A stretch of DNA of 64,000 nt from Parvibaculum sp. (GTDB taxonomy: Bacteria > Pseudomonadota > Alphaproteobacteria > Parvibaculales > Parvibaculaceae), in contig JAUSMV010000030.1 of NCBI GenBank assembly GCA_030645235.1, positions 1,360,988 to 1,424,987 of the forward strand. The letters are read 5' to 3'. How positions within the stretch are numbered: the stretch's first letter is position 1; each line of letters opens with the position of its first letter. This document shows, piece after piece, positions 1-64,000 of the stretch. Position numbers and translations under genes: made by a program. The notes under the pieces were generated by a model that did no database searches, was not told the DNA's origin, and saw only the letters and a program-made list of their open reading frames with translations.

Positions 1-1893
1 AGCATGTGTCTCCTGATCTTCGCCATAGGCATAGGCAATGCTGCCAAGGAGCGACCATTGCGGCAGGAAGCGGTATTCGCCTTTGGCCTCGGCACCATAG
101 ATCACAACGTCAGGACGGTTCTGATACTGGAAGGCTGTGAGGCCACCCGGCAACGTGCCCGCAGGCAACGTCACTGTGTCGATGAAGTCTGTGTACTTAT
201 TGTAGAAAGCGGCGGTCGAGAAGCTGCTGCCGTCCGCATATTTGCCGCGGAAGCCGCCTTCAATACCGTCGCTTTGTTCAGGCTTCAGGTTCGGGTTGGG
301 CAGAATGCCGTAAAACTGTGCGAAGTTTGTGAAAGTCTGGTTTGCGCTGTCATAAGGCGGCAGGCGGAAACCATGCGAGTATTGCGCATAGGTCATGTAT
401 TGCTCAGTTATTTGATAAGTTGTGCCGAGCTTGGGCGAGAGATGCCACTCAGAATAATCACTTACCGGCGCACCACCTGAATTCAGGAACATCTGATCGG
501 AATGCGGTGTCATCTCGTAGTAGTCGAGACGCAGACCGGGTGTGACCGTCCAATTACCAGCAGTGAGCTTGTCCTGCCCATAAATGCCAAACTTCAGCAG
601 ATCATTGTCGGGAAAGGTTTTGTTCGGGAAAATTTCGCCCGCCACAACCGTCGTCCCGCCCGTCATTGAGGGATAGTTGTATTGCGTGCGGAAACGCGGA
701 CGCTCGGTTTCAGAATATTCGACGCTCGTGCCGTAGGTGAGTTCGTTGATCAGGCTGCCGATATTGAACGACGAGTTGAGCTGCGCTTCTCCACCGAACA
801 CATCCTGGGTGTAGCCGAAATCAGAAATACGGATGAGCGTTCCCGCCGTACGGATCTGCTCGGAATGTTCGTTGCGCTCCATCTTGGTATAGAAGGCTTT
901 GATCTGAAGACGATCGATGAAACCCATCTTTGCGTCATGCACATAGTCAAAAGCAATGCGGTTGCGCTTTGTTTCGTCCGAGCCTGTCGATGATGTCACC
1001 GTTGTCGCTGGCGGCACGGAGAGATCAGTCAACACGTTCACATCGAGATCTTTTTCATAGATTTCGCCGGTGAGCTTCAACGTATCTGACGATGTCGCGT
1101 TCCAGACCAACTTTGTGAGGAAGCTCGTCGTATCGATGTCCATCGGGTTGTTTTTGATGCCGCGGCCTGACGTGACACTACCTTCGGATTCAACCTCATG
1201 GCCTTCGCGGCGTGTGAGCAGGCCGAGGATTTCAAAATCGCCCGCGCGCGCCGCGCCGGTCGCCGTTGCCATGAAGCTGTCATCGGCACTTGCGTAACCG
1301 AGTTTCAACGAACCAAACCAATCCTTGCCAACCATATCGAGATAGTCAGCCGGATCCTTCGACACATAAGCCACAACGCCGCCAAGCGCATCGCTGCCAT
1401 AAAGAACCGATGCAGGTCCACGCACAATTTCGATGCGCTTCAGCGTATCAATGTCCACTGTGTCGCGCGAATAGCCGTTGGGTGTGTTGAAGTTTGAACC
1501 AGGAAAGTCCGGCACTGTCTGACCGTCGAGAATGATGAGCACACGATTGTTTTCAATACCGCGGATCGAATAACCCGCCGCGCCGCCACGCGTCGGTTGA
1601 TTGCTGATGGAAACACCAGGTTCATAACGCACGGCATCGCGGATGGTATTAGCGCCCTGGCGTTCAAGTTCTTCGGAATCGATCACCGAAACCGTGCCCG
1701 CAATATCGTTGATCGCTTCAGGGTTGCGTGTCGCCGTCGTGGTCACAACGTCGAGCTGTGTTGCAGGGGCGGCTTTTTCCACCGCCTCTTCTGCAGATGT
1801 TGTTGTTTTTACAGGCTCTGCAGCTTGGGCGACATTGAGCGCCAGAGCAGAAGTTGCAGCCAATAGCAAAAATGAAAATGTGTTACGCGTCAT
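1..1893 (-). CDS. TonB-dependent haemin receptor, 3' end cut by window edge
   Basis: Outer-membrane receptor predicted to import haem with TonB energy. All 631 codons to the window edge are open, with a signal peptide (MTRNTFSFLLLAATSALALN) and then a plug domain (ATRNPEAINDIAGTVSVID, later RGIENNRVLIIIDGQ). Near residue 520 are FRLP and NPNLKPE, close to the FRAP/NPNL boxes of haem receptors. The histidine usually found between those boxes is absent here; one lies just before FRLP. The gene follows hemP by 131 bases, which supports haem as ligand. The family is clear and the ligand is inferred. The C-terminal barrel strands lie outside the window. Confidence 0.88.
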   Translation of the reverse strand, partial: MTRNTFSFLLLAATSALALNVAQAAEPVKTTTSAEEAVEKAAPATQLDVVTTTATRNPEAINDIAGTVSVIDSEELERQGANTIRDAVRYEPGVSISNQPTRGGAAGYSIRGIENNRVLIILDGQTVPDFPGSNFNTPNGYSRDTVDIDTLKRIEIVRGPASVLYGSDALGGVVAYVSKDPADYLDMVGKDWFGSLKLGYASADDSFMATATGAARAGDFEILGLLTRREGHEVESEGSVTSGRGIKNNPMDIDTTSFLTKLVWNATSSDTLKLTGEIYEKDLDVNVLTDLSVPPATTVTSSTGSDETKRNRIAFDYVHDAKMGFIDRLQIKAFYTKMERNEHSEQIRTAGTLIRISDFGYTQDVFGGEAQLNSSFNIGSLINELTYGTSVEYSETERPRFRTQYNYPSMTGGTTVVAGEIFPNKTFPDNDLLKFGIYGQDKLTAGNWTVTPGLRLDYYEMTPHSDQMFLNSGGAPVSDYSEWHLSPKLGTTYQITEQYMTYAQYSHGFRLPPYDSANQTFTNFAQFYGILPNPNLKPEQSDGIEGGFRGKYADGSSFSTAAFYNKYTDFIDTVTLPAGTLPGGLTAFQYQNRPDVVIYGAEAKGEYRFLPQWSLLGSIAYAYGEDQETHA

Positions 1894-1944
1894 GAATCCA
1901 GTTCCAAGAGATGCGGTTTAAATGAGCATTCCTGGCTGGCTTCT

Positions 1945-1974
1945 CGTCCATGCATGCGAGGAGGCATGCGGACG
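1945..1974 (-). promoter_or_regulatory. Intercistronic hairpin between hemP and receptor
   Basis: CGTCC...GCATGC and GCATGCGGACG can pair around a GAGGAG loop. The element is flanked by two copies of CTGGCTGGCTT (about 1932 and 1977). It lies in the leader of the receptor cistron and could affect mRNA processing or translation. The role is inferred from position only. Confidence 0.4.
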
Positions 1975-2011
1975 AACTGGCTGGCTTGGTCGCCGTTCAG
2001 TGGTGTCGTTA

Positions 2012-2031
2012 ATGGCCTTCCGGCCTATTTA
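2012..2031 (-). promoter_or_regulatory. Small hairpin overlapping hemP stop codon
   Basis: GGCC-TTCC-GGCC with A/T flanks forms a short stem at the hemP stop codon. It may attenuate read-through into the receptor gene. The evidence is structural only. Confidence 0.3.
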
Positions 2032-2195
2032 ATCAAGATCAGTTTGTTGCTTGCTGTGATGCAGAGTCGGTAGCGTTCTTCTCCATGCGCAATGATCACT
2101 TCGCGCTTGCCGTCAAAAAGCTCGCGGCTCGATATTTGCGTCGGGCTACGCAGCTTGTCGGCATTGGTATCAGGTACGCCCGGCTCCCCTTTCAT
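2025..2195 (-). CDS. hemP: Haemin uptake protein HemP
   Basis: A 56-residue cytoplasmic protein of the HemP/HmuP family, which accompanies haem receptors and in rhizobia is needed for their expression. The family core is visible: SRELFDGKREVIIAHGEERY near residues 23-42, then RL and a C-terminal NKLILIK, matching the typical pattern ending in KLILTK. The ATG at 2195 is preceded by AAGGAAGG. A Fur-like box starts 31 bases upstream. Transcription would continue into the haemin receptor. The gene is too short for usual ORF cut-offs and is easily missed. Confidence 0.9.
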   Translation of the reverse strand: MKGEPGVPDTNADKLRSPTQISSRELFDGKREVIIAHGEERYRLCITASNKLILIK

Positions 2196-2225
2196 CACAA
2201 GCCCCAGCCTTCCTTAACTAATAAC

Positions 2226-2244
2226 GATAATGACTCTCAATATC
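2226..2244 (-). promoter_or_regulatory. Fur box and promoter of hemP-receptor unit
   Basis: GATAATGACTCTCAATATC matches 15 of 19 positions of the classical Fur box GATAATGATAATCATTATC. On the minus strand a -35-like TTGCTT (2261-2266) and a -10-like GATATT (2239-2244) are 16 bases apart, so the box would cover the -10 element. Iron-dependent repression is inferred. Confidence 0.65.
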
Positions 2245-2338
2245 ATGATGGGCATTATGAAAGCAATAGAGCACCGACCATGCCCGTCAAAATGACGCGC
2301 CTGTTGCATAAATGACAATAAACTCAGTTTGTTAGAGT

Positions 2339-3547
2339 CTATCCGTGCGACGCAGCTGAAAGGCCTGATTTCGCCTGATGGGCTTTTTTGATCTTCTTGG
2401 CGAGCGACCATTTATGGACTTCGGTCGGGCCGTCATAGATCCGAAAAGCGCGGACTTCGCGGAAGAGCTGCTCGACGATGGTATCGCGCGTCACGCCGAG
2501 CCCGCCCATGACCTGCACGCAACGATCGGCGACGCGGAACAAGGCTTCGGAGACGGACACTTTTGTCATCGAACTTTCGATATTGCCATCGGCTCCGGTA
2601 TCGAGTGTCGCCGCGCACCAATCGATCATCAGTTCGGATTGTTTAAGGTCGATCTGGTTTTCGGCCAGCATGAAACCGACACCCTCATGGTCGATCAGCA
2701 GCTTGCCGAAAGCTTCGCGCTTGCAGGCATAGTCGGTCGCGATTTCCTGCGCGCGCGTCGCGACGCCGAACCAGCGCATGCAATGGGACAGGCGCGCGGG
2801 CGCGAGACGGATTTGCGCAAAGCGAAAACCTTGTCCGGGTTCGCCCAACATCTGGTCTGCGGGCACACGCAAATTTTCAATCGTGACTTCTGAATGGCCA
2901 CCCGGCATTGAGCTGTCGATGGTGTCGAGCACGCGGTCAATCCTGATGGCGGGATCAGGCAAATCGACGAGGAACATGCAGGCGCCCTTGTCAGAATTGG
3001 CCATGATGATGCCAACCTTCGCGCCTTTAGCCCCTGTGATATATGTCTTTTGGCCGTTGATGAGCCAATGATTACCGTCGAGCACTGCTTCCGTTTTCAT
3101 CATCGACGGATCAGAACCCGCGCCTGAAATGCTTGCAGGTTCCGTCATGAAAAAAGCAGAGCGCGCTTCACCGCTCACCAACGGTTCGAGGAAACGTTTT
3201 TTCTGCTCAGCACTTGCAGCAAGACCCAGCAAAAACATATTGCCTTCATCAGGCGCCATCGTGTTGCAGGCAACGGGACCCAAGGGCGAGAGGCCGGACT
3301 TCTTCAGGATGTAGGCCGTGTCGAGCTGATTGAAATGCGTGCCGTCTTTATGGATATGCGGCGTCATCACACCGGCAGCTTTTGCAAGCTTGCGCATCTC
3401 GGCCACAAGCTCTTCGCTCGGTCCGTGCGAACCCAAACGCGGATCGCTCTCATAGGGCACGATTGTTGTGCGCACAAAGGCTTCGACGCGGTCACCCATC
3501 ACCACGGCTTCAACGGAGAGGGCTTTGTTCATCGGCTTCATGTCCAT
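2339..3547 (-). CDS. Acyl-CoA dehydrogenase (ACAD10/11-like)
   Basis: A 402-residue FAD enzyme predicted to introduce the 2,3-double bond into an acyl-CoA. Visible features are the FFMTEP flavin-binding region (about residue 133), INGQKTYITGA, the C-terminal QVMGGLGVTRDT segment and RIYDGPTEVHKWSLA. The GPTEVH form, with Asp before it where short-chain enzymes have YEGT, is typical of the ACAD10/11-type branch. Length fits the family. It stands alone, convergent with no obvious partner, so the substrate is unknown. An ATG four codons downstream of the chosen start is also possible. Confidence 0.88.
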   Translation of the reverse strand: MDMKPMNKALSVEAVVMGDRVEAFVRTTIVPYESDPRLGSHGPSEELVAEMRKLAKAAGVMTPHIHKDGTHFNQLDTAYILKKSGLSPLGPVACNTMAPDEGNMFLLGLAASAEQKKRFLEPLVSGEARSAFFMTEPASISGAGSDPSMMKTEAVLDGNHWLINGQKTYITGAKGAKVGIIMANSDKGACMFLVDLPDPAIRIDRVLDTIDSSMPGGHSEVTIENLRVPADQMLGEPGQGFRFAQIRLAPARLSHCMRWFGVATRAQEIATDYACKREAFGKLLIDHEGVGFMLAENQIDLKQSELMIDWCAATLDTGADGNIESSMTKVSVSEALFRVADRCVQVMGGLGVTRDTIVEQLFREVRAFRIYDGPTEVHKWSLAKKIKKAHQAKSGLSAASHG

Positions 3548-3763
3548 CTGAAAGGCTGCATTGCTGAGGGTGAGTTTTCGGCCATCGCGGTGCGGGTTTC
3601 AACCTAACAAATGGCTTTGCCTTGCCTCGCAGGTCCATTGACCCAACGCATCCGCCGGTATTTGGCGGGGAGGGTTCAATTATTTTTGATGCTCTAAGCC
3701 TTTGAGAAAGGCCGGTTTTTAGCCTTGACCGAGGCGCGCCACCGGATAGGAATTTCGTTCCGC
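3548..3763. other. Intergenic region upstream of acyl-CoA dehydrogenase
   Basis: No coding potential is convincing here. A short inverted repeat CCGCC-N7-GGCGG lies at 3652-3668. The remainder probably holds the promoter of the acyl-CoA dehydrogenase gene. Confidence 0.4.
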
Positions 3764-3792
3764 TTGACATGAAGTGTGTACTCACTTACATT
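3764..3792 (+). promoter_or_regulatory. Strong sigma-70-like promoter with embedded palindrome
   Basis: A perfect -35 TTGACA (3764-3769) and a -10 TACATT (3787-3792) are 17 bases apart. Between them lies AAGTG-TGTACT-CACTT (3772-3787), an inverted repeat of the kind bound by TetR regulators. The TetR gene two cistrons downstream is the obvious candidate repressor. The promoter position rules out the in-frame ATG at 3769 as start of the next gene. Confidence 0.7.
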
Positions 3793-3849
3793 TATATCGT
3801 CAGCAAGCCCAAGACATTCACACGGGCATACAGAAAGGCAGATACCGAA

Positions 3850-4452
3850 ATGACAACGACGCGTTCTTTTATCAATTGGATCCAGACACTCAGCGCCACG
3901 CATAATGCCGAGTTGAAAGCGCAGGCACGTCACATCATCGCGGAGCTGCGCCGGGCCCATCACAGAATCGTGGGCGAAGCGAAGTTGCTTGGTCGCGCTC
4001 ATGTGAGTGAGATGCGCTACAAGGCGCTGCTTGCCCGCATCGATACGAAACTTCTCGCGCTGACCAATGCGATGTTCGTCGCGCAGATTTCAGCCAACCG
4101 CATGATGAGCGAAAAGCTCGCCCAGCAGATCGCAAAGTGGAACGCCCACAAGAAGGCCAATGAAGCCAATGTCAATCTGATCCGCCGTCGGATCAACACG
4201 GCACGCCATGCCTGGGCGAAGCTCGACAAGGATGCAAAGACTGTTTTTGCCTCGCTCAATGATATGCTTATCGGCGCCCGGCCCGTCTGGGCTGAGAACG
4301 CCCGCGAGATCGGCCTGCGTCTGCTGCAGAGCGTGACGCGCCAGCGCCGCATCGTGGCCGACAAGATGACCGCAAGCGCCCTTTTCTATGACGGCCGCGA
4401 TCTTTCGCCGGCTCTTGCTCAATTGCGCCGCGCACCCCTCGCGTCCGCCTAA
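3850..4452 (+). CDS. Coiled-coil, phasin-like protein of unknown function
   Basis: About 200 residues, almost entirely helical, rich in Ala, Arg, Lys and Leu with no membrane segment or signal peptide (starts MTTTRSFINWIQTLSATHNA). Charged heptad-like stretches run through most of its length. This resembles granule-associated or scaffolding proteins in character, but I do not recognise the family. The start at 3850 was chosen because a longer reading would begin inside the -35 element; GAAAGG lies 12 bases upstream. It is the first gene of a set with a TetR regulator and phospholipid enzymes, so a membrane or lipid-body role is possible. Confidence 0.65.
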   Translation: MTTTRSFINWIQTLSATHNAELKAQARHIIAELRRAHHRIVGEAKLLGRAHVSEMRYKALLARIDTKLLALTNAMFVAQISANRMMSEKLAQQIAKWNAHKKANEANVNLIRRRINTARHAWAKLDKDAKTVFASLNDMLIGARPVWAENAREIGLRLLQSVTRQRRIVADKMTASALFYDGRDLSPALAQLRRAPLASA

Positions 4453-4495
4453 GATAAATGCTCTGCTAGAACCTCCAGACAAAGCGAATTGATCA

Positions 4496-5077
4496 ATGCC
4501 ACGCAGCCCCACGACCAAAACTGATATTGAACGCGCCGCTCTCGAACTCTTCGTCGCACAAGGGATCATGGAGACCCGCACACGCCAAATCGCTGACGCG
4601 GTGAATATTTCGGAAGGCACGATCTATCGTCACTTTGAAGGCAAAGACGAACTCGCCCGCGATCTCTTCAAGCGTCAGCATGTGAGCCTTGCCGAAGCAA
4701 TTGAGGCGGCAGCAAACGAGCACGAGCATATCGACGATCAGGCACGCGCCATCGTGATTGCCTATTGCGCGATGGCCGACAAAGACTGGTTGCTCTTTCG
4801 CTATCACCAACTGAGCCAGCACGCATTGCTGCGCTACTTCACGCCCGATCTGCCGAACCCTGTGACTGTCGTGATAAATGTCATCAAGGCGGCGATGGAG
4901 CGCAATGAATTGCCAAAGGGCGACCACGACCTTCTCGCCGCCATGGCACTTGGCGTTGTGTTGCAGGCTGTCACGTTCAAATCTTTCGGGCGCCTTGATG
5001 GTCCTTTATCCCAACATGTCGAAGCTTTTACCGCTGCCCTTCTTGCCGTGCTGCACAGCACTATGCCTGAAAAATAA
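4496..5077 (+). CDS. TetR/AcrR family transcriptional regulator
   Basis: A 193-residue repressor with an N-terminal helix-turn-helix: RQIADAVNISEGTIYRHFEG at about residues 29-48, typical of TetR. The C-terminal two thirds would bind an acyl-type or hydrophobic ligand. It sits 43 bases after the coiled-coil gene and 14 before the acyltransferase gene, so it is probably co-transcribed and may autoregulate through the palindrome in the promoter at 3764-3792. Ligand unknown. Confidence 0.9.
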   Translation: MPRSPTTKTDIERAALELFVAQGIMETRTRQIADAVNISEGTIYRHFEGKDELARDLFKRQHVSLAEAIEAAANEHEHIDDQARAIVIAYCAMADKDWLLFRYHQLSQHALLRYFTPDLPNPVTVVINVIKAAMERNELPKGDHDLLAAMALGVVLQAVTFKSFGRLDGPLSQHVEAFTAALLAVLHSTMPEK

Positions 5078-5091
5078 CCGGAGCCCGCATC

Positions 5092-5820
5092 ATGCGATCG
5101 TTTCTCTTCAATCTTGTTTTCTACGGCTTTACCGCTTTGGTTGCGATTGCGTGTCTCCCGCTCACCTATTTAAAATCACCCAAGCCGCTTGAACGCGTGC
5201 TGCATTGGTGGGCCATTGGCATTGTCTGGTCGCTCAATGTCGTCGCGGGCATCAAGCTCGATGTGCGCGGTCGCGACAATATTCCAAAGCAAGGACCGAG
5301 CCTCATTGCCGCCAAGCATCATAGTTTCTCAGACGGCATTCTCGTTCTCTCGCTCATCCCCAACATCGCCACCGTCGCGATGAAAGACCTGCTCGACTAT
5401 CCCGCTATCGGCCGGATCCTCACAAAGCTCGACATGATCATGGTCGATACATGCGGCGGCGGTTCGGAACGCGACAAGCTCAGCACCGCGGCCAGGCGCG
5501 CCTATGATGCGGAACGCCACATTCTGATCTATCCCGAAGGCCAGCTCGTGCCGGTGGATGACCGCGAGCGTTACAAGATCGGTGTCTATCATCTTTACAC
5601 CGCGCTTAACCTGCCGGTGACGCCTGTCGCCACCAATGTCGGTCTCAACTGGCAGTGCCGCGCCTGGCGCAAAAATCCGGGCACCGCTGTTCTCTCCTTC
5701 ATGCCCGCGATTGCCACAGGTCTCGACAAGGACACGTTCATGCGCGTGCTTGAAGACACGATTGAAGCGGAAACCGCGCGCCTTGTTGCCGAAGCGCGCA
5801 ATGCCGGAGCAGCACGATGA
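5092..5820 (+). CDS. Lysophospholipid/1-acylglycerol-3-phosphate acyltransferase (PlsC family)
   Basis: A 242-residue membrane-bound acyltransferase predicted to acylate lysophosphatidic acid or a lysophospholipid. The catalytic HX4D box is HHSFSD near residue 82. The second motif is YPEGQ where FPEGTR is usual, so the acceptor may differ from the standard PlsC. Two hydrophobic N-terminal segments anchor it. GGAG precedes the ATG. Its stop overlaps the next start (ATGA), so it is translationally coupled to an LplT-like transporter. That pairing mirrors E. coli Aas-LplT, which re-acylates lysophospholipids. Confidence 0.88.
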   Translation: MRSFLFNLVFYGFTALVAIACLPLTYLKSPKPLERVLHWWAIGIVWSLNVVAGIKLDVRGRDNIPKQGPSLIAAKHHSFSDGILVLSLIPNIATVAMKDLLDYPAIGRILTKLDMIMVDTCGGGSERDKLSTAARRAYDAERHILIYPEGQLVPVDDRERYKIGVYHLYTALNLPVTPVATNVGLNWQCRAWRKNPGTAVLSFMPAIATGLDKDTFMRVLEDTIEAETARLVAEARNAGAAR

Positions 5821-7169
5821 GCGACGCCACAACAGAGCCCAAGCACCATTCGCAGTTTCGTCTGCTCACATCGCCGCGCTTTCTGCCACTCTTTATCACG
5901 CAGGCGCTCGGCGCTTTTAACGACAATGTCTTCAAGAATGCGGTTGTCATTCTGATCACTTATTCTGCTGCCAATAGTTTGCATGGCATCGACACGCAAA
6001 CGCTTGTCGCTCTTGCCGGTGGCATTTTCATTCTGCCGTTCTTTCTTCTATCGGCCACGGCGGGACAGTTTGCCGACAAGTTACCCAAGCCCGATCTCGT
6101 GCGCAAAGTGAAGCTCATGGAGGTCGTCATTATGATTGCGGCGGCCATCGGCTTTGCAATTGAAAGCCCCGTGATGCTTCTCACCGTGCTCTTTTTTCTC
6201 GGCGTGCAGGCGACACTTTTTGGTCCGCTGAAATACGGACTTCTGCCGGAACTTCTGAAAGAAGACGAACTCATCGGCGGCAATGCGCTTATTGAGACGG
6301 CGACATTTCTGGTCATTCTGATCGGCACCATCATCGGTGGGCTCATCGTGATGAAGACGCATGGGCTCGCTATTATCTCGTTGCTTTGCATCGGCCTTGC
6401 CGTGCTCGGCTGGATCACGGCGCGCGCCATTCCCGATCAACCGGCGGCAAGCCCCGACATTAAAATCAACTGGAATATTTTTTCGGAATCATTGCGCATC
6501 ATCGAACTCGGCTATCGCGATCTGCCGATCTTCCGGTCCATTGTCGGCATTTCATGGTTCTGGCTTGTCGGCTCTGTCTTCATCATTCTCTTTCCGGTCT
6601 TTGCGCGTGATGTGCTTAACGGCAATGAACAGATCGTCGCGATGCTGCTCTCCATTTTCTCTATCGGTATCGGCATCGGTGCACTCCTTTGCGACAAGCT
6701 TCTCAAAGGCAAAGTGCGCGACTACTATGTGCCTGTCGGTGCGCTTGGCATCACACTTTTTTCGGTTGATCTTTTCTTCATCAGCCATCCGATGCTGGCG
6801 ACCGCCAAAGGTGATTTCATCGGCGTCATGGCATTCCTGCAAGCAGGTGAGAACTGGCGCATTGTCGGTGATCTTTTCGGCATTGCTGTTTGCGGTGGCC
6901 TTTATTGCGTGCCGCTTTATGCGATCTTACAAGCGCGCAGCGAACCGGAATATCGCGCGCGCCTCATCGCATCGAATAATATTCTCAACGCCTTTGCGAT
7001 GGTCGGTGCATCGGGTCTGATCTTCTGGCTTACGTCGCGCGGTGCGACGGTGCCCGGTATCTTCCTCGCCATCGGCCTTCTCAATATTCCGATTACGCTT
7101 TATGTGTCCTTCGTCGTCATCTCGGCGGCGGTGAAACGCATGGCAAAGAAACTCGGATCGTTCAGCTGA
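5817..7169 (+). CDS. MFS transporter, lysophospholipid transporter LplT-like
   Basis: A 450-residue inner-membrane protein with about 12 hydrophobic segments. The N-terminal FITQALGAFNDNVFKNAVVI is the hallmark start of the LplT / Aas-associated MFS branch, which flips lysophospholipids inward. It overlaps the upstream acyltransferase gene by four bases and the downstream lipase gene by one base (TGATG). Location between these enzymes strongly supports a role in phospholipid recycling. Substrate is inferred. Confidence 0.85.
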   Translation: MSDATTEPKHHSQFRLLTSPRFLPLFITQALGAFNDNVFKNAVVILITYSAANSLHGIDTQTLVALAGGIFILPFFLLSATAGQFADKLPKPDLVRKVKLMEVVIMIAAAIGFAIESPVMLLTVLFFLGVQATLFGPLKYGLLPELLKEDELIGGNALIETATFLVILIGTIIGGLIVMKTHGLAIISLLCIGLAVLGWITARAIPDQPAASPDIKINWNIFSESLRIIELGYRDLPIFRSIVGISWFWLVGSVFIILFPVFARDVLNGNEQIVAMLLSIFSIGIGIGALLCDKLLKGKVRDYYVPVGALGITLFSVDLFFISHPMLATAKGDFIGVMAFLQAGENWRIVGDLFGIAVCGGLYCVPLYAILQARSEPEYRARLIASNNILNAFAMVGASGLIFWLTSRGATVPGIFLAIGLLNIPITLYVSFVVISAAVKRMAKKLGSFS

Positions 7170-8128
7170 TGAAATTTCGTCGGTCAAAATTCCTTGCGGG
7201 CATTGGTCTTCTTTGTGCCCTGCCCTTTGCAAATCTCAGCGCCGGGACGATGCCCAATATCGCTTTTCCGACAATGGGCGGACAGGAATTCTGGACTGAC
7301 TATGCCATCCGCGACGGCGCACGCGTTCAATGCCACGCGATCACCGATCACTGTCGCTTGCTTGACGATGATGATCTGAGACGCGCATGGGGCGCGCGCG
7401 ATGAAGTGATGGCGGAACTTAACGCAGGCTATCCGACTTCACTCGCGCTCGCAGCGGATCGTCCTGTCGTTGTCCTTGTGCATGGTCTCTTCGGCCATGA
7501 CGGAAGTTTCCGGAGCCTGAAGAAAGCCCTTAAAGCTGATGGCACAAAGGTTTTTGAATTTTCCTATGCAAGTGCGCTCCTCCCCTTTGACGCACAGGCC
7601 GCCGCGCTTCGCGACTATGTGGCGAGCCTCGGACCCGTCAACGGTATTGTCTTCGTGACGCATAGTATGGGCGGGCTCGTTGTCGAACAGATGCTTGCAT
7701 CTGAAACAGAGCGTGAAGATCGCCCGACCATTACGGGCATCGTCAATCTCGGTGCGCCGCTCACCGGATCATCGCTCGCGCGGCAAGTTGTGACGCTTGC
7801 TGAACCCATATCACTTAACGGGACACCGCTCGGTGAAGTCGCGCGCGGGCAAGCGCAGGCGATTGAAGGTCACATCCCCCGCTGCAATATCGTCGGTAGT
7901 CTGAATAATGGTGAAGGCGTCAATCCTTTTGTGCCGGGGGATGATGACGGCGTTGTCGCTGTGTCCGAAGCTTCGCGTGACGACGAAAACAAACCCGTTA
8001 TTGTTCATGCCTGGCACTCAATGATCACCGGTGATGAGACCGCCATCAGCACTGTTTTGCACTTCGTGAAGGCCGGTTCCTGCACCCCTGACAATGCGGC
8101 AGAGCACAGATTCGGACCCCGGGGATAG
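7169..8128 (+). CDS. Exported alpha/beta-hydrolase, lipase-like
   Basis: 319 residues with an N-terminal signal peptide (FLAGIGLLCALPFANLSAG), so periplasmic. The oxyanion-hole segment VVVLVHGLFG and the nucleophile elbow THSMGG show a serine lipase/esterase fold; a C-terminal HAWHSM may supply the histidine. Start and stop codons overlap with the transporter gene. With a PlsC acyltransferase and an LplT-like flippase upstream, it may release lysophospholipids or fatty acids in the periplasm for re-import. That functional link is inferred. Confidence 0.82.
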   Translation: MKFRRSKFLAGIGLLCALPFANLSAGTMPNIAFPTMGGQEFWTDYAIRDGARVQCHAITDHCRLLDDDDLRRAWGARDEVMAELNAGYPTSLALAADRPVVVLVHGLFGHDGSFRSLKKALKADGTKVFEFSYASALLPFDAQAAALRDYVASLGPVNGIVFVTHSMGGLVVEQMLASETEREDRPTITGIVNLGAPLTGSSLARQVVTLAEPISLNGTPLGEVARGQAQAIEGHIPRCNIVGSLNNGEGVNPFVPGDDDGVVAVSEASRDDENKPVIVHAWHSMITGDETAISTVLHFVKAGSCTPDNAAEHRFGPRG

Positions 8129-8151
8129 CGCGAAATCAGGCTCGCAGTGAC

Positions 8152-8202
8152 CTCGAAATTTCGAGTGTTTCTTGCAAGAGATCGAGTGTTTCCATGCAGA
8201 GA
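8152..8202. repeat. 14-bp perfect palindrome plus two 21-bp tandem repeats
   Basis: CTCGAAATTTCGAG (8152-8165) is a perfect palindrome. It overlaps two adjacent 21-base units (8161-8181 and 8182-8202), each starting TCGAGTGTTTC and ending AGAGA, identical at 16 of 21 positions. Located just downstream of the lipase gene. Function unknown. Confidence 0.6.
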
Positions 8203-8248
8203 TCGTTAGTCGGCTCGTAGATGCCGCTCGCGATTCACGCGCAAAAAC

Positions 8249-8330
8249 GGGGAAATGTATTTATTTTCCGAGATAATTTCCAAAATATTACTCCCAGGCG
8301 GGGATAGGGCCGGAAAATAAATCTGTCCCC
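8249..8330. repeat. MITE-like inverted repeat, 82 bp
   Basis: The left arm starts GGGGAAATGTATTTATTTTC and the right arm (8312-8330) is its near reverse complement GGAAAATAAATCTGTCCCC; ATTTATTTTCC is exactly mirrored. The whole could fold as one long cruciform. It lies between convergent genes and has no coding capacity, so it may be a mobile miniature repeat or a bidirectional terminator. Confidence 0.5.
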
Positions 8331-8372
8331 GCTTTCGGCACTCTCATACGTTGCGAAAAAGCTCCGACGCAT

Positions 8373-9737
8373 TCAGGCGTTGCGCAGGTACCAGGTGAAG
8401 TCGAGATCGCTGACGGCGGCAAAGAAGCGGTCACATTCCGCTTCCTTGATGGTGAGAAAAATATTGGTGAAGCCTTCGCCGAGGTGCGTTTTTAAAAACT
8501 CTGAGCCGCGCGCGACTTCGAGCGCCTTCCACCAATTGACCGGCAGCGTCGCGGGCCGATCACCATAGCCATCGCCCACCACGGGCGCGCTTGGTTCGAT
8601 CTTTTCGTCCAGACCCTTTGCGATGCCTGCGAGCACGGTTGCGAGCACGACATAAGGATTGGCATCGGCCCCCGCAACGCGATGTTCGAGATGTCGTGTG
8701 TCGGGCGGCCCTGCGGTGACGCGCAAAGGCACGGTGCGATTGTCCACGGCCCAGGCGGGTGCCATGGGCGCATAGGAATTGCGACGGAAGCGGCGGAAGG
8801 AATTGGCGTTGGGTGCGAAGACCGCCATGCTCTCGGCCATGGTTGCTTCAAGCCCGCCGATGGCGTGAGCGAGATGCGGTGTGAGCGCGGCGCCGTCGCC
8901 TGCAAAGAGGTTTTCTGATGTGTCATCGGCGAGCGAGACATGGATGTGCAAACCGCTGCCCGACAATTCGGCGTAGGGCTTTGCCATGAAGGTCGCGACA
9001 TAGCCATGAGCGTCGGCGACACCTTTGACGAGACGCTTAAAAAGGATCGCGTCATCTGCCGCGCGCATCGCGTCAGCGCGGTGGGCCAGCACAATCTCGA
9101 ATTGTCCCGGCGCATATTCCGAAATCAATGTGCGGGTGGGCAGACCCATCTTTTTGGCACCGGCGAAAACGTCATTGAGGAAGGGCGAAAAATCTTCCAG
9201 ATCCTGCATGAGACAGGCCTGGAGATGCTGGGGCGCAAAACCATTGGGTGCCTGCGGCGGCTTTGCTTTGCCGGTGCGCAGGACCTCGCGGTCGATCAGA
9301 TAAAATTCAAGTTCGACGGCGACAACGGGCGTGAGGCCACGTTCGGCAAAACCGGCAACGACACGGGCAAGCGCATGACGCGGATCGGCGGGCGTCGGCG
9401 TGCCGTCTGTTTCATAGCTTTCCAAAATGAGCTGCGCTGTCGGCACCGCGGACCAAGGCAGATGCGTCAGTGTGCCTGCGACCGGATGATAGGGCCGGTC
9501 GCTGTCGCCCTCTTCCCAGACGAGACCTGTTTCCAAAACGTCCGCCCCAAGAATATCAAGCGACTGGATGGAGCAGGGTATGGGGCGGCCTTCGCGATAG
9601 GCGGTGAGGAGTTCTTCGGGACGCAGGATTTTGCCACGTGCGACGCCAGAGGGGTCGGTCAGAAAAGCGTGATATTGCACAATTTCGGGATGGGCCGCCA
9701 TGAAGGCAGCGGCTTCCGCTTCAAGTCCACGCGCCAT
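8373..9737 (-). CDS. Glutamine-synthetase-family gamma-glutamylamide synthetase (PuuA-like)
   Basis: 454 residues with the full GS catalytic domain: VELEFYLID near 144-152, SGSGLHIHVSL around residue 260, and WAVDNRTVPLR around residue 330, matching the ATP/glutamate sites of gamma-glutamylpolyamine synthetases. These ligate glutamate to an amine with ATP, the first step of amine catabolism. I chose ATG 9737 (GGGAGAG eight bases upstream) over an ATG at 9761 that would overlap the upstream gene. It is coupled to a class III aminotransferase. Amine substrate unknown. Confidence 0.85.
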   Translation of the reverse strand: MARGLEAEAAAFMAAHPEIVQYHAFLTDPSGVARGKILRPEELLTAYREGRPIPCSIQSLDILGADVLETGLVWEEGDSDRPYHPVAGTLTHLPWSAVPTAQLILESYETDGTPTPADPRHALARVVAGFAERGLTPVVAVELEFYLIDREVLRTGKAKPPQAPNGFAPQHLQACLMQDLEDFSPFLNDVFAGAKKMGLPTRTLISEYAPGQFEIVLAHRADAMRAADDAILFKRLVKGVADAHGYVATFMAKPYAELSGSGLHIHVSLADDTSENLFAGDGAALTPHLAHAIGGLEATMAESMAVFAPNANSFRRFRRNSYAPMAPAWAVDNRTVPLRVTAGPPDTRHLEHRVAGADANPYVVLATVLAGIAKGLDEKIEPSAPVVGDGYGDRPATLPVNWWKALEVARGSEFLKTHLGEGFTNIFLTIKEAECDRFFAAVSDLDFTWYLRNA

Positions 9738-9739
9738 TG

Positions 9740-11110
9740 TTACATCTCTCCCTTGCCGCATAAGAGCGCCATTGCTTCATCGAATAGTTTTACCAAGTGG
9801 CTCACGTCTTTCTGCGTCGTTGTCGGTGCGATCAATGTCATATTATGAAAAGGTGTCACCAGCACATTGCGATTGAGCAAATAAAGATGCAGCGCACGTT
9901 CGACGCTCGCATCCATGCTGGCTGCCGCTTCTTTGCCATTGCGCAAGGGCACGGGCGAGAAGACAAGTTCGGCGCGCGCACCGATTTGCGTGACGCTCCA
10001 TGGCAGGCCATGGCCCGCCACGGCTTTGCGCAAGCCGTCGGCGAGCATTTCAGCCAGCGATGTCATATGGGCGTAAGCGGCTTCGGTCATCACCTCTTCG
10101 AGACAGGCGCGCATGGCGGCGAGCGCCAGCATGTTGCCGGACAAGGTTGTGCCGATGCCTGAATAGCCGGGCACTTTGGTCGCGAGCACATGCGCCATCT
10201 TTGCTTCAATCTCCGCACTGAACCCAAAGACGGCGGCGGGGAGGCCACCTGCCACGGGTTTTCCCAGTACGAAAAAATCGGGCGCTAGATTATGAGCGCG
10301 CGTATAGCCGCCATGACCTGTCGAGATTGTGTGCGTCTCATCAATGCAGATGAGCGTGCCGTATTTTTTGGCAAGCGCCATCAGGCCTTCGATGAAACCC
10401 TTATCGGGCAGTACCATCGCCGTGTTGGTGAGTGCGGGTTCTGTCAGGATCAAAGCGATGTCGCCCTTGGCGAGCAAGGCTTCGACGGCGGTGAGATCAT
10501 TGAACGGCGCGGCCACGCTTGTTGCAGCCAAGTCGCTCACTTGCCCCAATAGACTTGTCTTCATCACCACCTTATCGCCGTCGAGTTTCACAAAGGCGTC
10601 TTCGACCTGACCGTGATAGCAACCGTCGAACACCAGAACCTTGGGGCGCTTCGTCAGCGCGCGGGCCCAGCGCACAACGGCGCGGTTCGCGTCGCTCGCG
10701 GTTGCCGTGACCTGCCAGAAGGGCAGACCGAAGCGGGATGATAAAAGCGCGCCGACTTTTGCCGTCAAATCTGACGGCAGCATGGTCGTCATGCCATGCG
10801 CCACTTGCGCCGCAATCGCACGGGCGACCGGCTCCGGCGAATGGCCGAACATGGCGCCTGTGTCGCCTAAACAAAAATCGGCATAGACATGCCCGTCGGC
10901 GTCTGTGACATGCGAGCCTTTGGCGCTTGTGACAAAGAGCGGGAAAGGCGTTTCCCAGTCGAGCATCCAATGAAGCGGCACACCGCCCGGAAAATGTTTT
11001 CCTGCTTCTGCCGCCAATGCAGCCGAACGCGGATTGCGCGCGGCGAAAGCGTCGCGCTCCGCCGCAATCATGGCTTCGGCTCTTTGTCTGATGTCGGGCG
11101 GGATGGTCAT
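9740..11110 (-). CDS. Class III PLP aminotransferase (glutamate-1-semialdehyde aminomutase-like)
   Basis: 456 residues from the ATG at 11110, which follows a GGAAA. PLP-fold features are FDGCYHGQ, CIDETHTISTGHGGY and the lysine-bearing LGKPVAGGLPAAV. It resembles GSA aminomutase but the context is catabolic: its stop is two bases before the start of the gamma-glutamylamide synthetase. A role in transaminating an amine or amino-aldehyde intermediate is inferred. A true hemL would normally stand apart from such genes. Confidence 0.82.
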   Translation of the reverse strand: MTIPPDIRQRAEAMIAAERDAFAARNPRSAALAAEAGKHFPGGVPLHWMLDWETPFPLFVTSAKGSHVTDADGHVYADFCLGDTGAMFGHSPEPVARAIAAQVAHGMTTMLPSDLTAKVGALLSSRFGLPFWQVTATASDANRAVVRWARALTKRPKVLVFDGCYHGQVEDAFVKLDGDKVVMKTSLLGQVSDLAATSVAAPFNDLTAVEALLAKGDIALILTEPALTNTAMVLPDKGFIEGLMALAKKYGTLICIDETHTISTGHGGYTRAHNLAPDFFVLGKPVAGGLPAAVFGFSAEIEAKMAHVLATKVPGYSGIGTTLSGNMLALAAMRACLEEVMTEAAYAHMTSLAEMLADGLRKAVAGHGLPWSVTQIGARAELVFSPVPLRNGKEAAASMDASVERALHLYLLNRNVLVTPFHNMTLIAPTTTQKDVSHLVKLFDEAMALLCGKGEM

Positions 11111-11254
11111 ATGGTTTCCGTTTGAGGTCGCGCGGGCCATCGTGCCAGACCTCATGCATAGAAATCAAACAGCACGCAAATGAAATTGATGCGTTACAAC
11201 ACCAACCCATGCCAACATCGTTCAAACAAGAGAAAGTATCCAAGGTTTCACACG

Positions 11255-12031
11255 ATGGCATTTCAGATTTCGGATAAGTGGTTTGAGTTCCGCAAAATTG
11301 ACGATGACATCACGTTGATTTGGGAACCTTATGTTGACCCGCTGATCCGCTGCAATATCTGGCATATCAAAGGCGGCGATCAGGATCTGCTGGTTGATAC
11401 AGGTCTTGGCATTGCCAGTCTGAAAGAGGCGGCTAAAGCCCTCTTTGACAAGCCGCTGCTCGCTCTCGCCACGCATACGCATTATGACCATGTCGGCGGC
11501 TTATATGAATTTGAAAACCGCATTGTTCATCACTGCGAAGCCCATCAGCTTGAAGGGGGCCAAGATTTTTCAGGTCTCTATCGCCGCCAGCTGCCGCCCG
11601 AGATCATCAAATGCATTGAAGCCAGCGGCTACACATTGCCTGATGTTTTCGTCACCGCGATCCCCACCAAAGATTTCGATCCTGAGGCTTACCGCGTCAA
11701 AGCCGCACCGGCGCATCGCCTTGTGAGTGATGGCGACGTCATTGACATTGGCCGGCGCAAATTTGTGGTGCTGCATTTGCCCGGCCATTCACCGGGCAGT
11801 ATCGGCTTGTGGGAAGCCTCTACAGGCACGCTTTTTTCGGGCGATGCGATTTATGACGGGCCGCTGCTTGACCAATTGCCGGAGTCCAATATCAACCACT
11901 ATATCGGCACGATGCAGCGGCTTCTCCGTTTGCCTGTGCGCGTGGTTCATGCCGGACATGACCCGAGTTTTGGTCGCGAGCGTCTCACTGAAATCGCCAC
12001 TCAATTCCTCAAACTGCATGACGCCACCTGA
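11255..12031 (+). CDS. Metallo-beta-lactamase-fold hydrolase
   Basis: 258 residues from ATG 11255 (AAGG ten bases upstream; an in-frame ATG at 11180 lacks a ribosome site). Metal motifs are THTHYDHVGG, LPGHSPGSIG, FSGDAIYDG and VHAGHD, the complete dinuclear zinc set, so it should be an active hydrolase. It is transcribed divergently from the aminotransferase gene and 23 bases ahead of the halohydrin-dehalogenase-like gene. A lactone, thioester or other ester substrate is possible; none can be assigned. Confidence 0.85.
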   Translation: MAFQISDKWFEFRKIDDDITLIWEPYVDPLIRCNIWHIKGGDQDLLVDTGLGIASLKEAAKALFDKPLLALATHTHYDHVGGLYEFENRIVHHCEAHQLEGGQDFSGLYRRQLPPEIIKCIEASGYTLPDVFVTAIPTKDFDPEAYRVKAAPAHRLVSDGDVIDIGRRKFVVLHLPGHSPGSIGLWEASTGTLFSGDAIYDGPLLDQLPESNINHYIGTMQRLLRLPVRVVHAGHDPSFGRERLTEIATQFLKLHDAT

Positions 12032-12054
12032 GCAACAACAATAAGAGGTTCACC

Positions 12055-12789
12055 ATGACCCAAATGCCCCGCACACTTCTTCTCACCGATGCTGCCCATT
12101 TCATCGGCCCGGCTGTCATCAAACTTATGGCCGCGCGCGATGTCACGATTGTGGCGTCTGATCCGTCCTTTCACGATCAAGCTGTTGTTGAAGCGCTTGA
12201 GGCGGAACATCCGCGTGTGATCGCCATTGCGCAGACGACACCTGCCGAGACCGTCGCTCTGGCGCTGACGCATGTGGAGAGCATCGACGCGCTTTGCACC
12301 GGCGGCGTGCTGGGGGCGGCAAAGACTGTTGCGGGATCGCTCAAGGCGGATGTGACACGGCCATTTTTTGAAGCGCTCGTCATTGAACCGCTGGCCTATG
12401 TGGCGCTTGTTGCTGACGCGATGAAAGCGCAGGGGCACGGCCGCATTGTCTTTGTGACCTCGGCAGGACCCATCGGCGGTATTCCGAATTACACGGCTTA
12501 TGCGGCGGCGCGCGCGGCGCTCAACGGGGCGGTGCGCTCGCTCTCGATGGAACTTGCGCCGTCGGGCATATCGGTCAACGCGGTTGCACCCAACTTCATC
12601 GCGACGGAAGCCTATTTCCCCAAGGCGCTGATCGAAGACCCGGCCACACGCGCGAAAATTCTCTCGCGCGTACCCGCAAAGCGTTTCGGCGACCCGATGG
12701 AGGCCGCCGAAACTGTTGCGTTTTTTGCGTTGGGCAATTCCGGCTTTGTCACCGGACAGGTGCTCGCCATTTCCGGCGGCTGGTCCTGA
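12055..12789 (+). CDS. Halohydrin dehalogenase-like SDR (Ser-Tyr-Arg triad)
   Basis: 244 residues with an SDR fold, but the NAD-binding TGxxxGxG is replaced by TDAAHFIG (residues 11-18). This fits T-X4-F-X-G, the signature of halohydrin dehalogenases, where the site binds halide instead of cofactor. The catalytic pattern is S136, Y149, R153, fitting S-X12-Y-X3-R with Arg in place of the SDR lysine. The segments FEALVIEPLAYV, VFVTSAGP and APNFIATEAYF correspond to HheC segments as I remember them. Such enzymes convert vicinal haloalcohols to epoxides and open epoxides with anions. GAGG lies upstream of the ATG. Confidence 0.82.
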   Translation: MTQMPRTLLLTDAAHFIGPAVIKLMAARDVTIVASDPSFHDQAVVEALEAEHPRVIAIAQTTPAETVALALTHVESIDALCTGGVLGAAKTVAGSLKADVTRPFFEALVIEPLAYVALVADAMKAQGHGRIVFVTSAGPIGGIPNYTAYAAARAALNGAVRSLSMELAPSGISVNAVAPNFIATEAYFPKALIEDPATRAKILSRVPAKRFGDPMEAAETVAFFALGNSGFVTGQVLAISGGWS

Positions 12790-12806
12790 AACCTCTTATT
12801 GTTCTC

Positions 12807-13217
12807 TCAGGCGCCTTCGAGAAATTCGACCCAATTGCCATCGGGATCTTCGACAATGGCAATCGCCACGCCGGGGCGGATTTCGGTGCGCGGGCGGATC
12901 ACTTTGTGACCGGCGGCGGCAACCGCATCCACGACTTCAGCAATATTTGAAATCGTCATGGTCCAATAGCGATAGCCTGTGCTGCCCGGAATACCGCCCA
13001 GGACCGGCGGGGCTTTGGGTTCGCGCACCGGCACGACAAGTTTGATGAGGCTGTCGCCGAACCAGAGGCGGTGCATCACTTTGATGCCGGAGGCTTCCAT
13101 GGCCACATCGCCCTCATGGCGAAAGCCGAGCACGTCTTTATAAAAAGCCAGCATGGCCGGACCATTGGTCGTGACGATGCCGAGATCGATTGCCGATTTG
13201 ACGATTTTAACGCCCAT
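12807..13217 (-). CDS. VOC superfamily (glyoxalase/bleomycin-resistance fold) protein
   Basis: 136 residues with the paired beta-alpha-beta-beta-beta modules of vicinal oxygen chelate proteins. Features are LGIVTTNGPAMLAFYKDVLG at the N terminus and VEDPDGNWVEFLEG at the C terminus, where Glu is a likely metal ligand. Convergent with the halohydrin dehalogenase-like gene, 17 bases apart, and not in an operon with it. Substrate unknown; could be a lyase, isomerase or dioxygenase. Confidence 0.82.
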   Translation of the reverse strand: MGVKIVKSAIDLGIVTTNGPAMLAFYKDVLGFRHEGDVAMEASGIKVMHRLWFGDSLIKLVVPVREPKAPPVLGGIPGSTGYRYWTMTISNIAEVVDAVAAAGHKVIRPRTEIRPGVAIAIVEDPDGNWVEFLEGA

Positions 13218-13298
13218 GTTGCGCTCCCCGTATTTTATCTGTTTTACGTTGGCGCAAAGCCTAGCCGCAATGCGCCGCAGAATAAACAGGGGTGATCG

Positions 13299-14849
13299 TC
13301 AACCGATGGAGCGCGTGTGGCCCTCCCAGAAGGGTTTGCGCAATTCGGTCTTGAGGATTTTTCCGGCACCCGACAGAGGCAGAGGCAACTGGCGGATTTC
13401 GACGGAGCGCGGGCATTTATATCCGGCGATCAGGGTCTTGCAATGGGCGATGATCTCGTCGGGCGTTGCATTGACACCGGGCTTCAACCGCACAATCGCA
13501 TGGACACTCTCGCCCCATTTGTCATCGGGAATGCCGATCACCGCACATTCGGAAATGCCTATATGGGCCGACAAGGCATTTTCAACTTCGGCTGAAAAGA
13601 CATTCTCGCCGCCTGAAACGATCATGTCTTTGACGCGGTCCACGAGATAGACAAAGCCTTCTTCGTCCATATAGCCCGCATCGCCTGTGCGGAGCCAGCC
13701 ATTGATCACTGTTTTGGCTGTGAGTTCCGGCTGGTTCCAATAGCCGAGCATGGCGCCGGGACTGCGCACCGCGATTTCGCCGACATCACCGAGCTTACAT
13801 TCGACCATGTCTTCATCGACGATTTTCACATCAACACCGATGACCGCACGGCCCGCCGAACGCAGATAGTTTTTGCCGGTGGCTTTATGGAATCTCGGTT
13901 CCAGAACGGTGGCGCAGGGCGAAAGCTCCGTCTGCCCGTAGGCCTGCATGAATTCGGCATTGGGGAACATCACCATCGCGTCACGCAGCAGCGTTTCGGA
14001 AATGGGCGAGGCGCCATATTTGATCTGCCGCACCGATGTGAGATCGGCGGGATTGGTGATGAGATGGTCGCGCAGCATGCCGAACATGGTGGGGACCAGC
14101 ACAAGCGCTGTGACGCGCTCGGCCTCAATCGCCTTCACCACATTTTCAGGACTGAAGAATGGCACGATGACATGGCAGCCTCCGACCAGAGTGACACCGA
14201 CAATGGCGGAGGCATCGGCCAGATGAAACATCGGCGGCGAGTGAAGAAACGATGTGTTGTCGCGATAGGGCACCATGGCATTGGTGCAAAGGGCGTTGGA
14301 AATGAGGTTCAGATGCGACAGCATCACGCCTTTGGAGCGGCCTGTTGTGCCGCCTGTATAAAAGAGCCCGTAAAGCTCGCTCCCCTCGCCGCAGGCATCT
14401 GCCACCGGCTTTGCCTTGTCGATCAATGACGGCGCGCTCACGGTGCCTGCCGGTGCCTCACCATCATCAATGTAAAGCGTGGCGCGCAACTCACACGCCG
14501 CTGCCAAGGGCGCGACAAGCGGCGCAAAGGTTTTGTCCACCAGCAGGAAAGTTGCGCCACTGTCCTGCATCGCATGGATATGTTCAGCCGCCGCCCAGCG
14601 CACATTGGCCGGGACGATGACGCCGCCTGCCCATGCAACGGCGTAATAGGCCTCGAGATAATAGTCGCTGTTCATGGCAATGACGCAGACGCGGTCGCCG
14701 CGTTTTAATCCCTGCGCCAGCAGCACTGACGCAAAGCGCGCCACACGGTCTTTCAGCTCAAGCCAATTATGTCTGCGGTTTCCGAAGACGGTCGCCGATC
14801 CATGCGGATCGATTTGCGCCGAGCGATGCAGGCCTTGCGTCAGATACAT
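13299..14849 (-). CDS. AMP-dependent acyl-CoA synthetase
   Basis: 516 residues from ATG 14849 (GGGAGGG seven bases upstream; a longer reading would run into the SDR gene). The ANL-family motifs are complete: YTGGTTGRSKGVMLSH (P-loop), YGQTELSP, GWLRTGDAGYMDEEG and the C-terminal lysine region LSGAGKILKTELRK. It activates a carboxylic acid to its CoA thioester. It is last in a six-gene operon that supplies the following beta-oxidation-type steps. Chain type is unknown; medium-chain or aromatic acids are possible. Confidence 0.88.
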   Translation of the reverse strand: MYLTQGLHRSAQIDPHGSATVFGNRRHNWLELKDRVARFASVLLAQGLKRGDRVCVIAMNSDYYLEAYYAVAWAGGVIVPANVRWAAAEHIHAMQDSGATFLLVDKTFAPLVAPLAAACELRATLYIDDGEAPAGTVSAPSLIDKAKPVADACGEGSELYGLFYTGGTTGRSKGVMLSHLNLISNALCTNAMVPYRDNTSFLHSPPMFHLADASAIVGVTLVGGCHVIVPFFSPENVVKAIEAERVTALVLVPTMFGMLRDHLITNPADLTSVRQIKYGASPISETLLRDAMVMFPNAEFMQAYGQTELSPCATVLEPRFHKATGKNYLRSAGRAVIGVDVKIVDEDMVECKLGDVGEIAVRSPGAMLGYWNQPELTAKTVINGWLRTGDAGYMDEEGFVYLVDRVKDMIVSGGENVFSAEVENALSAHIGISECAVIGIPDDKWGESVHAIVRLKPGVNATPDEIIAHCKTLIAGYKCPRSVEIRQLPLPLSGAGKILKTELRKPFWEGHTRSIG

Positions 14850-14889
14850 GGAACGTCCCTCCCAAGACGTGTCGGATGTCGCCGATAAA

Positions 14890-15717
14890 TTACATATTGA
14901 CGCCGCCGCCGACAATAAGCACCTGACCGCTGACATAATTGCTTTCAGGGATGCAGAAGAGATAGACGGCACCTGCCGCTTCTTCAGGTGTTCCGGCGCG
15001 ACCAAGCGGCACCATGGCGGGCAGCATGGCGCGGGTCTGGCCCGGCACGCCAACCTGCAATTCGCGCCCTTCAATCGTCACTTTCGTGTCTTCGCTTTCC
15101 ATCGCCTGTGTGAGCCGCGTGTCGATGAAACCATAGGCCACGCAATTGACGTTGACCTTATAGCGGCCCCATTCCTTCGACATGGTTTTGGTGAGGCCAA
15201 CAAGAGCTGCCTTGGCAGAGGAATAATTCGCCTGACCCGCATTGCCGTTGGTGCCTGCCATCGAAGAGATGTTGACCACTTTGCGGAAGACTTCTTTGCC
15301 TTCCTGCGCTTCTTTCTTTGACAGGACGCGGATGGGTTCGGCCGCTGCGCGCAGGATGCGAAATGGCGCTACGAGATGCACATCGAGCATCGTTTGGAAC
15401 TGCTCATCCGTCATTTTCTGGATGACGCTGTCCCATGTGTAGCCCGCATTGTTGACGATGATGTCGAGGCCGCCGAATTTTTCCATTGCCATGCCGACAA
15501 AACGATCGGCAAAGCCGTCTGCCGTGACGCTACCCACGCAAGCGACCGCTTTGCCGCCTGCTTTGGTGATTGTGGCGACGACTTCGGCAGCGGGCGCTTC
15601 ATCGAGGTCATTGACGACGACGCTTGCGCCTTCGGACGCGAGTTTCAGCGCCAGCGCGCGTCCGATGCCGCGGCCTGAGCCTGTGATGAGCGCGACTTTT
15701 CCCTGTAGTTTTGACAT
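14890..15717 (-). CDS. Short-chain dehydrogenase/reductase, FabG/3-hydroxyacyl-CoA dehydrogenase type
   Basis: 275 residues with an intact Rossmann motif (ITGSGRGIG), NNAG, catalytic Ser in VNISSMAG and YSSAK. It carries an insert of about 20 residues around VLSKKEAQEGKEVF before the catalytic strand, longer than standard FabG. In this operon it most likely oxidises the 3-hydroxyacyl-CoA made by the MaoC hydratase pair, feeding the thiolase. Nine bases separate it from the MaoC gene. Confidence 0.86.
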   Translation of the reverse strand: MSKLQGKVALITGSGRGIGRALALKLASEGASVVVNDLDEAPAAEVVATITKAGGKAVACVGSVTADGFADRFVGMAMEKFGGLDIIVNNAGYTWDSVIQKMTDEQFQTMLDVHLVAPFRILRAAAEPIRVLSKKEAQEGKEVFRKVVNISSMAGTNGNAGQANYSSAKAALVGLTKTMSKEWGRYKVNVNCVAYGFIDTRLTQAMESEDTKVTIEGRELQVGVPGQTRAMLPAMVPLGRAGTPEEAAGAVYLFCIPESNYVSGQVLIVGGGVNM

Positions 15718-15726
15718 TTTTATTCC

Positions 15727-16143
15727 TTACGGCAGAGCAATAACGGCATCGCCCGCCAGTGTATGAATGCCGCCATCGGTGACGGCGTTGATTTCGAGGC
15801 GCAGGCGCTTTTCGCCATCGGCTTCAAATTTTTCGATGACTTTGCCGGTGCAGATCACTTTGGCGTGAACCGGCGTGATGGAGGTGAAGCGCACCGCCCA
15901 GTGACGCAATTGCTGTTGCGGCACCCATTTGGTCAGAAGCTGGGCGAGGAAGGCCATCGACAACATGCCGTGAGCAAAGACGTCCGACATGCCGAATTTT
16001 TTGGCGAAATCGATATCGACATGCATCGGATTGTGGTCGCCCGACGCGCCGCAATAAAGAGCAAGCGTGTGGCGCGAAATCGGCGCGCTCACATGTTCGG
16101 GCAAGGTGTCGCCCAGTTTGATATCTGCATAATTCAATGACAT
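15727..16143 (-). CDS. MaoC-type enoyl-CoA hydratase, catalytic subunit
   Basis: 138 residues, single hot-dog fold. The active-site hydratase-2 motif is present as GASGDHNPMHVD with Asp and His near residues 35-40, followed by FAHGMLSMAF. It lies four bases after a second MaoC-like gene that lacks the Asp. In mycobacterial steroid and fatty-acid systems such neighbours form heteromeric hydratases, so the pair probably forms one enzyme hydrating a 2-enoyl-CoA. Confidence 0.86.
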   Translation of the reverse strand: MSLNYADIKLGDTLPEHVSAPISRHTLALYCGASGDHNPMHVDIDFAKKFGMSDVFAHGMLSMAFLAQLLTKWVPQQQLRHWAVRFTSITPVHAKVICTGKVIEKFEADGEKRLRLEINAVTDGGIHTLAGDAVIALP

Positions 16144-16147
16144 GTCC

Positions 16148-16591
16148 TCACCCGTTGCGCACGACGATGACGGTGCGCGCGACGCCCACGCTTTCGCCTT
16201 TTTGATTTTGCGCTTCCGTGTCCTGCACGATGAAATCGAGCGCGCCGCCCTTCTTGTCGTAAATGTCGGTGATCTTCGTTGTCATCGTGATCGTGTCACC
16301 GGCATAGATCGGCTTGGCATAGGTGAATTGCTGCTCGCCATGGAGTACGCGGCCGATGTCCACACCAAGCTTGCCCATGATGTTCTCATCGCCCGGTGCC
16401 ATGGTGCCGAGGCAAAAGAGAAAGGTGGGCGGCGCGGGGATCGCGGGATATCCGGCTGCCTTTGCCGCCGCGTCGTCGAAATAGATCGGGTTCGTCTCGC
16501 CGGTCGCCTGCGCGAAAAAAGCGAGCTGGCCTTTTTCGACGTCAACCGAGCGCGGCTTGGTTGTGAGGCCGATGAAGGATTTGTCGAGCAC
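16148..16591 (-). CDS. MaoC N-terminal-type hot-dog subunit, probably non-catalytic
   Basis: 147 residues of the FAS1-like dehydratase (MaoC_dehydrat_N) type. The region aligned with the hydratase motif reads ATGETNPIYFDD, with Glu-Thr where the catalytic Asp-x sits and Tyr where His sits. It therefore probably supplies the acyl-binding half of a heterodimer with the following gene. GTG start at 16591, three bases after the thiolase stop codon, so the two are coupled. Confidence 0.82.
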   Translation of the reverse strand: MLDKSFIGLTTKPRSVDVEKGQLAFFAQATGETNPIYFDDAAAKAAGYPAIPAPPTFLFCLGTMAPGDENIMGKLGVDIGRVLHGEQQFTYAKPIYAGDTITMTTKITDIYDKKGGALDFIVQDTEAQNQKGESVGVARTVIVVRNG

Positions 16592-16594
16592 GGA

Positions 16595-17779
16595 TCACGC
16601 CTTTCCGTAAAGCGTGACGACGCAGGCGCCGCCAAGGCCAAGATTATGCTGGAGGGCGTGGGTGACGCCTTCGACCTGACGCTTATCGGCCTGACCGCGG
16701 AGCTGCCAGACAAGTTCAGCGCATTGGGCCAGACCCGTCGCGCCGAGCGGATGGCCTTTGGAGAGCAAACCACCGGACGGGTTCGTCACGAATTTGCCGC
16801 CATAGGTGTTGTCGCCGTCCCAGATGAATTTTTCGGCCGTGCCTTCGGGCGTGAGGCCAAGGGCTTCATAGGTCAGCAACTCGTTTGCTGTGAAGCAATC
16901 GTGAAGCTCAACGACCTGAATGTCTTTGGGGCCGATGCCTGCTTTTTCATAGACGCGGGCGGCGGCGTCTTTGGCCATGTCGTAACCGATGAGCTTGATC
17001 ATGGAATGATCTTCAAATGTGCTCTTGGTATCCGTCGTCATGGCCTGCGCCTTGATGACCACGTCGGCTTTGACGCCGTGTTTCCTGGCAAATTCCGGCG
17101 TGCAGACGATTGCGGCAGCGGCACCGCAGGTCGGCGGGCAGCACTGGTAGCGGGTGAGCGGGCCGTAGATATGCGGGCTGCCCAGCACTTCTTCGACGCT
17201 CAACTGATCTTTGAAAAGCGCAAAGGGATTGTGCTGCGCATGGACGCGGGCTTTGGATGCGATCTTCGCAAACGTTTCGCGACGTGTGCCGTATTTTTCA
17301 GAATATTCGCGACCTGCGCCGCCGAAGAATTGCGCGGCACCGGGGGCTGCCTTGTCGAAATCCTGCAGCTCAATCATTTCGTTGAACTGGCGCTCCATCG
17401 GGCTCGGACGATCATTGAACACTGCGCCCAAGGCACCGGGGCGCATTTCTTCAAAGCCCAAAGCCAATGCGCAATCGACCATGCCGCTTTCAACGGCTTG
17501 GCGCGCGAGGAAGAGTGCCGACGAACCTGTCGAGCAATTGTTGTTGACGTTGATGATCGGGACGCCTGACAGGCCGAGCGAATAGACAGCAGCCTGACCG
17601 GCGGTGCTGTCGCCATAGACATAGCCGACATAGATCTGCTCAACCGCTTCGTAAGGCAGACCTGCATCCTTGAACGCAGCGGCGGCGGCTTTCGCGCCCA
17701 TCACATTATAGGTTTCGCTGGCACCGGGCTTTGTGAAGGGGATCATGCCCACACCTGCAACGCGCACTTCATTTGTCAT
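16595..17779 (-). CDS. Thiolase of the SCP2/lipid-transfer type
   Basis: 394 residues. The nucleophile cysteine is in NVNNNCSTGSSAL (about residue 80-92). The other active-site blocks are VELHDCFTANELL and KGHPLGATGLAQ, as in SCP2-type thiolases. These cleave 3-oxoacyl-CoAs, often branched or steroid-like, and some relatives are retro-aldolases that lack the second cysteine. It is second in the operon, coupled to the MaoC genes. Branched or cyclic substrates are suggested by family, not shown. Confidence 0.87.
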   Translation of the reverse strand: MTNEVRVAGVGMIPFTKPGASETYNVMGAKAAAAAFKDAGLPYEAVEQIYVGYVYGDSTAGQAAVYSLGLSGVPIINVNNNCSTGSSALFLARQAVESGMVDCALALGFEEMRPGALGAVFNDRPSPMERQFNEMIELQDFDKAAPGAAQFFGGAGREYSEKYGTRRETFAKIASKARVHAQHNPFALFKDQLSVEEVLGSPHIYGPLTRYQCCPPTCGAAAAIVCTPEFARKHGVKADVVIKAQAMTTDTKSTFEDHSMIKLIGYDMAKDAAARVYEKAGIGPKDIQVVELHDCFTANELLTYEALGLTPEGTAEKFIWDGDNTYGGKFVTNPSGGLLSKGHPLGATGLAQCAELVWQLRGQADKRQVEGVTHALQHNLGLGGACVVTLYGKA

Positions 17780-17815
17780 CTTGTCTCTCCCTGATTTGAA
17801 TAATGGGCCGCAGCC

Positions 17816-18973
17816 TCAAAGCGTGCGGGCGATCAGCATTTTCATCACTTCGTTCGTTCCGGCATAAATCTTCTGCACGCGGGCGTCCTGATACATGCGG
17901 GCAATCGGGTATTCGGTCATGTAGCCATAGCCGCCGAAAAACTGGAGGCACTCGTCGATCACTTTGCATTGCGCGTCGGTTGTCCACCATTTGGCCATGG
18001 CCGCTGTCACGGGATCGAGATTGCCTGCAAGGAGGCGCAGCATCAGATCATCAACAAAAGTGCGGCCAACCACGGCCTGCGTTTTACATTCGGCCAGTTT
18101 GAACTGCGTGTTCTGGAAATCCATGATCGTCGCGCCAAAAGCTTTGCGCTCTTTGACGTAAGCTGACGTCAATTCCACCGCGCGCTCCATGGCGACAACC
18201 GCGCCGAAAGCACAGGAGAGGCGCTCCCAGGCAAGCTGCACCATCAATTGCTTGAAGCCCTGCCCCTCGACGGTGCCGAGAAGATTGGTCACGGGCACAC
18301 GCACGTCATCGAAAAAGAGTTCGGATGTATCCTGCGCATGCATGCCGATTTTTTGCAGATTGCGGCCGCGGCGGAAGCCCTGAACCTTTGCAGTCTCAAC
18401 AACGATGATCGACACGCCTTTGGCACCGGCGGTCGGATCGGTCTTGGCAACCACAAAGATCAGTTCAGCATTCTGCCCATTGGTGATGAAGGTCTTTTGG
18501 CCGTTGATGACATAGTCGCTGCCGTCACGTCTGGCGGTTGTTTTCACGGATTGCAAATCAGAGCCGGTGCCGGGCTCCGTCATCGCAATCGCGCCGATAT
18601 AGTCGCCTGAGGCCATTTTCGGCAGCCATTCGAGTTTTTGGGCCTCGGTGCCGTAGGCCAACAGATAATGTGCGACGATATTGGAATGGACGCCGTTGCC
18701 CGCGCCGAAACCGCCGCCAAGTCCCAAGCGGCCAGTTTCCTCGGCGATCACGACATCATGCGCCCGCGTGCCGCCACCGCCGCCATAGGCCTCGGGGATA
18801 CTTGCACAGAGAAGACCCGCCTCGCCTGCCTTACGCCATGACGCACGGTCCACAACACCCGCTTCTTCCCAAGCGGCGGCTTGCGGCACGAATTCGCGCT
18901 CCAGGAACTTGCGCGCCTGATCGCGCAGGATGCTCAGTTCCTCGGTCATCCAGGGGGAGAGATGTTCGGCCAA
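17816..18973 (-). CDS. Acyl-CoA dehydrogenase, first gene of beta-oxidation-type operon
   Basis: 385 residues with the complete family pattern: IAMTEPGTGSDLQ (FAD/substrate), INGQKTFITNGQ, FFGGYGYMTEYPIARMYQDA, and KIYAGTNEVMKMLIA with the usual catalytic-glutamate region. The start is a TTG at 18973 with AAGGA ten bases upstream. Its promoter overlaps a TetR-type palindrome and the gene is divergent from a TetR regulator. It starts a co-directional operon of ACAD, thiolase, MaoC pair, SDR and acyl-CoA synthetase. Confidence 0.9.
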   Translation of the reverse strand: MAEHLSPWMTEELSILRDQARKFLEREFVPQAAAWEEAGVVDRASWRKAGEAGLLCASIPEAYGGGGGTRAHDVVIAEETGRLGLGGGFGAGNGVHSNIVAHYLLAYGTEAQKLEWLPKMASGDYIGAIAMTEPGTGSDLQSVKTTARRDGSDYVINGQKTFITNGQNAELIFVVAKTDPTAGAKGVSIIVVETAKVQGFRRGRNLQKIGMHAQDTSELFFDDVRVPVTNLLGTVEGQGFKQLMVQLAWERLSCAFGAVVAMERAVELTSAYVKERKAFGATIMDFQNTQFKLAECKTQAVVGRTFVDDLMLRLLAGNLDPVTAAMAKWWTTDAQCKVIDECLQFFGGYGYMTEYPIARMYQDARVQKIYAGTNEVMKMLIARTL

Positions 18974-18989
18974 GAAGCGGTCCTTATTT

Positions 18990-19011
18990 TTCTACTGTCT
19001 GGTAAGTAGAA
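18990..19011. promoter_or_regulatory. TetR-type operator between acyl-CoA dehydrogenase and tetR
   Basis: TTCTACT-N8-AGTAGAA is a perfect seven-base inverted repeat with A/T-rich continuation (TTATT...AATAAT partly mirrored). It lies 17 bases upstream of the acyl-CoA dehydrogenase start and 64 upstream of the divergent TetR gene, well placed to control both. Confidence 0.65.
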
Positions 19012-19074
19012 TAATGCGCAAGGCTGTGCGAGAGTCAATAGACTTTCGCAAACCGACAAAAATCAGGATCCCGC

Positions 19075-19686
19075 ATGGCCGGCAAACCGAGCGCCAAAAG
19101 TCAGACAAGCGCCAAATATGATCAGCGCCGTCAGGAAGTCCTGCGGGCGGCTGCACGCACGTTCAACAGGCTTGGCTTTCACGTTGCGACACTGGACGAC
19201 GTGGCCGAAGAACTCGGTGTGACGAAGCCTGCGCTCTATTATTACGCAAAAAGCAAAGACGAGATTCTTTTCGACTGCGGGCGGATGGCGCTTGAGGCGA
19301 TGAGCAGCGCGCTCGATAAATCACCGGCCAGCGAGCTTACGGGCCGCGAACGCCTTATCAGATTTTTCCGTCTCTATACGGAGGTTATCTGCGAAGATTT
19401 CGGCCGCTGCCTCGTCCTCACCGAGCCGCGCGACCATGCCGCTAAATCACGCCACGAAAATGTCGCCGGTCGCCGCAACCTCAACTATGCCGTGCGCGAG
19501 ATGATCCGCGACGGCATCAAGGATGGTTCACTCCGTCAGGTTGATGACCGCGCATTGTCGATTGCCATGTTCGACGCCTTTAACGGCATCGGCCGTTGGT
19601 ACGATGAAAAAGGCGCATCGGACCTTACAAGCATTCTCGACCAGTATTTTTCGATCTTCCTCCAAGGTATAGAGACTCCAAAATAG
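19075..19686 (+). CDS. TetR family regulator of the beta-oxidation-type operon
   Basis: 203 residues. The helix-turn-helix is LDDVAEELGVTKPALYYYAK near residues 41-60, with a basic N terminus. The C-terminal domain resembles fatty-acid-responsive TetR proteins (TetR_C_33-like in feel, not verified). It is divergent from the acyl-CoA dehydrogenase operon with a 22-bp palindrome in between, so it probably represses that operon until an acyl-CoA or substrate binds. Confidence 0.88.
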   Translation: MAGKPSAKSQTSAKYDQRRQEVLRAAARTFNRLGFHVATLDDVAEELGVTKPALYYYAKSKDEILFDCGRMALEAMSSALDKSPASELTGRERLIRFFRLYTEVICEDFGRCLVLTEPRDHAAKSRHENVAGRRNLNYAVREMIRDGIKDGSLRQVDDRALSIAMFDAFNGIGRWYDEKGASDLTSILDQYFSIFLQGIETPK

Positions 19687-19822
19687 TCAGCGGGTTATGG
19701 CGACCTTCAAATGTACCGCACTTGAGTAGTTTCCGAGGCTCTCGGTCTGTCATCCCTGCGCCTAGTGTCGGTGTCGTAAAGTTGGCAGTCAGGCTCAGCC
19801 ACTGCCCGACTTCCAATTTTGA

Positions 19823-20044
<222 letters not shown>

Positions 20045-20071
20045 GCCCGACGTCAACTGACAATTTTTATG

Positions 20072-20110
20072 AATGGTCCCATCTGCCGATAAGGCGGATG
20101 AGACCATTTT
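20072..20110 (+). terminator. Rho-independent terminator after collagen-like lipoprotein
   Basis: A 16-base-pair stem (left arm 20072-20087, right arm 20093-20108, one mismatch and one G-U pair) with loop GATAA, followed by T residues. Confidence 0.8.
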
Positions 20111-20210
20111 GCTACCCCCCGCCAATTGGTTATGACGCTGGCAAGCACGCGCACGCGGCGCTACAGTCACACCACCACATAATGAAAATATCCGGCGAGG
20201 GAGACCATCA

Positions 20211-21545
20211 ATGTCAGAATCTGAGAACGGCATAAAGAACACGCGACAGGATTATACGCGGAGCAATGCGGAACTCGCCGCCAAGTGGAAAATTGACGTC
20301 AACCGCGACCCTTATTCGATCCCGCTGGATGAACTCGATCCCGGCCATGATGAGCTTTTTGCGCATAATAAAATGCTCCCCTATTTCGAGCGCCTGCGCA
20401 AAGAAGACCCGGTGCATCTGTCGGAGAGCGGCCCTTATGGACGTTACTGGTCGATCACCAAATATGAAGACATCATGCATGTCGATACGAACCACCATCT
20501 CTTTTCGTCCGACATTCGCAATGGCGGCATCCGTCTTGGCGGGCAACGCCTTGAAGGCGAGCCTGACCCGCTGACACATCTGCCCATGTTCATCATGGAA
20601 GATCAGCCCAAGCATGACGAGCAGCGCAAGGCCGTGCAGCCCATGTTCCGGCCGCAAAATCTTGTTGATCTTGAACCGCTGATCCGGGAACGCGCGGGCA
20701 TCATTCTTGATGAGTTGACGCCCGGCAAAACATTCAACTGGGTGCGCGAAGTCTCGGTAGAATTGACCGGCCGCACGCTCGCAACGCTCTTTGATGTGCC
20801 GCAGGAAGACCGGCACAAACTCATCCATTGGTCAGACACGGTTGAGCGCCTCGGCGACCCAGAGTTTTTTGCGACGCCCGAAGAGGGCTTTATGGAGCTT
20901 TGGAAGTGCTGGGAATATTTTGATGCGGTCTGGAAAGAGCGCCAGTCGCGCAGCGTACCGGGCACTGACCTTATCTCGATGCTCGTCCACTCAGAATCGA
21001 CCAAGAACATGACGCCGAACGAATATCTCGGCAATATGTTGCTGCTGATCGTCGGTGGCAATGACACAACGCGCAACTCAATCACGGGCGGCGTGCTCGC
21101 GCTCAATCAATTCCCTGAACAGTATAAAATACTGCACGAGAATCCCGGCATCATCAACAATATGGTGTCGGAAATCATCCGCTTCCAAAGTCCCGTCGCG
21201 CATATGTGCCGCACAGCACTCGAAGACACGGAAATCCGCGGCAAGAAGATCAAGAAATGGGATAAGGTTGCCATGTGGTACGTTTCGGGCAATCGCGACG
21301 AAGAAAAAATCCCGCAGGCCAATGAATTCCAGATCGAACGGGCGGGTGCGCGTCACCACCTCTCTTTCGGCTTCGGTATTCACCGCTGCGTCGGCAACCG
21401 CGTCGGCGAAATGCAGTTGCGCATTTTGTGGGAAGAAATTCAGAAGCGTTTCAAAAAAGTCGAAGTGGCGGGCGAGCCTAAATATCTCCGCTCAAACTTC
21501 ATTCGCGGTATCACGGACCTGCCGGTGATCGTGCACACGCACTGA
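20211..21545 (+). CDS. Cytochrome P450, CYP153 family
   Basis: 444 residues, soluble class I bacterial P450. The I-helix oxygen-activation motif is GGNDTTRNS, the ExxR is SEIIRFQSP and the haem-thiolate loop is HLSFGFGIHRCVGNR. These, with TALEDTEIRG and MWYVSGNRDEE, match the CYP153 alkane/fatty-acid terminal hydroxylases as I know them. The usual ferredoxin and ferredoxin reductase partners are not adjacent. The gene is flanked by terminators on both sides, so it is transcribed alone. GGCGAGGGAG lies upstream of the ATG. Confidence 0.9.
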   Translation: MSESENGIKNTRQDYTRSNAELAAKWKIDVNRDPYSIPLDELDPGHDELFAHNKMLPYFERLRKEDPVHLSESGPYGRYWSITKYEDIMHVDTNHHLFSSDIRNGGIRLGGQRLEGEPDPLTHLPMFIMEDQPKHDEQRKAVQPMFRPQNLVDLEPLIRERAGIILDELTPGKTFNWVREVSVELTGRTLATLFDVPQEDRHKLIHWSDTVERLGDPEFFATPEEGFMELWKCWEYFDAVWKERQSRSVPGTDLISMLVHSESTKNMTPNEYLGNMLLLIVGGNDTTRNSITGGVLALNQFPEQYKILHENPGIINNMVSEIIRFQSPVAHMCRTALEDTEIRGKKIKKWDKVAMWYVSGNRDEEKIPQANEFQIERAGARHHLSFGFGIHRCVGNRVGEMQLRILWEEIQKRFKKVEVAGEPKYLRSNFIRGITDLPVIVHTH

Positions 21546-21561
21546 TCCGACCGCTCACAAC

Positions 21562-21600
21562 AAAACCCCGCGCATGATCTGATGCGCGGGGTTTTTCTTT
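21562..21600. terminator. Rho-independent terminator after CYP153 gene
   Basis: AAAACCCCGCGCAT (21562-21575), loop GATCTG, then ATGCGCGGGGTTTT. A perfect 14-base-pair stem with a T tract. It may also serve the convergent FAH-family gene. Confidence 0.88.
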
Positions 21601-21612
21601 GGGCCGATTCAA

Positions 21613-22698
21613 TCAGGCGACGATCGCGTTGCGCAATTCGCCGAGGCCATCGACGCGGATTGAAACAATGTCACCGGGCTGAAGATATTGGCCCAGATGC
21701 TTGTCGCGGGCGATCTGCCGCTCGACAATCCAATGCGTTACGGGCCTAGACCAGCCGCCCGCGAGCCAATCCCAGATGCCGCCGATCAATGCGGATTTGG
21801 CAAGCCCCTGCCATACAGTTCCGTTGGGTGTGCCTGCCAACAGGCCCGTGCGCGCGGGGATATGATTGACGAGCACAGGCAATGAGACAGTGCGGCCTTC
21901 GTAATCCCAAGACAGGTCTTTGCACAATTTTGTCTCGCGCAACAGCGCATCGAAGTCCCAAATTGCGTCGGATTGCGGTGCTGATTGTTTGAGGGTGCCA
22001 TTGCGCCAGAGCTGCAGCTTCACTTTACCGGCGAAACTGCGCACATCTTTCGGAATGACAAAAAGCGTGCCGATGGGCAAATAGCCTGGCGCGCTTTTGC
22101 CTGTCGTGAAGCCCTTGCCCGAGGTGATGTTGCGCGGATCGACATGGCGCAAGAGCTTCGCGCGGTCCGTCACATCATTGCAGAGCACGAGACCAACATG
22201 GTCTGACGGCGCATCAAGACTAAAATTGTCGAGCGTGACAAAACAAAGCTCGGCCTCATAGTCGAGAAGCCCGTCGCCTGCCGAAATCGATGCGTTGAAC
22301 GGGGTCGGCGTCACTTCCTTCGGAAAGAGGAACGGCCCGTCTGTCACTTCGGATTCTTCGGCATGTTCGGGAAAGTTTGTACCGACCGCGATATGCGAGG
22401 TGCGCAAGGCGACAGGCATGTCGAGGCTTTGCAGCGGTACGGTGACTTCGTGACGTTTTGGCACGAGGGCCAGAATACCTTCGTAGCCGTAAGTGCCGAA
22501 GACGCTGACCGGATCGTCGATCACATCGCCTGATCCTTCGGTAAGATCGGTACCTGTTACCGTTTTGGGGCCGTAGGATGAGACCAACAGAAGATGCAAA
22601 TATCCATTTTTCCTGTAGCGGGCAAAAGTCAGCGCCACATCACGCGACGCGATAGGCAGTGCCGGTTCCGTCATGAAATTGGTTTCATTGCGCGACAA
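21613..22698 (-). CDS. Fumarylacetoacetate hydrolase (FAH) family protein
   Basis: 361 residues. The metal-binding core of the FAH fold is visible as LLDYEAELCFV (Asp/Glu ligands), then VLCNDVTDR and SGKGFTTGKSAPG, then AGTPNGTVWQ. The family hydrolyses or decarboxylates 3-oxo/acylpyruvate-type ring-cleavage products. TTG at 22698 has GGGAG seven bases upstream; the ATG at 22674 has none. It overlaps the previous gene by 14 bases and is last in a monooxygenase operon, fitting a late step in aromatic or cyclic ketone breakdown. Confidence 0.82.
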   Translation of the reverse strand: MSRNETNFMTEPALPIASRDVALTFARYRKNGYLHLLLVSSYGPKTVTGTDLTEGSGDVIDDPVSVFGTYGYEGILALVPKRHEVTVPLQSLDMPVALRTSHIAVGTNFPEHAEESEVTDGPFLFPKEVTPTPFNASISAGDGLLDYEAELCFVTLDNFSLDAPSDHVGLVLCNDVTDRAKLLRHVDPRNITSGKGFTTGKSAPGYLPIGTLFVIPKDVRSFAGKVKLQLWRNGTLKQSAPQSDAIWDFDALLRETKLCKDLSWDYEGRTVSLPVLVNHIPARTGLLAGTPNGTVWQGLAKSALIGGIWDWLAGGWSRPVTHWIVERQIARDKHLGQYLQPGDIVSIRVDGLGELRNAIVA

Positions 22699-23134
22699 GG
22701 AACACTCCCAATGTGTTGATGATCATCAGGATCGTCCCGCCGAAGAGATTGGTATCCACGAGATAGATTTTGCCGAAAATATTGAAACGAAACGGCTTAA
22801 TGCCGTTCACGTCTTTCAGCGACCCGTCAAAGATTTTCATTGATGACAGCGTCGCGTAGAAACTCGCGCCCCAGACATAGTTGAGGATCGCGGCGAGCCA
22901 AATATGAGTCTGGTAATCATCAGACTTTGACCAGAGCAACCAGAGGATTATCAGTGAGATGCCGTTCTGGCTTAAGACCTGCCACACAACATGAAAACGC
23001 GCATGAGGCGTCCAGAGCGGGTTGGTTGCATGAGTTTTGTTGAAGTCGGCAAAGATCGGCCCGACGGCTATCGCAAAAGCGACGAGCGAAAACAGAAGAC
23101 GCGGCACCAATGTTTGATCGTAAAATGTGTCCAT
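22685..23134 (-). CDS. Small integral membrane protein of unknown function (DUF6640-like)
   Basis: 149 residues with about four hydrophobic segments (LLFSLVAFAIAVGPIF, ISLIILWLLW, a central one around YVWGASFYATL, and ILMIINTLGVFLVAQ). There is no catalytic motif I recognise; HARFHVVWQV is conserved-looking. It lies between an SDR and a FAH-family gene in one operon, overlapping the latter, so it is probably needed with them, perhaps for membrane handling of the substrate. Family assignment is tentative. Confidence 0.65.
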   Translation of the reverse strand: MDTFYDQTLVPRLLFSLVAFAIAVGPIFADFNKTHATNPLWTPHARFHVVWQVLSQNGISLIILWLLWSKSDDYQTHIWLAAILNYVWGASFYATLSSMKIFDGSLKDVNGIKPFRFNIFGKIYLVDTNLFGGTILMIINTLGVFLVAQ

Positions 23135-23143
23135 GATGTTTCC

Positions 23144-23923
23144 TCAGATGAGTCCGGGGTAAGTGCCGCCATCGAGCTGGAGGTTCTGACCCGAAATAAA
23201 GCCGGCCTGGGCGCTGCAGAGAAAAGCGCAGGCGTCACCAAATTCGGAGGGCTCGCCCATGCGTTTGGCGGCAATCGTGTCTGCGATTTCGGCGCGCGCT
23301 TCCTCGTAGGTTATTTTTTTGAATTGCATGGCGAGTTTTGCCATTTGCTTTTGCCGCTCGGTGTCAAAGCGTTCCGGCAACATATTATTGATGGTGACGT
23401 TGAAGGGTGCGACATCGACCGACAGGCCTTTGCACATTGCGGTGAGACCAGAGCGTGCCGTTGTTGACAGGCCCATGACGGCACGCGGCGCTTTCACCAT
23501 CGCGGACGTGATATTGACGATGCGCCCGAAGCGGCGCTCCTTCATGCCCTCAAGAAGCGCCTGGATCATAAAGACCGGCGCGAGGAGATTGGCGTTGAGC
23601 GCGCGGCTCCAGTCCCCCTCACCCCATTGCTGAAAATTGCCGGGGGGCGGGCCGTCGTTGTTGTTGATGAGAATATCGGCGTCGGGGCAAGCCGCCACCA
23701 ATCTGGCGCGGCCTTCGCCCGTATTGATATCAGCGGCCACCGCCGTCACCGTGCCTGTGGCGAGCGCGCGAATGTCAGCGCAGGCTTCTTCAAAATGCGT
23801 GTCGCTGCGGCCATTGATCACCACATCCACGCCTTCGCGGGCGAGCGACAGAGCGCAGGCTTTACCGAGACCGCGTGTTGACGCGCAAACAATGGCCTTG
23901 CGGCCCTTTAATCCGAGATCCAT
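23144..23923 (-). CDS. Short-chain dehydrogenase/reductase (FabG-like)
   Basis: 259 residues from ATG 23923, with GGAGG eight bases upstream; an upstream in-frame ATG would overlap the monooxygenase. N-terminal motif is ASTRGLGKA, with Ser/Arg in place of the first glycine. INNNDGPPPGNF replaces NNAG, and catalytic Ser is in NITSAMVKAP. The tyrosine position appears as STTARSGL, lacking the usual Y-x-x-x-K, so catalysis may be altered. It belongs to the SDR branch with GPPPG motifs. One base separates it from the monooxygenase stop codon. Confidence 0.8.
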   Translation of the reverse strand: MDLGLKGRKAIVCASTRGLGKACALSLAREGVDVVINGRSDTHFEEACADIRALATGTVTAVAADINTGEGRARLVAACPDADILINNNDGPPPGNFQQWGEGDWSRALNANLLAPVFMIQALLEGMKERRFGRIVNITSAMVKAPRAVMGLSTTARSGLTAMCKGLSVDVAPFNVTINNMLPERFDTERQKQMAKLAMQFKKITYEEARAEIADTIAAKRMGEPSEFGDACAFLCSAQAGFISGQNLQLDGGTYPGLI

Positions 23924-23924
23924 C

Positions 23925-25607
23925 TCACGCCTCCACTGTCTGTAACGCATTGAGGCGCGCCATCAACTCACGCAGATGAGCAAGAGGATCGCCGCCAACA
24001 GTATCAAGCCGCGCTGCGATATGTCCGTCCGGTCGCAGCAGCAAGGCACCGGTGCCGGTGAGACCCGTCAGCGCTTCCCATGTTGTGCTTTGATCCTGAA
24101 AGTCTGCATTGAAACGCAGGCCCGCGAGTTTGAGAGACTGCGCGGCCTTCACCCATGCCTCGCCTTGCGGTCCCGTGATCAGCGCGTAGCGATCCACGGG
24201 GATGAGCGAGAGAAGCGAGGTCCGGCGTCCGTCTTTTGTGACCCAACGATGCGGCAGGTGAGCACCCGGCTCAAAGCCCGGCTCATAGCGGCTGATGTCC
24301 ACATCGCTGGCTTTGAGGAGCGCGGGTGCGCTGTCAATCGCGTCTGAACAATAGCGATAGCCGAGCTGCAAATTGAAACTGTCGAAATGCGGGCGCTGCA
24401 TTTCAACTGAGAGCGCAAGAGCGGCATCCGCCTTCGGGTTGGCGGCAATGGCGGCGTAATGCTCATCTGTTTTAAGCGGATCGGGACCGTAAAGCGTCGC
24501 AAAGAGATCAAAGAGCTTTGATGCGTTGGCGAGGCTTTGCTCGGTATTGACGAGGGCGACGGGGCGGCGTTCCGTTTCGTATGTCTCAAGCAGGGCTTCG
24601 CCCGCCTCACCCTTCAAAACGGCGGCGAGTTTCCAGCAGAGGTTCTGCGCGTCAACGACACCTGTGTTGAGGCCCAACCCGCCTGTCGGCGGAAAGCGAT
24701 GGGCCGCATCGCCAGCGAGAAAGACACGCCCGCCGCGATAGGTTTGTGCCACCTGCGCCGACATGACCCAGGGCCCGATATTGCGCACGTTGAGATCCGG
24801 CACCGCGACGCCCAAAGCATCCGTGATGAGCTGGCGGCAGCGGGGCTCATCGAAACTTGCGGCATCTTCCAGCGCGGGATCGAAAGGATGCATCAGCACC
24901 CAAGTTTTGGCCCTGTCATAGGCGATGAGCACGCCCTTGGTCGTCGGCTCAAACAGAAAATAGAGAACGCCGGGCTGATGATCGGTCAGCGCGCTGAGAT
25001 CGGCTTCGAAATGGATCATCACATTATGCTGGAGGCCTTCCGGTCCATCCATGGCAATGCCAAGCGCCTGACGCAGGCGCGAATTGGCACCATCTGCGGC
25101 AATCACATAGGCGGCTGTCACATGCTCACGTTCTTTGCTCGCCACATGCTCGAGCTCTGCAATGACATGGGACGGCGCATGCGTGACGCCGACGCAGTTC
25201 ACGCCGCGCCTGAACTCGATCAGAGGTTCAACAGCAATGGCGGCACTCAGGGCGGCTTCGAATTTTGGCTGCGGGATATTGGTCAGCGGAAAAGGCGTGA
25301 AGGCGAGTGCCTCATCGTCCTGACGCTCATAGGGAAGAACACCGAATTCCGGTCCGCTCAATGTGCCGACAAAACGCACAAAGCCCGCATCATTGGCGCT
25401 TGCCCCTTGCGCGCGCAAAGCCTCTGCCGAGACGCCGACACTGTCGCAAATCTCAAGCGTGCGCGGATTGACGGCATGAGCCTTGGGAGCACTTGCGGCA
25501 GCTTCGCGCCTATCGATCAGCAATGAGGCAATGCCTTGCCTTGCCAGCAGCAAAGCGGCCAATTGCCCGACCGGCCCTGCCCCCACAATCAAAATCCGGC
25601 TTTCCAT
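23925..25607 (-). CDS. FAD-dependent aromatic-ring-type monooxygenase
   Basis: 560 residues of the phenol/PheA/MhpA-like class A flavoprotein family. Flavin motifs are ILIVGAGPVGQLAALLLARQ, ADGANSRLR (DG motif) and VFLAGDAAHRFPPTGGLGLN (GD motif), and a thioredoxin-like C-terminal domain is suggested by GPQGEAWVKAA and LLRPDGHIAARL. It would hydroxylate an aromatic or polycyclic substrate with NAD(P)H and oxygen. It opens the operon and is preceded by two inverted repeats. ATG 25607 was chosen over a TTG at 25628 that lies close to the operator. Confidence 0.88.
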   Translation of the reverse strand: MESRILIVGAGPVGQLAALLLARQGIASLLIDRREAAASAPKAHAVNPRTLEICDSVGVSAEALRAQGASANDAGFVRFVGTLSGPEFGVLPYERQDDEALAFTPFPLTNIPQPKFEAALSAAIAVEPLIEFRRGVNCVGVTHAPSHVIAELEHVASKEREHVTAAYVIAADGANSRLRQALGIAMDGPEGLQHNVMIHFEADLSALTDHQPGVLYFLFEPTTKGVLIAYDRAKTWVLMHPFDPALEDAASFDEPRCRQLITDALGVAVPDLNVRNIGPWVMSAQVAQTYRGGRVFLAGDAAHRFPPTGGLGLNTGVVDAQNLCWKLAAVLKGEAGEALLETYETERRPVALVNTEQSLANASKLFDLFATLYGPDPLKTDEHYAAIAANPKADAALALSVEMQRPHFDSFNLQLGYRYCSDAIDSAPALLKASDVDISRYEPGFEPGAHLPHRWVTKDGRRTSLLSLIPVDRYALITGPQGEAWVKAAQSLKLAGLRFNADFQDQSTTWEALTGLTGTGALLLRPDGHIAARLDTVGGDPLAHLRELMARLNALQTVEA

Positions 25608-25631
25608 GGCCCCATCCCGCGTGCTCAAATA

Positions 25632-25665
25632 AATGAGAGTATCCTCATTTTTGAGAAATCTCTCA
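25632..25665. promoter_or_regulatory. Two adjacent TetR-type inverted repeats
   Basis: AATGAG-N6-CTCATT (25632-25649) and TGAGA-N4-TCTCA (25652-25665) sit side by side between the divergent monooxygenase and TetR genes. The half sites share TGAG/CTCA. This fits cooperative binding of two regulator dimers. Confidence 0.65.
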
Positions 25666-25727
25666 TTTTTATGCTTTTGTCAAGCGCCCAAAATGCTATG
25701 ATGCCGGGACAATTCAGGAGAGCTTCA

Positions 25728-26348
25728 TTGAACGCGGGATATTTTCGAAATCAGGCCACCGGCGGGGGCAAGCGCCAGCGCACGCGCGCGGCACTGCTTG
25801 ATGCGACTGTGCGTCTTGTGGCCAGCAAGGGCATGGAGGCGCTGAAAATCAGCGACATTACCGATGCCGCCGAGCTGGCCAATGGCACATTCTACAATCA
25901 CTTTACAGATAAAGACGAAGTTCTGATCGAGGCGGCCTATGGCATTGCGGCGGAAATCAGCCGCCAGCTCGACGCCGATATGACCGGGATTGATGACGCG
26001 CCGTCGCGCGTTGTCACCGCCACGCGCAACTTCATCAGCATTGTGCTGCAGAAGCCCGACTGGGCGGCGCTCATTTTAGGCGGCGCACGGCATCTGCCGC
26101 ATCTGGGCGAAGACGCATCCCAATATTTGCGCAGCGACCTTGAACGCGGTGTGGCGCAAGGCAAGTTCGACGTGACCGTCACAAATTATCTGATGTCGCA
26201 AATACTGGCACTCATCACCGTTGCCATCACAATGCAACTCAACAAGGGCACCGACACGGCGATGACCGATCAAATCTGCGAAAATATTTTACGGCTTCTG
26301 GGTCTGACGCCGGCCAAGGCGCGGCGCGTCGTTGAAGCCATGCGTTAA
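25728..26348 (+). CDS. TetR family regulator of the monooxygenase operon
   Basis: About 206 residues. The helix-turn-helix is ISDITDAAELANGTFYNHFT near residues 41-60, after a basic segment GKRQRTRAAL. I chose TTG 25728, preceded by AGGAG with seven-base spacing; earlier ATG codons lack a ribosome site and lie near the operators. Divergent from the monooxygenase-SDR-membrane-FAH operon and likely its repressor. Ligand unknown. Confidence 0.82.
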   Translation: MNAGYFRNQATGGGKRQRTRAALLDATVRLVASKGMEALKISDITDAAELANGTFYNHFTDKDEVLIEAAYGIAAEISRQLDADMTGIDDAPSRVVTATRNFISIVLQKPDWAALILGGARHLPHLGEDASQYLRSDLERGVAQGKFDVTVTNYLMSQILALITVAITMQLNKGTDTAMTDQICENILRLLGLTPAKARRVVEAMR

Positions 26349-26357
26349 AAAGCGGAA

Positions 26358-26385
26358 CCCTGTGCCTCATCTGAAGCACAGGGTC
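26358..26385. terminator. Terminator-like hairpin between convergent genes
   Basis: ACCCTGTGC (26358-26366) and GCACAGGGT (26377-26385) are perfectly complementary with a 10-base loop. It lies between the convergent TetR and vWA genes. The T tract is weak. Confidence 0.6.
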
Positions 26386-26409
26386 ATGTCTTGGTGAAAG
26401 AGACGTTCC

Positions 26410-28041
26410 TTACTCGTTGACGCTTTTGGCATCCTTTGCCGCGCGCACGAGCTGCACAAATTCCGCCCTGAGGCCGAATTCATCCTCGCCGCGTGATTTC
26501 TGCGCCAATGCCGCAATCTCGTCATAGCCGAATCTGTCCGACACCCAGGGCGAGCCACGCAGGCGCTCGCCAAAGGCGGCAACCGCCAAGGCCCAGCGCG
26601 TGGCTTCGGGGGCGGCATCGACTGATGAATAGGCTTTGGCAGAAATCGGCTGCGAGATCAGTTTTGATGTCTCACCACCCGGCTTCTTGTAACGGATTTT
26701 GAGGAAGGCGAGCTCGCCGCCTTTTGTCTGCGTCGCAGGCTCTTCCTGATAGCGCAGCGGATCGCTTGATGATTTTGCACCGGCGGGTGTGATTTCATAA
26801 AGCGCCGTCACCGACACACCTGATCCGACTTCACCGGCATCGACCTGATCATTGTTGAAGTCTTCGCGGTTCAGCAACCGTGTCTCATAGCCGATGAGGC
26901 GATATTCGGAAACGACAGCCGGATTGAACTCGATCTGGATTTTCACATCATCGGCAATCGGGAAAAGCGAGCCTGCCAAATCGTCGCGCAGCAGCTTGCG
27001 GGCTTCCTGCATCGTGTCGATGTAACCCGCCGTGCCGTTGCCTGTCTGAGCAATGGCCTGCATCATCACGTCATTGTAATTGCCGCGTCCGAAACCATAG
27101 ACGGAAAGATAGATGCCAGATTTGCGTTTCTCAGCGACAAAGTCCTTGAGCTTTTCCGGATCGTCCACGCCGACGTTGAAATCACCGTCGGTTAGCAGGA
27201 TCACACGGTTGACCGCATCGGCGTCAAAATTCTCCTGACTGAGCGCATAGGCCAGCGCCAGACCTTCGCCGCCCGCTGTCGAGCCGCCGGATTCCAAAGC
27301 ACCGAGGGCTGCGCGGATTTTCCGCTTCTCCTTGCCCGAAGTCGGGGCGAGTACTTCACCGGCCGAACCTGCATAGGCGACAATCGAAACGCGGTCTTTG
27401 TCATCCAGTTGATCGACGAGAAGGTTCAACGCTTTCTTGGCGAGCGGCAACTTGTCTTCGTCCTGCATTGAACCTGATGTATCGACCAGAAAGACGAGAT
27501 TGAGCGGTGGCTGCGTTTTATGCGGCACGTCATAGCCCTGCAATCCGATATGCAGGATCTGACGCTCCTTTGACCAGGGCGAAGGCACCAGCGCCGTCGT
27601 CGCGCGGAAAGGCGCCTCAGCACTCTTAGGTTTCACATAGCCATAGTCGAAATAATTGATAAGTTCTTCGACACGCACAGCGTCGCGCGGTGGCAATGTT
27701 CCGTCATTGAGGAAACGCCGCGTATTGGCATAAGAGGCTGTATCGACGTCGATTGAGAAAGTCGAGACCGGATCAGTGGCGACCCGTTTGACATTGTTCA
27801 GTGGTGCATCGGGATATTTTTCGTTTTCGGGTTCCGCCATGCGCTTCGCCATCTGCATGGGAGGCGCATAGTTTGCGGCGATGTCGGCCTGTAAACCCGG
27901 AGCGTAATTTTCGGACATAGAGCCTGGTACCACACGTCCGGCCATACTCGCATTGGTGGCTTGGTCCGAAGCGGAACATGCCGTCAGAGCAAGCGCTGCC
28001 ATTGCACCGGCACCCAGTGCCAGTACATGAAATTTTTTCAT
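26410..28041 (-). CDS. von Willebrand factor A domain lipoprotein (YfbK-like)
   Basis: 543 residues. A lipoprotein signal peptide ends ALTAC, so the protein should be membrane-anchored and exported. An N-terminal vWF-like region (DPVSTFSIDVDTASYANTRR) precedes the vWA domain with the MIDAS metal motif DTSGSMQ around residue 190 and LTDGDFNVG. The C-terminal DUF3520-type region follows. The family binds metal ions and probably protein partners; its cellular role is not established. Monocistronic. Confidence 0.85.
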   Translation of the reverse strand: MKKFHVLALGAGAMAALALTACSASDQATNASMAGRVVPGSMSENYAPGLQADIAANYAPPMQMAKRMAEPENEKYPDAPLNNVKRVATDPVSTFSIDVDTASYANTRRFLNDGTLPPRDAVRVEELINYFDYGYVKPKSAEAPFRATTALVPSPWSKERQILHIGLQGYDVPHKTQPPLNLVFLVDTSGSMQDEDKLPLAKKALNLLVDQLDDKDRVSIVAYAGSAGEVLAPTSGKEKRKIRAALGALESGGSTAGGEGLALAYALSQENFDADAVNRVILLTDGDFNVGVDDPEKLKDFVAEKRKSGIYLSVYGFGRGNYNDVMMQAIAQTGNGTAGYIDTMQEARKLLRDDLAGSLFPIADDVKIQIEFNPAVVSEYRLIGYETRLLNREDFNNDQVDAGEVGSGVSVTALYEITPAGAKSSSDPLRYQEEPATQTKGGELAFLKIRYKKPGGETSKLISQPISAKAYSSVDAAPEATRWALAVAAFGERLRGSPWVSDRFGYDEIAALAQKSRGEDEFGLRAEFVQLVRAAKDAKSVNE

Positions 28042-28189
28042 CTGATGTAACCCCTTGGTTGTTACCCATTGCGGGCAGGATCATCAAATGTTCCGCTCAC
28101 GGTAAAAGTGGGGCGCAATTCAAGCGTGATTGTGGCCGATCAGATTTCCGATCCGGCGGCGCAAAAATGCAACAGGGCGGTGTGTGCTG

Positions 28190-29236
28190 TCACTCGTCCG
28201 CGGGACGGGCGCGTTTTTTCTTTGTGGCTGACCTGATGTGATGGCTCTGGCCCCTGATCCGCGCCCGCGCTTCGGCAGGGGTTTCGGTATTGCCCTGATT
28301 TTCGGTTGCCAGTTTCAGCCAGCGTTGCAACCGGTCAGCGTCCAGCGTGCCTTTTTTGATGGCGGCCTGAATGGCGCAGCCCGGTTCCATGTCGTGGCTG
28401 CAATCTGAAAACTTGCAGGTTTGGGCCAGTTCAATGACATCCGCAAACAAGGTCTCAATGCCTTCGGCATTATCGCTCATGCTCAGAGAGCGCATGCCCG
28501 GCGTATCAATCAGCCAGCCGCCCGACAATGTGCGGCGGAGGCTGCGGGCCGTTGTTGTGTGCCGACCCTTGGCGTCATTTTCCCGAATGCCCTGTGTGGC
28601 CGTCTCGATGCCGGCCAACCCGTTCATGATGGTGGATTTGCCGACGCCCGATGAGCCGACAAGCGCCGCCGTCTGTCCTGCTTTCACCCATGGCAGTAAT
28701 TGATCAAGGGATTTGGGATTGCGCGCATCGAGAATGACCACGGGCATATCCGCCAAAAGTCGCTCAGCCTGTTTTTTGTAATCACCCGCATCCGACGCCA
28801 TATCGGCTTTGGTCAGAACCAGAACGGGCGCGATACCGCTGCTGATCGCCAAAGCGAGATAGCGCTCCAGGCGCGCCGGATTGAAATCATCATTGCAGGA
28901 GGACACGATCAACAACGTATCGACATTGGCCGCGATAAGCTGGCGCTTGTCGCCCGATCCTTCGGTCTTGCGGCGCAAGAGTGTGCGGCGTTCAAGCAGG
29001 GAATGGATGCGTCCGCTTTCAGGATCGCACAGCACCCAGTCTCCGACGGCAAAATCACCCGCGCGCATATCCGACGGCAGTTCAAGGGTGAGATCACCCA
29101 GTGCTGATTTCGCCATGACAAGATCGCGATGAATATCGCTGATGCGGGCAGGCGGCATATTGGCCGACACATCCGGCCCGATCTGTGAGCTGAAATGAGC
29201 AGACCAGCCGAGGTCAGCGAGAGTGGTCTCTGTCAT
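28190..29236 (-). CDS. rsgA: Ribosome small subunit-dependent GTPase A
   Basis: 348 residues. RsgA is a circularly permuted GTPase that checks 30S subunit maturation. The order G4 (LTKADMAS), G1 (VGSSGVGKST), G3 (DTPGM) is visible, as is the C-terminal zinc site CKFSDCSHDMEPGC. An N-terminal OB-fold precedes these. It is close behind the Rrf2-type regulator gene (48 bases), both on the minus strand, and may be co-transcribed. Confidence 0.92.
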   Translation of the reverse strand: MTETTLADLGWSAHFSSQIGPDVSANMPPARISDIHRDLVMAKSALGDLTLELPSDMRAGDFAVGDWVLCDPESGRIHSLLERRTLLRRKTEGSGDKRQLIAANVDTLLIVSSCNDDFNPARLERYLALAISSGIAPVLVLTKADMASDAGDYKKQAERLLADMPVVILDARNPKSLDQLLPWVKAGQTAALVGSSGVGKSTIMNGLAGIETATQGIRENDAKGRHTTTARSLRRTLSGGWLIDTPGMRSLSMSDNAEGIETLFADVIELAQTCKFSDCSHDMEPGCAIQAAIKKGTLDADRLQRWLKLATENQGNTETPAEARARIRGQSHHIRSATKKKRARPADE

Positions 29237-29284
29237 ACGGGCTTGCTCTTGTTCAAACGTCAGGCATGAGGGACCCGCGGTCCG

Positions 29285-29788
29285 TCACGAAGCTGCAACG
29301 ACTTTTTTGACGACGCGTTTGCGCGCCGGTTTCCCAGCGGCCGGTTTGGTTTCCACCGGCAGAGCATCAACCAGTTGCCCGCCACTGAGTGAGCTTAATG
29401 TCGTCGCATCAAGAATAGAGGCCACCGCATCGCGGACTTCGCGCATGACGATACGCACGCCACAGGCTTTCTCATCCTTGCAGTCTGCGCAACGACGATA
29501 ACCCGTCAGGCTGGCGCAAGGGATAGGCGCGAGCGGGCCGTCAATAATGCGGATCACCTGCGCGAAAGTGATGGTTTCAGCCGGACGCCCCAGTACATAG
29601 CCGCCATGCTTGCCGCGATGACTATGCACGAGACCGTTGCGCTTCAAATCGATCAGGATCAAATCCAGAAATTTCTTTGGAACATTTTGCCGGTTGGCAA
29701 TGTCCTGCGCCTGCAAAAGCTCACCAGCGGGCTGCGCGGCCAGAGCAAGCATGGCTTTCAAAGCATATTTGGCCTTTTGAGAGAGCAT
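29285..29788 (-). CDS. Rrf2 family regulator with cysteine cluster
   Basis: 167 residues. A winged-helix DNA-binding domain occupies the first 80 residues (AQDIANRQNVPKKFLDLIL). Cysteines are then spaced as CASLTGYRRCADCKDEKAC, consistent with an iron-sulfur cluster as in IscR/NsrR-type Rrf2 proteins. The last 20 residues are Lys/Ala/Pro-rich (KPAAGKPARKRVVKKVVAAS), an unusual basic tail for this family. Targets cannot be assigned; iron, sulfur, nitric oxide or cysteine sensing are possible. Confidence 0.85.
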   Translation of the reverse strand: MLSQKAKYALKAMLALAAQPAGELLQAQDIANRQNVPKKFLDLILIDLKRNGLVHSHRGKHGGYVLGRPAETITFAQVIRIIDGPLAPIPCASLTGYRRCADCKDEKACGVRIVMREVRDAVASILDATTLSSLSGGQLVDALPVETKPAAGKPARKRVVKKVVAAS

Positions 29789-30044
29789 AGACGGGTCGCC
29801 TGTGGTGACAGATTCTGCTTATCAGGACTATGACATATTTTACATGATTCAATCGATCAATTTAAGGCATTTTCTGCCACAGATCGTTCTTTCCAAATGT
29901 CACGGACCCGGAGCCAACAGCGGCCTCAATCCAAACTGCCGTCCGGATGAAAGCGAACGCGATGTAAATAATTCTGCATACGGACTTTTATAAAATCCTG
30001 CAGTGACGGAAACGTCTATAACGAATGGGGAGGCTTTCGACATC
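29789..30044. other. A/T-rich intergenic region
   Basis: 256 bases between the divergent upstream end of the Rrf2 gene and the 3' end of the LysR gene. A/T-rich with no convincing ORF. It must hold the Rrf2 promoter; I see no strong palindrome or RNA gene. Confidence 0.4.
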
Positions 30045-30935
30045 TCATTCCGCGCACACTTCCCGGATACGTCCACGCAACCAGCGATGTGCCGGATCAG
30101 CATCCAGCCGCGGGTGCCAGAGCAGTGAGATTGTCATCTCGGGCGTGGCAAACGGGAGGGGAAAGCTATGCATATCCTCGCGCAGGCTTGACGTATGGCG
30201 TTCCGGAACAGTGGCAATCAGGTCTGAAGCTCTCGCAAGAGAGAGCGCCGTCGAAAAGCCGCCAACAATTGTGACGATCTCCCGCTCCAATCCAAGCAGG
30301 CGCATCGCATCGTCTAGCGGCCCACCCTCAAGACCCTGCCGCGAGACGAGAATGTGCCGACCAGCGGCGTAGCGCGCGGGTGTAATCTCATCCTTGCTCA
30401 GCGGGTGCTCTTTTCGCACAGCGCCAACGAAACGGTCTCGAAACAGCGCCTGCACACGTAATTCAGGGCCCGTCGTCTTCTCCACGACCCCGGTTTCAAG
30501 ATCAACTGCACCCTCGCGCAGCGGCGCACTATCTTTGTCCGGCTTCTGCAAAAAACGCAGTCGCACGCCGGGCGCCTCTTCGCCAACGCGAGTAATGAGG
30601 TCCGGACCAAAGCACTCCGCAAAACCTTCGCTGGTCCGCAATGTAAAGGTCCGGACCAACTGTTTGAGATTGAGGATCTCAGCGGGGCGCAGAACGGCCT
30701 CTGCATCCTCCACGAGTTGTCTGACCCGTTCGCGGAGTTCAAGCGCTCTGGGTGTGGGGACAAGACCGCGTCCGGCTCTGACCAATAACGGATCACCCAT
30801 AGCCTCCCGCAATCGCGCCAACGCGCGGCTCATCGCCGACGGGCTAAGTCGCAAGCGCCGGGCGGCACCCGCCACGCTGCCTTCCGCGAGCAGCACATCA
30901 AGAGTGACAAGCAGATTGAGATCGGGTGTCGCCAT
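30045..30935 (-). CDS. LysR family transcriptional regulator
   Basis: 296 residues. The N-terminal helix-turn-helix is GSVAGAARRLRLSPSAMSRALARLREAMGD in part (residues 19-48), typical of LysR. The periplasmic-binding-protein-like effector domain follows. It is divergent from a DHA2-type exporter gene, the standard arrangement for an activator controlling its neighbour. Effector unknown. Confidence 0.9.
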   Translation of the reverse strand: MATPDLNLLVTLDVLLAEGSVAGAARRLRLSPSAMSRALARLREAMGDPLLVRAGRGLVPTPRALELRERVRQLVEDAEAVLRPAEILNLKQLVRTFTLRTSEGFAECFGPDLITRVGEEAPGVRLRFLQKPDKDSAPLREGAVDLETGVVEKTTGPELRVQALFRDRFVGAVRKEHPLSKDEITPARYAAGRHILVSRQGLEGGPLDDAMRLLGLEREIVTIVGGFSTALSLARASDLIATVPERHTSSLREDMHSFPLPFATPEMTISLLWHPRLDADPAHRWLRGRIREVCAE

Positions 30936-30977
30936 CGGTTGACTATAGCACAGCCTGACTATGATGTGGCGTTAAAC

Positions 30978-31003
30978 GCACGAATAAAGTGCGAATGATG
31001 CAC
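30978..31003. promoter_or_regulatory. Alternating GCAC/GTGC array between LysR and exporter genes
   Basis: GCAC-N7-GTGC-N7-GCAC: three half sites at 30978, 30989 and 31000 with 11-base periodicity, one helical turn. The spacers GAATAAA and GAATGAT are also similar. It sits in the divergent intergenic region and is a good candidate LysR binding site. Confidence 0.5.
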
Positions 31004-31075
31004 CTTCCGCCATATCAGTCCGGAAGTTAGGGTCTGCCAGCTCCGTTTCAGGAGCTGTCCAGAACGGAGACCATA

Positions 31076-32539
31076 TTGGAACCGAATATCGCAGATCAGG
31101 TCACACCAGATACCGCACATGCGGCTCTAGCCCCTTCAACACGGTGGGCGCTCGCCGCCCTGTCCCTGTCCATGCTGATGCCTTCGCTGGACACCAGCAT
31201 TGCCAATGTCGGCCTGCCGACCTTGGCACAGGCGTTCGGTGCCTCTTTCCAGGAGGCTCAATGGATCGTCCTCGCCTATCTCCTCGCCATGACCACGTTG
31301 ATTGTCAGCGCCGGACGGCTCGGTGACATCATCGGGCGGCGGCGGTTGTTACTCGCCGGGATTTGTCTGTTCACGGTTACATCACTCCTTTGCAGCATTG
31401 CGGGTACGCTCTGGCTACTGGTGGCGGCGCGCGCTGCGCAAGGCCTTGGCGCGGCTATGATGATGGCTCTCACTGTTGCTCTTGCTGGCGAAACGGTTCC
31501 GAAAGAAAAGACCGGTAGCACAATGGGGCTGCTCGGAACGATGTCAGCCATAGGCACCACCCTGGGAGCTCCGATCGGCGGCGTCTTGATCGCGGGATTC
31601 GGGTGGCAAGCAATCTTTCTCATTAATGTGCCGCTGGGCATCGCAAATTTTCTGCTCGCCTATCGCTATCTGCCTACGGATCATCAAGGACAAGAAACCG
31701 ATCGCGTGAGCTTCGATAAATTGGGCACAATGCTTATTGCTCTGACACTTGCGGCTTACGCCCTTGCCATGACGACCGGACATGGTCGCTTCAGCCAGAT
31801 CAACGCGGTTCTGCTATTGGCCGCAGTCTTCGGGCTTGGCCTATTCGTGCTCGCGGAGACAAGAACCACCTCTCCGTTGATCCGATTGATGATGTTCCGC
31901 AATCCAGTGCTGAGCGCCAGTCTCATAATGAACATACTCGTCTCGACTGTGATGATGGCAACACTCGTGGTCGGGCCGTTCTATCTCTCTCATGCGCTCG
32001 GACTGCAAGCAGCCATGATCGGGCTCACCCTATCAGTTGGGCCGCTTGTCGCAGCACTGAGCGGTATTCCCGCAGGTCATTTTGTTGACCGGATTGGTGC
32101 GCAACGCATGGTCGTCGTCGGTCTCTGTGCAATCACGACGGGGTCTCTCTTGCTCTTCATGCTGCCGTTACAGTCCGGCATTGCCGGATATGTCGCGCCC
32201 ATCGCGACGATCACCGCAGGTTACGCACTGTTCCAGACAGCCAATAACACCACCATCATGTCCAATACCGGCCCTGACCAACGGGGTGCAGCGGCCGGCC
32301 TACTTAGTCTGTCGCGCAATATTGGATTAATCACCGGTGCAGCCGCCATGGGGGCAGTATTTGCCCTTGCATCATCAACAGCCGACATCATGACAGCGGG
32401 GCCGGAGGCCGTTGCGACCGGTATGCAACGCACTTTTGCTGTCGCCGCCGCTTTGACCGGCATCGCCCTTGCAGTCGGGTCAATTGGCCATACACTTGCA
32501 CTGGCGCAGCGCGCCGGTCTTGAAATAGCGGATGAGTGA
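31076..32539 (+). CDS. MFS multidrug efflux transporter, DHA2 (EmrB/QacA) type
   Basis: 487 residues with about 14 hydrophobic segments. Signature motif A is GRLGDIIGRRRL and the N-terminal LDTSIANVGLPTLAQ is typical of 14-TM DHA2 exporters. It exports hydrophobic drugs or metabolites with protons. TTG start at 31076, preceded by GGAG with seven-base spacing. Divergent from a LysR gene. No membrane-fusion partner gene is adjacent, so it probably acts alone. Confidence 0.88.
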   Translation: MEPNIADQVTPDTAHAALAPSTRWALAALSLSMLMPSLDTSIANVGLPTLAQAFGASFQEAQWIVLAYLLAMTTLIVSAGRLGDIIGRRRLLLAGICLFTVTSLLCSIAGTLWLLVAARAAQGLGAAMMMALTVALAGETVPKEKTGSTMGLLGTMSAIGTTLGAPIGGVLIAGFGWQAIFLINVPLGIANFLLAYRYLPTDHQGQETDRVSFDKLGTMLIALTLAAYALAMTTGHGRFSQINAVLLLAAVFGLGLFVLAETRTTSPLIRLMMFRNPVLSASLIMNILVSTVMMATLVVGPFYLSHALGLQAAMIGLTLSVGPLVAALSGIPAGHFVDRIGAQRMVVVGLCAITTGSLLLFMLPLQSGIAGYVAPIATITAGYALFQTANNTTIMSNTGPDQRGAAAGLLSLSRNIGLITGAAAMGAVFALASSTADIMTAGPEAVATGMQRTFAVAAALTGIALAVGSIGHTLALAQRAGLEIADE

Positions 32540-32605
32540 CTGATGGCGCACGGTCAACTGCTTCCGTTTACACCGGCGATTATCCGATCCTTTTGGAGGA
32601 ACAGG

Positions 32606-32959
32606 TCACCGACCCGCTTTGATCGAGATTGTCAGCGCTTCACCTGACGCGCTCTTCACGCTCCAGCTGTCGCCAACATTTTTCCCCTGCACATAATCGA
32701 AACATGCTTTGGGTGCGGCCGCTGGTGAATTCTGCTCCGTGCAAAACTTGTCGTCAGCGATACTCCATACACCACCCACCTTGCTCCCATCGGCCAGCGT
32801 GATTTTGTAGGTGCTGTCTGGTTCGATGAACCAGGCTGAAGATGTACCCTGCGCATCGGTGGCAATCAGTGTGTTGCCATAGGTGCTATCAACGGTATTG
32901 GCATAAGCGGGCGCAGCAAACAGCAGAGCAGCCAATCCGCAAATCAATCTCTTATTCAT
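32606..32959 (-). CDS. Small exported protein of unknown function
   Basis: 117 residues with a clear Sec signal peptide (KRLICGLAALLFAAPAYA). The mature part has two cysteines (FCTEQN and ACFDY) that could form a disulphide and reads as a small beta-barrel-like domain (TYKITLADGSKVGGVWS). It resembles short periplasmic proteins with a VGGVW-type repeat, but I do not recognise a family. It follows the DUF1329 gene by 73 bases on the same strand and could be the tail of that operon. Confidence 0.65.
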   Translation of the reverse strand: MNKRLICGLAALLFAAPAYANTVDSTYGNTLIATDAQGTSSAWFIEPDSTYKITLADGSKVGGVWSIADDKFCTEQNSPAAAPKACFDYVQGKNVGDSWSVKSASGEALTISIKAGR

Positions 32960-33032
32960 TCAGTTTCTCCCTTTGTAAGTCCCCACGCACACGGATGGGG
33001 ACAATCGACAGGCTATGCGGCGGGTGACCGGA

Positions 33033-34415
33033 TCAACTGCCCAACCTCAACAGAGCCTCGCGCGTCAGATACCGGTCATAGGCGGACAAATCATTGACCA
33101 TCATCGTGTGGCCTCCGGTGACGGACTTCACCTGCTCCATGCGCGTCATCCGATCAGACTGAATGTCATGCGCGTGCAGCATGGTCCATGACCAATAGGG
33201 ATGCGCTCCGTCGCGCACCTCGTCATTCTTGCCTTCGTAAAGCGAGAAGGCGCCATCAAAGGAGCGGAACATTTCGCCGCGCCGGTCAAATGAGACCATT
33301 GTCAGCGGGAGCAATGTACGAGCGTCAAACCAAACCTGTTTTTTCGATATAGGCGCACGCGGATACTTGACCGGCTCGGCTTCGACGACAATGGCTTCGG
33401 GTACAAACTCAACATCCATGTCCCAGAATGTGTGTCCCCTTGGCCCGCCATGCGTCGTGTGCTCCCAATTGGGATGATCCGATTGCCAGCCCCCCGACAG
33501 AGCGGCCAGCGTCGGTCCGCGGTGCACGATCCTGTAATTGCCCCATGTCAAGAACGGATCGCCGGCACCCCAGGCATCTGACAGATAAAGAGACGAGCCG
33601 GCGATCAACGGCTCGAAGCGCTGGTTTGTCGGGAAGGTGCGAACGCGCTTGAACTCCGGCAAATAGCCATAAAGGTCGGGGAACTCGTTCTGGTCATAGG
33701 GCCAGATGTTCAGAAACGAAGTGCCCTGAATACTGTTAGGAGCGGTAAAAATAATACTCTGATAGCGCAGCTTGTCTTCATAGCCCGGCCAATAGGGCTT
33801 TGGATCAACCGAGACACGACCGACTGCTGCAAGCTCTGCCCAACAGGCTTCATAGCGATAGGCAACATTGCCCTGCGGTTCGAGATCATATTCCCTGATC
33901 GGATAGAAGGAGACATCATGCCGGCCCCAACTCAGCGTCAGTCCGGCGAAAACCTCAATGGCCGATTTTGGATCGGGAAAGGGATTTCCGCCGATCCATG
34001 GCTTGCCGTCATCCGTCACAACATTGCCCTGCGCATCAAAGCGGGCCCGACCTGTGTTGCGCAGCGTCGCCTCGATATATTCCCAGGGGCTCAGTTTGTA
34101 GATGTCTGTTGTGGTAGGAACGACACGCAGTTTGCGGCCCATATCGCGGATCTGTGCGTATCGGATCGGATCGAGAAGCTCTTGGATATGCTCGACATTC
34201 TGCGCATCGATCATCTGGCCTGTGCTGATCTTGCCGGATGTATAGTCATCAATCGAAAGCAGGTGATCGGGATAGGCTGCCGTCACATCGCCCGCGTGCG
34301 CGATGGTCGGCCATAAGGGTGCCAGCACGCCTGTTGTCAGCAATCCGCTGCCGACGCCTGCCAGGAATGAGCGCCGCGAATAATCCCGACCAAATTTGCG
34401 GATGTGATGAACCAT
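33033..34415 (-). CDS. DUF1329 protein with Tat signal, paralogue 1
   Basis: 460 residues from ATG 34415. The N-terminal DYSRRSFLAGVGSGLL is a twin-arginine signal, so the protein should be exported folded. The mature part is DUF1329, a LolA/LolB-like beta domain found next to DUF1302 barrels. It shares almost the whole order of motifs with the gene at 37242-38606 (PWIGGNPFPDP, LSWGRHD, FPTNQRFEPL), so the two are diverged duplicates. Together with the DUF1302, YCF48 and MMPL proteins it is predicted to move hydrophobic compounds across the envelope. An ATG at 34466 lies in a hairpin and was rejected. Confidence 0.85.
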   Translation of the reverse strand: MVHHIRKFGRDYSRRSFLAGVGSGLLTTGVLAPLWPTIAHAGDVTAAYPDHLLSIDDYTSGKISTGQMIDAQNVEHIQELLDPIRYAQIRDMGRKLRVVPTTTDIYKLSPWEYIEATLRNTGRARFDAQGNVVTDDGKPWIGGNPFPDPKSAIEVFAGLTLSWGRHDVSFYPIREYDLEPQGNVAYRYEACWAELAAVGRVSVDPKPYWPGYEDKLRYQSIIFTAPNSIQGTSFLNIWPYDQNEFPDLYGYLPEFKRVRTFPTNQRFEPLIAGSSLYLSDAWGAGDPFLTWGNYRIVHRGPTLAALSGGWQSDHPNWEHTTHGGPRGHTFWDMDVEFVPEAIVVEAEPVKYPRAPISKKQVWFDARTLLPLTMVSFDRRGEMFRSFDGAFSLYEGKNDEVRDGAHPYWSWTMLHAHDIQSDRMTRMEQVKSVTGGHTMMVNDLSAYDRYLTREALLRLGS

Positions 34416-34449
34416 ATTGTCTGTCAGACAGGCCGGAGACAAACAGAGC

Positions 34450-34476
34450 GGGAGCGGGCACGCCATGCCCGCTCCC
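34450..34476 (-). promoter_or_regulatory. Perfect hairpin between DUF1302 and DUF1329 genes
   Basis: GGGAGCGGGCA-N5-TGCCCGCTCCC is an 11-base-pair stem. On the minus strand it is not followed by a clear T tract, so an mRNA-processing or partial-attenuation role is more likely than full termination. Confidence 0.5.
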
Positions 34477-34488
34477 TTGTCAGCAGTG

Positions 34489-36150
34489 TCAGAACTGATA
34501 CGCGATGCGCGCGCTCAGCTCGTTTGCATAATCGAATGTCTGCATGATGTTCTTGTTGTTTTGTTTAGCTGCAACAATGTTTGCATAGACATCGACCGTC
34601 CATTGCGAGTTCGGACGCCATTTCACGCCCGGCTGCATCAGAATACCGCCCCGCACGTCAACCAGCGTTGTGAAATCGGCACGCCAGACGAGGTTCGGGA
34701 AGGGTTGCTGTAACGCGAGAGCGACAGCATGGAAGCCGTTCTCTACGCCCGTTGCACCATAGGAGACGTCGCCGCCCATGCCGTCGAGATGACGTCCGAA
34801 GAGATCGCTCTTCGATTTGTACATATATTCGGCGACGATGAAAGTCGCAGGCCATGACTGCGACTGTGTGAAGCGGTGATACTTTTCAAACACCAGCGAG
34901 GCGGTCACCTCATCCTCTGTGAGGAATGCCCGGTCGAGAGAGGGGCTGGTGAAAGTCTTGTCCGGCGTATATGCGACTTCGCCGCGCATCACCAACTGAT
35001 CGAACAACGTGTCCGGTTCGCCGCTGAAGACGTAGTTCGCGCCCACACCGAAAATATTTTCCTGCTTGAAAACGCGTTCAATGTGGCCGCGCAGCGGACC
35101 AAGGCCGCCGAATGTAGCGTCGAGTGTGGCCTGAGCCGTTGCGTAAGCAGCCGGACCGGTGCCGAAGCAACCGCTGGCAAGGTTCAATGCCGTGCAGACG
35201 CCGTTCACACCATCGAGGCGGGTGGTGGCGGCATATTTGAACCATTCTCCCGATGAGCGCACGCCTTCGCTTGCGTCGAACGAAAATGGCAGGCCGGCAA
35301 GCGGGCCGGCTGTTTCGTTGCGCCAGCGGAATACACCATCCGGATTCGTGCGGTGAACAGCAATGGCTTGCACCGAGAGATTATCCCAGAACTGAGCCTG
35401 TACACGCCCGCCGAAGTTCCAATCATCATTGGCGTCCTCGCTGGTATGGACCGTGAACTGGTCCGGGATGAAGTTGTAGGGCGTGCCGGGATTCGGCAGG
35501 ACCGACGGGCTGAACATCTGCGCAAAGCCCTCGAACTCGAACTGATCAAGCACGCGTAGCGAAGCACGGACGCCGGGTGATGCGACACGCTTGTCAGAAT
35601 ATTCTTCCGCTGCCGGATCAAGAATGAAATGGCGGCGCAGGTCGAGGCCGTTCGGCACGTCGAGCACACGGAAGAAGATGGCTTCACCCCAGGCAATCTG
35701 TTGATTACCGGCGCGGATCCAGAGCGGACCTTTGTTAAAATCAAGATAGAATGAGGGAAGATCGACCATATACTGGTCGCCGGATTCCTCCAGCCGATTG
35801 GCACGGTTGCCGCCAAATGTCGGCGCGCCAAAGAAATCACGACCGCTTGCGTCCTTATAGAGACCCCAATCGGCGAACCCGCGCAATTTTGCGCGCGCCG
35901 TCAGATTTTCGTTCAATTTGGCGCTGGCATCAATTTCGAGGCGTGTGGCAAAGAGATTCAGCAAATTGCTGGCATCATTGCCGTGGTACTTATTTTCCTG
36001 CTCGTTGTTCCGGTTTTCCTTTGAAGTCACTTTGGCGGCCATTTCCTGCCGCACAAATCCGGAAATATCAATGTCTGCTGCTTGTACCTGCTGACACACA
36101 AGCGCGGTCATCATGCCGGTGATCAGAGCCAGTATTCGATTTTTACGCAT
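34489..36150 (-). CDS. DUF1302 outer-membrane beta-barrel protein
   Basis: 553 residues. A signal peptide is followed by alternating amphipathic strands, and the protein ends IAYQF, with the C-terminal Phe expected of outer-membrane barrels. The DUF1302 family accompanies DUF1329 and MMPL genes in loci for breakdown of steroids and other hydrophobic substrates, and is thought to act in uptake. GGGAGGGGG precedes the ATG. It lies 25 bases after the YCF48-like gene. Confidence 0.85.
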   Translation of the reverse strand: MRKNRILALITGMMTALVCQQVQAADIDISGFVRQEMAAKVTSKENRNNEQENKYHGNDASNLLNLFATRLEIDASAKLNENLTARAKLRGFADWGLYKDASGRDFFGAPTFGGNRANRLEESGDQYMVDLPSFYLDFNKGPLWIRAGNQQIAWGEAIFFRVLDVPNGLDLRRHFILDPAAEEYSDKRVASPGVRASLRVLDQFEFEGFAQMFSPSVLPNPGTPYNFIPDQFTVHTSEDANDDWNFGGRVQAQFWDNLSVQAIAVHRTNPDGVFRWRNETAGPLAGLPFSFDASEGVRSSGEWFKYAATTRLDGVNGVCTALNLASGCFGTGPAAYATAQATLDATFGGLGPLRGHIERVFKQENIFGVGANYVFSGEPDTLFDQLVMRGEVAYTPDKTFTSPSLDRAFLTEDEVTASLVFEKYHRFTQSQSWPATFIVAEYMYKSKSDLFGRHLDGMGGDVSYGATGVENGFHAVALALQQPFPNLVWRADFTTLVDVRGGILMQPGVKWRPNSQWTVDVYANIVAAKQNNKNIMQTFDYANELSARIAYQF

Positions 36151-36175
36151 GTCCCCCTCCCAATCGTTTGCAGAA

Positions 36176-37168
36176 TTACTCTCCGACTTTCAGAATTCGG
36201 GCGTCATATCCGACAACAAACGGAACGGCTTGCGTTCCGTCGCCTGCGGCGGCGACACCCACGTACCAGCCCGTCGAGATGTCCTTGCGATCCACGACGG
36301 TCCAATTCAATCCCCGGTCCCTGCTGACCAACAGTGTGCGAATGCCGGTCGCAACCATGCGCCCGTCATCGCCGATCCAGACGTCAAGCAGGTTCTCGGG
36401 CCGCCCCGTGACAATCTTGCGCCACTCGCTTGTCCAGCCATCGCTGACCAGCACCGCTCCGTCTTGTCCCGCTGCCGCGCCACGCCCCTCGTCGGTCATA
36501 AACAGTCCGAACAGCGTTTCATCCCCGCGATGCAGCACATGCCAATCGCGACCCTCATTTTCAGATCGCAATACAAGGCCGAATTCACCGACGACGGTGA
36601 TGATGCCGGATGCGCTGATCTTGACGTCGTTGATATGCGGCTCTGCATCGTCCTTGCCGATACCAATCCAGGACGGCGCCACAGATTTCCATGTCGCGCC
36701 ATAATCCCGCGACAGCAGGATCGTGCCGAAACCACCTGTGGCGACGGCGATGCCGTTCGCCTTCATATCAACGGCCAACAATCTCGCGGTGCTTCCGCTC
36801 TCAACGGCCGTCCATCCACCGGACCCCGTGCGCTTGAATATCCGTCCGCCTTGTCCGACGGTGATCGCATGATTGCCCGACATCGCAACCGCCAGCAGCG
36901 CCAAGCCATCATTGATCATGGCTTCGGGTTTCCAGCTCTTTCCCTGATCATCAGTTCCAAGCACCAGCCCCGGCATGCCGACCGCAAGCCCCTTGTTCCC
37001 TTCAAGCGCAATACCGAACAAGGCCTCATGCGGAAATCCCGCATGCACCAGCGAGACTTCGGCGAGAGCAGGTTTCGTCAGTCCCATCACCAGCAAGGCG
37101 ACGAGACCTATAAGCGGCATGGAAACCCGCGAGAATGCTGCTTGCGTTGTCGAAAACCGGCGAGCCAT
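36176..37168 (-). CDS. YCF48/BNR-repeat beta-propeller protein
   Basis: 330 residues. An N-terminal hydrophobic segment (LIGLVALLVMGLTKPALA) indicates export. Repeats of the kind DQGKSWKP, DYGATWKSV, NEGRDWHVL and DRGLNWTVV mark a photosystem-assembly-like (YCF48) propeller. Members of this family recur between DUF1302 and MMPL genes in hydrophobic-compound degraders; here they probably form or stabilise the trans-envelope complex. Not photosynthetic. Confidence 0.82.
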   Translation of the reverse strand: MARRFSTTQAAFSRVSMPLIGLVALLVMGLTKPALAEVSLVHAGFPHEALFGIALEGNKGLAVGMPGLVLGTDDQGKSWKPEAMINDGLALLAVAMSGNHAITVGQGGRIFKRTGSGGWTAVESGSTARLLAVDMKANGIAVATGGFGTILLSRDYGATWKSVAPSWIGIGKDDAEPHINDVKISASGIITVVGEFGLVLRSENEGRDWHVLHRGDETLFGLFMTDEGRGAAAGQDGAVLVSDGWTSEWRKIVTGRPENLLDVWIGDDGRMVATGIRTLLVSRDRGLNWTVVDRKDISTGWYVGVAAAGDGTQAVPFVVGYDARILKVGE

Positions 37169-37205
37169 CTACTCAAACCCTCATCTGAAGTCTGTTATCA
37201 AAAAG

Positions 37206-37233
37206 GCGACAGGGCGACGCTTCACCCTGTCGC
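37206..37233 (-). terminator. Internal Rho-independent terminator (minus strand)
   Basis: GCGACAGGG (37206-37214) pairs perfectly with CCCTGTCGC (37225-37233). On the minus strand the stem is followed by CTTTTTG. It stands between the DUF1329 paralogue 2 and YCF48 genes, so the envelope operon is probably attenuated or split here. Confidence 0.72.
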
Positions 37234-37241
37234 TGCATTTG

Positions 37242-38606
37242 TCAGTCACCCAAGCGACGGATCGCCTGAATGGTCATGTACTCGTCGTAAACGCTGCCCA
37301 TGTTCCAGGCGGACTTGTATCCACCCGTCACTTCCTTGGCCTGAATGAAGCGGCTGATACGGTTTGTCTGAATGTCGTGGCTGTGCACATGCGTCCAGCT
37401 CCAAGCCGGATGCGAACCGTCGTTGACAGTGCCGGCAGGCCCGGAATACTGGCTGAAGGCCGGTTCAAAACTCTTCCAGACTTCGCCACGACGGTCGAAC
37501 GTCATGTAGGACACAAACATCATGTTGCGTGTGTCGATGGCGACCCGCTTTTTCGATACGGGCGCACGGGGATATTTGACAGGCTCAGCCTCGATCACAA
37601 TTGTCTCGGGGATGAGTTCCATATAGGTGTCGAAGAAGGTCTGGCCCTTCTGTCCGCCATGCACCGGGCGCGACCAATTGGGATCATTGAGGAAGTTGCC
37701 GGATACGGCGCCCAGCATCGGTTTGCGATCAATGATCTTGTAATTACCCCAGGTGAGGAACGGATCGCCTGCCGCCCATGCATCTGACAGAAAGATCGTG
37801 ATGCCCGGTACAAGCGGTTCGAAGCGCTGGTTGGTCGGGAAGTTGCGGACGCGCTTGAAGGCTGGCAGATATCCATAGAGTTCGGGAAACTGCGTCTGGT
37901 CATAGGGCCAGATATTCAGGAACGACGTGCCCTTTGTATCATTTGGCGCCGTAAACCAGACCGACTGATAACGCAGCTTGTCTTCATGACCCGCCCAGTA
38001 GGGACCATCCTTCAGCAGCGCAACGGCATTCTGTTCCGCCCAGACAAAGTCATACTGGTAGGAGAGATCACCTGCGGGCGAGATATCCCAGTCGCGCACT
38101 GCATAGACCGACTGATCATGACGGCCCCAACTGAGAGTGAGGTTGGCAAAGGCTTCCGCGCCGGTTTGCGCATTCGGGAAGGGATTACCGCCGATCCAAG
38201 GTTTGCCGTCGCTCGTGACGACATTTCCAGTGGCGTCGAACTTCGCCTTGCCGTTATTTGCAAGCGTCGCTTCCAGATATTCGTGCGGAAAGAGCTTTGT
38301 CACATCGGTCGTCGTCTCGACGATGTGGATGCGCCGCCCCATTGTCTTCACCTGATTGTATGCAATCGGATCAAGCAAATTCTTGACGGCCTCAACATTG
38401 TCGGCTGTCACAATATCGCCGGGCTTGATCGCACCTTTGGTATAGGCCTCGATATGCAGCAATTCTTCCGGATAGGCTTTCGTGATCTCACCGGATTTGG
38501 CAATGGTTGACCACAGCGGTGCCAATACGCCCGCTGCCGCCCCAATTGCCGCTTTGCCCATAAAAGATCTGCGGCTGTAGTCAAAGTCATACTTCTTAAT
38601 ACGCAT
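37242..38606 (-). CDS. DUF1329 protein with Tat signal, paralogue 2
   Basis: 454 residues from ATG 38606 (GGGAGGG seven bases upstream). N-terminal DYSRRSFMGKAAIGAAAG is again a twin-arginine signal. The mature region parallels the other DUF1329 protein (PWIGGNPFPNA, LSWGRHDQSV, FPTNQRFEPLVPG), with differences in the acidic middle part. Two DUF1329 proteins flanking the barrel gene suggests that they either form a pair or handle different compounds. It follows the MMPL gene by 86 bases. Confidence 0.85.
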   Translation of the reverse strand: MRIKKYDFDYSRRSFMGKAAIGAAAGVLAPLWSTIAKSGEITKAYPEELLHIEAYTKGAIKPGDIVTADNVEAVKNLLDPIAYNQVKTMGRRIHIVETTTDVTKLFPHEYLEATLANNGKAKFDATGNVVTSDGKPWIGGNPFPNAQTGAEAFANLTLSWGRHDQSVYAVRDWDISPAGDLSYQYDFVWAEQNAVALLKDGPYWAGHEDKLRYQSVWFTAPNDTKGTSFLNIWPYDQTQFPELYGYLPAFKRVRNFPTNQRFEPLVPGITIFLSDAWAAGDPFLTWGNYKIIDRKPMLGAVSGNFLNDPNWSRPVHGGQKGQTFFDTYMELIPETIVIEAEPVKYPRAPVSKKRVAIDTRNMMFVSYMTFDRRGEVWKSFEPAFSQYSGPAGTVNDGSHPAWSWTHVHSHDIQTNRISRFIQAKEVTGGYKSAWNMGSVYDEYMTIQAIRRLGD

Positions 38607-38692
38607 TTCAGCACCCTCCCTGCTTTCCCCCTGCGAGGACTTTTCAAGATCGGCGACGCTTTTCACAAGGTGGCGGCACCAATGGTATTCGT

Positions 38693-41125
38693 TCAGTCAG
38701 CTCCCAACGGCGCTCTGCCATTGTCAGTCATCATAAAACTCGAAAGATCCACGTTTTCCCCAAGCGCAATGTCCTTGCGAAGCATGAAGGCCGGGCGGAT
38801 CAACCAGACAAGCAGCGGCACAACGATCAGTGCAATGATCATATTGATCAGCATCACGAGCACGAGCAGCAGTCCCATGTCCGCAAGAAATTTGAGATCC
38901 GACAGGAAATACCAGGGCAAAATGCCGATCAGGATGATAATGGCCGTAAAGAAAATTGCCTTGCCGGTCGTCGCGATGGCCGCGACAATGGCTTCGCCGT
39001 GATTTTTCCGGACCTGAAACTCTTCAAATATCCGGCTGAGCAAATAGATGCCATAGTCGATGCCCACGCCCAGGCCGATGGCAAGAATGGGCAACGTGTT
39101 GACATCAAGACCGATGTCAAGTTTTTCCATCACCGCGCCCAGAAACAGATTCGATATGTTCACGGGGATAAGCAGCAACAAGCCCGCCACAACCGACCCA
39201 TAGGCGTAGCTACACGACACCAGCATAACGATGTTGAGCAGCACAAGAATGATGGTCTGATAGTGCAGGACCGTATCGTTGATTGACTGCTGGAGCGCAA
39301 TCGTGCCCGTGCCCAGCCGAATCCGGAACGCAGAAAAATCGGTCCCGATCGTCTTGAGTGCCTCATGGGCAGAAGCAAGAGCTGCATCAACGGTCTCTTG
39401 CTTATTGTCCTTGTACCAGAGAGATACGGAAGAATGCTGCATCTCGAAATCGGTAACATTGGAAAAAGCTTTTGGACTCGTGCCGAAGAGAAGCGCGCCG
39501 GCTGCCGCTGCGGTGGCGCTGTCATTCAAATCGAGTGGCGCCCATCGCGGATCGCCACCACTGAACAAGCGGTTGGCCTCAGGCAAATAGTCGGCAAATG
39601 AAAGCGTTGCGACCGGCGGGTTTTCGCCGCGCTCCATCAGGTATTGCAGCTTATACATCGCGGCCACTGTCTCGGCCTGACGCGCCACACGGGTCGGGTT
39701 GTAGGGGTCTTTCGCCTCGAAAATAATTTCAAGCGTGTTGAGACCGGGGAAATTGCGATTGATGTTGGCGACCGACGTGTTGTACTCAGAATCGTCCCAT
39801 AGAAGTTTTGATCCTTCCACCGGATTGCCGATCTTGAGTTGCAAGGACAGATCGATTGCCGCGCCGACGCAGGCGATCAGCACAACCGTCGTTACCCAGG
39901 CTGTGCGGCCGTGCGAGAGCTTGGCGATAAGCTTGAGCAGAAATCCGATAAAACTGTGACCGCTGCCATTCGCGCCGCCAACCATGCGGGCCACGTTTTT
40001 TGGCTCGGGCAGAAAGGTGAGGACCAGCGGCGTCAGGAAGACATTCGCGGGAATAAGGATAACGGCCCAGAAGCCGCAGAAGAGGGCAAAGCGTTCCATG
40101 GTCGGAATGGGCGCTACAGCGATCAGAAAGAGGCCGGCAGCATCGGTGACAATCCCCAAAACGCTCGGTGCCATCATGACGCTCAGCGCGACCTCGGCGG
40201 CTTTCTTCTTGTCTCCGATTACGTGCAGGATTTCATAATAGCGCTCAATGTATTGCACCGAGTGACTGAAGCTGCGCGCGGTAAGCAGCAGCGGCACGAC
40301 CATAATGAGCGGTTCAATTGGCAGTTTAAGCCAACCGACAAAGCCGAAACCCCAAATCGCGGCGACGAAGCTCGCGATCAGGGGCGCAACCACCCCTGCA
40401 ACATTGCGCATATAAAAAATCAGAGACAGAAGGAGCGCCAGGCCGGTGACAGCAAAGATGCCCAGCATCTGGCTTTCGTAGCGATAGACCCAACCCGTCA
40501 GAACCGGCTGCCCGGCCATGTAGATATTGTGGTCTGCGTCGCGGCTCTCTTCGACAAGTTTCTGCAGATGCTCAAACGCCTTGCCATAATCGAGAATGCG
40601 CTCGATGAAGGTAATCTTGATGAGCGTTGCAGAACCGTCACCTGAAATCAGAAATTTCTGCGCATTGGGCGCCATCTGCACATTACGTTTGAACTGTGCA
40701 ATTTCATCCGATGTTGCGGGCGGATGATCACCCATCAGAGGCTGTGTGTTGATGCCGTCGGGCGTTGCCTCTGCGTAGCGCGCTTTTTCTGTCGAGATCG
40801 ACAATATCTGATCATGGTCAACGCCGGGCGCGAGATCGGCGTCGCGCGTCATGTCCCAGACTTTTTTCAGAGTTTCTGCGTTGTAGATCGAGCCGCTTTT
40901 GCTCTGCACCATGATAGTTGCGGTGAGCGGATTGCCGAAGTTCGGATGATCCTTGTACACCTGAACAAAAGGGTGATCCCGCGGCAGCAGATCGGAAAAT
41001 ATTGTGCGTAGCTCAACATCCTTGAGGCCGACGACAAAAAACAATGTCAGGCCCGTGGCAATCGCCAAAACCAGCCAACGAAACTCAAGTGTAAAACGTG
41101 CAAGCTTGTACCGATAACTATCCAA
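38693..41125 (-). CDS. MMPL/RND-type inner-membrane transporter
   Basis: 810 residues with a typical two-repeat RND architecture: a first hydrophobic helix, a large periplasmic loop (about residues 40-225), then a group of five or six helices, and the same again. Motifs include GLGVGIDYGIYLLSR in the second half. These hopanoid/lipid-type RND proteins move hydrophobic molecules with proton energy. TTG start at 41125, preceded by GGGGGG. It begins the envelope operon and is divergent from the CoA ligase, with operator candidates in between. Confidence 0.86.
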   Translation of the reverse strand: MDSYRYKLARFTLEFRWLVLAIATGLTLFFVVGLKDVELRTIFSDLLPRDHPFVQVYKDHPNFGNPLTATIMVQSKSGSIYNAETLKKVWDMTRDADLAPGVDHDQILSISTEKARYAEATPDGINTQPLMGDHPPATSDEIAQFKRNVQMAPNAQKFLISGDGSATLIKITFIERILDYGKAFEHLQKLVEESRDADHNIYMAGQPVLTGWVYRYESQMLGIFAVTGLALLLSLIFYMRNVAGVVAPLIASFVAAIWGFGFVGWLKLPIEPLIMVVPLLLTARSFSHSVQYIERYYEILHVIGDKKKAAEVALSVMMAPSVLGIVTDAAGLFLIAVAPIPTMERFALFCGFWAVILIPANVFLTPLVLTFLPEPKNVARMVGGANGSGHSFIGFLLKLIAKLSHGRTAWVTTVVLIACVGAAIDLSLQLKIGNPVEGSKLLWDDSEYNTSVANINRNFPGLNTLEIIFEAKDPYNPTRVARQAETVAAMYKLQYLMERGENPPVATLSFADYLPEANRLFSGGDPRWAPLDLNDSATAAAAGALLFGTSPKAFSNVTDFEMQHSSVSLWYKDNKQETVDAALASAHEALKTIGTDFSAFRIRLGTGTIALQQSINDTVLHYQTIILVLLNIVMLVSCSYAYGSVVAGLLLLIPVNISNLFLGAVMEKLDIGLDVNTLPILAIGLGVGIDYGIYLLSRIFEEFQVRKNHGEAIVAAIATTGKAIFFTAIIILIGILPWYFLSDLKFLADMGLLLVLVMLINMIIALIVVPLLVWLIRPAFMLRKDIALGENVDLSSFMMTDNGRAPLGAD

Positions 41126-41215
41126 CGCTTATTCCCCCCTGATTCTATCCACCGCTCAAACGTCGGCGGTTCAGAACCCGCGTTCTTATGCTGACCGCCC
41201 CCAGTCGGCATTGCC

Positions 41216-41231
41216 CCGCCCTAAAGGATGG
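41216..41231. promoter_or_regulatory. Putative cluster operator C (MMPL operon)
   Basis: CCGCCC-TAAA-GGATGG fits the CCRCCC-N4-GGGTGG pattern with one mismatch in the right arm. It lies 91 bases upstream of the MMPL start. Confidence 0.5.
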
Positions 41232-41429
41232 CGGTGCGCATCACCAGAAATCCCAAATGTAATTGTCTGATCAATCACCCTATGGAGGCATGAACCGGGC
41301 GCATTCGGCCCGTTTCACCCCCCCCTTTTTGGCTGACCAGACCAAGCCATCATCCTTTTGGTCAAAATCTTATATCTGGAAATAATTTACTTTGTAAACA
41401 ATTACTTCTGTGAATGAAGACAAGCGCAA

Positions 41430-41445
41430 CCGCCCAAACGGGTGG
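41430..41445. promoter_or_regulatory. Putative cluster operator A (CoA ligase)
   Basis: CCGCCC-AAAC-GGGTGG. The central CCC-AAAC-GGG is nearly palindromic. It lies 84 bases upstream of the CoA ligase start and shares its pattern with three other promoters in the cluster. Confidence 0.6.
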
Positions 41446-41528
41446 GGGGGACCTTTCAGGGCGGCCCTAGTCTTTTGTCAAAATTTCAGGATTCACGCGC
41501 TGAATCCGCAAAATACAGGCGAGGGAAT

Positions 41529-43529
41529 ATGGCCGGCATGGGAGACCTGCTCTGGGAACCGACGGAGAAATTAAAGGCAGAGGCAAACCTGACCCATTTC
41601 ATGAAATGGATGGCAGATCGCGGCGAGAGCTTTGCGACATATGAAGAATTGCGCCAATGGTCGATCACCGACATCGAAGGGTTCTGGCAGGCGGTCTGGG
41701 ACTATTTTGACGTGCAATCAGACACGCCGTATGAGAGCGTTCTGTGCGGCGGCGCAATGCTTGGCGCGCAATGGTTTCCGGGCGCGCGTGTCAATTACAT
41801 CCGGCACATCTTGTCGAAGGGCGACGGAGAGAAGATCGCCATTCATGCGGCAGGCGAAACGGGACCTGTTTCCACACTCAGTTGGGGTGAACTCAAGTCC
41901 CGTGTTTTCAAACTTGCGACACGCATGCGTGAACTCGGGATCAGGCCCGGCGATCGCGTGGCCTCCTACATGCCGAATATTCCCGAAGCCGTTATCGCCT
42001 TTTTTGCGAGCGCGAGCATCGGTGCTGTCTGGTCCAGTTGCTCACCCGATTTCGGCTCGGCCAGCGTCATTGACCGCTTCAGTCAGATCACACCTAAACT
42101 GCTTTTCACGGTCGCCGGATATCAATATGGCGGCAAATATTTTGATCGCAGCGATGAAGTGCGGGCGATGATTGATGCACTCCCGTCCCTCGATCATGTT
42201 GTGCATGTCAGCAGTGCAGACTTAAAACCATCCCCTCACGGTGCCCCCGTGTCGCATCTCTGGGACGATCTTTTTTCAGGACCAGAAGTCATTGAAAGTG
42301 CCTTTCAGTTTGAAAATACAGCGTTCGACCACCCTCTCTGGATCGTCTATTCGTCGGGCACGACCGGCCTGCCAAAACCCTTTGTTCACGGCCATGGCGG
42401 CATCCTGCTTGAGGCGCTCAAGTTCACGCATTTCCATCTCAATCTCAAGCCAACGTCCTGCATGTTCTATTTCACGACAACAGGCTGGGTGATGTGGAAC
42501 ATTCTGCTTTCGGGTCTGGTCGCAGGCTCTGCCGTTGTCCTCTACGATGGCAATCCGATGGTGCCTGAACCAGACCGGCTATGGCGCGTTGCACAAGACA
42601 CAGGCATGACGCTGTTTGGTGCTAGCCCGACATGGCTCGGTCAGCAAATGAAACTGGGCATCACGCCGAACAAATCCTTCAACCTGACGCGTATGGAGAG
42701 CATCCTGCTGGGCGGCTCACCCGTCATGCCGGAGCATATGGTCTGGTGTTATGAAAACATTGACCCTGCCATATGGGTCACGTCACAAAGCGGCGGCACG
42801 GATGTCGCCTCAGCCTTTGTCGGCGGCGTTCCTCTGTTGCCTGGATATGCAGGCGAAATTCAGGCCCGTCTGCTTGGTGTCGATGCTGTTGCGTTCGATG
42901 ACGACGGCCATGAGATTGTCGATCACGTAGGCGAACTTGTTGTGCGCAAACCCATGCCATCCATGCCCCTCTATTTCTGGAATGATGCCGACGGGAAACG
43001 ATATTTCGAATCCTATTTTGATTCCTACCCCGGGGTCTGGCAACATGGTGACTATTTCAAGGTCAATGCACATGGCGGGTGCTTCATTCTCGGCCGCTCG
43101 GATTCCACGCTCAACCGCTATGGCGTGCGCATTGGCACTGCGGAAATCTACCGGACTATCGAAGCCCTTCCGGACATACAGGACAGCATTATCGTCAATC
43201 TTGATTTGCCCGGCGGCACATTCTTCATGCCACTGTTCGTTGTGCTTCGTGAGGGGGCTACGCTCAATGAAGAGATAAAAGGAGAGATCAAAAAATCCTT
43301 GCGGGAGAAATACTCACCGCGTCACGTCCCCGACGAGATCTATCAGATCGCGGCGGTTCCCTACACGCTCACCGGCAAAAAAATGGAGGTGCCGGTCCGG
43401 AAAATTCTGCTCGGGGCCGAAGTTGACAAAGCCGCCAGCCGGGACGCCATGAGCAATCCGCACGCCATCGCGTATTTCGTCGAATTCGCGAACACACAAA
43501 CGAAATATCGGATGACGAGGGCCGTCTGA
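41529..43529 (+). CDS. Acetoacetyl-CoA synthetase-like 3-oxoacid:CoA ligase
   Basis: About 666 residues, the length of acetoacetyl-CoA synthetases. Motifs are WIVYSSGTTGLPKPFVHGHG (P-loop), FTTTGWVMWN, HGDYFKVNAHGG and TLTGKKMEVPVRK with the catalytic lysine. Relatives include benzoylacetate-CoA ligase, which acts after acetophenone carboxylase. Here it lies convergent to a carboxylase operon of that type, so its substrate is probably the 3-oxo acid made by that enzyme and not acetoacetate itself. GAGGG precedes the ATG at 41529; an ATG at 41538 is also possible. Confidence 0.85.
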   Translation: MAGMGDLLWEPTEKLKAEANLTHFMKWMADRGESFATYEELRQWSITDIEGFWQAVWDYFDVQSDTPYESVLCGGAMLGAQWFPGARVNYIRHILSKGDGEKIAIHAAGETGPVSTLSWGELKSRVFKLATRMRELGIRPGDRVASYMPNIPEAVIAFFASASIGAVWSSCSPDFGSASVIDRFSQITPKLLFTVAGYQYGGKYFDRSDEVRAMIDALPSLDHVVHVSSADLKPSPHGAPVSHLWDDLFSGPEVIESAFQFENTAFDHPLWIVYSSGTTGLPKPFVHGHGGILLEALKFTHFHLNLKPTSCMFYFTTTGWVMWNILLSGLVAGSAVVLYDGNPMVPEPDRLWRVAQDTGMTLFGASPTWLGQQMKLGITPNKSFNLTRMESILLGGSPVMPEHMVWCYENIDPAIWVTSQSGGTDVASAFVGGVPLLPGYAGEIQARLLGVDAVAFDDDGHEIVDHVGELVVRKPMPSMPLYFWNDADGKRYFESYFDSYPGVWQHGDYFKVNAHGGCFILGRSDSTLNRYGVRIGTAEIYRTIEALPDIQDSIIVNLDLPGGTFFMPLFVVLREGATLNEEIKGEIKKSLREKYSPRHVPDEIYQIAAVPYTLTGKKMEVPVRKILLGAEVDKAASRDAMSNPHAIAYFVEFANTQTKYRMTRAV

Positions 43530-43536
43530 ATAAAAG

Positions 43537-43567
43537 CGGCTGTCCCCCGATCAAAAGGGGACAGCCG
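43537..43567. terminator. Bidirectional terminator between ligase and carboxylase operon
   Basis: CGGCTGTCCCC (43537-43547) and GGGGACAGCCG (43557-43567) form a perfect 11-base-pair stem. A second inverted repeat CCGGAG-N12-CTCCGG follows at 43574-43597. Both genes converge here. Confidence 0.8.
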
Positions 43568-43613
43568 GAAGTTCCGGAGGAGGAGGGAGTACTCCGGATA
43601 GAATATCAGCCGT

Positions 43614-44360
43614 TCATATGAACGCGGTTTTTAAGTCGGAGCACCGCCTGAGAACCACTTCCGGCTCCATATCATTCGGCACTTCAACAAAGAGTTTCTT
43701 GCCCTGCGGCACCTCATCAGAATTACGCCACCATGCAGATGGCAAAATCTGCCCGTCCTTGTCCCGAAAGATCGCATCAAATCCCTCAGGGACATCAACC
43801 CCGGCGGCCTCTTCACGCAGCAGCAGCACAGATGCACACTGATAATGTTCGGCCACATTGGTCAGCGGCTCCATGAACTCAAGCGCGCGCGGGTCGATTT
43901 CATTGATGCGTATATAGTCGATGCCTTCCCGATAGACTGCCCGCACGAGACCGGTCAATGCCATCGACAGATCATCGAGAGTGTTTTCATCAACTGGTGC
44001 ATCACCCATAAATCGCCGCGCAATCAGACCCGGCCCCGGCAGGGAAAGCGCAATGGGCATTGCGCCTGATCCACCCAGCACCACGTCGATACCCCGGGCC
44101 ACATAGCCTGCGAGAGCGGATCCGCTCACAAAATCTTCGATCGCCTCAACGTCGTTACCGACTGAAACAGCCGGTGACTTTTCCAGCAATGCGTCCATTG
44201 CCGCATCAATGCTGATCTCTATCAATTTGAGTTTCAACAAAGACGCCAGCTCACGATGAAACAACCCGAGCTCCTCAGGTTTTGTCCATGGATTTTCGCC
44301 GCCCCGCAAAACCGCTTGGCCAAACGCCATGCCATCGACCCAACAGGAAGGGACCAACAT
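43614..44360 (-). CDS. Unknown protein, candidate small (epsilon-like) subunit of the ketone carboxylase
   Basis: 248 residues, soluble, with no signal peptide. I recognise no catalytic motif. It contains a helical N terminus (HRELASLLKLKLIEIS), a glycine-rich stretch (VLGGSGAMPIALSLPGPGL) and a possible nucleotide-fold pattern, unproven. It starts three bases after the HyuB-like gene ends, so it is translationally coupled. In the acetophenone carboxylase operon the fifth gene encodes a small subunit unrelated to the others. Position and size argue for an equivalent, not sequence. Confidence 0.55.
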   Translation of the reverse strand: MLVPSCWVDGMAFGQAVLRGGENPWTKPEELGLFHRELASLLKLKLIEISIDAAMDALLEKSPAVSVGNDVEAIEDFVSGSALAGYVARGIDVVLGGSGAMPIALSLPGPGLIARRFMGDAPVDENTLDDLSMALTGLVRAVYREGIDYIRINEIDPRALEFMEPLTNVAEHYQCASVLLLREEAAGVDVPEGFDAIFRDKDGQILPSAWWRNSDEVPQGKKLFVEVPNDMEPEVVLRRCSDLKTAFI

Positions 44361-44363
44361 CGG

Positions 44364-46619
44364 TCAGGCCCGGCCTTTGGCGCCATGCAATGCCGCCAAC
44401 TCTGCCTGGAGTTTATCGATCTTCACCTGCAACGGGTTTGCCATTACAACCGGCGGGTTCACCTGAGCCGCAGGATGCAATTTGTCAGGCGATCCGGCAT
44501 GCACCATCGTCCTGTCATCCCAGGAGCCATAGTAAGGCACTTTCGCCGAGGGCTTCGATTTCACCCAGTCGGCGACAAAATCCTTGTAGGGCTTACTTCT
44601 GGCAATACGCTCACGCCGTGCTTCATCGCGCGCTGCCTTTGTCGCCTCGCTGTCGACACGCAATGTCGTTTTGTCGTAGACGACGCGATAGATACGCCAT
44701 GCAACATCGTGAGAGATCAGCTTTTCGTCCATATCGCGCATTACATCTTCCGGTTTGCGATCAAGCGGATCGCCGAAGCCACCGCCCGTTCCCTGTGCAA
44801 TCATGTAAAGCTCGCCCCGTTGCGCCAATGTGTAGCCGAGAAACATCGGATGCGTGCTGTAGACAGCATCGGCGAAGGGCCGCTCGTTCATCAATTCCTC
44901 AATCGAATAACGAAACGACCCCGGATTGGTCTTCAGAATATCGAAGACATCGATATTCTGGATGCGCGCCAAAGGATAGGTCGGGCATCCGTACCCTCCA
45001 AAGAGACCCGGCACGTTCGGGAACTTGGCTCCCATCGCAGTCAGCATGAAGCCAAAGGCGGGACTGTCCCGCATGGCCAGGATCATCTGGTAGCCCATGC
45101 CGCCACGATGAGCGCCAAAACCCTGATTGTCCGTCATCATCTTCTTTGAAACGATCTGGATGAAGGGCACTTCTTCTTCAATGAATTCCTGTTCGCCCAG
45201 ATCGGACATGGTCGCAAAGATAGGGGCACACCCGTGCTGACCATCGCGGTCTGCCAATGCACCGCCGCCCATGCCGTTGATATCGGCGCAGACATTGCCC
45301 ACCATTTCACCGTGCTGGGTCAGGCCGCCAAACAAGAACGTGTTGATCATATTGAACCATGGAGCAACGACGCGGGTGTATTTATGCGGATTGCTGTAGA
45401 TGAATTTCATCACCGCAACCTGCGCGGCGCTCCAGGCAGTGAACACGGTCATCATGGATTGGGCGCTGGGGGTGCCAAAGCCGGGTTTGAGAACTGATGG
45501 ATTGTCAAAAATGAATGTCATCGGCGCTAACACGCCCTGATTTCGCGGAATATCCGGCCAGAGGAATGTCAGAAAGAGTTGCGCCAACATGCCTTTGACG
45601 GTGACATCAAGGCTGTTGTTGGAACGATTGGTGAATTCCGGACTCGATCCGCGATAGTCGAGAATAAGCTCGTCGCCTTTCTTGGTCATTTCCAGATTAA
45701 TCTTGATCTGGACATTTTCGCGCAGGGTGCCATCCGTCCACCATGCGTGACGCACTGTGCCATCGGGCCATTCCTGAAGCCTGCGACGCACCTCAGCATC
45801 CGTATCTTCCAAATTCATGCGAAGGGAAGCTACTACGGCTTCGACGCCATATTCCGCGATCGCCTCGTGAATACGTGTTTCGATGCGACGGCAGACATAC
45901 ATCTTCACCTTCATGTCTGAGTATTGAAGTTTGGGTTCACGCACCGAGTTCTGAAGAAATGTCACCAGATCGCGCCGAAGTTGATAGTTTTCGGCCACTT
46001 TGAACGGAGACATTTTGAGACCTTCATCCCAAATTTGTTCGGCGAGTGAGGGCATACCACCCGGCTCGATGGCACCGTTTTCTCCCTCGTGAACTGTCGC
46101 TCCCGCCCATGCGACGAGGGCGCCGTCATGAAAAACAGGCATCATCATGGATTGATCGGTATTGTGGGCCTGTCCGTAGCGGGCATCATTGACGATAAAC
46201 ACATCGCCCTGCTTTACGCCGACGCTTGTGTCACCGGTCCAGTACTTATTGATGAATTTGATTGGGTATTGGACAAGGTTGCAAAAAATTACAACACCGC
46301 CCGAACTCGCAAGGCTCAAGTCACCACTCGCCGTATAGACCGCAGAAACGCAGTCTCCCCATTTGGCTCCAGGGGCCGCGCCCATATTTTCGAGCATGTC
46401 GTAGCTCTCATTGACGCCCGCCAGCAACCGTTCACGCACAATCTCGAGGCGCACGGGATCGTTCTCCTTCGCAATGCACTGATCTTCATAAGCGGTGCGT
46501 CGCTCGAGGCCATGATTGTTCATGATCTCGGGATCCGGAGCCAGATAGAGGTTCGTCTCGCTCAGAAATTTAGCGGCAGCGGAAGGACTCGCGTTTGAAA
46601 TATCCATGTCGTTACCCAT
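44364..46619 (-). CDS. Hydantoinase B/oxoprolinase-family carboxylase subunit
   Basis: 751 residues. HyuB-type features include GDVFIVNDARYGQAHNTDQ, VVAPWFNMINTFLFGG and QGTGGGFGDPLDRKPEDV, with the C-terminal GGGFGDP conserved in this family. Members are subunits of ATP-dependent amidohydrolases and of acetone/acetophenone carboxylases. The gene is coupled to HyuA-like and zinc-ribbon genes, and presence of the latter points to a ketone carboxylase. GGGAGG six bases before the ATG. Confidence 0.88.
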   Translation of the reverse strand: MGNDMDISNASPSAAAKFLSETNLYLAPDPEIMNNHGLERRTAYEDQCIAKENDPVRLEIVRERLLAGVNESYDMLENMGAAPGAKWGDCVSAVYTASGDLSLASSGGVVIFCNLVQYPIKFINKYWTGDTSVGVKQGDVFIVNDARYGQAHNTDQSMMMPVFHDGALVAWAGATVHEGENGAIEPGGMPSLAEQIWDEGLKMSPFKVAENYQLRRDLVTFLQNSVREPKLQYSDMKVKMYVCRRIETRIHEAIAEYGVEAVVASLRMNLEDTDAEVRRRLQEWPDGTVRHAWWTDGTLRENVQIKINLEMTKKGDELILDYRGSSPEFTNRSNNSLDVTVKGMLAQLFLTFLWPDIPRNQGVLAPMTFIFDNPSVLKPGFGTPSAQSMMTVFTAWSAAQVAVMKFIYSNPHKYTRVVAPWFNMINTFLFGGLTQHGEMVGNVCADINGMGGGALADRDGQHGCAPIFATMSDLGEQEFIEEEVPFIQIVSKKMMTDNQGFGAHRGGMGYQMILAMRDSPAFGFMLTAMGAKFPNVPGLFGGYGCPTYPLARIQNIDVFDILKTNPGSFRYSIEELMNERPFADAVYSTHPMFLGYTLAQRGELYMIAQGTGGGFGDPLDRKPEDVMRDMDEKLISHDVAWRIYRVVYDKTTLRVDSEATKAARDEARRERIARSKPYKDFVADWVKSKPSAKVPYYGSWDDRTMVHAGSPDKLHPAAQVNPPVVMANPLQVKIDKLQAELAALHGAKGRA

Positions 46620-46637
46620 GAAGGCCTCCCGATTTTT

Positions 46638-48773
46638 CTATTTAATTTTTTCAAAGAGGCCGCTGCCGAAGCGACCAATGCGCAGACGCCAACCCGGTTC
46701 GACCAGATATGTGGTGGACGGCGAGATCACGACGGCGGGTGCTGACACCACAGCTCCGAAGGACAAGTGGCTCAATTCGTGAAACGATGTCTCTATCGGT
46801 TCGTCATGCCCGACGAAATGGCAATTTCGCTTGAGCGTGGCTTCACCTGCTGGCTTCAGATCACTGTCATTCGGCAACACATCCTTCAGCTTCAGAGGCG
46901 ACATTCCAGAATATGAAGCGACGCGAATAGTATTGATGCGAATGCCAGCTTCTGGCGCCTGGCTGCCTTCACCGTAGCGGCGTCCGTAGTCTTTCGAAAA
47001 CGTCTCAATCAAAGCCATCATGTCGTCGGACGTCGAAATGCGCGTCGTACTGGAAATCACCGCCGTTTGCGCAAGCTGATTGCCATAGCGCATGTCCAGT
47101 TCAAGTCGATGGGAGATGTCATCGGCGACAATCCCCTGACGCAGCAAATCATCGCGACCTGCCGATTCCAACTGCTCCACAATAGCGTTCAGGCTATCAA
47201 AGTCTGAAAAGAGGGAGCGGGTGTTTGAATCATATAGCGAGAGATAGACCGAACGTTCGTGAATATGCATCTGGTCCATATTGCCCGCGCCGATGGCGGA
47301 GAAGATGGCGCTGAACGGTGGCACCATGATGCGCTCCACGCCCAACACCGATGCGATGCCGCATGCGTGCAGCGGACCATTGCCGCCATATGCAAGAATG
47401 GTGAAATGCCGCGGCTCATAGCCGCGCATTCGCAACTCCTGCGCAATGCCGTTGGCCATGTCATTATCGACCTTCTGGCGGACGAGTTTCGCCGCTTCGA
47501 TCATGCCAATGCCAAGAGGCGTTGCCAGTTCCTTTTCAATGGCGCGTTCTGCACGGCGCTCGTTGAGGGCAATCGCGCCGTCGGCGTAACGGTCGGCAAG
47601 GAGAAAACCGAGCACCAAATCAGCATCCGTAACTGTGGGTTCACGCCCGCCCCTATTGTAACAAGCCGGTCCCGGATCGGAGCCGGCACTTTCGGGACCC
47701 ACGGCGACAGCCCGGCGCAACCGGTCATATTTGGCAATTGATCCGCCGCCGGCGCCTAACGTCACAAGATGGACCATCGGGATGTTGACCAGCCAACGGT
47801 CGATGACGGGGTTGAAGTCGTAGAATTTGACGCCGCCCTTGACCACCAAACCAATGTCAAACGATGTGCCGCCCATATCTGTGCAAACGACGTTACCGAG
47901 ATCGGATTCACTGGCCAGATGTTCTGAGGCGTGAATGCCCGCAACGGGACCTGAATGAATTGTCTGCAAGGCATCCGTCGAATTCAACTGCGCCATGCCA
48001 CCGGAGTTGTGAATCACCAGCATCGGCTTTTGATAGCCATTGTCGCGCAGATTTAGCTCAAGCGTTGAAAGCCCGTGGTACATGGCGTTGTGCAGGAAGG
48101 CATCGAGAATAGCCGAAGATGTGCGCGCATATTCACCTTTGCGGCCACCCACCAGATGCGACAGGATGATCGGTGCTGAACCCAAAAGATGCTCGGGAAA
48201 CTCTTCCCGGATTATCTCTTCGACATAAAGTTCATGTTCTGGATGCACCACAGCATTGACGAGCGACACCACGAAGGCCTGCACGCCGTTATCGACGAGC
48301 GCGCGCACCTGAGCACGCACATCCTCGTCATCGATCATCATCAGAACCTCACCGGTTTCGGCGACGCGTTCTCTAATGCCAACAATCATCTGCACCGGCA
48401 CAATCGGCTCGGGCCGCTCTGCCATCGGCAGATCGCGGCGGAGCCTGTCCGGCAAGCCCTCGCCATAGCCGCGCCCGCGGCTCAACGGCACCATGGCTTC
48501 AAAGCCAGCCGTCGTGATAAGGCCGACGCGCGGACCACGGCGCTCGATCAGTGCATTTGTGCCAAGCGTTGTCGCATAGCGGACACTGTCCACTTCCCGC
48601 ATCACCTGCTCAAGACCGAGGCCAAGCTGCTCATAGGCTATTTTCAACGACGCATTGAACCCGAGCGCGAGGTTTTGGTGCGTTGTCAGCGCCTTGGCCT
48701 CGACATAGTTGCCGTCCCATACCAGCGAGCAGTCTGTGAACGTGCCTCCAATATCAACCGATACGCGTCTCAT
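46638..48773 (-). CDS. Hydantoinase A-family carboxylase subunit, second copy
   Basis: 711 residues. The N-terminal phosphate-binding loop SVDIGGTFTDCSLVW and a second ATPase-type motif (VCTDMGGTSFDIGLVVKGG) belong to the ASKHA fold, so it should bind ATP. The C terminus ends PSTTYLVEPGWRLRIG, as in HyuA proteins. In acetophenone carboxylase two different HyuA-like subunits activate ketone and bicarbonate by phosphorylation. AGGGAG precedes the ATG. Confidence 0.88.
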   Translation of the reverse strand: MRRVSVDIGGTFTDCSLVWDGNYVEAKALTTHQNLALGFNASLKIAYEQLGLGLEQVMREVDSVRYATTLGTNALIERRGPRVGLITTAGFEAMVPLSRGRGYGEGLPDRLRRDLPMAERPEPIVPVQMIVGIRERVAETGEVLMMIDDEDVRAQVRALVDNGVQAFVVSLVNAVVHPEHELYVEEIIREEFPEHLLGSAPIILSHLVGGRKGEYARTSSAILDAFLHNAMYHGLSTLELNLRDNGYQKPMLVIHNSGGMAQLNSTDALQTIHSGPVAGIHASEHLASESDLGNVVCTDMGGTSFDIGLVVKGGVKFYDFNPVIDRWLVNIPMVHLVTLGAGGGSIAKYDRLRRAVAVGPESAGSDPGPACYNRGGREPTVTDADLVLGFLLADRYADGAIALNERRAERAIEKELATPLGIGMIEAAKLVRQKVDNDMANGIAQELRMRGYEPRHFTILAYGGNGPLHACGIASVLGVERIMVPPFSAIFSAIGAGNMDQMHIHERSVYLSLYDSNTRSLFSDFDSLNAIVEQLESAGRDDLLRQGIVADDISHRLELDMRYGNQLAQTAVISSTTRISTSDDMMALIETFSKDYGRRYGEGSQAPEAGIRINTIRVASYSGMSPLKLKDVLPNDSDLKPAGEATLKRNCHFVGHDEPIETSFHELSHLSFGAVVSAPAVVISPSTTYLVEPGWRLRIGRFGSGLFEKIK

Positions 48774-48808
48774 AAAATCTCCCTGATCTCGTTTTGATCA
48801 ATGACCGG

Positions 48809-49204
48809 TCAATGTGTATGAGTAAGGGGTGTGACATCGGGGCCGAGCACCGCCGCAGTCAATGGTTCCCGCTCTGCCCATTGCGCCTTCAAGGCATCAA
48901 TATCGAGCTCGATATCAAAGGCGGGCGGATGGCCCGGCGGCAGATATTCAACTTCGGCCAAATGTCCGCAGTTCGGGCAGCAATATTCGAGAATGCGGCA
49001 CCAGTCGGCGTCGGGCGCGAAGGTAAAGTCATATTTTTCCTGATCGAGAATGGGCGCATGAATATCCTGCGGCAGCCGCTCCTGCACCAGCAGACCTGTC
49101 TTGTAGTTTCCCCGGGCCGGACCGAGGTTGTGATTGCAATTTGAACATTCCCAGACTTCATGCGTCAGATCGATGTTCAGCGCCGCAGTTACGAAAACTT
49201 TCAT
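48809..49204 (-). CDS. Acetone carboxylase gamma-type zinc subunit
   Basis: 131 residues. The two metal-binding clusters ECSNCNHNLG and EYCCPNCGHLAE form a zinc-ribbon site like that in acetone/acetophenone carboxylase small subunits. The presence of this subunit separates ketone carboxylases from ordinary hydantoinases and oxoprolinases. It sits between two HyuA-like genes. GGAG nearby precedes the ATG. Confidence 0.85.
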   Translation of the reverse strand: MKVFVTAALNIDLTHEVWECSNCNHNLGPARGNYKTGLLVQERLPQDIHAPILDQEKYDFTFAPDADWCRILEYCCPNCGHLAEVEYLPPGHPPAFDIELDIDALKAQWAEREPLTAAVLGPDVTPLTHTH

Positions 49205-49214
49205 CTGTATCTCC

Positions 49215-51137
49215 TCAGCGTCGCAAAAAGATGTCGTGATTTTCGCTGATCGAAAAACGCCAGCCCGGCCTCACATAGGTCGTGAAGAACTCTTCCTCGA
49301 CAAGGCAAGGCCCATCAAACCAATCGCCAGGCGAAAGGCTTTCAAGTTTGAAAATCGGCAAGTCATTGCGCCCCGCACGCACGCCGTCGGGCACGGCCTT
49401 GCGCGTTTCTTCACAGCGCGCGCCGGCAAGTTTGATTTTCTCGATTGGCCTTGTTGCCTGCAGTTCGAGCCAGCACTCTGAATTGGCGCGGTCGTGAGTT
49501 CCGTTGAGCGCGCTGCGGACAAAGCCAGAGCCGTTTTTGGTCATCAATGAGTAGCTGAGACGGCATTCGTCCAGAGAAAAGCCTTCCGCCAGCATGCCGC
49601 GTCGCGCCTGTTCGAGCAGATCGGCTTTTGCGCAATCCAGCGCATCATCAACCTGACGCGCCAGTTCCACGACATAGCTGTGCTGGATGTCACTGAACGA
49701 AATGCCGTAAGCGCTGAAGACCGCGGCATATTTGGGGATGAGCACCGTGTTCATGCCCGCCAGTTCCGCCACGCCGCAAGCGCTCATCGGGCCCGCACCG
49801 CCAAATGCCAGAAGGACAGTGTCTTTACTTGTGCTCTTATCAATGCCGAGTTCGCCCGCAATCTTAGCCTGATAGGCCGTCATCATCGCGTCGATCGCCT
49901 GTGTCATGTTGAGCTTCAGGGGATCTCCGACATGCGTCATGATGGATTTTTCCGCGCGTGCGCGATCAAGCAACATCTGCCCGCCGAAATAAGAGGCCGG
50001 GTCAAGAATGCCTTCGACGAGCAAAGCGTCGGTGATCGTTGCCTGCGTGCCGCCGCGTGCGAAACAAGCAGGGCCCGGCACGGAGCCGACACTTTCAGGA
50101 CCAACCTTTACGATGCCATTTTCAGCGCGGATAATTGACCCGCCGCCCGCGCCAATACTCTTTATCTCGGACAGTGAAATAGAAACCGGCGCGCCTTCAA
50201 TTTCGCCAAACTGCTGCCGTTTGACTTCCATCCGATCAAACAACGCGATGTCGGTCGTCGTGCCGCCGATGTCGATTGACACCGCCTGCTCCAGACCGTA
50301 GTGGCGTAGAAGCACCTCTCCGCCGACGACACCGCCTTGCGGGCCGGACGAGTATGTTTTTACAGCGACGGTTTTTGCAACGCGCGTCGAGTTCCCGTCA
50401 TTGCGGAAGATCAGAAGCGGGTTCTTGGCACGATGAATGCGTAGCTTGTTCTCGGCGTTATAGAGAAATTTCTCCATTGCCGGATGCAAGAAAGCATTGA
50501 TGAGACTCGCCCATGCGCGCTGCTCCGGCGTACCCATCTGCGATAGTTCTGCGGAAAAAAGCAACGGCACCGCGCCCAGAAGGTGGCGCGGGAAGGCTCT
50601 GTAAAGAAGGCGTTTTGCGGCCTTTTCATCTTCTGCAACCGTTGCACCCGACAAGGCCACAACAATCCGGTTGGCGCCGTTTGAAACGAGTTTTGACACC
50701 GCCGATACGAGATCAGTGCGACCGTTCCCGCGCCAGTCATGCGGGAGAACACGCACGCGGTCACCAACCAGCGATTCAAAGAGAGACGGTGCGGCATTGA
50801 ATACAAGCGTGTGAAAATTTTCGTCATCTGTCAGAAGCCCGATGCGCGGGCCGATGCGCTGAACGATGGCGTTTGTGCCTTGCGTGGTCGAATAGCGGAT
50901 ATGATCGACCGAGGCCAGAAGTTCTGCCACATCGACTTCGCCGGAAATTTTTTGCGAGAGAGCCTCGAGGCTCTTTATGAAGCACTCTGTCAGATCATGT
51001 GGTGTTGTGATCGTTTTGGTATGAATGGTGGTCACACCATCGGTCGCACAGACGTCAGTGAGCGTGCCGCCATTATCGATACTGATCAGATACCCCAAAA
51101 CGCCCGCCCCCAGTTTGCCGTTTTTCTTGACGCTCAA
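49215..51137 (-). CDS. Hydantoinase A-family carboxylase subunit, first copy
   Basis: 640 residues. ATPase motifs are LISIDNGGTLTDVCATDG and VSIDIGGTTTDIALFD, and AFGGAGPMSACGVAEL matches the ASKHA adenosine site. It is shorter than the other HyuA-like subunit (711). The N-terminal loop reads DNGG where DIGG or DVGG is usual. First gene of the five-gene operon. The assigned start is a TTG and is uncertain; a later start is possible. A site resembling the cluster operator lies 56 bases upstream. Confidence 0.86.
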   Translation of the reverse strand: MSVKKNGKLGAGVLGYLISIDNGGTLTDVCATDGVTTIHTKTITTPHDLTECFIKSLEALSQKISGEVDVAELLASVDHIRYSTTQGTNAIVQRIGPRIGLLTDDENFHTLVFNAAPSLFESLVGDRVRVLPHDWRGNGRTDLVSAVSKLVSNGANRIVVALSGATVAEDEKAAKRLLYRAFPRHLLGAVPLLFSAELSQMGTPEQRAWASLINAFLHPAMEKFLYNAENKLRIHRAKNPLLIFRNDGNSTRVAKTVAVKTYSSGPQGGVVGGEVLLRHYGLEQAVSIDIGGTTTDIALFDRMEVKRQQFGEIEGAPVSISLSEIKSIGAGGGSIIRAENGIVKVGPESVGSVPGPACFARGGTQATITDALLVEGILDPASYFGGQMLLDRARAEKSIMTHVGDPLKLNMTQAIDAMMTAYQAKIAGELGIDKSTSKDTVLLAFGGAGPMSACGVAELAGMNTVLIPKYAAVFSAYGISFSDIQHSYVVELARQVDDALDCAKADLLEQARRGMLAEGFSLDECRLSYSLMTKNGSGFVRSALNGTHDRANSECWLELQATRPIEKIKLAGARCEETRKAVPDGVRAGRNDLPIFKLESLSPGDWFDGPCLVEEEFFTTYVRPGWRFSISENHDIFLRR

Positions 51138-51192
51138 ATCGTGGCGTCATCAGCTTGTACTGGGAATGTGAGCCGGTTCTTGCGCGGCGACC

Positions 51193-51208
51193 CCACCCGA
51201 AAGGATTG
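51193..51208. promoter_or_regulatory. Putative cluster operator E (carboxylase operon)
   Basis: CCACCC-GAAA-GGATTG: a perfect left arm and a right arm differing from GGGTGG at two positions. It lies 56 bases upstream of the carboxylase operon. Weakest of the four sites. Confidence 0.4.
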
Positions 51209-51224
51209 TTACGGATGTTTTAGG

Positions 51225-53993
51225 CTATTCGATCAGACCAAAATGACGGGCCACTGAAACCGCCTGCATCCGGTTTGCAATCTGCAGCTTTTCAAAAATA
51301 TTGCGCAGATGCCATTTGACCGTATTCGTCGACAGCGACAACCGGTCAGCCAGTGCCTTATTGGAAAAGCCGTTGGAGACGAGATGCAATATTATGCGTT
51401 CGCGATCAGTTAGCTGTTCGAAAAGCTGAGGCGAGAACGTGTCCTGATGTGCATTGTCCTCGTCATCGTCCATGGCAACCGGCATGAACTCACCCGCCTC
51501 CGAAAGAAGCCTGTCCAAATAGGCGGAAAGGGCATCCTTCTGCGGCAAGTCGGGGAATTTTGGCAGGGCGGCCCGCGTCTCCTTAAGGAGACGCACGCTC
51601 TGAGGCCCTTCGTCGAGTATCAGGCGAATGAACTGATCTGAAACACCGATATTCAGCACCTCTATCAATGCACGGCGGGCGGCGTTTGTCTGACCTTCGA
51701 TGTTCAGCGACAGGGCGAGCATCAGGTTGAGCTTCATTACACGACGCATGCGACGCTGCAACTTCGCCTTCCGCATTTCAGACTGAAGAAGCCCGCGCGC
51801 CTCGGCGTGTTGACCTGAGTGAATCAGCAGCCGCGCATAAGTGATTGTTCGCGACTCTATTTCTTCGGCATGAAACAGGAAGTCATCATTCCCCTGTTCA
51901 CCCTCACTTGATTCTAGCACAGCAAACCGTGCACGGGCTTTTTCGATGTCACCAACCAGCGTCGCCTGACGAACCAATTCAGATTTGGCGTAGGTCACCA
52001 CGCGCGGCAAATTATAGCGGTGACCGAGATACATGGCCCGGTCGAGGATTTCTTCTGCCTCACGTTCGCGGCCCTGCAACATGGCAATACGTGCTGTCGT
52101 CAGAAACGTGACGGACACGGGATCGACAATGGCCTGTTGTTCGATCAACAGGGAATAATCGTTGAGAAGCATTTCAGCTTCGGAAATGCAATTCTTCTCG
52201 TATAGCGCTTCCGCCAGATAGGCCGCGATCACGGCACCGGCCGCAACGCTCGTCCCGACACCGGATTCGGTTTTGTTCAGGGCGAGCTTCAAACTCTTGA
52301 TCGCCTCATCGTTACGTCCCATACCGCTCAAAACGGCACTGTAAATCCATTCGCAATAGGAGAGACCGAAGAAATTATGCGCTTCGTCATGCAGCGCACG
52401 TGCTTTGGACAGCGTCTCCCGCGCCTCTTCAAGGTGGCTCTTTGCATATTGCCAGAATGCTTTTGCGTTGAGCGCCACTGCATATTCCATGCAGCGGTCC
52501 TCTGTCAGGAGGTTCAGAGTTTCATTGGCGACACGGCCAATGTCGTCGACCTTATCCTGAGCCGCATAGATATAAATGAGGGTGTAGTAGTGAATGCCCC
52601 ATTTTTCAGGTCCGGCATTCTCTTGCTTCAGCATCGCTTCGCGCGCTGTTGCAATACGGATCGCTTTTTGAAACTGACGCCGAAAACCGTAGGCGACAAT
52701 GGCTGCTTTCAGAATCTCTTCGTATTTTTGAATGGTGTCGTCCGAAAGCCGATCAACAAAACGTACGATCAGATCAAGGCGCTCTTCCGTCACAAGGCGG
52801 CCGATGCTGCTGTTCAGAAGTTCAGCCGCATTATCCTGATCCTGCGCTTCCAGATAGTGAACGATTGCATCTTCGGAAAGGCCGTGCGCGGCATACCAGT
52901 CCGCGATCCGCCTCTGACGTTCCAGAATTTCCGGTTCACCCACTTCGCGCCGCAACTTGGTCAGCAGCACCTGACGGAAGACAACGTGGAATCGGTACCA
53001 TTGATGGTCCTGATCAGTGGGCGTCAGAAAGAGACCAAAGTGCTCGATCTCGTCAATACAATGACGGCCATCAGCACGACCCGAAATATGCTCAAGCAAT
53101 TCAGGACAAATGCGTTCCGGCATGCAGGCATCGAGCAATATGCTTTTCATGTCCTCCGACAAATGATCAAAAACGTCGGTCGCCAGAAATTCTACGAGAT
53201 CGGGCGTCACGCCCGTGCTCGGTATGCTTTGCGAGCGCTGAGGACGTCCGCCACGCATGGCCAGACGAATGCATTGAAGCGCTGCTGGCCATCCATCTGT
53301 GTTGCGATGGATTTCATCTATTTCTTCCGCTGTCAGACCGCGGAACTCTTTGAAAAATTCAGCGGTCTCGCTGGCACGAAATCGCAATCCTTCAACGTTG
53401 ACGACCACCGCTTGCTCCCTCAACTGGAGCCGAGGAAGATTAATTGCAGGCAGGATTCTGGTGCCGATGCAAATCTGAACATCCGACGGCAGAACGCGCA
53501 CGAGCTGCGCGATCACCGCTTCAAGTCCGGGATGAGACGCCTGTTCGAAATTGTCGATGACAACAATCATACCCGCTTCGACGCCTTGCGAGGCGTTTAC
53601 GAAATCCTTGACCGAGGCGGGTGCCGCTTCATTTTCGGCAGACAGTACGCCGCCTGCATGTCGCGCCTCCCGCACGGCTTCGCACAGAAGCCGAAGAAAA
53701 TGCGCAGGATCTGAGGAATGGGGTTCAAGATGGATCCAGGCAACCTGACTTCCCTGCGCCACACGATAGGCGCAGTACTGTCGCAACAAAGTCGTCTTTC
53801 CAAAACCCGCCGGGCCCTGCACCAGAATAAGACGAACAGCGGCGTGATTTTTCAACCGGTCAAGCTGCTGCTTGCGAAGAACAAGCATGTTCGTCGTCAT
53901 CCGCCCGGCGGCGGCGCCAACACGACCCTTCTTTGAGGGCACTTTTTCTGCGGCGTGTATTTTTTCACGCCGCGCTCCGCCCATCTTTACCAC
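51225..53993 (-). CDS. MalT-type (LAL) LuxR family ATP-dependent activator
   Basis: 922 residues. The N terminus holds a Walker A P-loop (LVQGPAGFGKTTLLRQ, about residue 58) and a Walker B-like VIDNFEQ. A long helical-repeat sensor region follows (residues 380-800), and the C terminus has a LuxR helix-turn-helix (LTDRERIILHLVSNGFSNKA, SLSTNTVKWHLRNIF). MalT-type proteins bind an inducer plus ATP and activate promoters. It is flanked by the carboxylase operon and a reductase gene in the same orientation. GTG start at 53993 with AGGA; an ATG at 53984 is also possible. Confidence 0.92.
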   Translation of the reverse strand: MVKMGGARREKIHAAEKVPSKKGRVGAAAGRMTTNMLVLRKQQLDRLKNHAAVRLILVQGPAGFGKTTLLRQYCAYRVAQGSQVAWIHLEPHSSDPAHFLRLLCEAVREARHAGGVLSAENEAAPASVKDFVNASQGVEAGMIVVIDNFEQASHPGLEAVIAQLVRVLPSDVQICIGTRILPAINLPRLQLREQAVVVNVEGLRFRASETAEFFKEFRGLTAEEIDEIHRNTDGWPAALQCIRLAMRGGRPQRSQSIPSTGVTPDLVEFLATDVFDHLSEDMKSILLDACMPERICPELLEHISGRADGRHCIDEIEHFGLFLTPTDQDHQWYRFHVVFRQVLLTKLRREVGEPEILERQRRIADWYAAHGLSEDAIVHYLEAQDQDNAAELLNSSIGRLVTEERLDLIVRFVDRLSDDTIQKYEEILKAAIVAYGFRRQFQKAIRIATAREAMLKQENAGPEKWGIHYYTLIYIYAAQDKVDDIGRVANETLNLLTEDRCMEYAVALNAKAFWQYAKSHLEEARETLSKARALHDEAHNFFGLSYCEWIYSAVLSGMGRNDEAIKSLKLALNKTESGVGTSVAAGAVIAAYLAEALYEKNCISEAEMLLNDYSLLIEQQAIVDPVSVTFLTTARIAMLQGREREAEEILDRAMYLGHRYNLPRVVTYAKSELVRQATLVGDIEKARARFAVLESSEGEQGNDDFLFHAEEIESRTITYARLLIHSGQHAEARGLLQSEMRKAKLQRRMRRVMKLNLMLALSLNIEGQTNAARRALIEVLNIGVSDQFIRLILDEGPQSVRLLKETRAALPKFPDLPQKDALSAYLDRLLSEAGEFMPVAMDDDEDNAHQDTFSPQLFEQLTDRERIILHLVSNGFSNKALADRLSLSTNTVKWHLRNIFEKLQIANRMQAVSVARHFGLIE

Positions 53994-54067
53994 TGGTCCT
54001 TTACTCCCCTCAGGACAGGGTTAGGCTTTTCGCCTTCTATTTTTATCTGTAAGCGGACGGTCCGTCT

Positions 54068-55087
54068 TTAATTCGGCACAGCGCCGATACGCACCATCAG
54101 CTTTCCGTTATTGCCTCCGGTATAGAGAAGGCGCAATGCGTCGAGCGCCCCATCCAACCCTTCTTCCATATGAATGCGGTACTTCAGCTGACCGGACCGC
54201 ATCCATTCCGCAAGCTTTTCATGATATGTCGCAAAATGCGCGGCATAGTCGAGGATGACAAACCCCTCAATAACGAGCCGCTTCATGATGACATTGCGAA
54301 ACATATACGGGCCGGGCACCGGACCTGTTGCATTGTAGGTCGAGATCAGACCGCAAATGACGACGCGACCGTAATTGTTCATGAGCGTAAGACCGGCATC
54401 GAGAAATTCGCCGCCGACATTTTCAAAATGGACGTCGATACCATCGGGTGCCTCGCGCCGGAGACCCTCCAGCACATCTTCCTCACGATAGTTAATCGCT
54501 GCATCAAACCCGAGATCCTCAGTCAGCCACTGACATTTTTCGCGTGACCCGGCGATGCCTATAACTCTGCAACCATGAATTTTAGCGATCTGACCAACCA
54601 ATGCACCAACGGCACCAGCAGCAGCGGTGACCACAACGGTATCACCGGGCTTGGCTTTGCCGATTTCGAGCAAACCCACATAAGCCGTCGGCCCCGCCAC
54701 GGCGAGTGTGCCGAAAGCGTCTGCGAGCGATACACCCTGAAGCGACACGAAAGGAGAAAACCCTTCGCCGTCGGTCACGATATAGTCCGACCATGTGCTC
54801 AGGCCCGTCGCAAGCGAGCCCACGGGAAAGTCCGGGTGACGCGACTTCACCACTTCGCCGATCAGGAATCCCAACATACGAGCGCCGACCGGCAGCGGCT
54901 CCATGTATGTATCCCAATCGCTCATCCAAACGCGGTTAGTCGCATCGAGCGACATATAGATCGAGCGAAACAGGAACTCTCCGTCCTGTAATTCCGGCAC
55001 GGGTTCAGAACGCAAGACCAATGTGTCGTGCTCAATTTCGCCGGTTGGGCGTTTGTTGAAATACCAATGACGAGCGACCTGCGACAT
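54068..55087 (-). CDS. NADP-dependent oxidoreductase, MDR family (CurA/double-bond reductase-like)
   Basis: 339 residues from ATG 55087 (GGGGAGG six bases upstream; an ATG at 55093 abuts the ribosome site). NADP-binding motif is VTAAAGAVGALVGQIAK; no catalytic zinc ligands, as in zinc-independent MDR enzymes. The closest family is leukotriene B4/2-alkenal reductases, which reduce the C=C bond of enones. In this cluster it may convert an unsaturated ketone to the saturated ketone used by the carboxylase. That role is inferred. Confidence 0.87.
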   Translation of the reverse strand: MSQVARHWYFNKRPTGEIEHDTLVLRSEPVPELQDGEFLFRSIYMSLDATNRVWMSDWDTYMEPLPVGARMLGFLIGEVVKSRHPDFPVGSLATGLSTWSDYIVTDGEGFSPFVSLQGVSLADAFGTLAVAGPTAYVGLLEIGKAKPGDTVVVTAAAGAVGALVGQIAKIHGCRVIGIAGSREKCQWLTEDLGFDAAINYREEDVLEGLRREAPDGIDVHFENVGGEFLDAGLTLMNNYGRVVICGLISTYNATGPVPGPYMFRNVIMKRLVIEGFVILDYAAHFATYHEKLAEWMRSGQLKYRIHMEEGLDGALDALRLLYTGGNNGKLMVRIGAVPN

Positions 55088-55411
55088 ATCCATCCTCCCC
55101 TTTTTTCCTCAATCGTGGGAGCAAGCGGAGATATCTTACCCACCCAAAGGGGTGGGGCGACAATGGGATTCACAAGCCCTTGTTTTGAATAGAACTTAAG
55201 GCAAAGTCGGCGTCAGGATGATTGCTATTCATCACTAAAGCCGATTGATATTGGTCAAGTATCACTGATCTTGCTCCCAACGTTGGACCACGCGGACGGC
55301 CTCGCTCCCATAAAGTTCCAGACCCAAGCGATGAACCTATGCGCCGCAAGCCCCCTAACGATGGAGACTTGTGCGATCAGCAAGACGGTCTTGAAACAGC
55401 AGGTGATTGAT
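55088..55411. other. Region between the cluster and tRNA-Ala
   Basis: About 320 bases with no convincing gene. It holds the palindrome at 55140-55155 and otherwise shows no sign of an integrase remnant or repeat of the tRNA 3' end that I could detect by eye. Confidence 0.4.
55140..55155. promoter_or_regulatory. Putative cluster operator B (reductase gene)
   Basis: CCACCC-AAAG-GGGTGG is a perfect palindrome in its arms. It lies 53 bases upstream of the MDR reductase start. Best match of the four CCRCCC-N4-GGGTGG sites. Confidence 0.6.
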
Positions 55412-55487
<76 letters not shown>

Positions 55488-55529
55488 ACAGAAATCAAAC
55501 GAGGGGTTTGGGACCCGTCGTGTGCATCA

Positions 55530-55550
55530 GCGTCGGGCCGAGCCCGACGC
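55530..55550. repeat. Perfect hairpin upstream of tRNA-Ala
   Basis: GCGTCGGGC-CGA-GCCCGACGC: nine-base arms with a three-base loop, 43 bases upstream of the tRNA on the minus strand. No T tract. Role unclear. Confidence 0.5.
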
Positions 55551-55654
55551 GATGGAGGCGGAACTTAGTGCATGAACCAGCAAAGGGAAAGCAGGTTTTG
55601 CCCAGTTTTTTGCTCAATCTGCAAAAAAATTCCGCGACCCTTTGACCTTTATGA

Positions 55655-55673
55655 GGGCCTTAACTTAAGGCCC
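55655..55673 (-). terminator. Palindrome downstream of FYDLN_acid gene
   Basis: GGGCCTTAA-C-TTAAGGCCC, perfect nine-base arms, 27 bases after the stop codon of the FYDLN_acid gene. It may be its terminator, though no clear T tract follows. Confidence 0.45.
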
Positions 55674-55699
55674 CCTTAAAGCGTCATTTTCAGAACAGT

Positions 55700-56098
55700 T
55701 TATTCGTCGTCGCCGCCTCCGCCACGTACGATGGATGAGACGTCATCATCATCATCTTCATCGTCGGGCAGAAAAGCATCGTCGGCATCGTCATCGTCTT
55801 CAACGTCATCGGCGATATCGGCCAATAAATCCTCATCGGCATCATCTGCCAATTCCTCGTCGCGCATTGCATCCAATGAGACGTTACCGTCTTCATCCGG
55901 CTCCACACGCGTCTTAGGACGCACCGGTGCTTTTTCCTTGGGCTTTTCAGCTGGCTTAGCACGCTTGGTCTTGACGACCTGATCCGGCACGAACTCGTGC
56001 TTGCACTTGGGGCAAACGGCGGGGCTCTTATTCAGATCATAAAACTTAGCGCCACAGCTCGGGCAATCGCGCTTCGTTCCCAACTCAGGTTTCGTCAA
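55700..56098 (-). CDS. FYDLN_acid (TIGR02300) family zinc-ribbon protein
   Basis: 132 residues. The family's hallmark N terminus (TKPELGTKRDCPSCGAKFYD, then CPKCKHEF) binds zinc. A basic middle follows and then a long acidic Asp/Glu tail. Function is unknown; the family is confined largely to alphaproteobacteria. TTG start at 56098 follows the family's usual length and a GGGAG. An in-frame reading 24 residues longer begins MVCPSCG with another CxxC, but lacks a ribosome site. Divergent from aroA. Confidence 0.85.
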   Translation of the reverse strand: MTKPELGTKRDCPSCGAKFYDLNKSPAVCPKCKHEFVPDQVVKTKRAKPAEKPKEKAPVRPKTRVEPDEDGNVSLDAMRDEELADDADEDLLADIADDVEDDDDADDAFLPDDEDDDDDVSSIVRGGGGDDE

Positions 56099-56132
56099 GT
56101 TTGGCACTCCCGGCGGTTCAACCCGCAAATAA

Positions 56133-58333
<2,201 letters not shown>

Positions 58334-58529
58334 GCCACTTGGAGCCACTCGGGCGTTCAGGGGTTTTACCATTGGCTCATTCTGTGTTTCCGGGACGGTG
58401 GCTGCCGATTTTTTCGCAACCCCTAACCCCTCGGGCTTTTTCTATTCTCTCCGGCAATCATGCCCATGAGAGACGATCACCGGAACAACCGGTGGACGAA
58501 CCCTAAGTCCGATTTGGAGACTAAACACA
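58334..58529 (+). promoter_or_regulatory. rpsA leader region
   Basis: 196 bases between cmk and rpsA with short inverted elements (for example CCGG-AACAA-CCGG near 58480). Probably carries the rpsA promoter and a structured leader. No gene seen. Confidence 0.4.
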
Positions 58530-60242
58530 TTGGCTATGAATGAAGCCGCGCTCAATCCGAGCCGCGAAGATTTTGCCGCCCTCCTCGAAGCCTCTTTCAT
58601 GCATAACGATATGCAAGAAGGCTCCGTCATCCGCGGTACCGTTGTTGGCATTGAAAACGATCTCGCCATCATCGACGTCGGCCTCAAGACAGAAGGCCGC
58701 GTTGCCCTCAAAGAATTTGCGACCCCCGGTCGCGCCGCTTCGATCGCCATCGGCGACGAAGTTGAAGTCTATCTCGAACGCATTGAAAACTCGGCTGGTG
58801 AAGCTGTTCTGTCGCGCGAAAAAGCCAAGCGCGAAGAAAGCTGGATCCGTCTCGAAGTTGCGTTCGAAAAACAGGAACGTGTTGAAGGTCAGATATTCGG
58901 TCGCGTCAAAGGCGGCTTCACGGTTGACCTTGACGGCGCCGTGGCCTTCCTTCCCGGCTCGCAGGTTGACATCCGCCCCGTGCGCGACGTCACACCGCTG
59001 ATGAACATTGCCCAGCCTTTCCAGATTCTGAAGATGGACAAGCGTCGCGGCAACATCGTTGTCTCGCGTCGTGCCGTGCTCGAAGAGACCCGCGCTGAAC
59101 AGCGTCAGGAACTCGTTGAGAATCTCAAAGAAGGTCAGGTGCTTGAGGGCGTCGTCAAGAACATCACCGATTACGGTGCGTTCGTTGATCTCGGCGGCGT
59201 TGATGGTCTGCTGCATGTCACCGACATCGCATGGCGTCGCGTCAACCACCCGACGGAAGTTCTCTCCATCGGCCAGTCTGTCAAAGTCCAGGTCATCAAA
59301 GTCAACCAGGACACACAGCGCATCTCGCTCGGCATGAAGCAGCTCGAAGCTGATCCATGGGAAGGCGTTGGCCAGAAGTACCCGATGAACGCGAAGTTCT
59401 CGGGCCGTGTCACCAACATCACAGACTACGGTGCATTCGTCGAACTGGAACCGGGCGTTGAAGGCCTTGTCCACGTTTCCGAAATGAGCTGGACGAAAAA
59501 GAACGTGCATCCTGGCAAAATCGTTTCGACCTCGCAGGAAGTCGAAGTGATGGTGCTGGAAGTCGATCCAGTGAAGCGTCGCATCTCGCTTGGTCTCAAG
59601 CAGTGCCTCGACAATCCGTGGGCGACGTTCGCTGAACGCTTCCCTGTCGGCACGCTCGTCGAAGGCGAAATCAAGAACATCACCGAATTCGGTCTGTTCA
59701 TTGGTCTCGACACCGACGTCGACGGCATGGTCCACATGTCCGACCTCGACTGGAATAAGTCGGGCGAAGAAGCCATGACGGACTACACCAAGGGCCAGAT
59801 CGTCAAAGCGCAGGTGCTTGACGTTGATACCGAGAAAGAACGCATCTCGCTCGGCATCAAACAGCTCACCGGCGACCCGATGGAAAACCTCGGCGACGCG
59901 ATCCGTAAGGGCGCTGTTGTCACAGGCACTGTCTCGGCCGTGCAGGAAAACGGTATTGAAGTCACCGTCGGCGAGGAAGGTCTCGTTGCCTTTATCCGTC
60001 GCGCTGAACTTTCACGTGATCGTTCCGAGCAGCGCCCTGAGCGTTTCTCGGTCGGCGAAAAAGTCGATGCCCGCGTCACCATGTTTGATCGTGCCGCGCG
60101 CAAGATCACACTGTCGGTGAAGGCCCTCGAAATCGCCGAAGAAAAAGACGCTGTTGCTCAGTACGGCTCGTCGGATTCAGGCGCATCGCTTGGCGATATT
60201 CTCGGTGCCGCTCTGAAGCGCGAACAGGACGACAAGAAGTAA
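58530..60242 (+). CDS. rpsA: 30S ribosomal protein S1
   Basis: 570 residues with six S1/OB-fold repeats, starting near residues 30, 113, 199, 285, 371 and 457. Repeated signatures such as ITDYGAFVDLGG, ITDYGAFVELEPG and ITEFGLFIGLDTDVD are visible. S1 recruits mRNA to the 30S subunit and assists weak ribosome sites. TTG start at 58530 has GGAG 11 bases upstream; an ATG two codons later is possible. About 200 bases of leader separate it from cmk. Confidence 0.95.
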   Translation: MAMNEAALNPSREDFAALLEASFMHNDMQEGSVIRGTVVGIENDLAIIDVGLKTEGRVALKEFATPGRAASIAIGDEVEVYLERIENSAGEAVLSREKAKREESWIRLEVAFEKQERVEGQIFGRVKGGFTVDLDGAVAFLPGSQVDIRPVRDVTPLMNIAQPFQILKMDKRRGNIVVSRRAVLEETRAEQRQELVENLKEGQVLEGVVKNITDYGAFVDLGGVDGLLHVTDIAWRRVNHPTEVLSIGQSVKVQVIKVNQDTQRISLGMKQLEADPWEGVGQKYPMNAKFSGRVTNITDYGAFVELEPGVEGLVHVSEMSWTKKNVHPGKIVSTSQEVEVMVLEVDPVKRRISLGLKQCLDNPWATFAERFPVGTLVEGEIKNITEFGLFIGLDTDVDGMVHMSDLDWNKSGEEAMTDYTKGQIVKAQVLDVDTEKERISLGIKQLTGDPMENLGDAIRKGAVVTGTVSAVQENGIEVTVGEEGLVAFIRRAELSRDRSEQRPERFSVGEKVDARVTMFDRAARKITLSVKALEIAEEKDAVAQYGSSDSGASLGDILGAALKREQDDKK

Positions 60243-60267
60243 GTCTCATCGACTGACTTGAAAATTA

Positions 60268-60305
60268 AGAGCGCGTTTTTGGGAAACCGGAACGCGCTCT
60301 TTTTC
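60268..60305 (+). terminator. rpsA terminator
   Basis: AGAGCGCGTT (60268-60277) pairs with AACGCGCTCT (60291-60300), followed by TTTTTCTTT. Confidence 0.88.
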
Positions 60306-60382
60306 TTTGTCTGCGCTCCCATTTTGCACTGACCCTCAAATATGCACTAAGCTCTCTGTCTGACTTTATGAGGAGCAAGACC

Positions 60383-61330
60383 TTGCCCATCGACGCCGAT
60401 GCCCTTGCCGACCGCCGCCACCTGAAACGCCGCCTGACGCTTTGGCGCTTTGCAGCCGTCGGTGCGCTCGGTCTCGCGCTCCTTATTCTCACCATGCAAA
60501 ATCAAACCGGCTTCCACGGTGCGCAAATCGCACGTGTCGAAATCAACGGCATCATCCTAGACGACCGTCCGATGCAGGACCTGCTTGAAAAGCTGCGCGA
60601 TGACAGCGGCATCAAAGCCGTCATTCTTTCGATCGACAGTCCGGGCGGTACGACCACAGGTTCCGAAGCGCTATACGAAAGTGTCCGCAACCTCGCCGAG
60701 AAAAAACCCGTCGTCGCAGTCCTTGGCACTGTCGCCGCATCGGGCGGCTATATCGCGGCACTCTCTGCCGATCATGTGGTCGCACGCGGCAACACACTCA
60801 CCGGCTCCATCGGTGTGCTCTTTCAATGGACGCAGCTCTCCGGCCTGATGGAAAAACTCGGCCTTGAAGCGCGCTCGGTAAAATCAGCGCCGCTCAAAGC
60901 CGAACCCAACCCCTTTTCAAAACCAAGCCCTGAAGCGCTGGCCGTCACGCAGGAGCTCATCACATCGTCTTACGATTGGTTCCTCGCCCTTGTTGTCGAA
61001 CGTCGCAAACTCGACCCCAAAACTGCCCGCAAGCTTGGCGATGGCCGCGTCTATACAGGGTTCCAGGCCGTCGAGAACGGCCTGGTCGATGAAATCGGCG
61101 GCGAAGAGCAAGCGGTCGCCTGGCTCGAAGATGTCCGCAAGGTCAAGGGCGACCTCCCCGTCGAAACATGGAAACCTAAGCGTCCTGAGGACCAGTTGGG
61201 CTTTCTCGCCGCACGCGCATTCGGCGAAGGCTTTGCCCGCGGCATTGTCTCTCTGGGCGGAAAAACCCTGCAGACAAAAACACTTACGCTTGACGGGCTG
61301 ACAAGTGTTTGGCAGGCTGACGCTCAATGA
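60383..61330 (+). CDS. sppA: Signal peptide peptidase SppA (S49 family)
   Basis: 315 residues from TTG 60383, whose ribosome site AGGAG lies at 60371-60375; the upstream ATG at 60368 would overlap that site. One membrane helix (FAAVGALGLALLILTM) anchors it. SIDSPGGTTTGSEA, TVAASGGYIAALSAD (catalytic Ser) and the Lys region SVKSAPLKAEPNPF mark the Ser-Lys peptidase, which degrades cleaved signal peptides. Short, single-domain form typical of alphaproteobacteria. Confidence 0.9.
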   Translation: MPIDADALADRRHLKRRLTLWRFAAVGALGLALLILTMQNQTGFHGAQIARVEINGIILDDRPMQDLLEKLRDDSGIKAVILSIDSPGGTTTGSEALYESVRNLAEKKPVVAVLGTVAASGGYIAALSADHVVARGNTLTGSIGVLFQWTQLSGLMEKLGLEARSVKSAPLKAEPNPFSKPSPEALAVTQELITSSYDWFLALVVERRKLDPKTARKLGDGRVYTGFQAVENGLVDEIGGEEQAVAWLEDVRKVKGDLPVETWKPKRPEDQLGFLAARAFGEGFARGIVSLGGKTLQTKTLTLDGLTSVWQADAQ

Positions 61331-61382
61331 ACAAGAGTTTCATGCGGCTGGTACGAGCGGGGCGCTTGGGGGCACGGAGAGA

Positions 61383-61410
61383 CAACACAAGGAATACCCC
61401 TTGTTTGTTG
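61383..61410 (+). promoter_or_regulatory. Imperfect hairpin upstream of ihfB
   Basis: CAACACAAGG (61383-61392) and CCTTGTTTGTTG (61399-61410) pair with a two-base bulge. It is about 60 bases upstream of ihfB and may be part of its leader. Function not known. Confidence 0.35.
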
Positions 61411-61471
61411 CCTTGCCTCTCACACTCTGACGATCAGACCGTCTGGACAAAATCGCCGGTGGACGTCTTCC

Positions 61472-61816
61472 ATGATTAAATCCGAACTCGTCGCCCGGCT
61501 GGCTCAGGCCAATCCGCATCTTTATCAGCGCGACGTTGAACGCATTGTCTCAACGATTTTCGACGAGATCAGCGGCGCGCTCGCCCGCGGTGATCGCGTG
61601 GAATTGCGCGGTTTCGGGGCTTTTTCCGTGAAAAGTCGCCCCGCCCGTACCGGCCGCAATCCGCGCACCGGCGCCCCCGTCCATGTTGACGAGAAATTCG
61701 TGCCCTTTTTCAAAACGGGCAAGGAATTACGCGAACGCCTCAACAATGCCGATATTCCCGCGCATATGTTGATGGCCGATACCGGCGATGATGACGATGA
61801 CGGCGACGACGAATAG
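61472..61816 (+). CDS. ihfB: Integration host factor beta subunit
   Basis: 114 residues. HU/IHF fold with [20 protein letters not shown], the DNA-intercalating arm, and [11 protein letters not shown] at the end of the fold. It bends DNA with IhfA. The C terminus is extended by about 20 residues ending in an acidic run ([11 protein letters not shown]) that E. coli IhfB lacks. Downstream of sppA, as usual in alphaproteobacteria. Confidence 0.92.
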
Positions 61817-61867
61817 TCCCGCCTCACTCGCGCCTGCCTATCTCCTCGCGCCAGAAGGACCAAAACG

Positions 61868-62149
61868 ATGAAATTCCTGCGCTGGCTCCTGCTGGTTCCT
61901 GTGGCTTTTCTCGCCATCCTCATTGCGATTGCCAACCGTCAGCCCGTAACTTTCAGCCTTGATCCGTTTAATCCGCTGGAACCGGCTCTTGGTCTCACCA
62001 TGCCTTTGGCCCTTATCGTCATTCTGGCCATGTTTGTAGGCATCCTGATCGGCGGCTTTGCCAGTTGGCGTCAAAGCCGCGCCAAAGCTCAGGCCCGCGC
62101 CACGCCCATCCTGCCCGCATCCAACAGGCTCCCCGTCGCACAGGATTAG
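61868..62149 (+). CDS. LapA-domain (DUF1049) membrane protein
   Basis: 93 residues with two membrane helices (LLLVPVAFLAILIAIANR and PLALIVILAMFVGILIGG), separated by a short loop, and a basic tail. The LapA (YciS) domain assists lipopolysaccharide regulation in E. coli; in alphaproteobacteria its partner is often not adjacent. Located between ihfB and pyrF, a common arrangement. Confidence 0.82.
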   Translation: MKFLRWLLLVPVAFLAILIAIANRQPVTFSLDPFNPLEPALGLTMPLALIVILAMFVGILIGGFASWRQSRAKAQARATPILPASNRLPVAQD

Positions 62150-62240
62150 AGGCGTTTTACTTAGGGAGAGCCGGTGCTATAAAGCGCCTGCCCGCGCCAG
62201 CCTTCGCGACTGTCCGCGCGCCCGAGAACGAGAGCCAACC

Positions 62241-62942
62241 ATGACCACCGCCAATCCGATCTTCTGCGCCCTCGACACGACCGAGATTGCCCACGCGTCA
62301 AGCTTGGCAAGCGGTCTCAAAGGCGCGGTCGGCGGTCTCAAAATCGGCATGGAATTTTTCAACGCTCACGGCCCCGCGGGTTACGCCGAAGTCGCCAAAG
62401 CAGGCCTGCCGATCTTTCTCGACCTGAAGCTCCATGACATCCCCAACACGGTCGCAGGCGGCATCCGCGCCGTGCTCCCCCTGAAACCCGCCATCGTCAA
62501 TGTTCATGCCGCTGGCGGTCTTGCCATGATGCGCGCTGCTGTGGAGGCCGCCCAAGAGGCAGGAGCCGCCCGCCCCCTCATCATCGCAGTCACCATGCTC
62601 ACAAGCCTTGATGCGTCCGACCTCACGGACACAGGCGTCACGGGCTCGCCCGCCGACCACGTGCTGCGGCTCGCGCATCTCACCGCCAAAGCGGGTCTCG
62701 ACGGCATTGTCTGCAGCGCCCACGAGATCGCGCGCCTGCGCCGCGAGCTTGGCCCCGCCTTCAAGCTCATCGTACCGGGTATCCGTCCGGCCGGCTCCGA
62801 TATAGGCGACCAAAAGCGCATTATGACGCCACCTGAGGCTCTGTCGCTTGGCGCTGACGTGCTCGTCATCGGTCGCCCGATCACAGGTGCCCCAAACCCC
62901 CATGAGGCGGCGGCTGCCATCACGGCATCGCTTGCTGCCTGA
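62241..62942 (+). CDS. pyrF: Orotidine 5'-phosphate decarboxylase
   Basis: 233 residues from ATG 62241 (GAGAG six bases upstream; the longer in-frame reading has no support). Final step of UMP synthesis. The catalytic core FLDLKLHDIPNTVAGG holds the Asp-Lys-Asp set, with IVPGIRPAG near the phosphate site. The trpF start lies one base after its stop. Confidence 0.93.
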   Translation: MTTANPIFCALDTTEIAHASSLASGLKGAVGGLKIGMEFFNAHGPAGYAEVAKAGLPIFLDLKLHDIPNTVAGGIRAVLPLKPAIVNVHAAGGLAMMRAAVEAAQEAGAARPLIIAVTMLTSLDASDLTDTGVTGSPADHVLRLAHLTAKAGLDGIVCSAHEIARLRRELGPAFKLIVPGIRPAGSDIGDQKRIMTPPEALSLGADVLVIGRPITGAPNPHEAAAAITASLAA

Positions 62943-62943
62943 A

Positions 62944-63594
62944 ATGTCCTCCACGCGTGTCAAAATTTGCGGCCTCTCCACCCCCGAAACAGTGAACGCG
63001 TCGGTTAGCGCGGGTGCCGATTATCTGGGCTTTAATTTTTATGGCCGCAGCCCGCGCTGTATCACGCTTGAGACAGCCGCAACTCTTGCCCGCCTCGTGC
63101 CCGCACATGTCCTCAAAGTGTCGCTCACAGTGGACGCTGACAACGCGACGCTGGACGCCATTGTTGCGGCCCTGAAGCCCGATATTATCCAGGTGCACGG
63201 TGCCGAAACGCCTGAACGGCTCATTGAGCTTAAAGCGCGCTACGGTCTCACACTGATGAAGGCGATCCCGATTTCAGGACCAGAAGACCTCGAAAAATCA
63301 GAGATCTACCGCGATAGCGCCGATTTGTTGCTGTTTGACGCCAAACCCCCTAAATCTATGCAAAATGCCCTGCCGGGCGGCAATGGCCTCGCTTTCGACT
63401 GGTCACTGCTCGCCAGACAAAAGCCTGAGACACCATGGATGTTGTCAGGTGGCCTCGACCCTGAAAATGTCGCTGAAGCCATCCGCATCACCGGTGCTGA
63501 AGCAGTCGATGTGTCGTCCGGAGTCGAAACAGCTCCCGGTCTTAAAAATCCGGCGCTGATCGAAAAATTTATAAAGGCTGCAAAAGCAGTCTGA
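62944..63594 (+). CDS. trpF: Phosphoribosylanthranilate isomerase
   Basis: 216 residues from ATG 62944. Third step of tryptophan synthesis from anthranilate. [12 protein letters not shown] carries the catalytic Cys at the N terminus; [12 protein letters not shown] and [13 protein letters not shown] with the C-terminal DVSSGVE form the phosphate site. Coupled to pyrF and followed after 20 bases by trpB. Confidence 0.94.
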
Positions 63595-63614
63595 GCACGA
63601 GAAAGAGTGACGAA

Positions 63615-64000
63615 GTGGACGCGGGTTCAAAACTAAATTCCTACCGCACCGGCCCTGATGAGCGCGGTCGTTTTGGTATTTTTGGCGGACGCTTCGTTGC
63701 CGAGACGTTGATGCCGCTCATTCTCGATCTTGAAAAAGCTTACGACGCAGCGAAAGAAGACCCGGCTTTCCATGCCGAGCTTCAGCATATGAACACGCAT
63801 TATGCCGGTCGCCCCAGCCCGCTCTATTTTGCTGAACGGCTCACCGAACATTTCGGCGGCGCGAAGATTTATCTCAAGCGCGAAGAACTCAATCACACCG
63901 GCTCGCACAAGATCAATAATTGCCTTGGTCAAATCCAGCTTGCGCGCCGCATGGGCAAGACGCGTATCATCGCCGAGACAGGTGCCGGTCAGCACGGCGT
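63615..64000 (+). CDS. trpB: Tryptophan synthase beta chain, cut by window edge
   Basis: 128 codons are open to the window edge. GTG start at 63615. [18 protein letters not shown] and the PLP-lysine region [17 protein letters not shown] identify TrpB, which condenses indole with serine. The beginning of the AETGAGQHG loop is also visible. The rest lies outside the window. Confidence 0.93.

Follow-up and report, generated by a model that had tools for sequence, protein, structure and literature searches.

Which compound is handled by a gene island that sets an ATP-dependent carboxylase operon, a CoA ligase and a regulator beside a set of envelope genes is the question raised by a 64,000-nucleotide stretch of Parvibaculum DNA, here called the window. 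A preliminary description of this stretch had read the island as a ketone carboxylase joined to a hydrophobic-compound uptake module, serving the oxidative or carboxylative breakdown of a bulky ketone. When the island was gone through gene by gene with open reading frames and domain matches, every part named there was found in its place.

Organisation of the island

54068..55093, minus strand: CurA-like NADPH enone reductase (NF058644 341.5 bits, below the cut-off of 440 and thus placed at family level only)
51225..53993, minus strand: MalT-type LuxR regulator, upstream of apcA (TPR_MalT 2.2e-26, GerE 7.8e-18)
49215..51137, minus strand: apcA-like alpha-prime subunit, second ASKHA kinase with the proposed bicarbonate site (best PDB match 5l9w_b, 3.8e-83; Pfam Hydantoinase_A)
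48809..49204, minus strand: apcB-like gamma subunit with four zinc-type Cys (5l9w_C, 4e-31; Pfam Acetone_carb_G)
46638..48773, minus strand: apcC-like alpha subunit, proposed ketone kinase, pocket T-I-H-P-I-H-L (5l9w_B, 3.7e-162; Pfam Hydantoinase_A)
44364..46619, minus strand: apcD-like beta subunit (5l9w_A, 2.6e-84; Hydantoinase_B)
43614..44360, minus strand: apcE-like epsilon subunit, uroporphyrinogen-decarboxylase-like barrel, fast evolving (Foldseek match to ApcE)
41529..43529, plus strand: bal-like 3-oxoacid CoA ligase of the acetoacetate-CoA ligase family (NF002937, TIGR01217, 4wd1); within the ORF 41442-43529 the ATG at 41529 was judged the likelier start
38693..41125, minus strand: ameD-like RND/MMPL transporter, 12 hydrophobic segments and two large loops (MMPL 3e-22)
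37242..38666, minus strand: ameB-like DUF1329 protein with a Tat-type SRRSF motif (DUF1329 2e-63; TAT_signal_seq)
36176..37168, minus strand: ameC-like YCF48/BNR repeat protein (1.3e-10)
34489..36150, minus strand: ameA-like DUF1302 protein, AmeA itself being a predicted outer-membrane protein (4.7e-30)
33033..34466, minus strand: second DUF1329 protein (1.2e-57)

A whole five-subunit enzyme of the acetophenone carboxylase (Apc) type is encoded by 43614-51137. Intergenic gaps are short (3-35 bp within apcA-E, 22-73 bp within the envelope set), and apcA-E and the envelope genes therefore likely form two minus-strand transcription units, with the ligase divergent. Integration at the neighbouring tRNA-Ala gene (55412-55487) was considered. 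This gene and the FYDLN gene were present in 12 of the 12 relatives fetched, and aroA in 11, the twelfth contig ending before it. No island gene lay beside tRNA-Ala in the fetched stretches of these 12 relatives (for L161 these reach about 0.5 kb beyond the tRNA), and no direct repeat of at least 13 bases of the tRNA region was found within the window; we make no claim of a mobile island.

A probable carboxylase of Apc build with a different proposed ketone pocket

Subunit composition, gene order and sequence agree with the earlier assignment of the carboxylase to the Apc type. The order apcA-B-C-D-E (alpha-prime, gamma, alpha, beta, epsilon) matches that of Apc, and in a search of the PDB the best solved-structure relative of each core subunit was Apc, ahead of acetone carboxylase and the hydantoinases. 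Metal and zinc ligands are retained in the window's proteins: C20, C23, C76 and C79 of the gamma subunit align with the four Cys of Apc gamma, and the beta subunit keeps the candidate metal ligands D89, H152, D155 and H177. By eye, the translations of both alpha and alpha-prime contain the ASKHA phosphate/adenosine motifs DxGGT, D[VMI]GGT and GxxPGP; at the R/KERiDsxG fingerprint of Apc the alpha subunit reads RERVAET(G), with R-E-R and G retained and D-s changed. The small gene of the preliminary description that had been left without an identity (43614-44360) is, judging from the fold of its model, the epsilon subunit ApcE. The top Foldseek match of this model (mean pLDDT 69) was ApcE (9fou), a distant relative at 18% identity, while the sequence search against the PDB gave no match at E up to 10. 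A URO-D family protein is also encoded in a haloarchaeal apc cluster.

The closest known system is the Apc and Bal pair of Aromatoleum aromaticum EbN1 (PDB 5l9w, 9fou; PMC5214803), which shares with the island five subunits ordered ABCDE, an adjoining CoA ligase, the gamma cysteines, the beta ligands and the epsilon fold. In the island, however, the ketone-pocket residues differ, the regulator is of MalT type rather than the two-component systems predicted in EbN1, the ligase belongs to the acetoacetate-CoA family and lies on the opposite strand, and an envelope set is attached. ApcC is 43% identical to EbN1 Apc alpha over the compared part, the EbN1 and acetone carboxylase chains having been aligned over their first ~500 residues. 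It forms a clade apart from Apc alpha in a quickly built tree whose outgroup branches are very long and where the border to true Apc is drawn from EbN1 and two haloarchaeal sequences. The NCBIfam equivalog cut-offs for Apc were missed by ApcA (350.1 of 1250 bits), ApcC (573.8 of 1500) and ApcD (333.7 of 1500). A published length rule, by which Apc beta is ~50 aa shorter than acetone carboxylase beta (ca. 720 aa; PMC5214803), failed here, as ApcD with 751 aa is longer than the printed Apc beta. Acetone carboxylase AcxABC (PDB 5svb, 5m45) has relatives of alpha (about 30% identity over the compared part), beta and gamma and likewise gives a beta-keto acid, but consists of only three subunits, without the alpha-prime and epsilon that the island has. 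The alkyl-phenyl ketone carboxylase of PMC8461187 is biotin-dependent, according to the accessible part of that paper, and thus of a different kind; PMC6987047, in its accessible part, only cites work on ketone carboxylases.

Two of the seven residues of the proposed acetophenone pocket (Apc L81, F281, N282, P285, I333, Q344 and T345) are retained in the window's ApcC and five are changed. The changed pocket is close to invariant: T-[VILM]-H-P-I-H-L, where Apc has L-F-N-P-I-Q-T, was read in 68 of 68 alpha subunits (the window and those 67 of 72 apc loci with a near-full ApcC), the sole deviation being a Glu at the second His in one row. The five bacterial plasmid copies that were aligned all have it too. 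When 299 genomes of the phylum were searched with the NCBIfam ApcC model at E<=1e-130, three were positive, the window's own among them; the other two show the clade's pocket, and no copy of EbN1 type was found at this threshold. In the alpha-prime subunit SDD or GDD replaces the EDK of Apc in 56 of 56 rows (the window and 55 of the 72 loci), and because two of the three proposed residues thus differ, the assignment of bicarbonate activation to this subunit is unproved. Taken from these alignments, the enzyme is Apc-like in build, yet probably not an acetophenone carboxylase.

Ligase and proposed product

Membership of the ligase in the 3-oxoacid (acetoacetate) CoA-ligase family, proposed beforehand, agrees with curated cut-offs (NF002937, 910 bits against 639; TIGR01217, 764 against 521) and with its match to the acetoacetate-CoA ligase 4wd1 (5.8e-199). 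Besides the island copy, the genome has another acetoacetate-CoA ligase-like gene elsewhere (41%). The activating enzymes next to apc vary among genomes: besides the acetoacetate-CoA-ligase type there are other AMP ligases (loci L055 and L081), an AMP ligase by annotation in Halorientalis, and in one neighbourhood an annotated CoA-transferase A/B pair. The window's island holds no thiolase; in three sphingomonad loci and one Solimonas locus (one of them scanned) a thiolase stands between curA and malT, and one is annotated near apc in Halorientalis. Together, the differing activating enzymes and the nearby thiolases of other genomes suggest that the carboxylase makes a 3-oxo acid. A branched acyl-CoA product, considered on the basis of leucine-catabolism-like genes after apc-bal-curA in a Haliea contig, was set aside as a matter of one locus.

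The envelope set and its linkage to apc

The genes at 33033-41125 form an RND envelope set of AmeABCD type with a second DUF1329 gene. As in the AmeABCD system of Castellaniella defragrans (PMC6394551), DUF1302, DUF1329, YCF48-like and RND proteins are all present beside genes for hydrophobic-compound catabolism. Here, however, the partner is a carboxylase rather than monoterpene genes, the ameA-B-C-D order gives way to D-B-C-A followed by the extra DUF1329, and function and direction are putative. The idea of an uptake module was not borne out: AmeABCD, the sole studied set of such make-up, was interpreted as an exporter because its deletion lowered monoterpene tolerance, according to the accessible part of PMC6394551, and by this analogy export appears the better supported direction.

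A search for the same synteny spoke against parts that are conserved separately and never together, and found the combination in the genus as well as in other classes. The block curA-malT-apcABCDE is collinear in 11 of 11 apc-bearing relatives (the curA of one was seen in its named twin), and bal and the envelope genes come next in nine. Six of these could be followed through to the second DUF1329 and two up to the end of the fetched sequence; the ninth carries an insert ahead of bal. In the remaining pair, one contig stops just after apcE and the other has different ORFs in its last 4.8 kb. The whole set also stands on one Nevskiales contig; rarity in the order beyond the genus is judged from 13 genomes, the order-level search having covered the same 40 genomes as the family-level one. 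With adjacency labelled by script, 13 of the 72 loci have the second DUF1329 gene immediately upstream of apcA, and the copies so placed in 13 loci outside the genus are 62-69% identical to that of the island. In 29 genomes, taken from 29 of the 72 loci and so picked for holding an apc locus, a full-length island-type DUF1329 gene lies within 10 kb of 13 of 40 apcC places, against 0.54 expected, or ~24 times chance among related genomes. This count used the stronger rows (E down to about 1e-94), with partial rows below 1200 bp and one apcC row at 38% identity removed. At 20 of the 40 places none was found within 25 kb, some contigs being short. The gene lists around the Rhodococcus and haloarchaeal apc copies contain none either; the envelope set is thus a frequent partner and not a requirement. 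Panacagrimonas has many DUF1329 copies distant from apc. As for the island having been called undescribed, both halves belong to described families, while no account of their union or of the enzyme subclade was found in a literature search of open-access articles.

Proposed pathway and alternatives

We favour, with a probability of about 0.6, a five-subunit, ATP-dependent, biotin-free ketone carboxylase of Apc build that belongs to a separate subclade with its own pocket and turns a hydrophobic ketone into a 3-oxo acid, which is converted to its CoA ester and thiolysed. Its reaction, like the direction of transport and the class of substrate, we infer from the genes. Where needed, the CurA-like reductase would first saturate an enone. 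The alpha subunit would phosphorylate the enol of the ketone and alpha-prime would form carboxyphosphate from bicarbonate, the two products then being combined into a 3-oxo acid with the help of gamma, beta and the UROD-fold epsilon. The divergent acetoacetate-CoA-ligase-like enzyme may then form 3-oxoacyl-CoA, to be cleaved to acyl-CoA and acetyl-CoA by a thiolase encoded outside the island, while the MalT-type protein could sense the substrate and the AmeABCD-like set could move the hydrophobic compound, or a toxic excess of it, across the envelope. The substrate is probably a hydrophobic aliphatic, branched or terpenoid-like ketone rather than acetophenone. P. lavamentivorans DS-1, which carries the island, grew on no ketone or terpenoid named in the accessible part of the published growth tests (hydroxyacetophenone, cyclohexanone and six terpenoids among the compounds reported), and the substrate hints thus conflict. 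The oxidative route of the preliminary description found no counterpart, as no oxygenase lies within the window's island. A Baeyer-Villiger monooxygenase lies beyond the island, within about 21 kb on the apcE contig, in eight of 12 island-bearing genomes, the window's not among them. It was rejected as an island part, being found in 22 of 27 genus genomes (E<=1e-100), some without apc, and unlinked in the window's genome; it hints that ketones are metabolised.

An ordinary acetophenone (aryl methyl ketone) carboxylase with a benzoylacetate-CoA ligase would account for the identical order of the five genes, the CoA ligase alongside and the rank of Apc as nearest solved structure for each core subunit. 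It is improbable given the 43% identity and separate clade of ApcC, the five altered pocket residues, scores far below the Apc cut-offs and a ligase of the acetoacetate-CoA family. DS-1, moreover, has few aromatic genes and, in the accessible part of the growth tests, which does not name acetophenone itself, grew on neither hydroxyacetophenone nor the tested aromatic acids. We doubt as strongly that a small aliphatic ketone (acetone, butanone) is carboxylated and followed by a plain acetoacetate-CoA ligase, whose cut-offs the ligase does exceed: the make-up is that of Apc and not the three-subunit Acx, the genes are linked to an enone reductase and a hydrophobic-compound envelope set, and the genome has its other acetoacetate-CoA ligase-like gene. 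An ATP-dependent hydantoinase, oxoprolinase or lactamase, as the public annotation of relatives (hydantoinase/oxoprolinase) and the common fold family would have it, is very improbable. We rejected this reading as the two-subunit, gamma-less make-up is not found here; gamma, alpha-prime and epsilon are present, which hydantoinases do not have (PMC5214803), and two pocket positions, aligned by eye, read H/H in the island's protein, against M/D and N/Q in the solved structures of N-methylhydantoinase and oxoprolinase.

The envelope set, for its part, might be a separate detoxification exporter that merely adjoins the carboxylase and stays outside its pathway. The tolerance phenotype of the AmeABCD mutant and the dispersed Panacagrimonas copies speak for this, as does plasmid RPME01 of Methylibium petroleiphilum PM1 (NC_008826), which has the identical MMPL-DUF1329-YCF48-DUF1302-DUF1329 order at 38-64% identity. 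The cassette occurs there twice, in inverted orientation, close to rubredoxin genes and a regulator of LuxR type, with no apc in the fetched region. The excess of apc linkage within 10 kb among related genomes and the 13 loci with DUF1329 directly upstream of apcA weigh against it, and we consider a bystander role unlikely.

Conclusions

What is new here, as far as aligned proteins tell, is a nearly invariant, changed alpha pocket in an as yet uncharacterised branch of an established enzyme family, of which just one Apc enzyme had been characterised by the time its structure was published (PMC5214803). We suggest tentatively, at somewhat less than even odds, that ATP-dependent ketone carboxylases include, next to Apc and Acx, a third class formed by the T-[VILM]-H-P-I-H-L clade. 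This class, with a two-histidine ketone pocket, would occur in at least two bacterial phyla and perhaps also in haloarchaea. It would serve to degrade bulky ketones (aliphatic, branched, terpenoid or steroid-side-chain) through carboxylation in place of Baeyer-Villiger oxidation, and many Gram-negatives would couple it to an AmeABCD-type envelope conduit of its own. The distinct pocket makes discovery of the substrate directly testable and offers an annotation rule for relatives labelled as hydantoinases. If the substrate is a bulky ketone, the enzyme would offer a way around Baeyer-Villiger breakdown that needs no oxygen, and would fix bicarbonate onto unactivated ketones without biotin. Its recurrent link with RND, DUF1302 and DUF1329 proteins would also provide a handle on the cargo of a poorly understood envelope machinery.

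Results

The island (33033–55093) comprises thirteen genes in three blocks. One minus-strand block holds the curA-like reductase and MalT-type regulator genes, then apcA, apcB, apcC, apcD and apcE, with successive gaps of 10, 35, 18 and 3 bases along the apc genes. The CoA ligase gene (bal) lies on the plus strand between this block and a second minus-strand one, where genes for an RND/MMPL transporter, a DUF1329 protein, a YCF48 protein, a DUF1302 protein and a second DUF1329 protein are separated by 22–73 bases. For the ligase, the ORF begins at 41442, but an ATG at 41529, preceded by a purine-rich stretch, looks more likely as the start. Since both DUF1329 proteins (37242–38666 and 33033–34466) begin with a twin-arginine-like SRRSF motif, they may be exported in the folded state.

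When aligned to the acetophenone carboxylase (Apc) of Aromatoleum aromaticum EbN1, numbered as in the accessible part of its structure paper (PMC5214803), the window proteins keep four of four gamma cysteines and four of four residues of a possible beta metal site. The acetophenone pocket is a proposal by the authors of that structure, who line it with seven alpha residues (L81, F281, N282, P285, I333, Q344 and T345; PMC5214803); the window ApcC has T, I, H, P, I, H and L at these positions, five of which differ. Across the window and 67 of 72 loci (68 ApcC rows), the pattern is T-[VILM]-H-P-I-H-L, except in locus L084, where Glu replaces the second His. The 72 loci were retrieved via two ApcD peptide patterns and so sample this clade, not the whole family. 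An alignment of five more plasmid-borne copies from bacteria (R. jostii RHA1, Rhodococcus sp. 008, R. qingshengii, Neorhizobium petrolearium and Cupriavidus necator) showed the pattern in each, and the two haloarchaeal pockets aligned read TMHPIYM (Halorientalis) and MFNPIES (Haloterrigena), the latter nearer to Apc. At the two His positions of the clade, the residues are V/A in acetone carboxylase, M/D in N-methylhydantoinase and N/Q in oxoprolinase (alignment, by eye). The clade was split from EbN1 Apc with an SH-aLRT of 100 in a quick tree whose two outgroup branches are both very long. One of three alpha-prime residues proposed for bicarbonate is kept relative to Apc, and the change is constant (SDD in 51/56 rows, GDD in 5/56).

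The ligase exceeds curated acetoacetate-CoA ligase cut-offs and matches PDB 4wd1 (5.8e-199); a second ligase-like gene, 41% identical, lies elsewhere in the genome. Other AMP-ligase types adjoin apc in loci L055 and L081 and, by annotation, in Halorientalis, as does an annotated CoA-transferase A/B pair in N. petrolearium. In three sphingomonad loci and one Solimonas locus, curA and malT flank a thiolase gene; the one of these that was scanned matched Pfam thiolase domains as well as the NCBIfam ‘lipid-transfer protein’ model NF006102 (650.7 bits against a cut-off of 436), which is the SCPx type. In Halorientalis, annotated genes for a thiolase and an OB-fold protein come after apc. In Haliea (L064:15169-22232), genes for acyl-CoA dehydrogenase, carboxyltransferase, enoyl-CoA hydratase and biotin carboxylase come after apcABCDE-bal-curA and resemble those of leucine or acyclic terpene catabolism.

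Of the 40 genomes searched in the order, 12 have both apcE and apcB, all of them in the window's genus (12/27), and none of the 13 outside it does. Eleven relatives keep the order curA-malT-apcABCDE (for G015, curA was taken from its named twin, L058), and nine of them continue as in the window with bal and then the ame genes: six read through the second DUF1329 gene, two as far as fetched and one with an insert before bal. Of the other two, G037 has a contig that stops right after apcE, and G018 has other ORFs in the remaining 4.8 kb. A tRNA-Ala (55412–55487) and adjoining FYDLN gene are present in 12/12 relatives fetched; the island lies beside this tRNA in the window genome only and elsewhere in the four fetched relatives carrying it, and has therefore moved or been gained separately.

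Beyond the genus, a Nevskiales contig (G061) carries curA, malT, apcABCDE and bal, two other ORFs, and the whole ame set with the second DUF1329 gene (79% identity to the window for ApcC, 62% for AmeD). Of the 72 loci, 13 have the second DUF1329 gene upstream of apcA at a distance of <1 kb; none of these belongs to the genus, and most come from gammaproteobacterial bins or strains. Full-length island-type DUF1329 genes fell within 10, 15 and 25 kb of 13, 16 and 20 of 40 apcC places, versus 0.54, 0.76 and 1.18 expected by random placement; the 29 apc-carrying genomes counted are related, so events are not independent. The label ‘ame or DUF1329 gene in stretch’ (25 rows; stretches ended by contig ends scored as without) required 9 changes on the ApcC tree versus 21.0 in shuffles, and a first hand-made version 7 versus 17.7. 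The cassette also exists without apc, for example twice, in the window's five-gene order, on the Methylibium PM1 plasmid near rubredoxin genes. The envelope cassette is thus a frequent partner of apc, not an obligate one.

The Methylibium petroleiphilum PM1 copies (L185, MMPL-DUF1329-YCF48-DUF1302-DUF1329) are inverted, one being broken by an annotated IS3-like element. Panacagrimonas perspica (G056, genome of L115), with 22 island-DUF1329 matches and five ApcC matches (one only 38%), is rich in such cassettes. Relatives on Rhodococcus plasmids (L182, L190, L184, L189; RHA1, DK17, others) are annotated as hydantoinases, with an SCP2 sterol-binding protein gene nearby on the RHA1 and DK17 plasmids. 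Three clade members (L092, L106 and L112) come from bins labelled Cytophagaceae, Verrucomicrobia and Desulfovibrionaceae, which reflects either transfer or misbinning.

Discussion

In composition, the envelope set matches AmeABCD of Castellaniella defragrans (PMC6394551). The preliminary description had proposed uptake of hydrophobic compounds; this is not supported and is the less likely direction, because in the available part of that study the authors conclude export from a deletion that lowered monoterpene tolerance and raised Nile Red accumulation (PMC6394551). They also cite an insertion in ameB by which growth on monoterpenes was impaired (PMC6394551). In Haliea (L177:10563-15452), the ame genes are separated from the second DUF1329 gene by genes that by eye begin like an ExbB-type protein, plus two others, as if the set were energised in this locus.

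The activating enzymes and thiolases near apc are consistent with a 3-oxo acid that would be activated and then cleaved. As to the ketone, the island is present in G013, taken as P. lavamentivorans DS-1, which grows on alkanes and surfactants and, in the accessible part of PMC3368416, showed no growth on hydroxyacetophenone, cyclohexanone, cycloalkanes, several aromatic acids, camphor, geraniol, citronellol, linalool, menthol or eucalyptol. These data speak against simple aryl ketones and the listed terpenoids as growth substrates; ketones that are long-chain or branched, or of steroid or other terpenoid type, are still candidates. In 8/12 island-bearing genomes the island has a type I Baeyer-Villiger monooxygenase in its vicinity, for which the nearest NCBIfam model is pentalenolactone D synthase, under its cut-off. 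This hints weakly at bulky ketones, but the enzyme is not specific to the island and in the window genome lies apart from it (C58:264579).

Type I Baeyer-Villiger monooxygenase genes near the island in Parvibaculum relatives
L030:9161-10975, type I Baeyer-Villiger monooxygenase
L034:10002-11804, type I Baeyer-Villiger monooxygenase
L036:8787-10670, type I Baeyer-Villiger monooxygenase
L038:8433-10250, type I Baeyer-Villiger monooxygenase
L032:1679-3517, type I Baeyer-Villiger monooxygenase

TRAP transporter genes adjoin the monooxygenase in L034, the sole annotated locus of these.

As far as sequence can tell, the carboxylase, an Apc-type enzyme, would work like acetophenone carboxylase; it belongs to a subclade that is distinct and uncharacterised. 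The pocket test and the curated score tests for acetophenone carboxylase were both negative, which makes that annotation unsuitable; the island enzyme should be annotated neither as acetophenone carboxylase nor as hydantoinase. In conclusion, the island is a real, recurrent catabolic unit that joins an Apc-type enzyme with a 3-oxoacid CoA ligase, a regulator, an enone reductase and an AmeABCD-type set.
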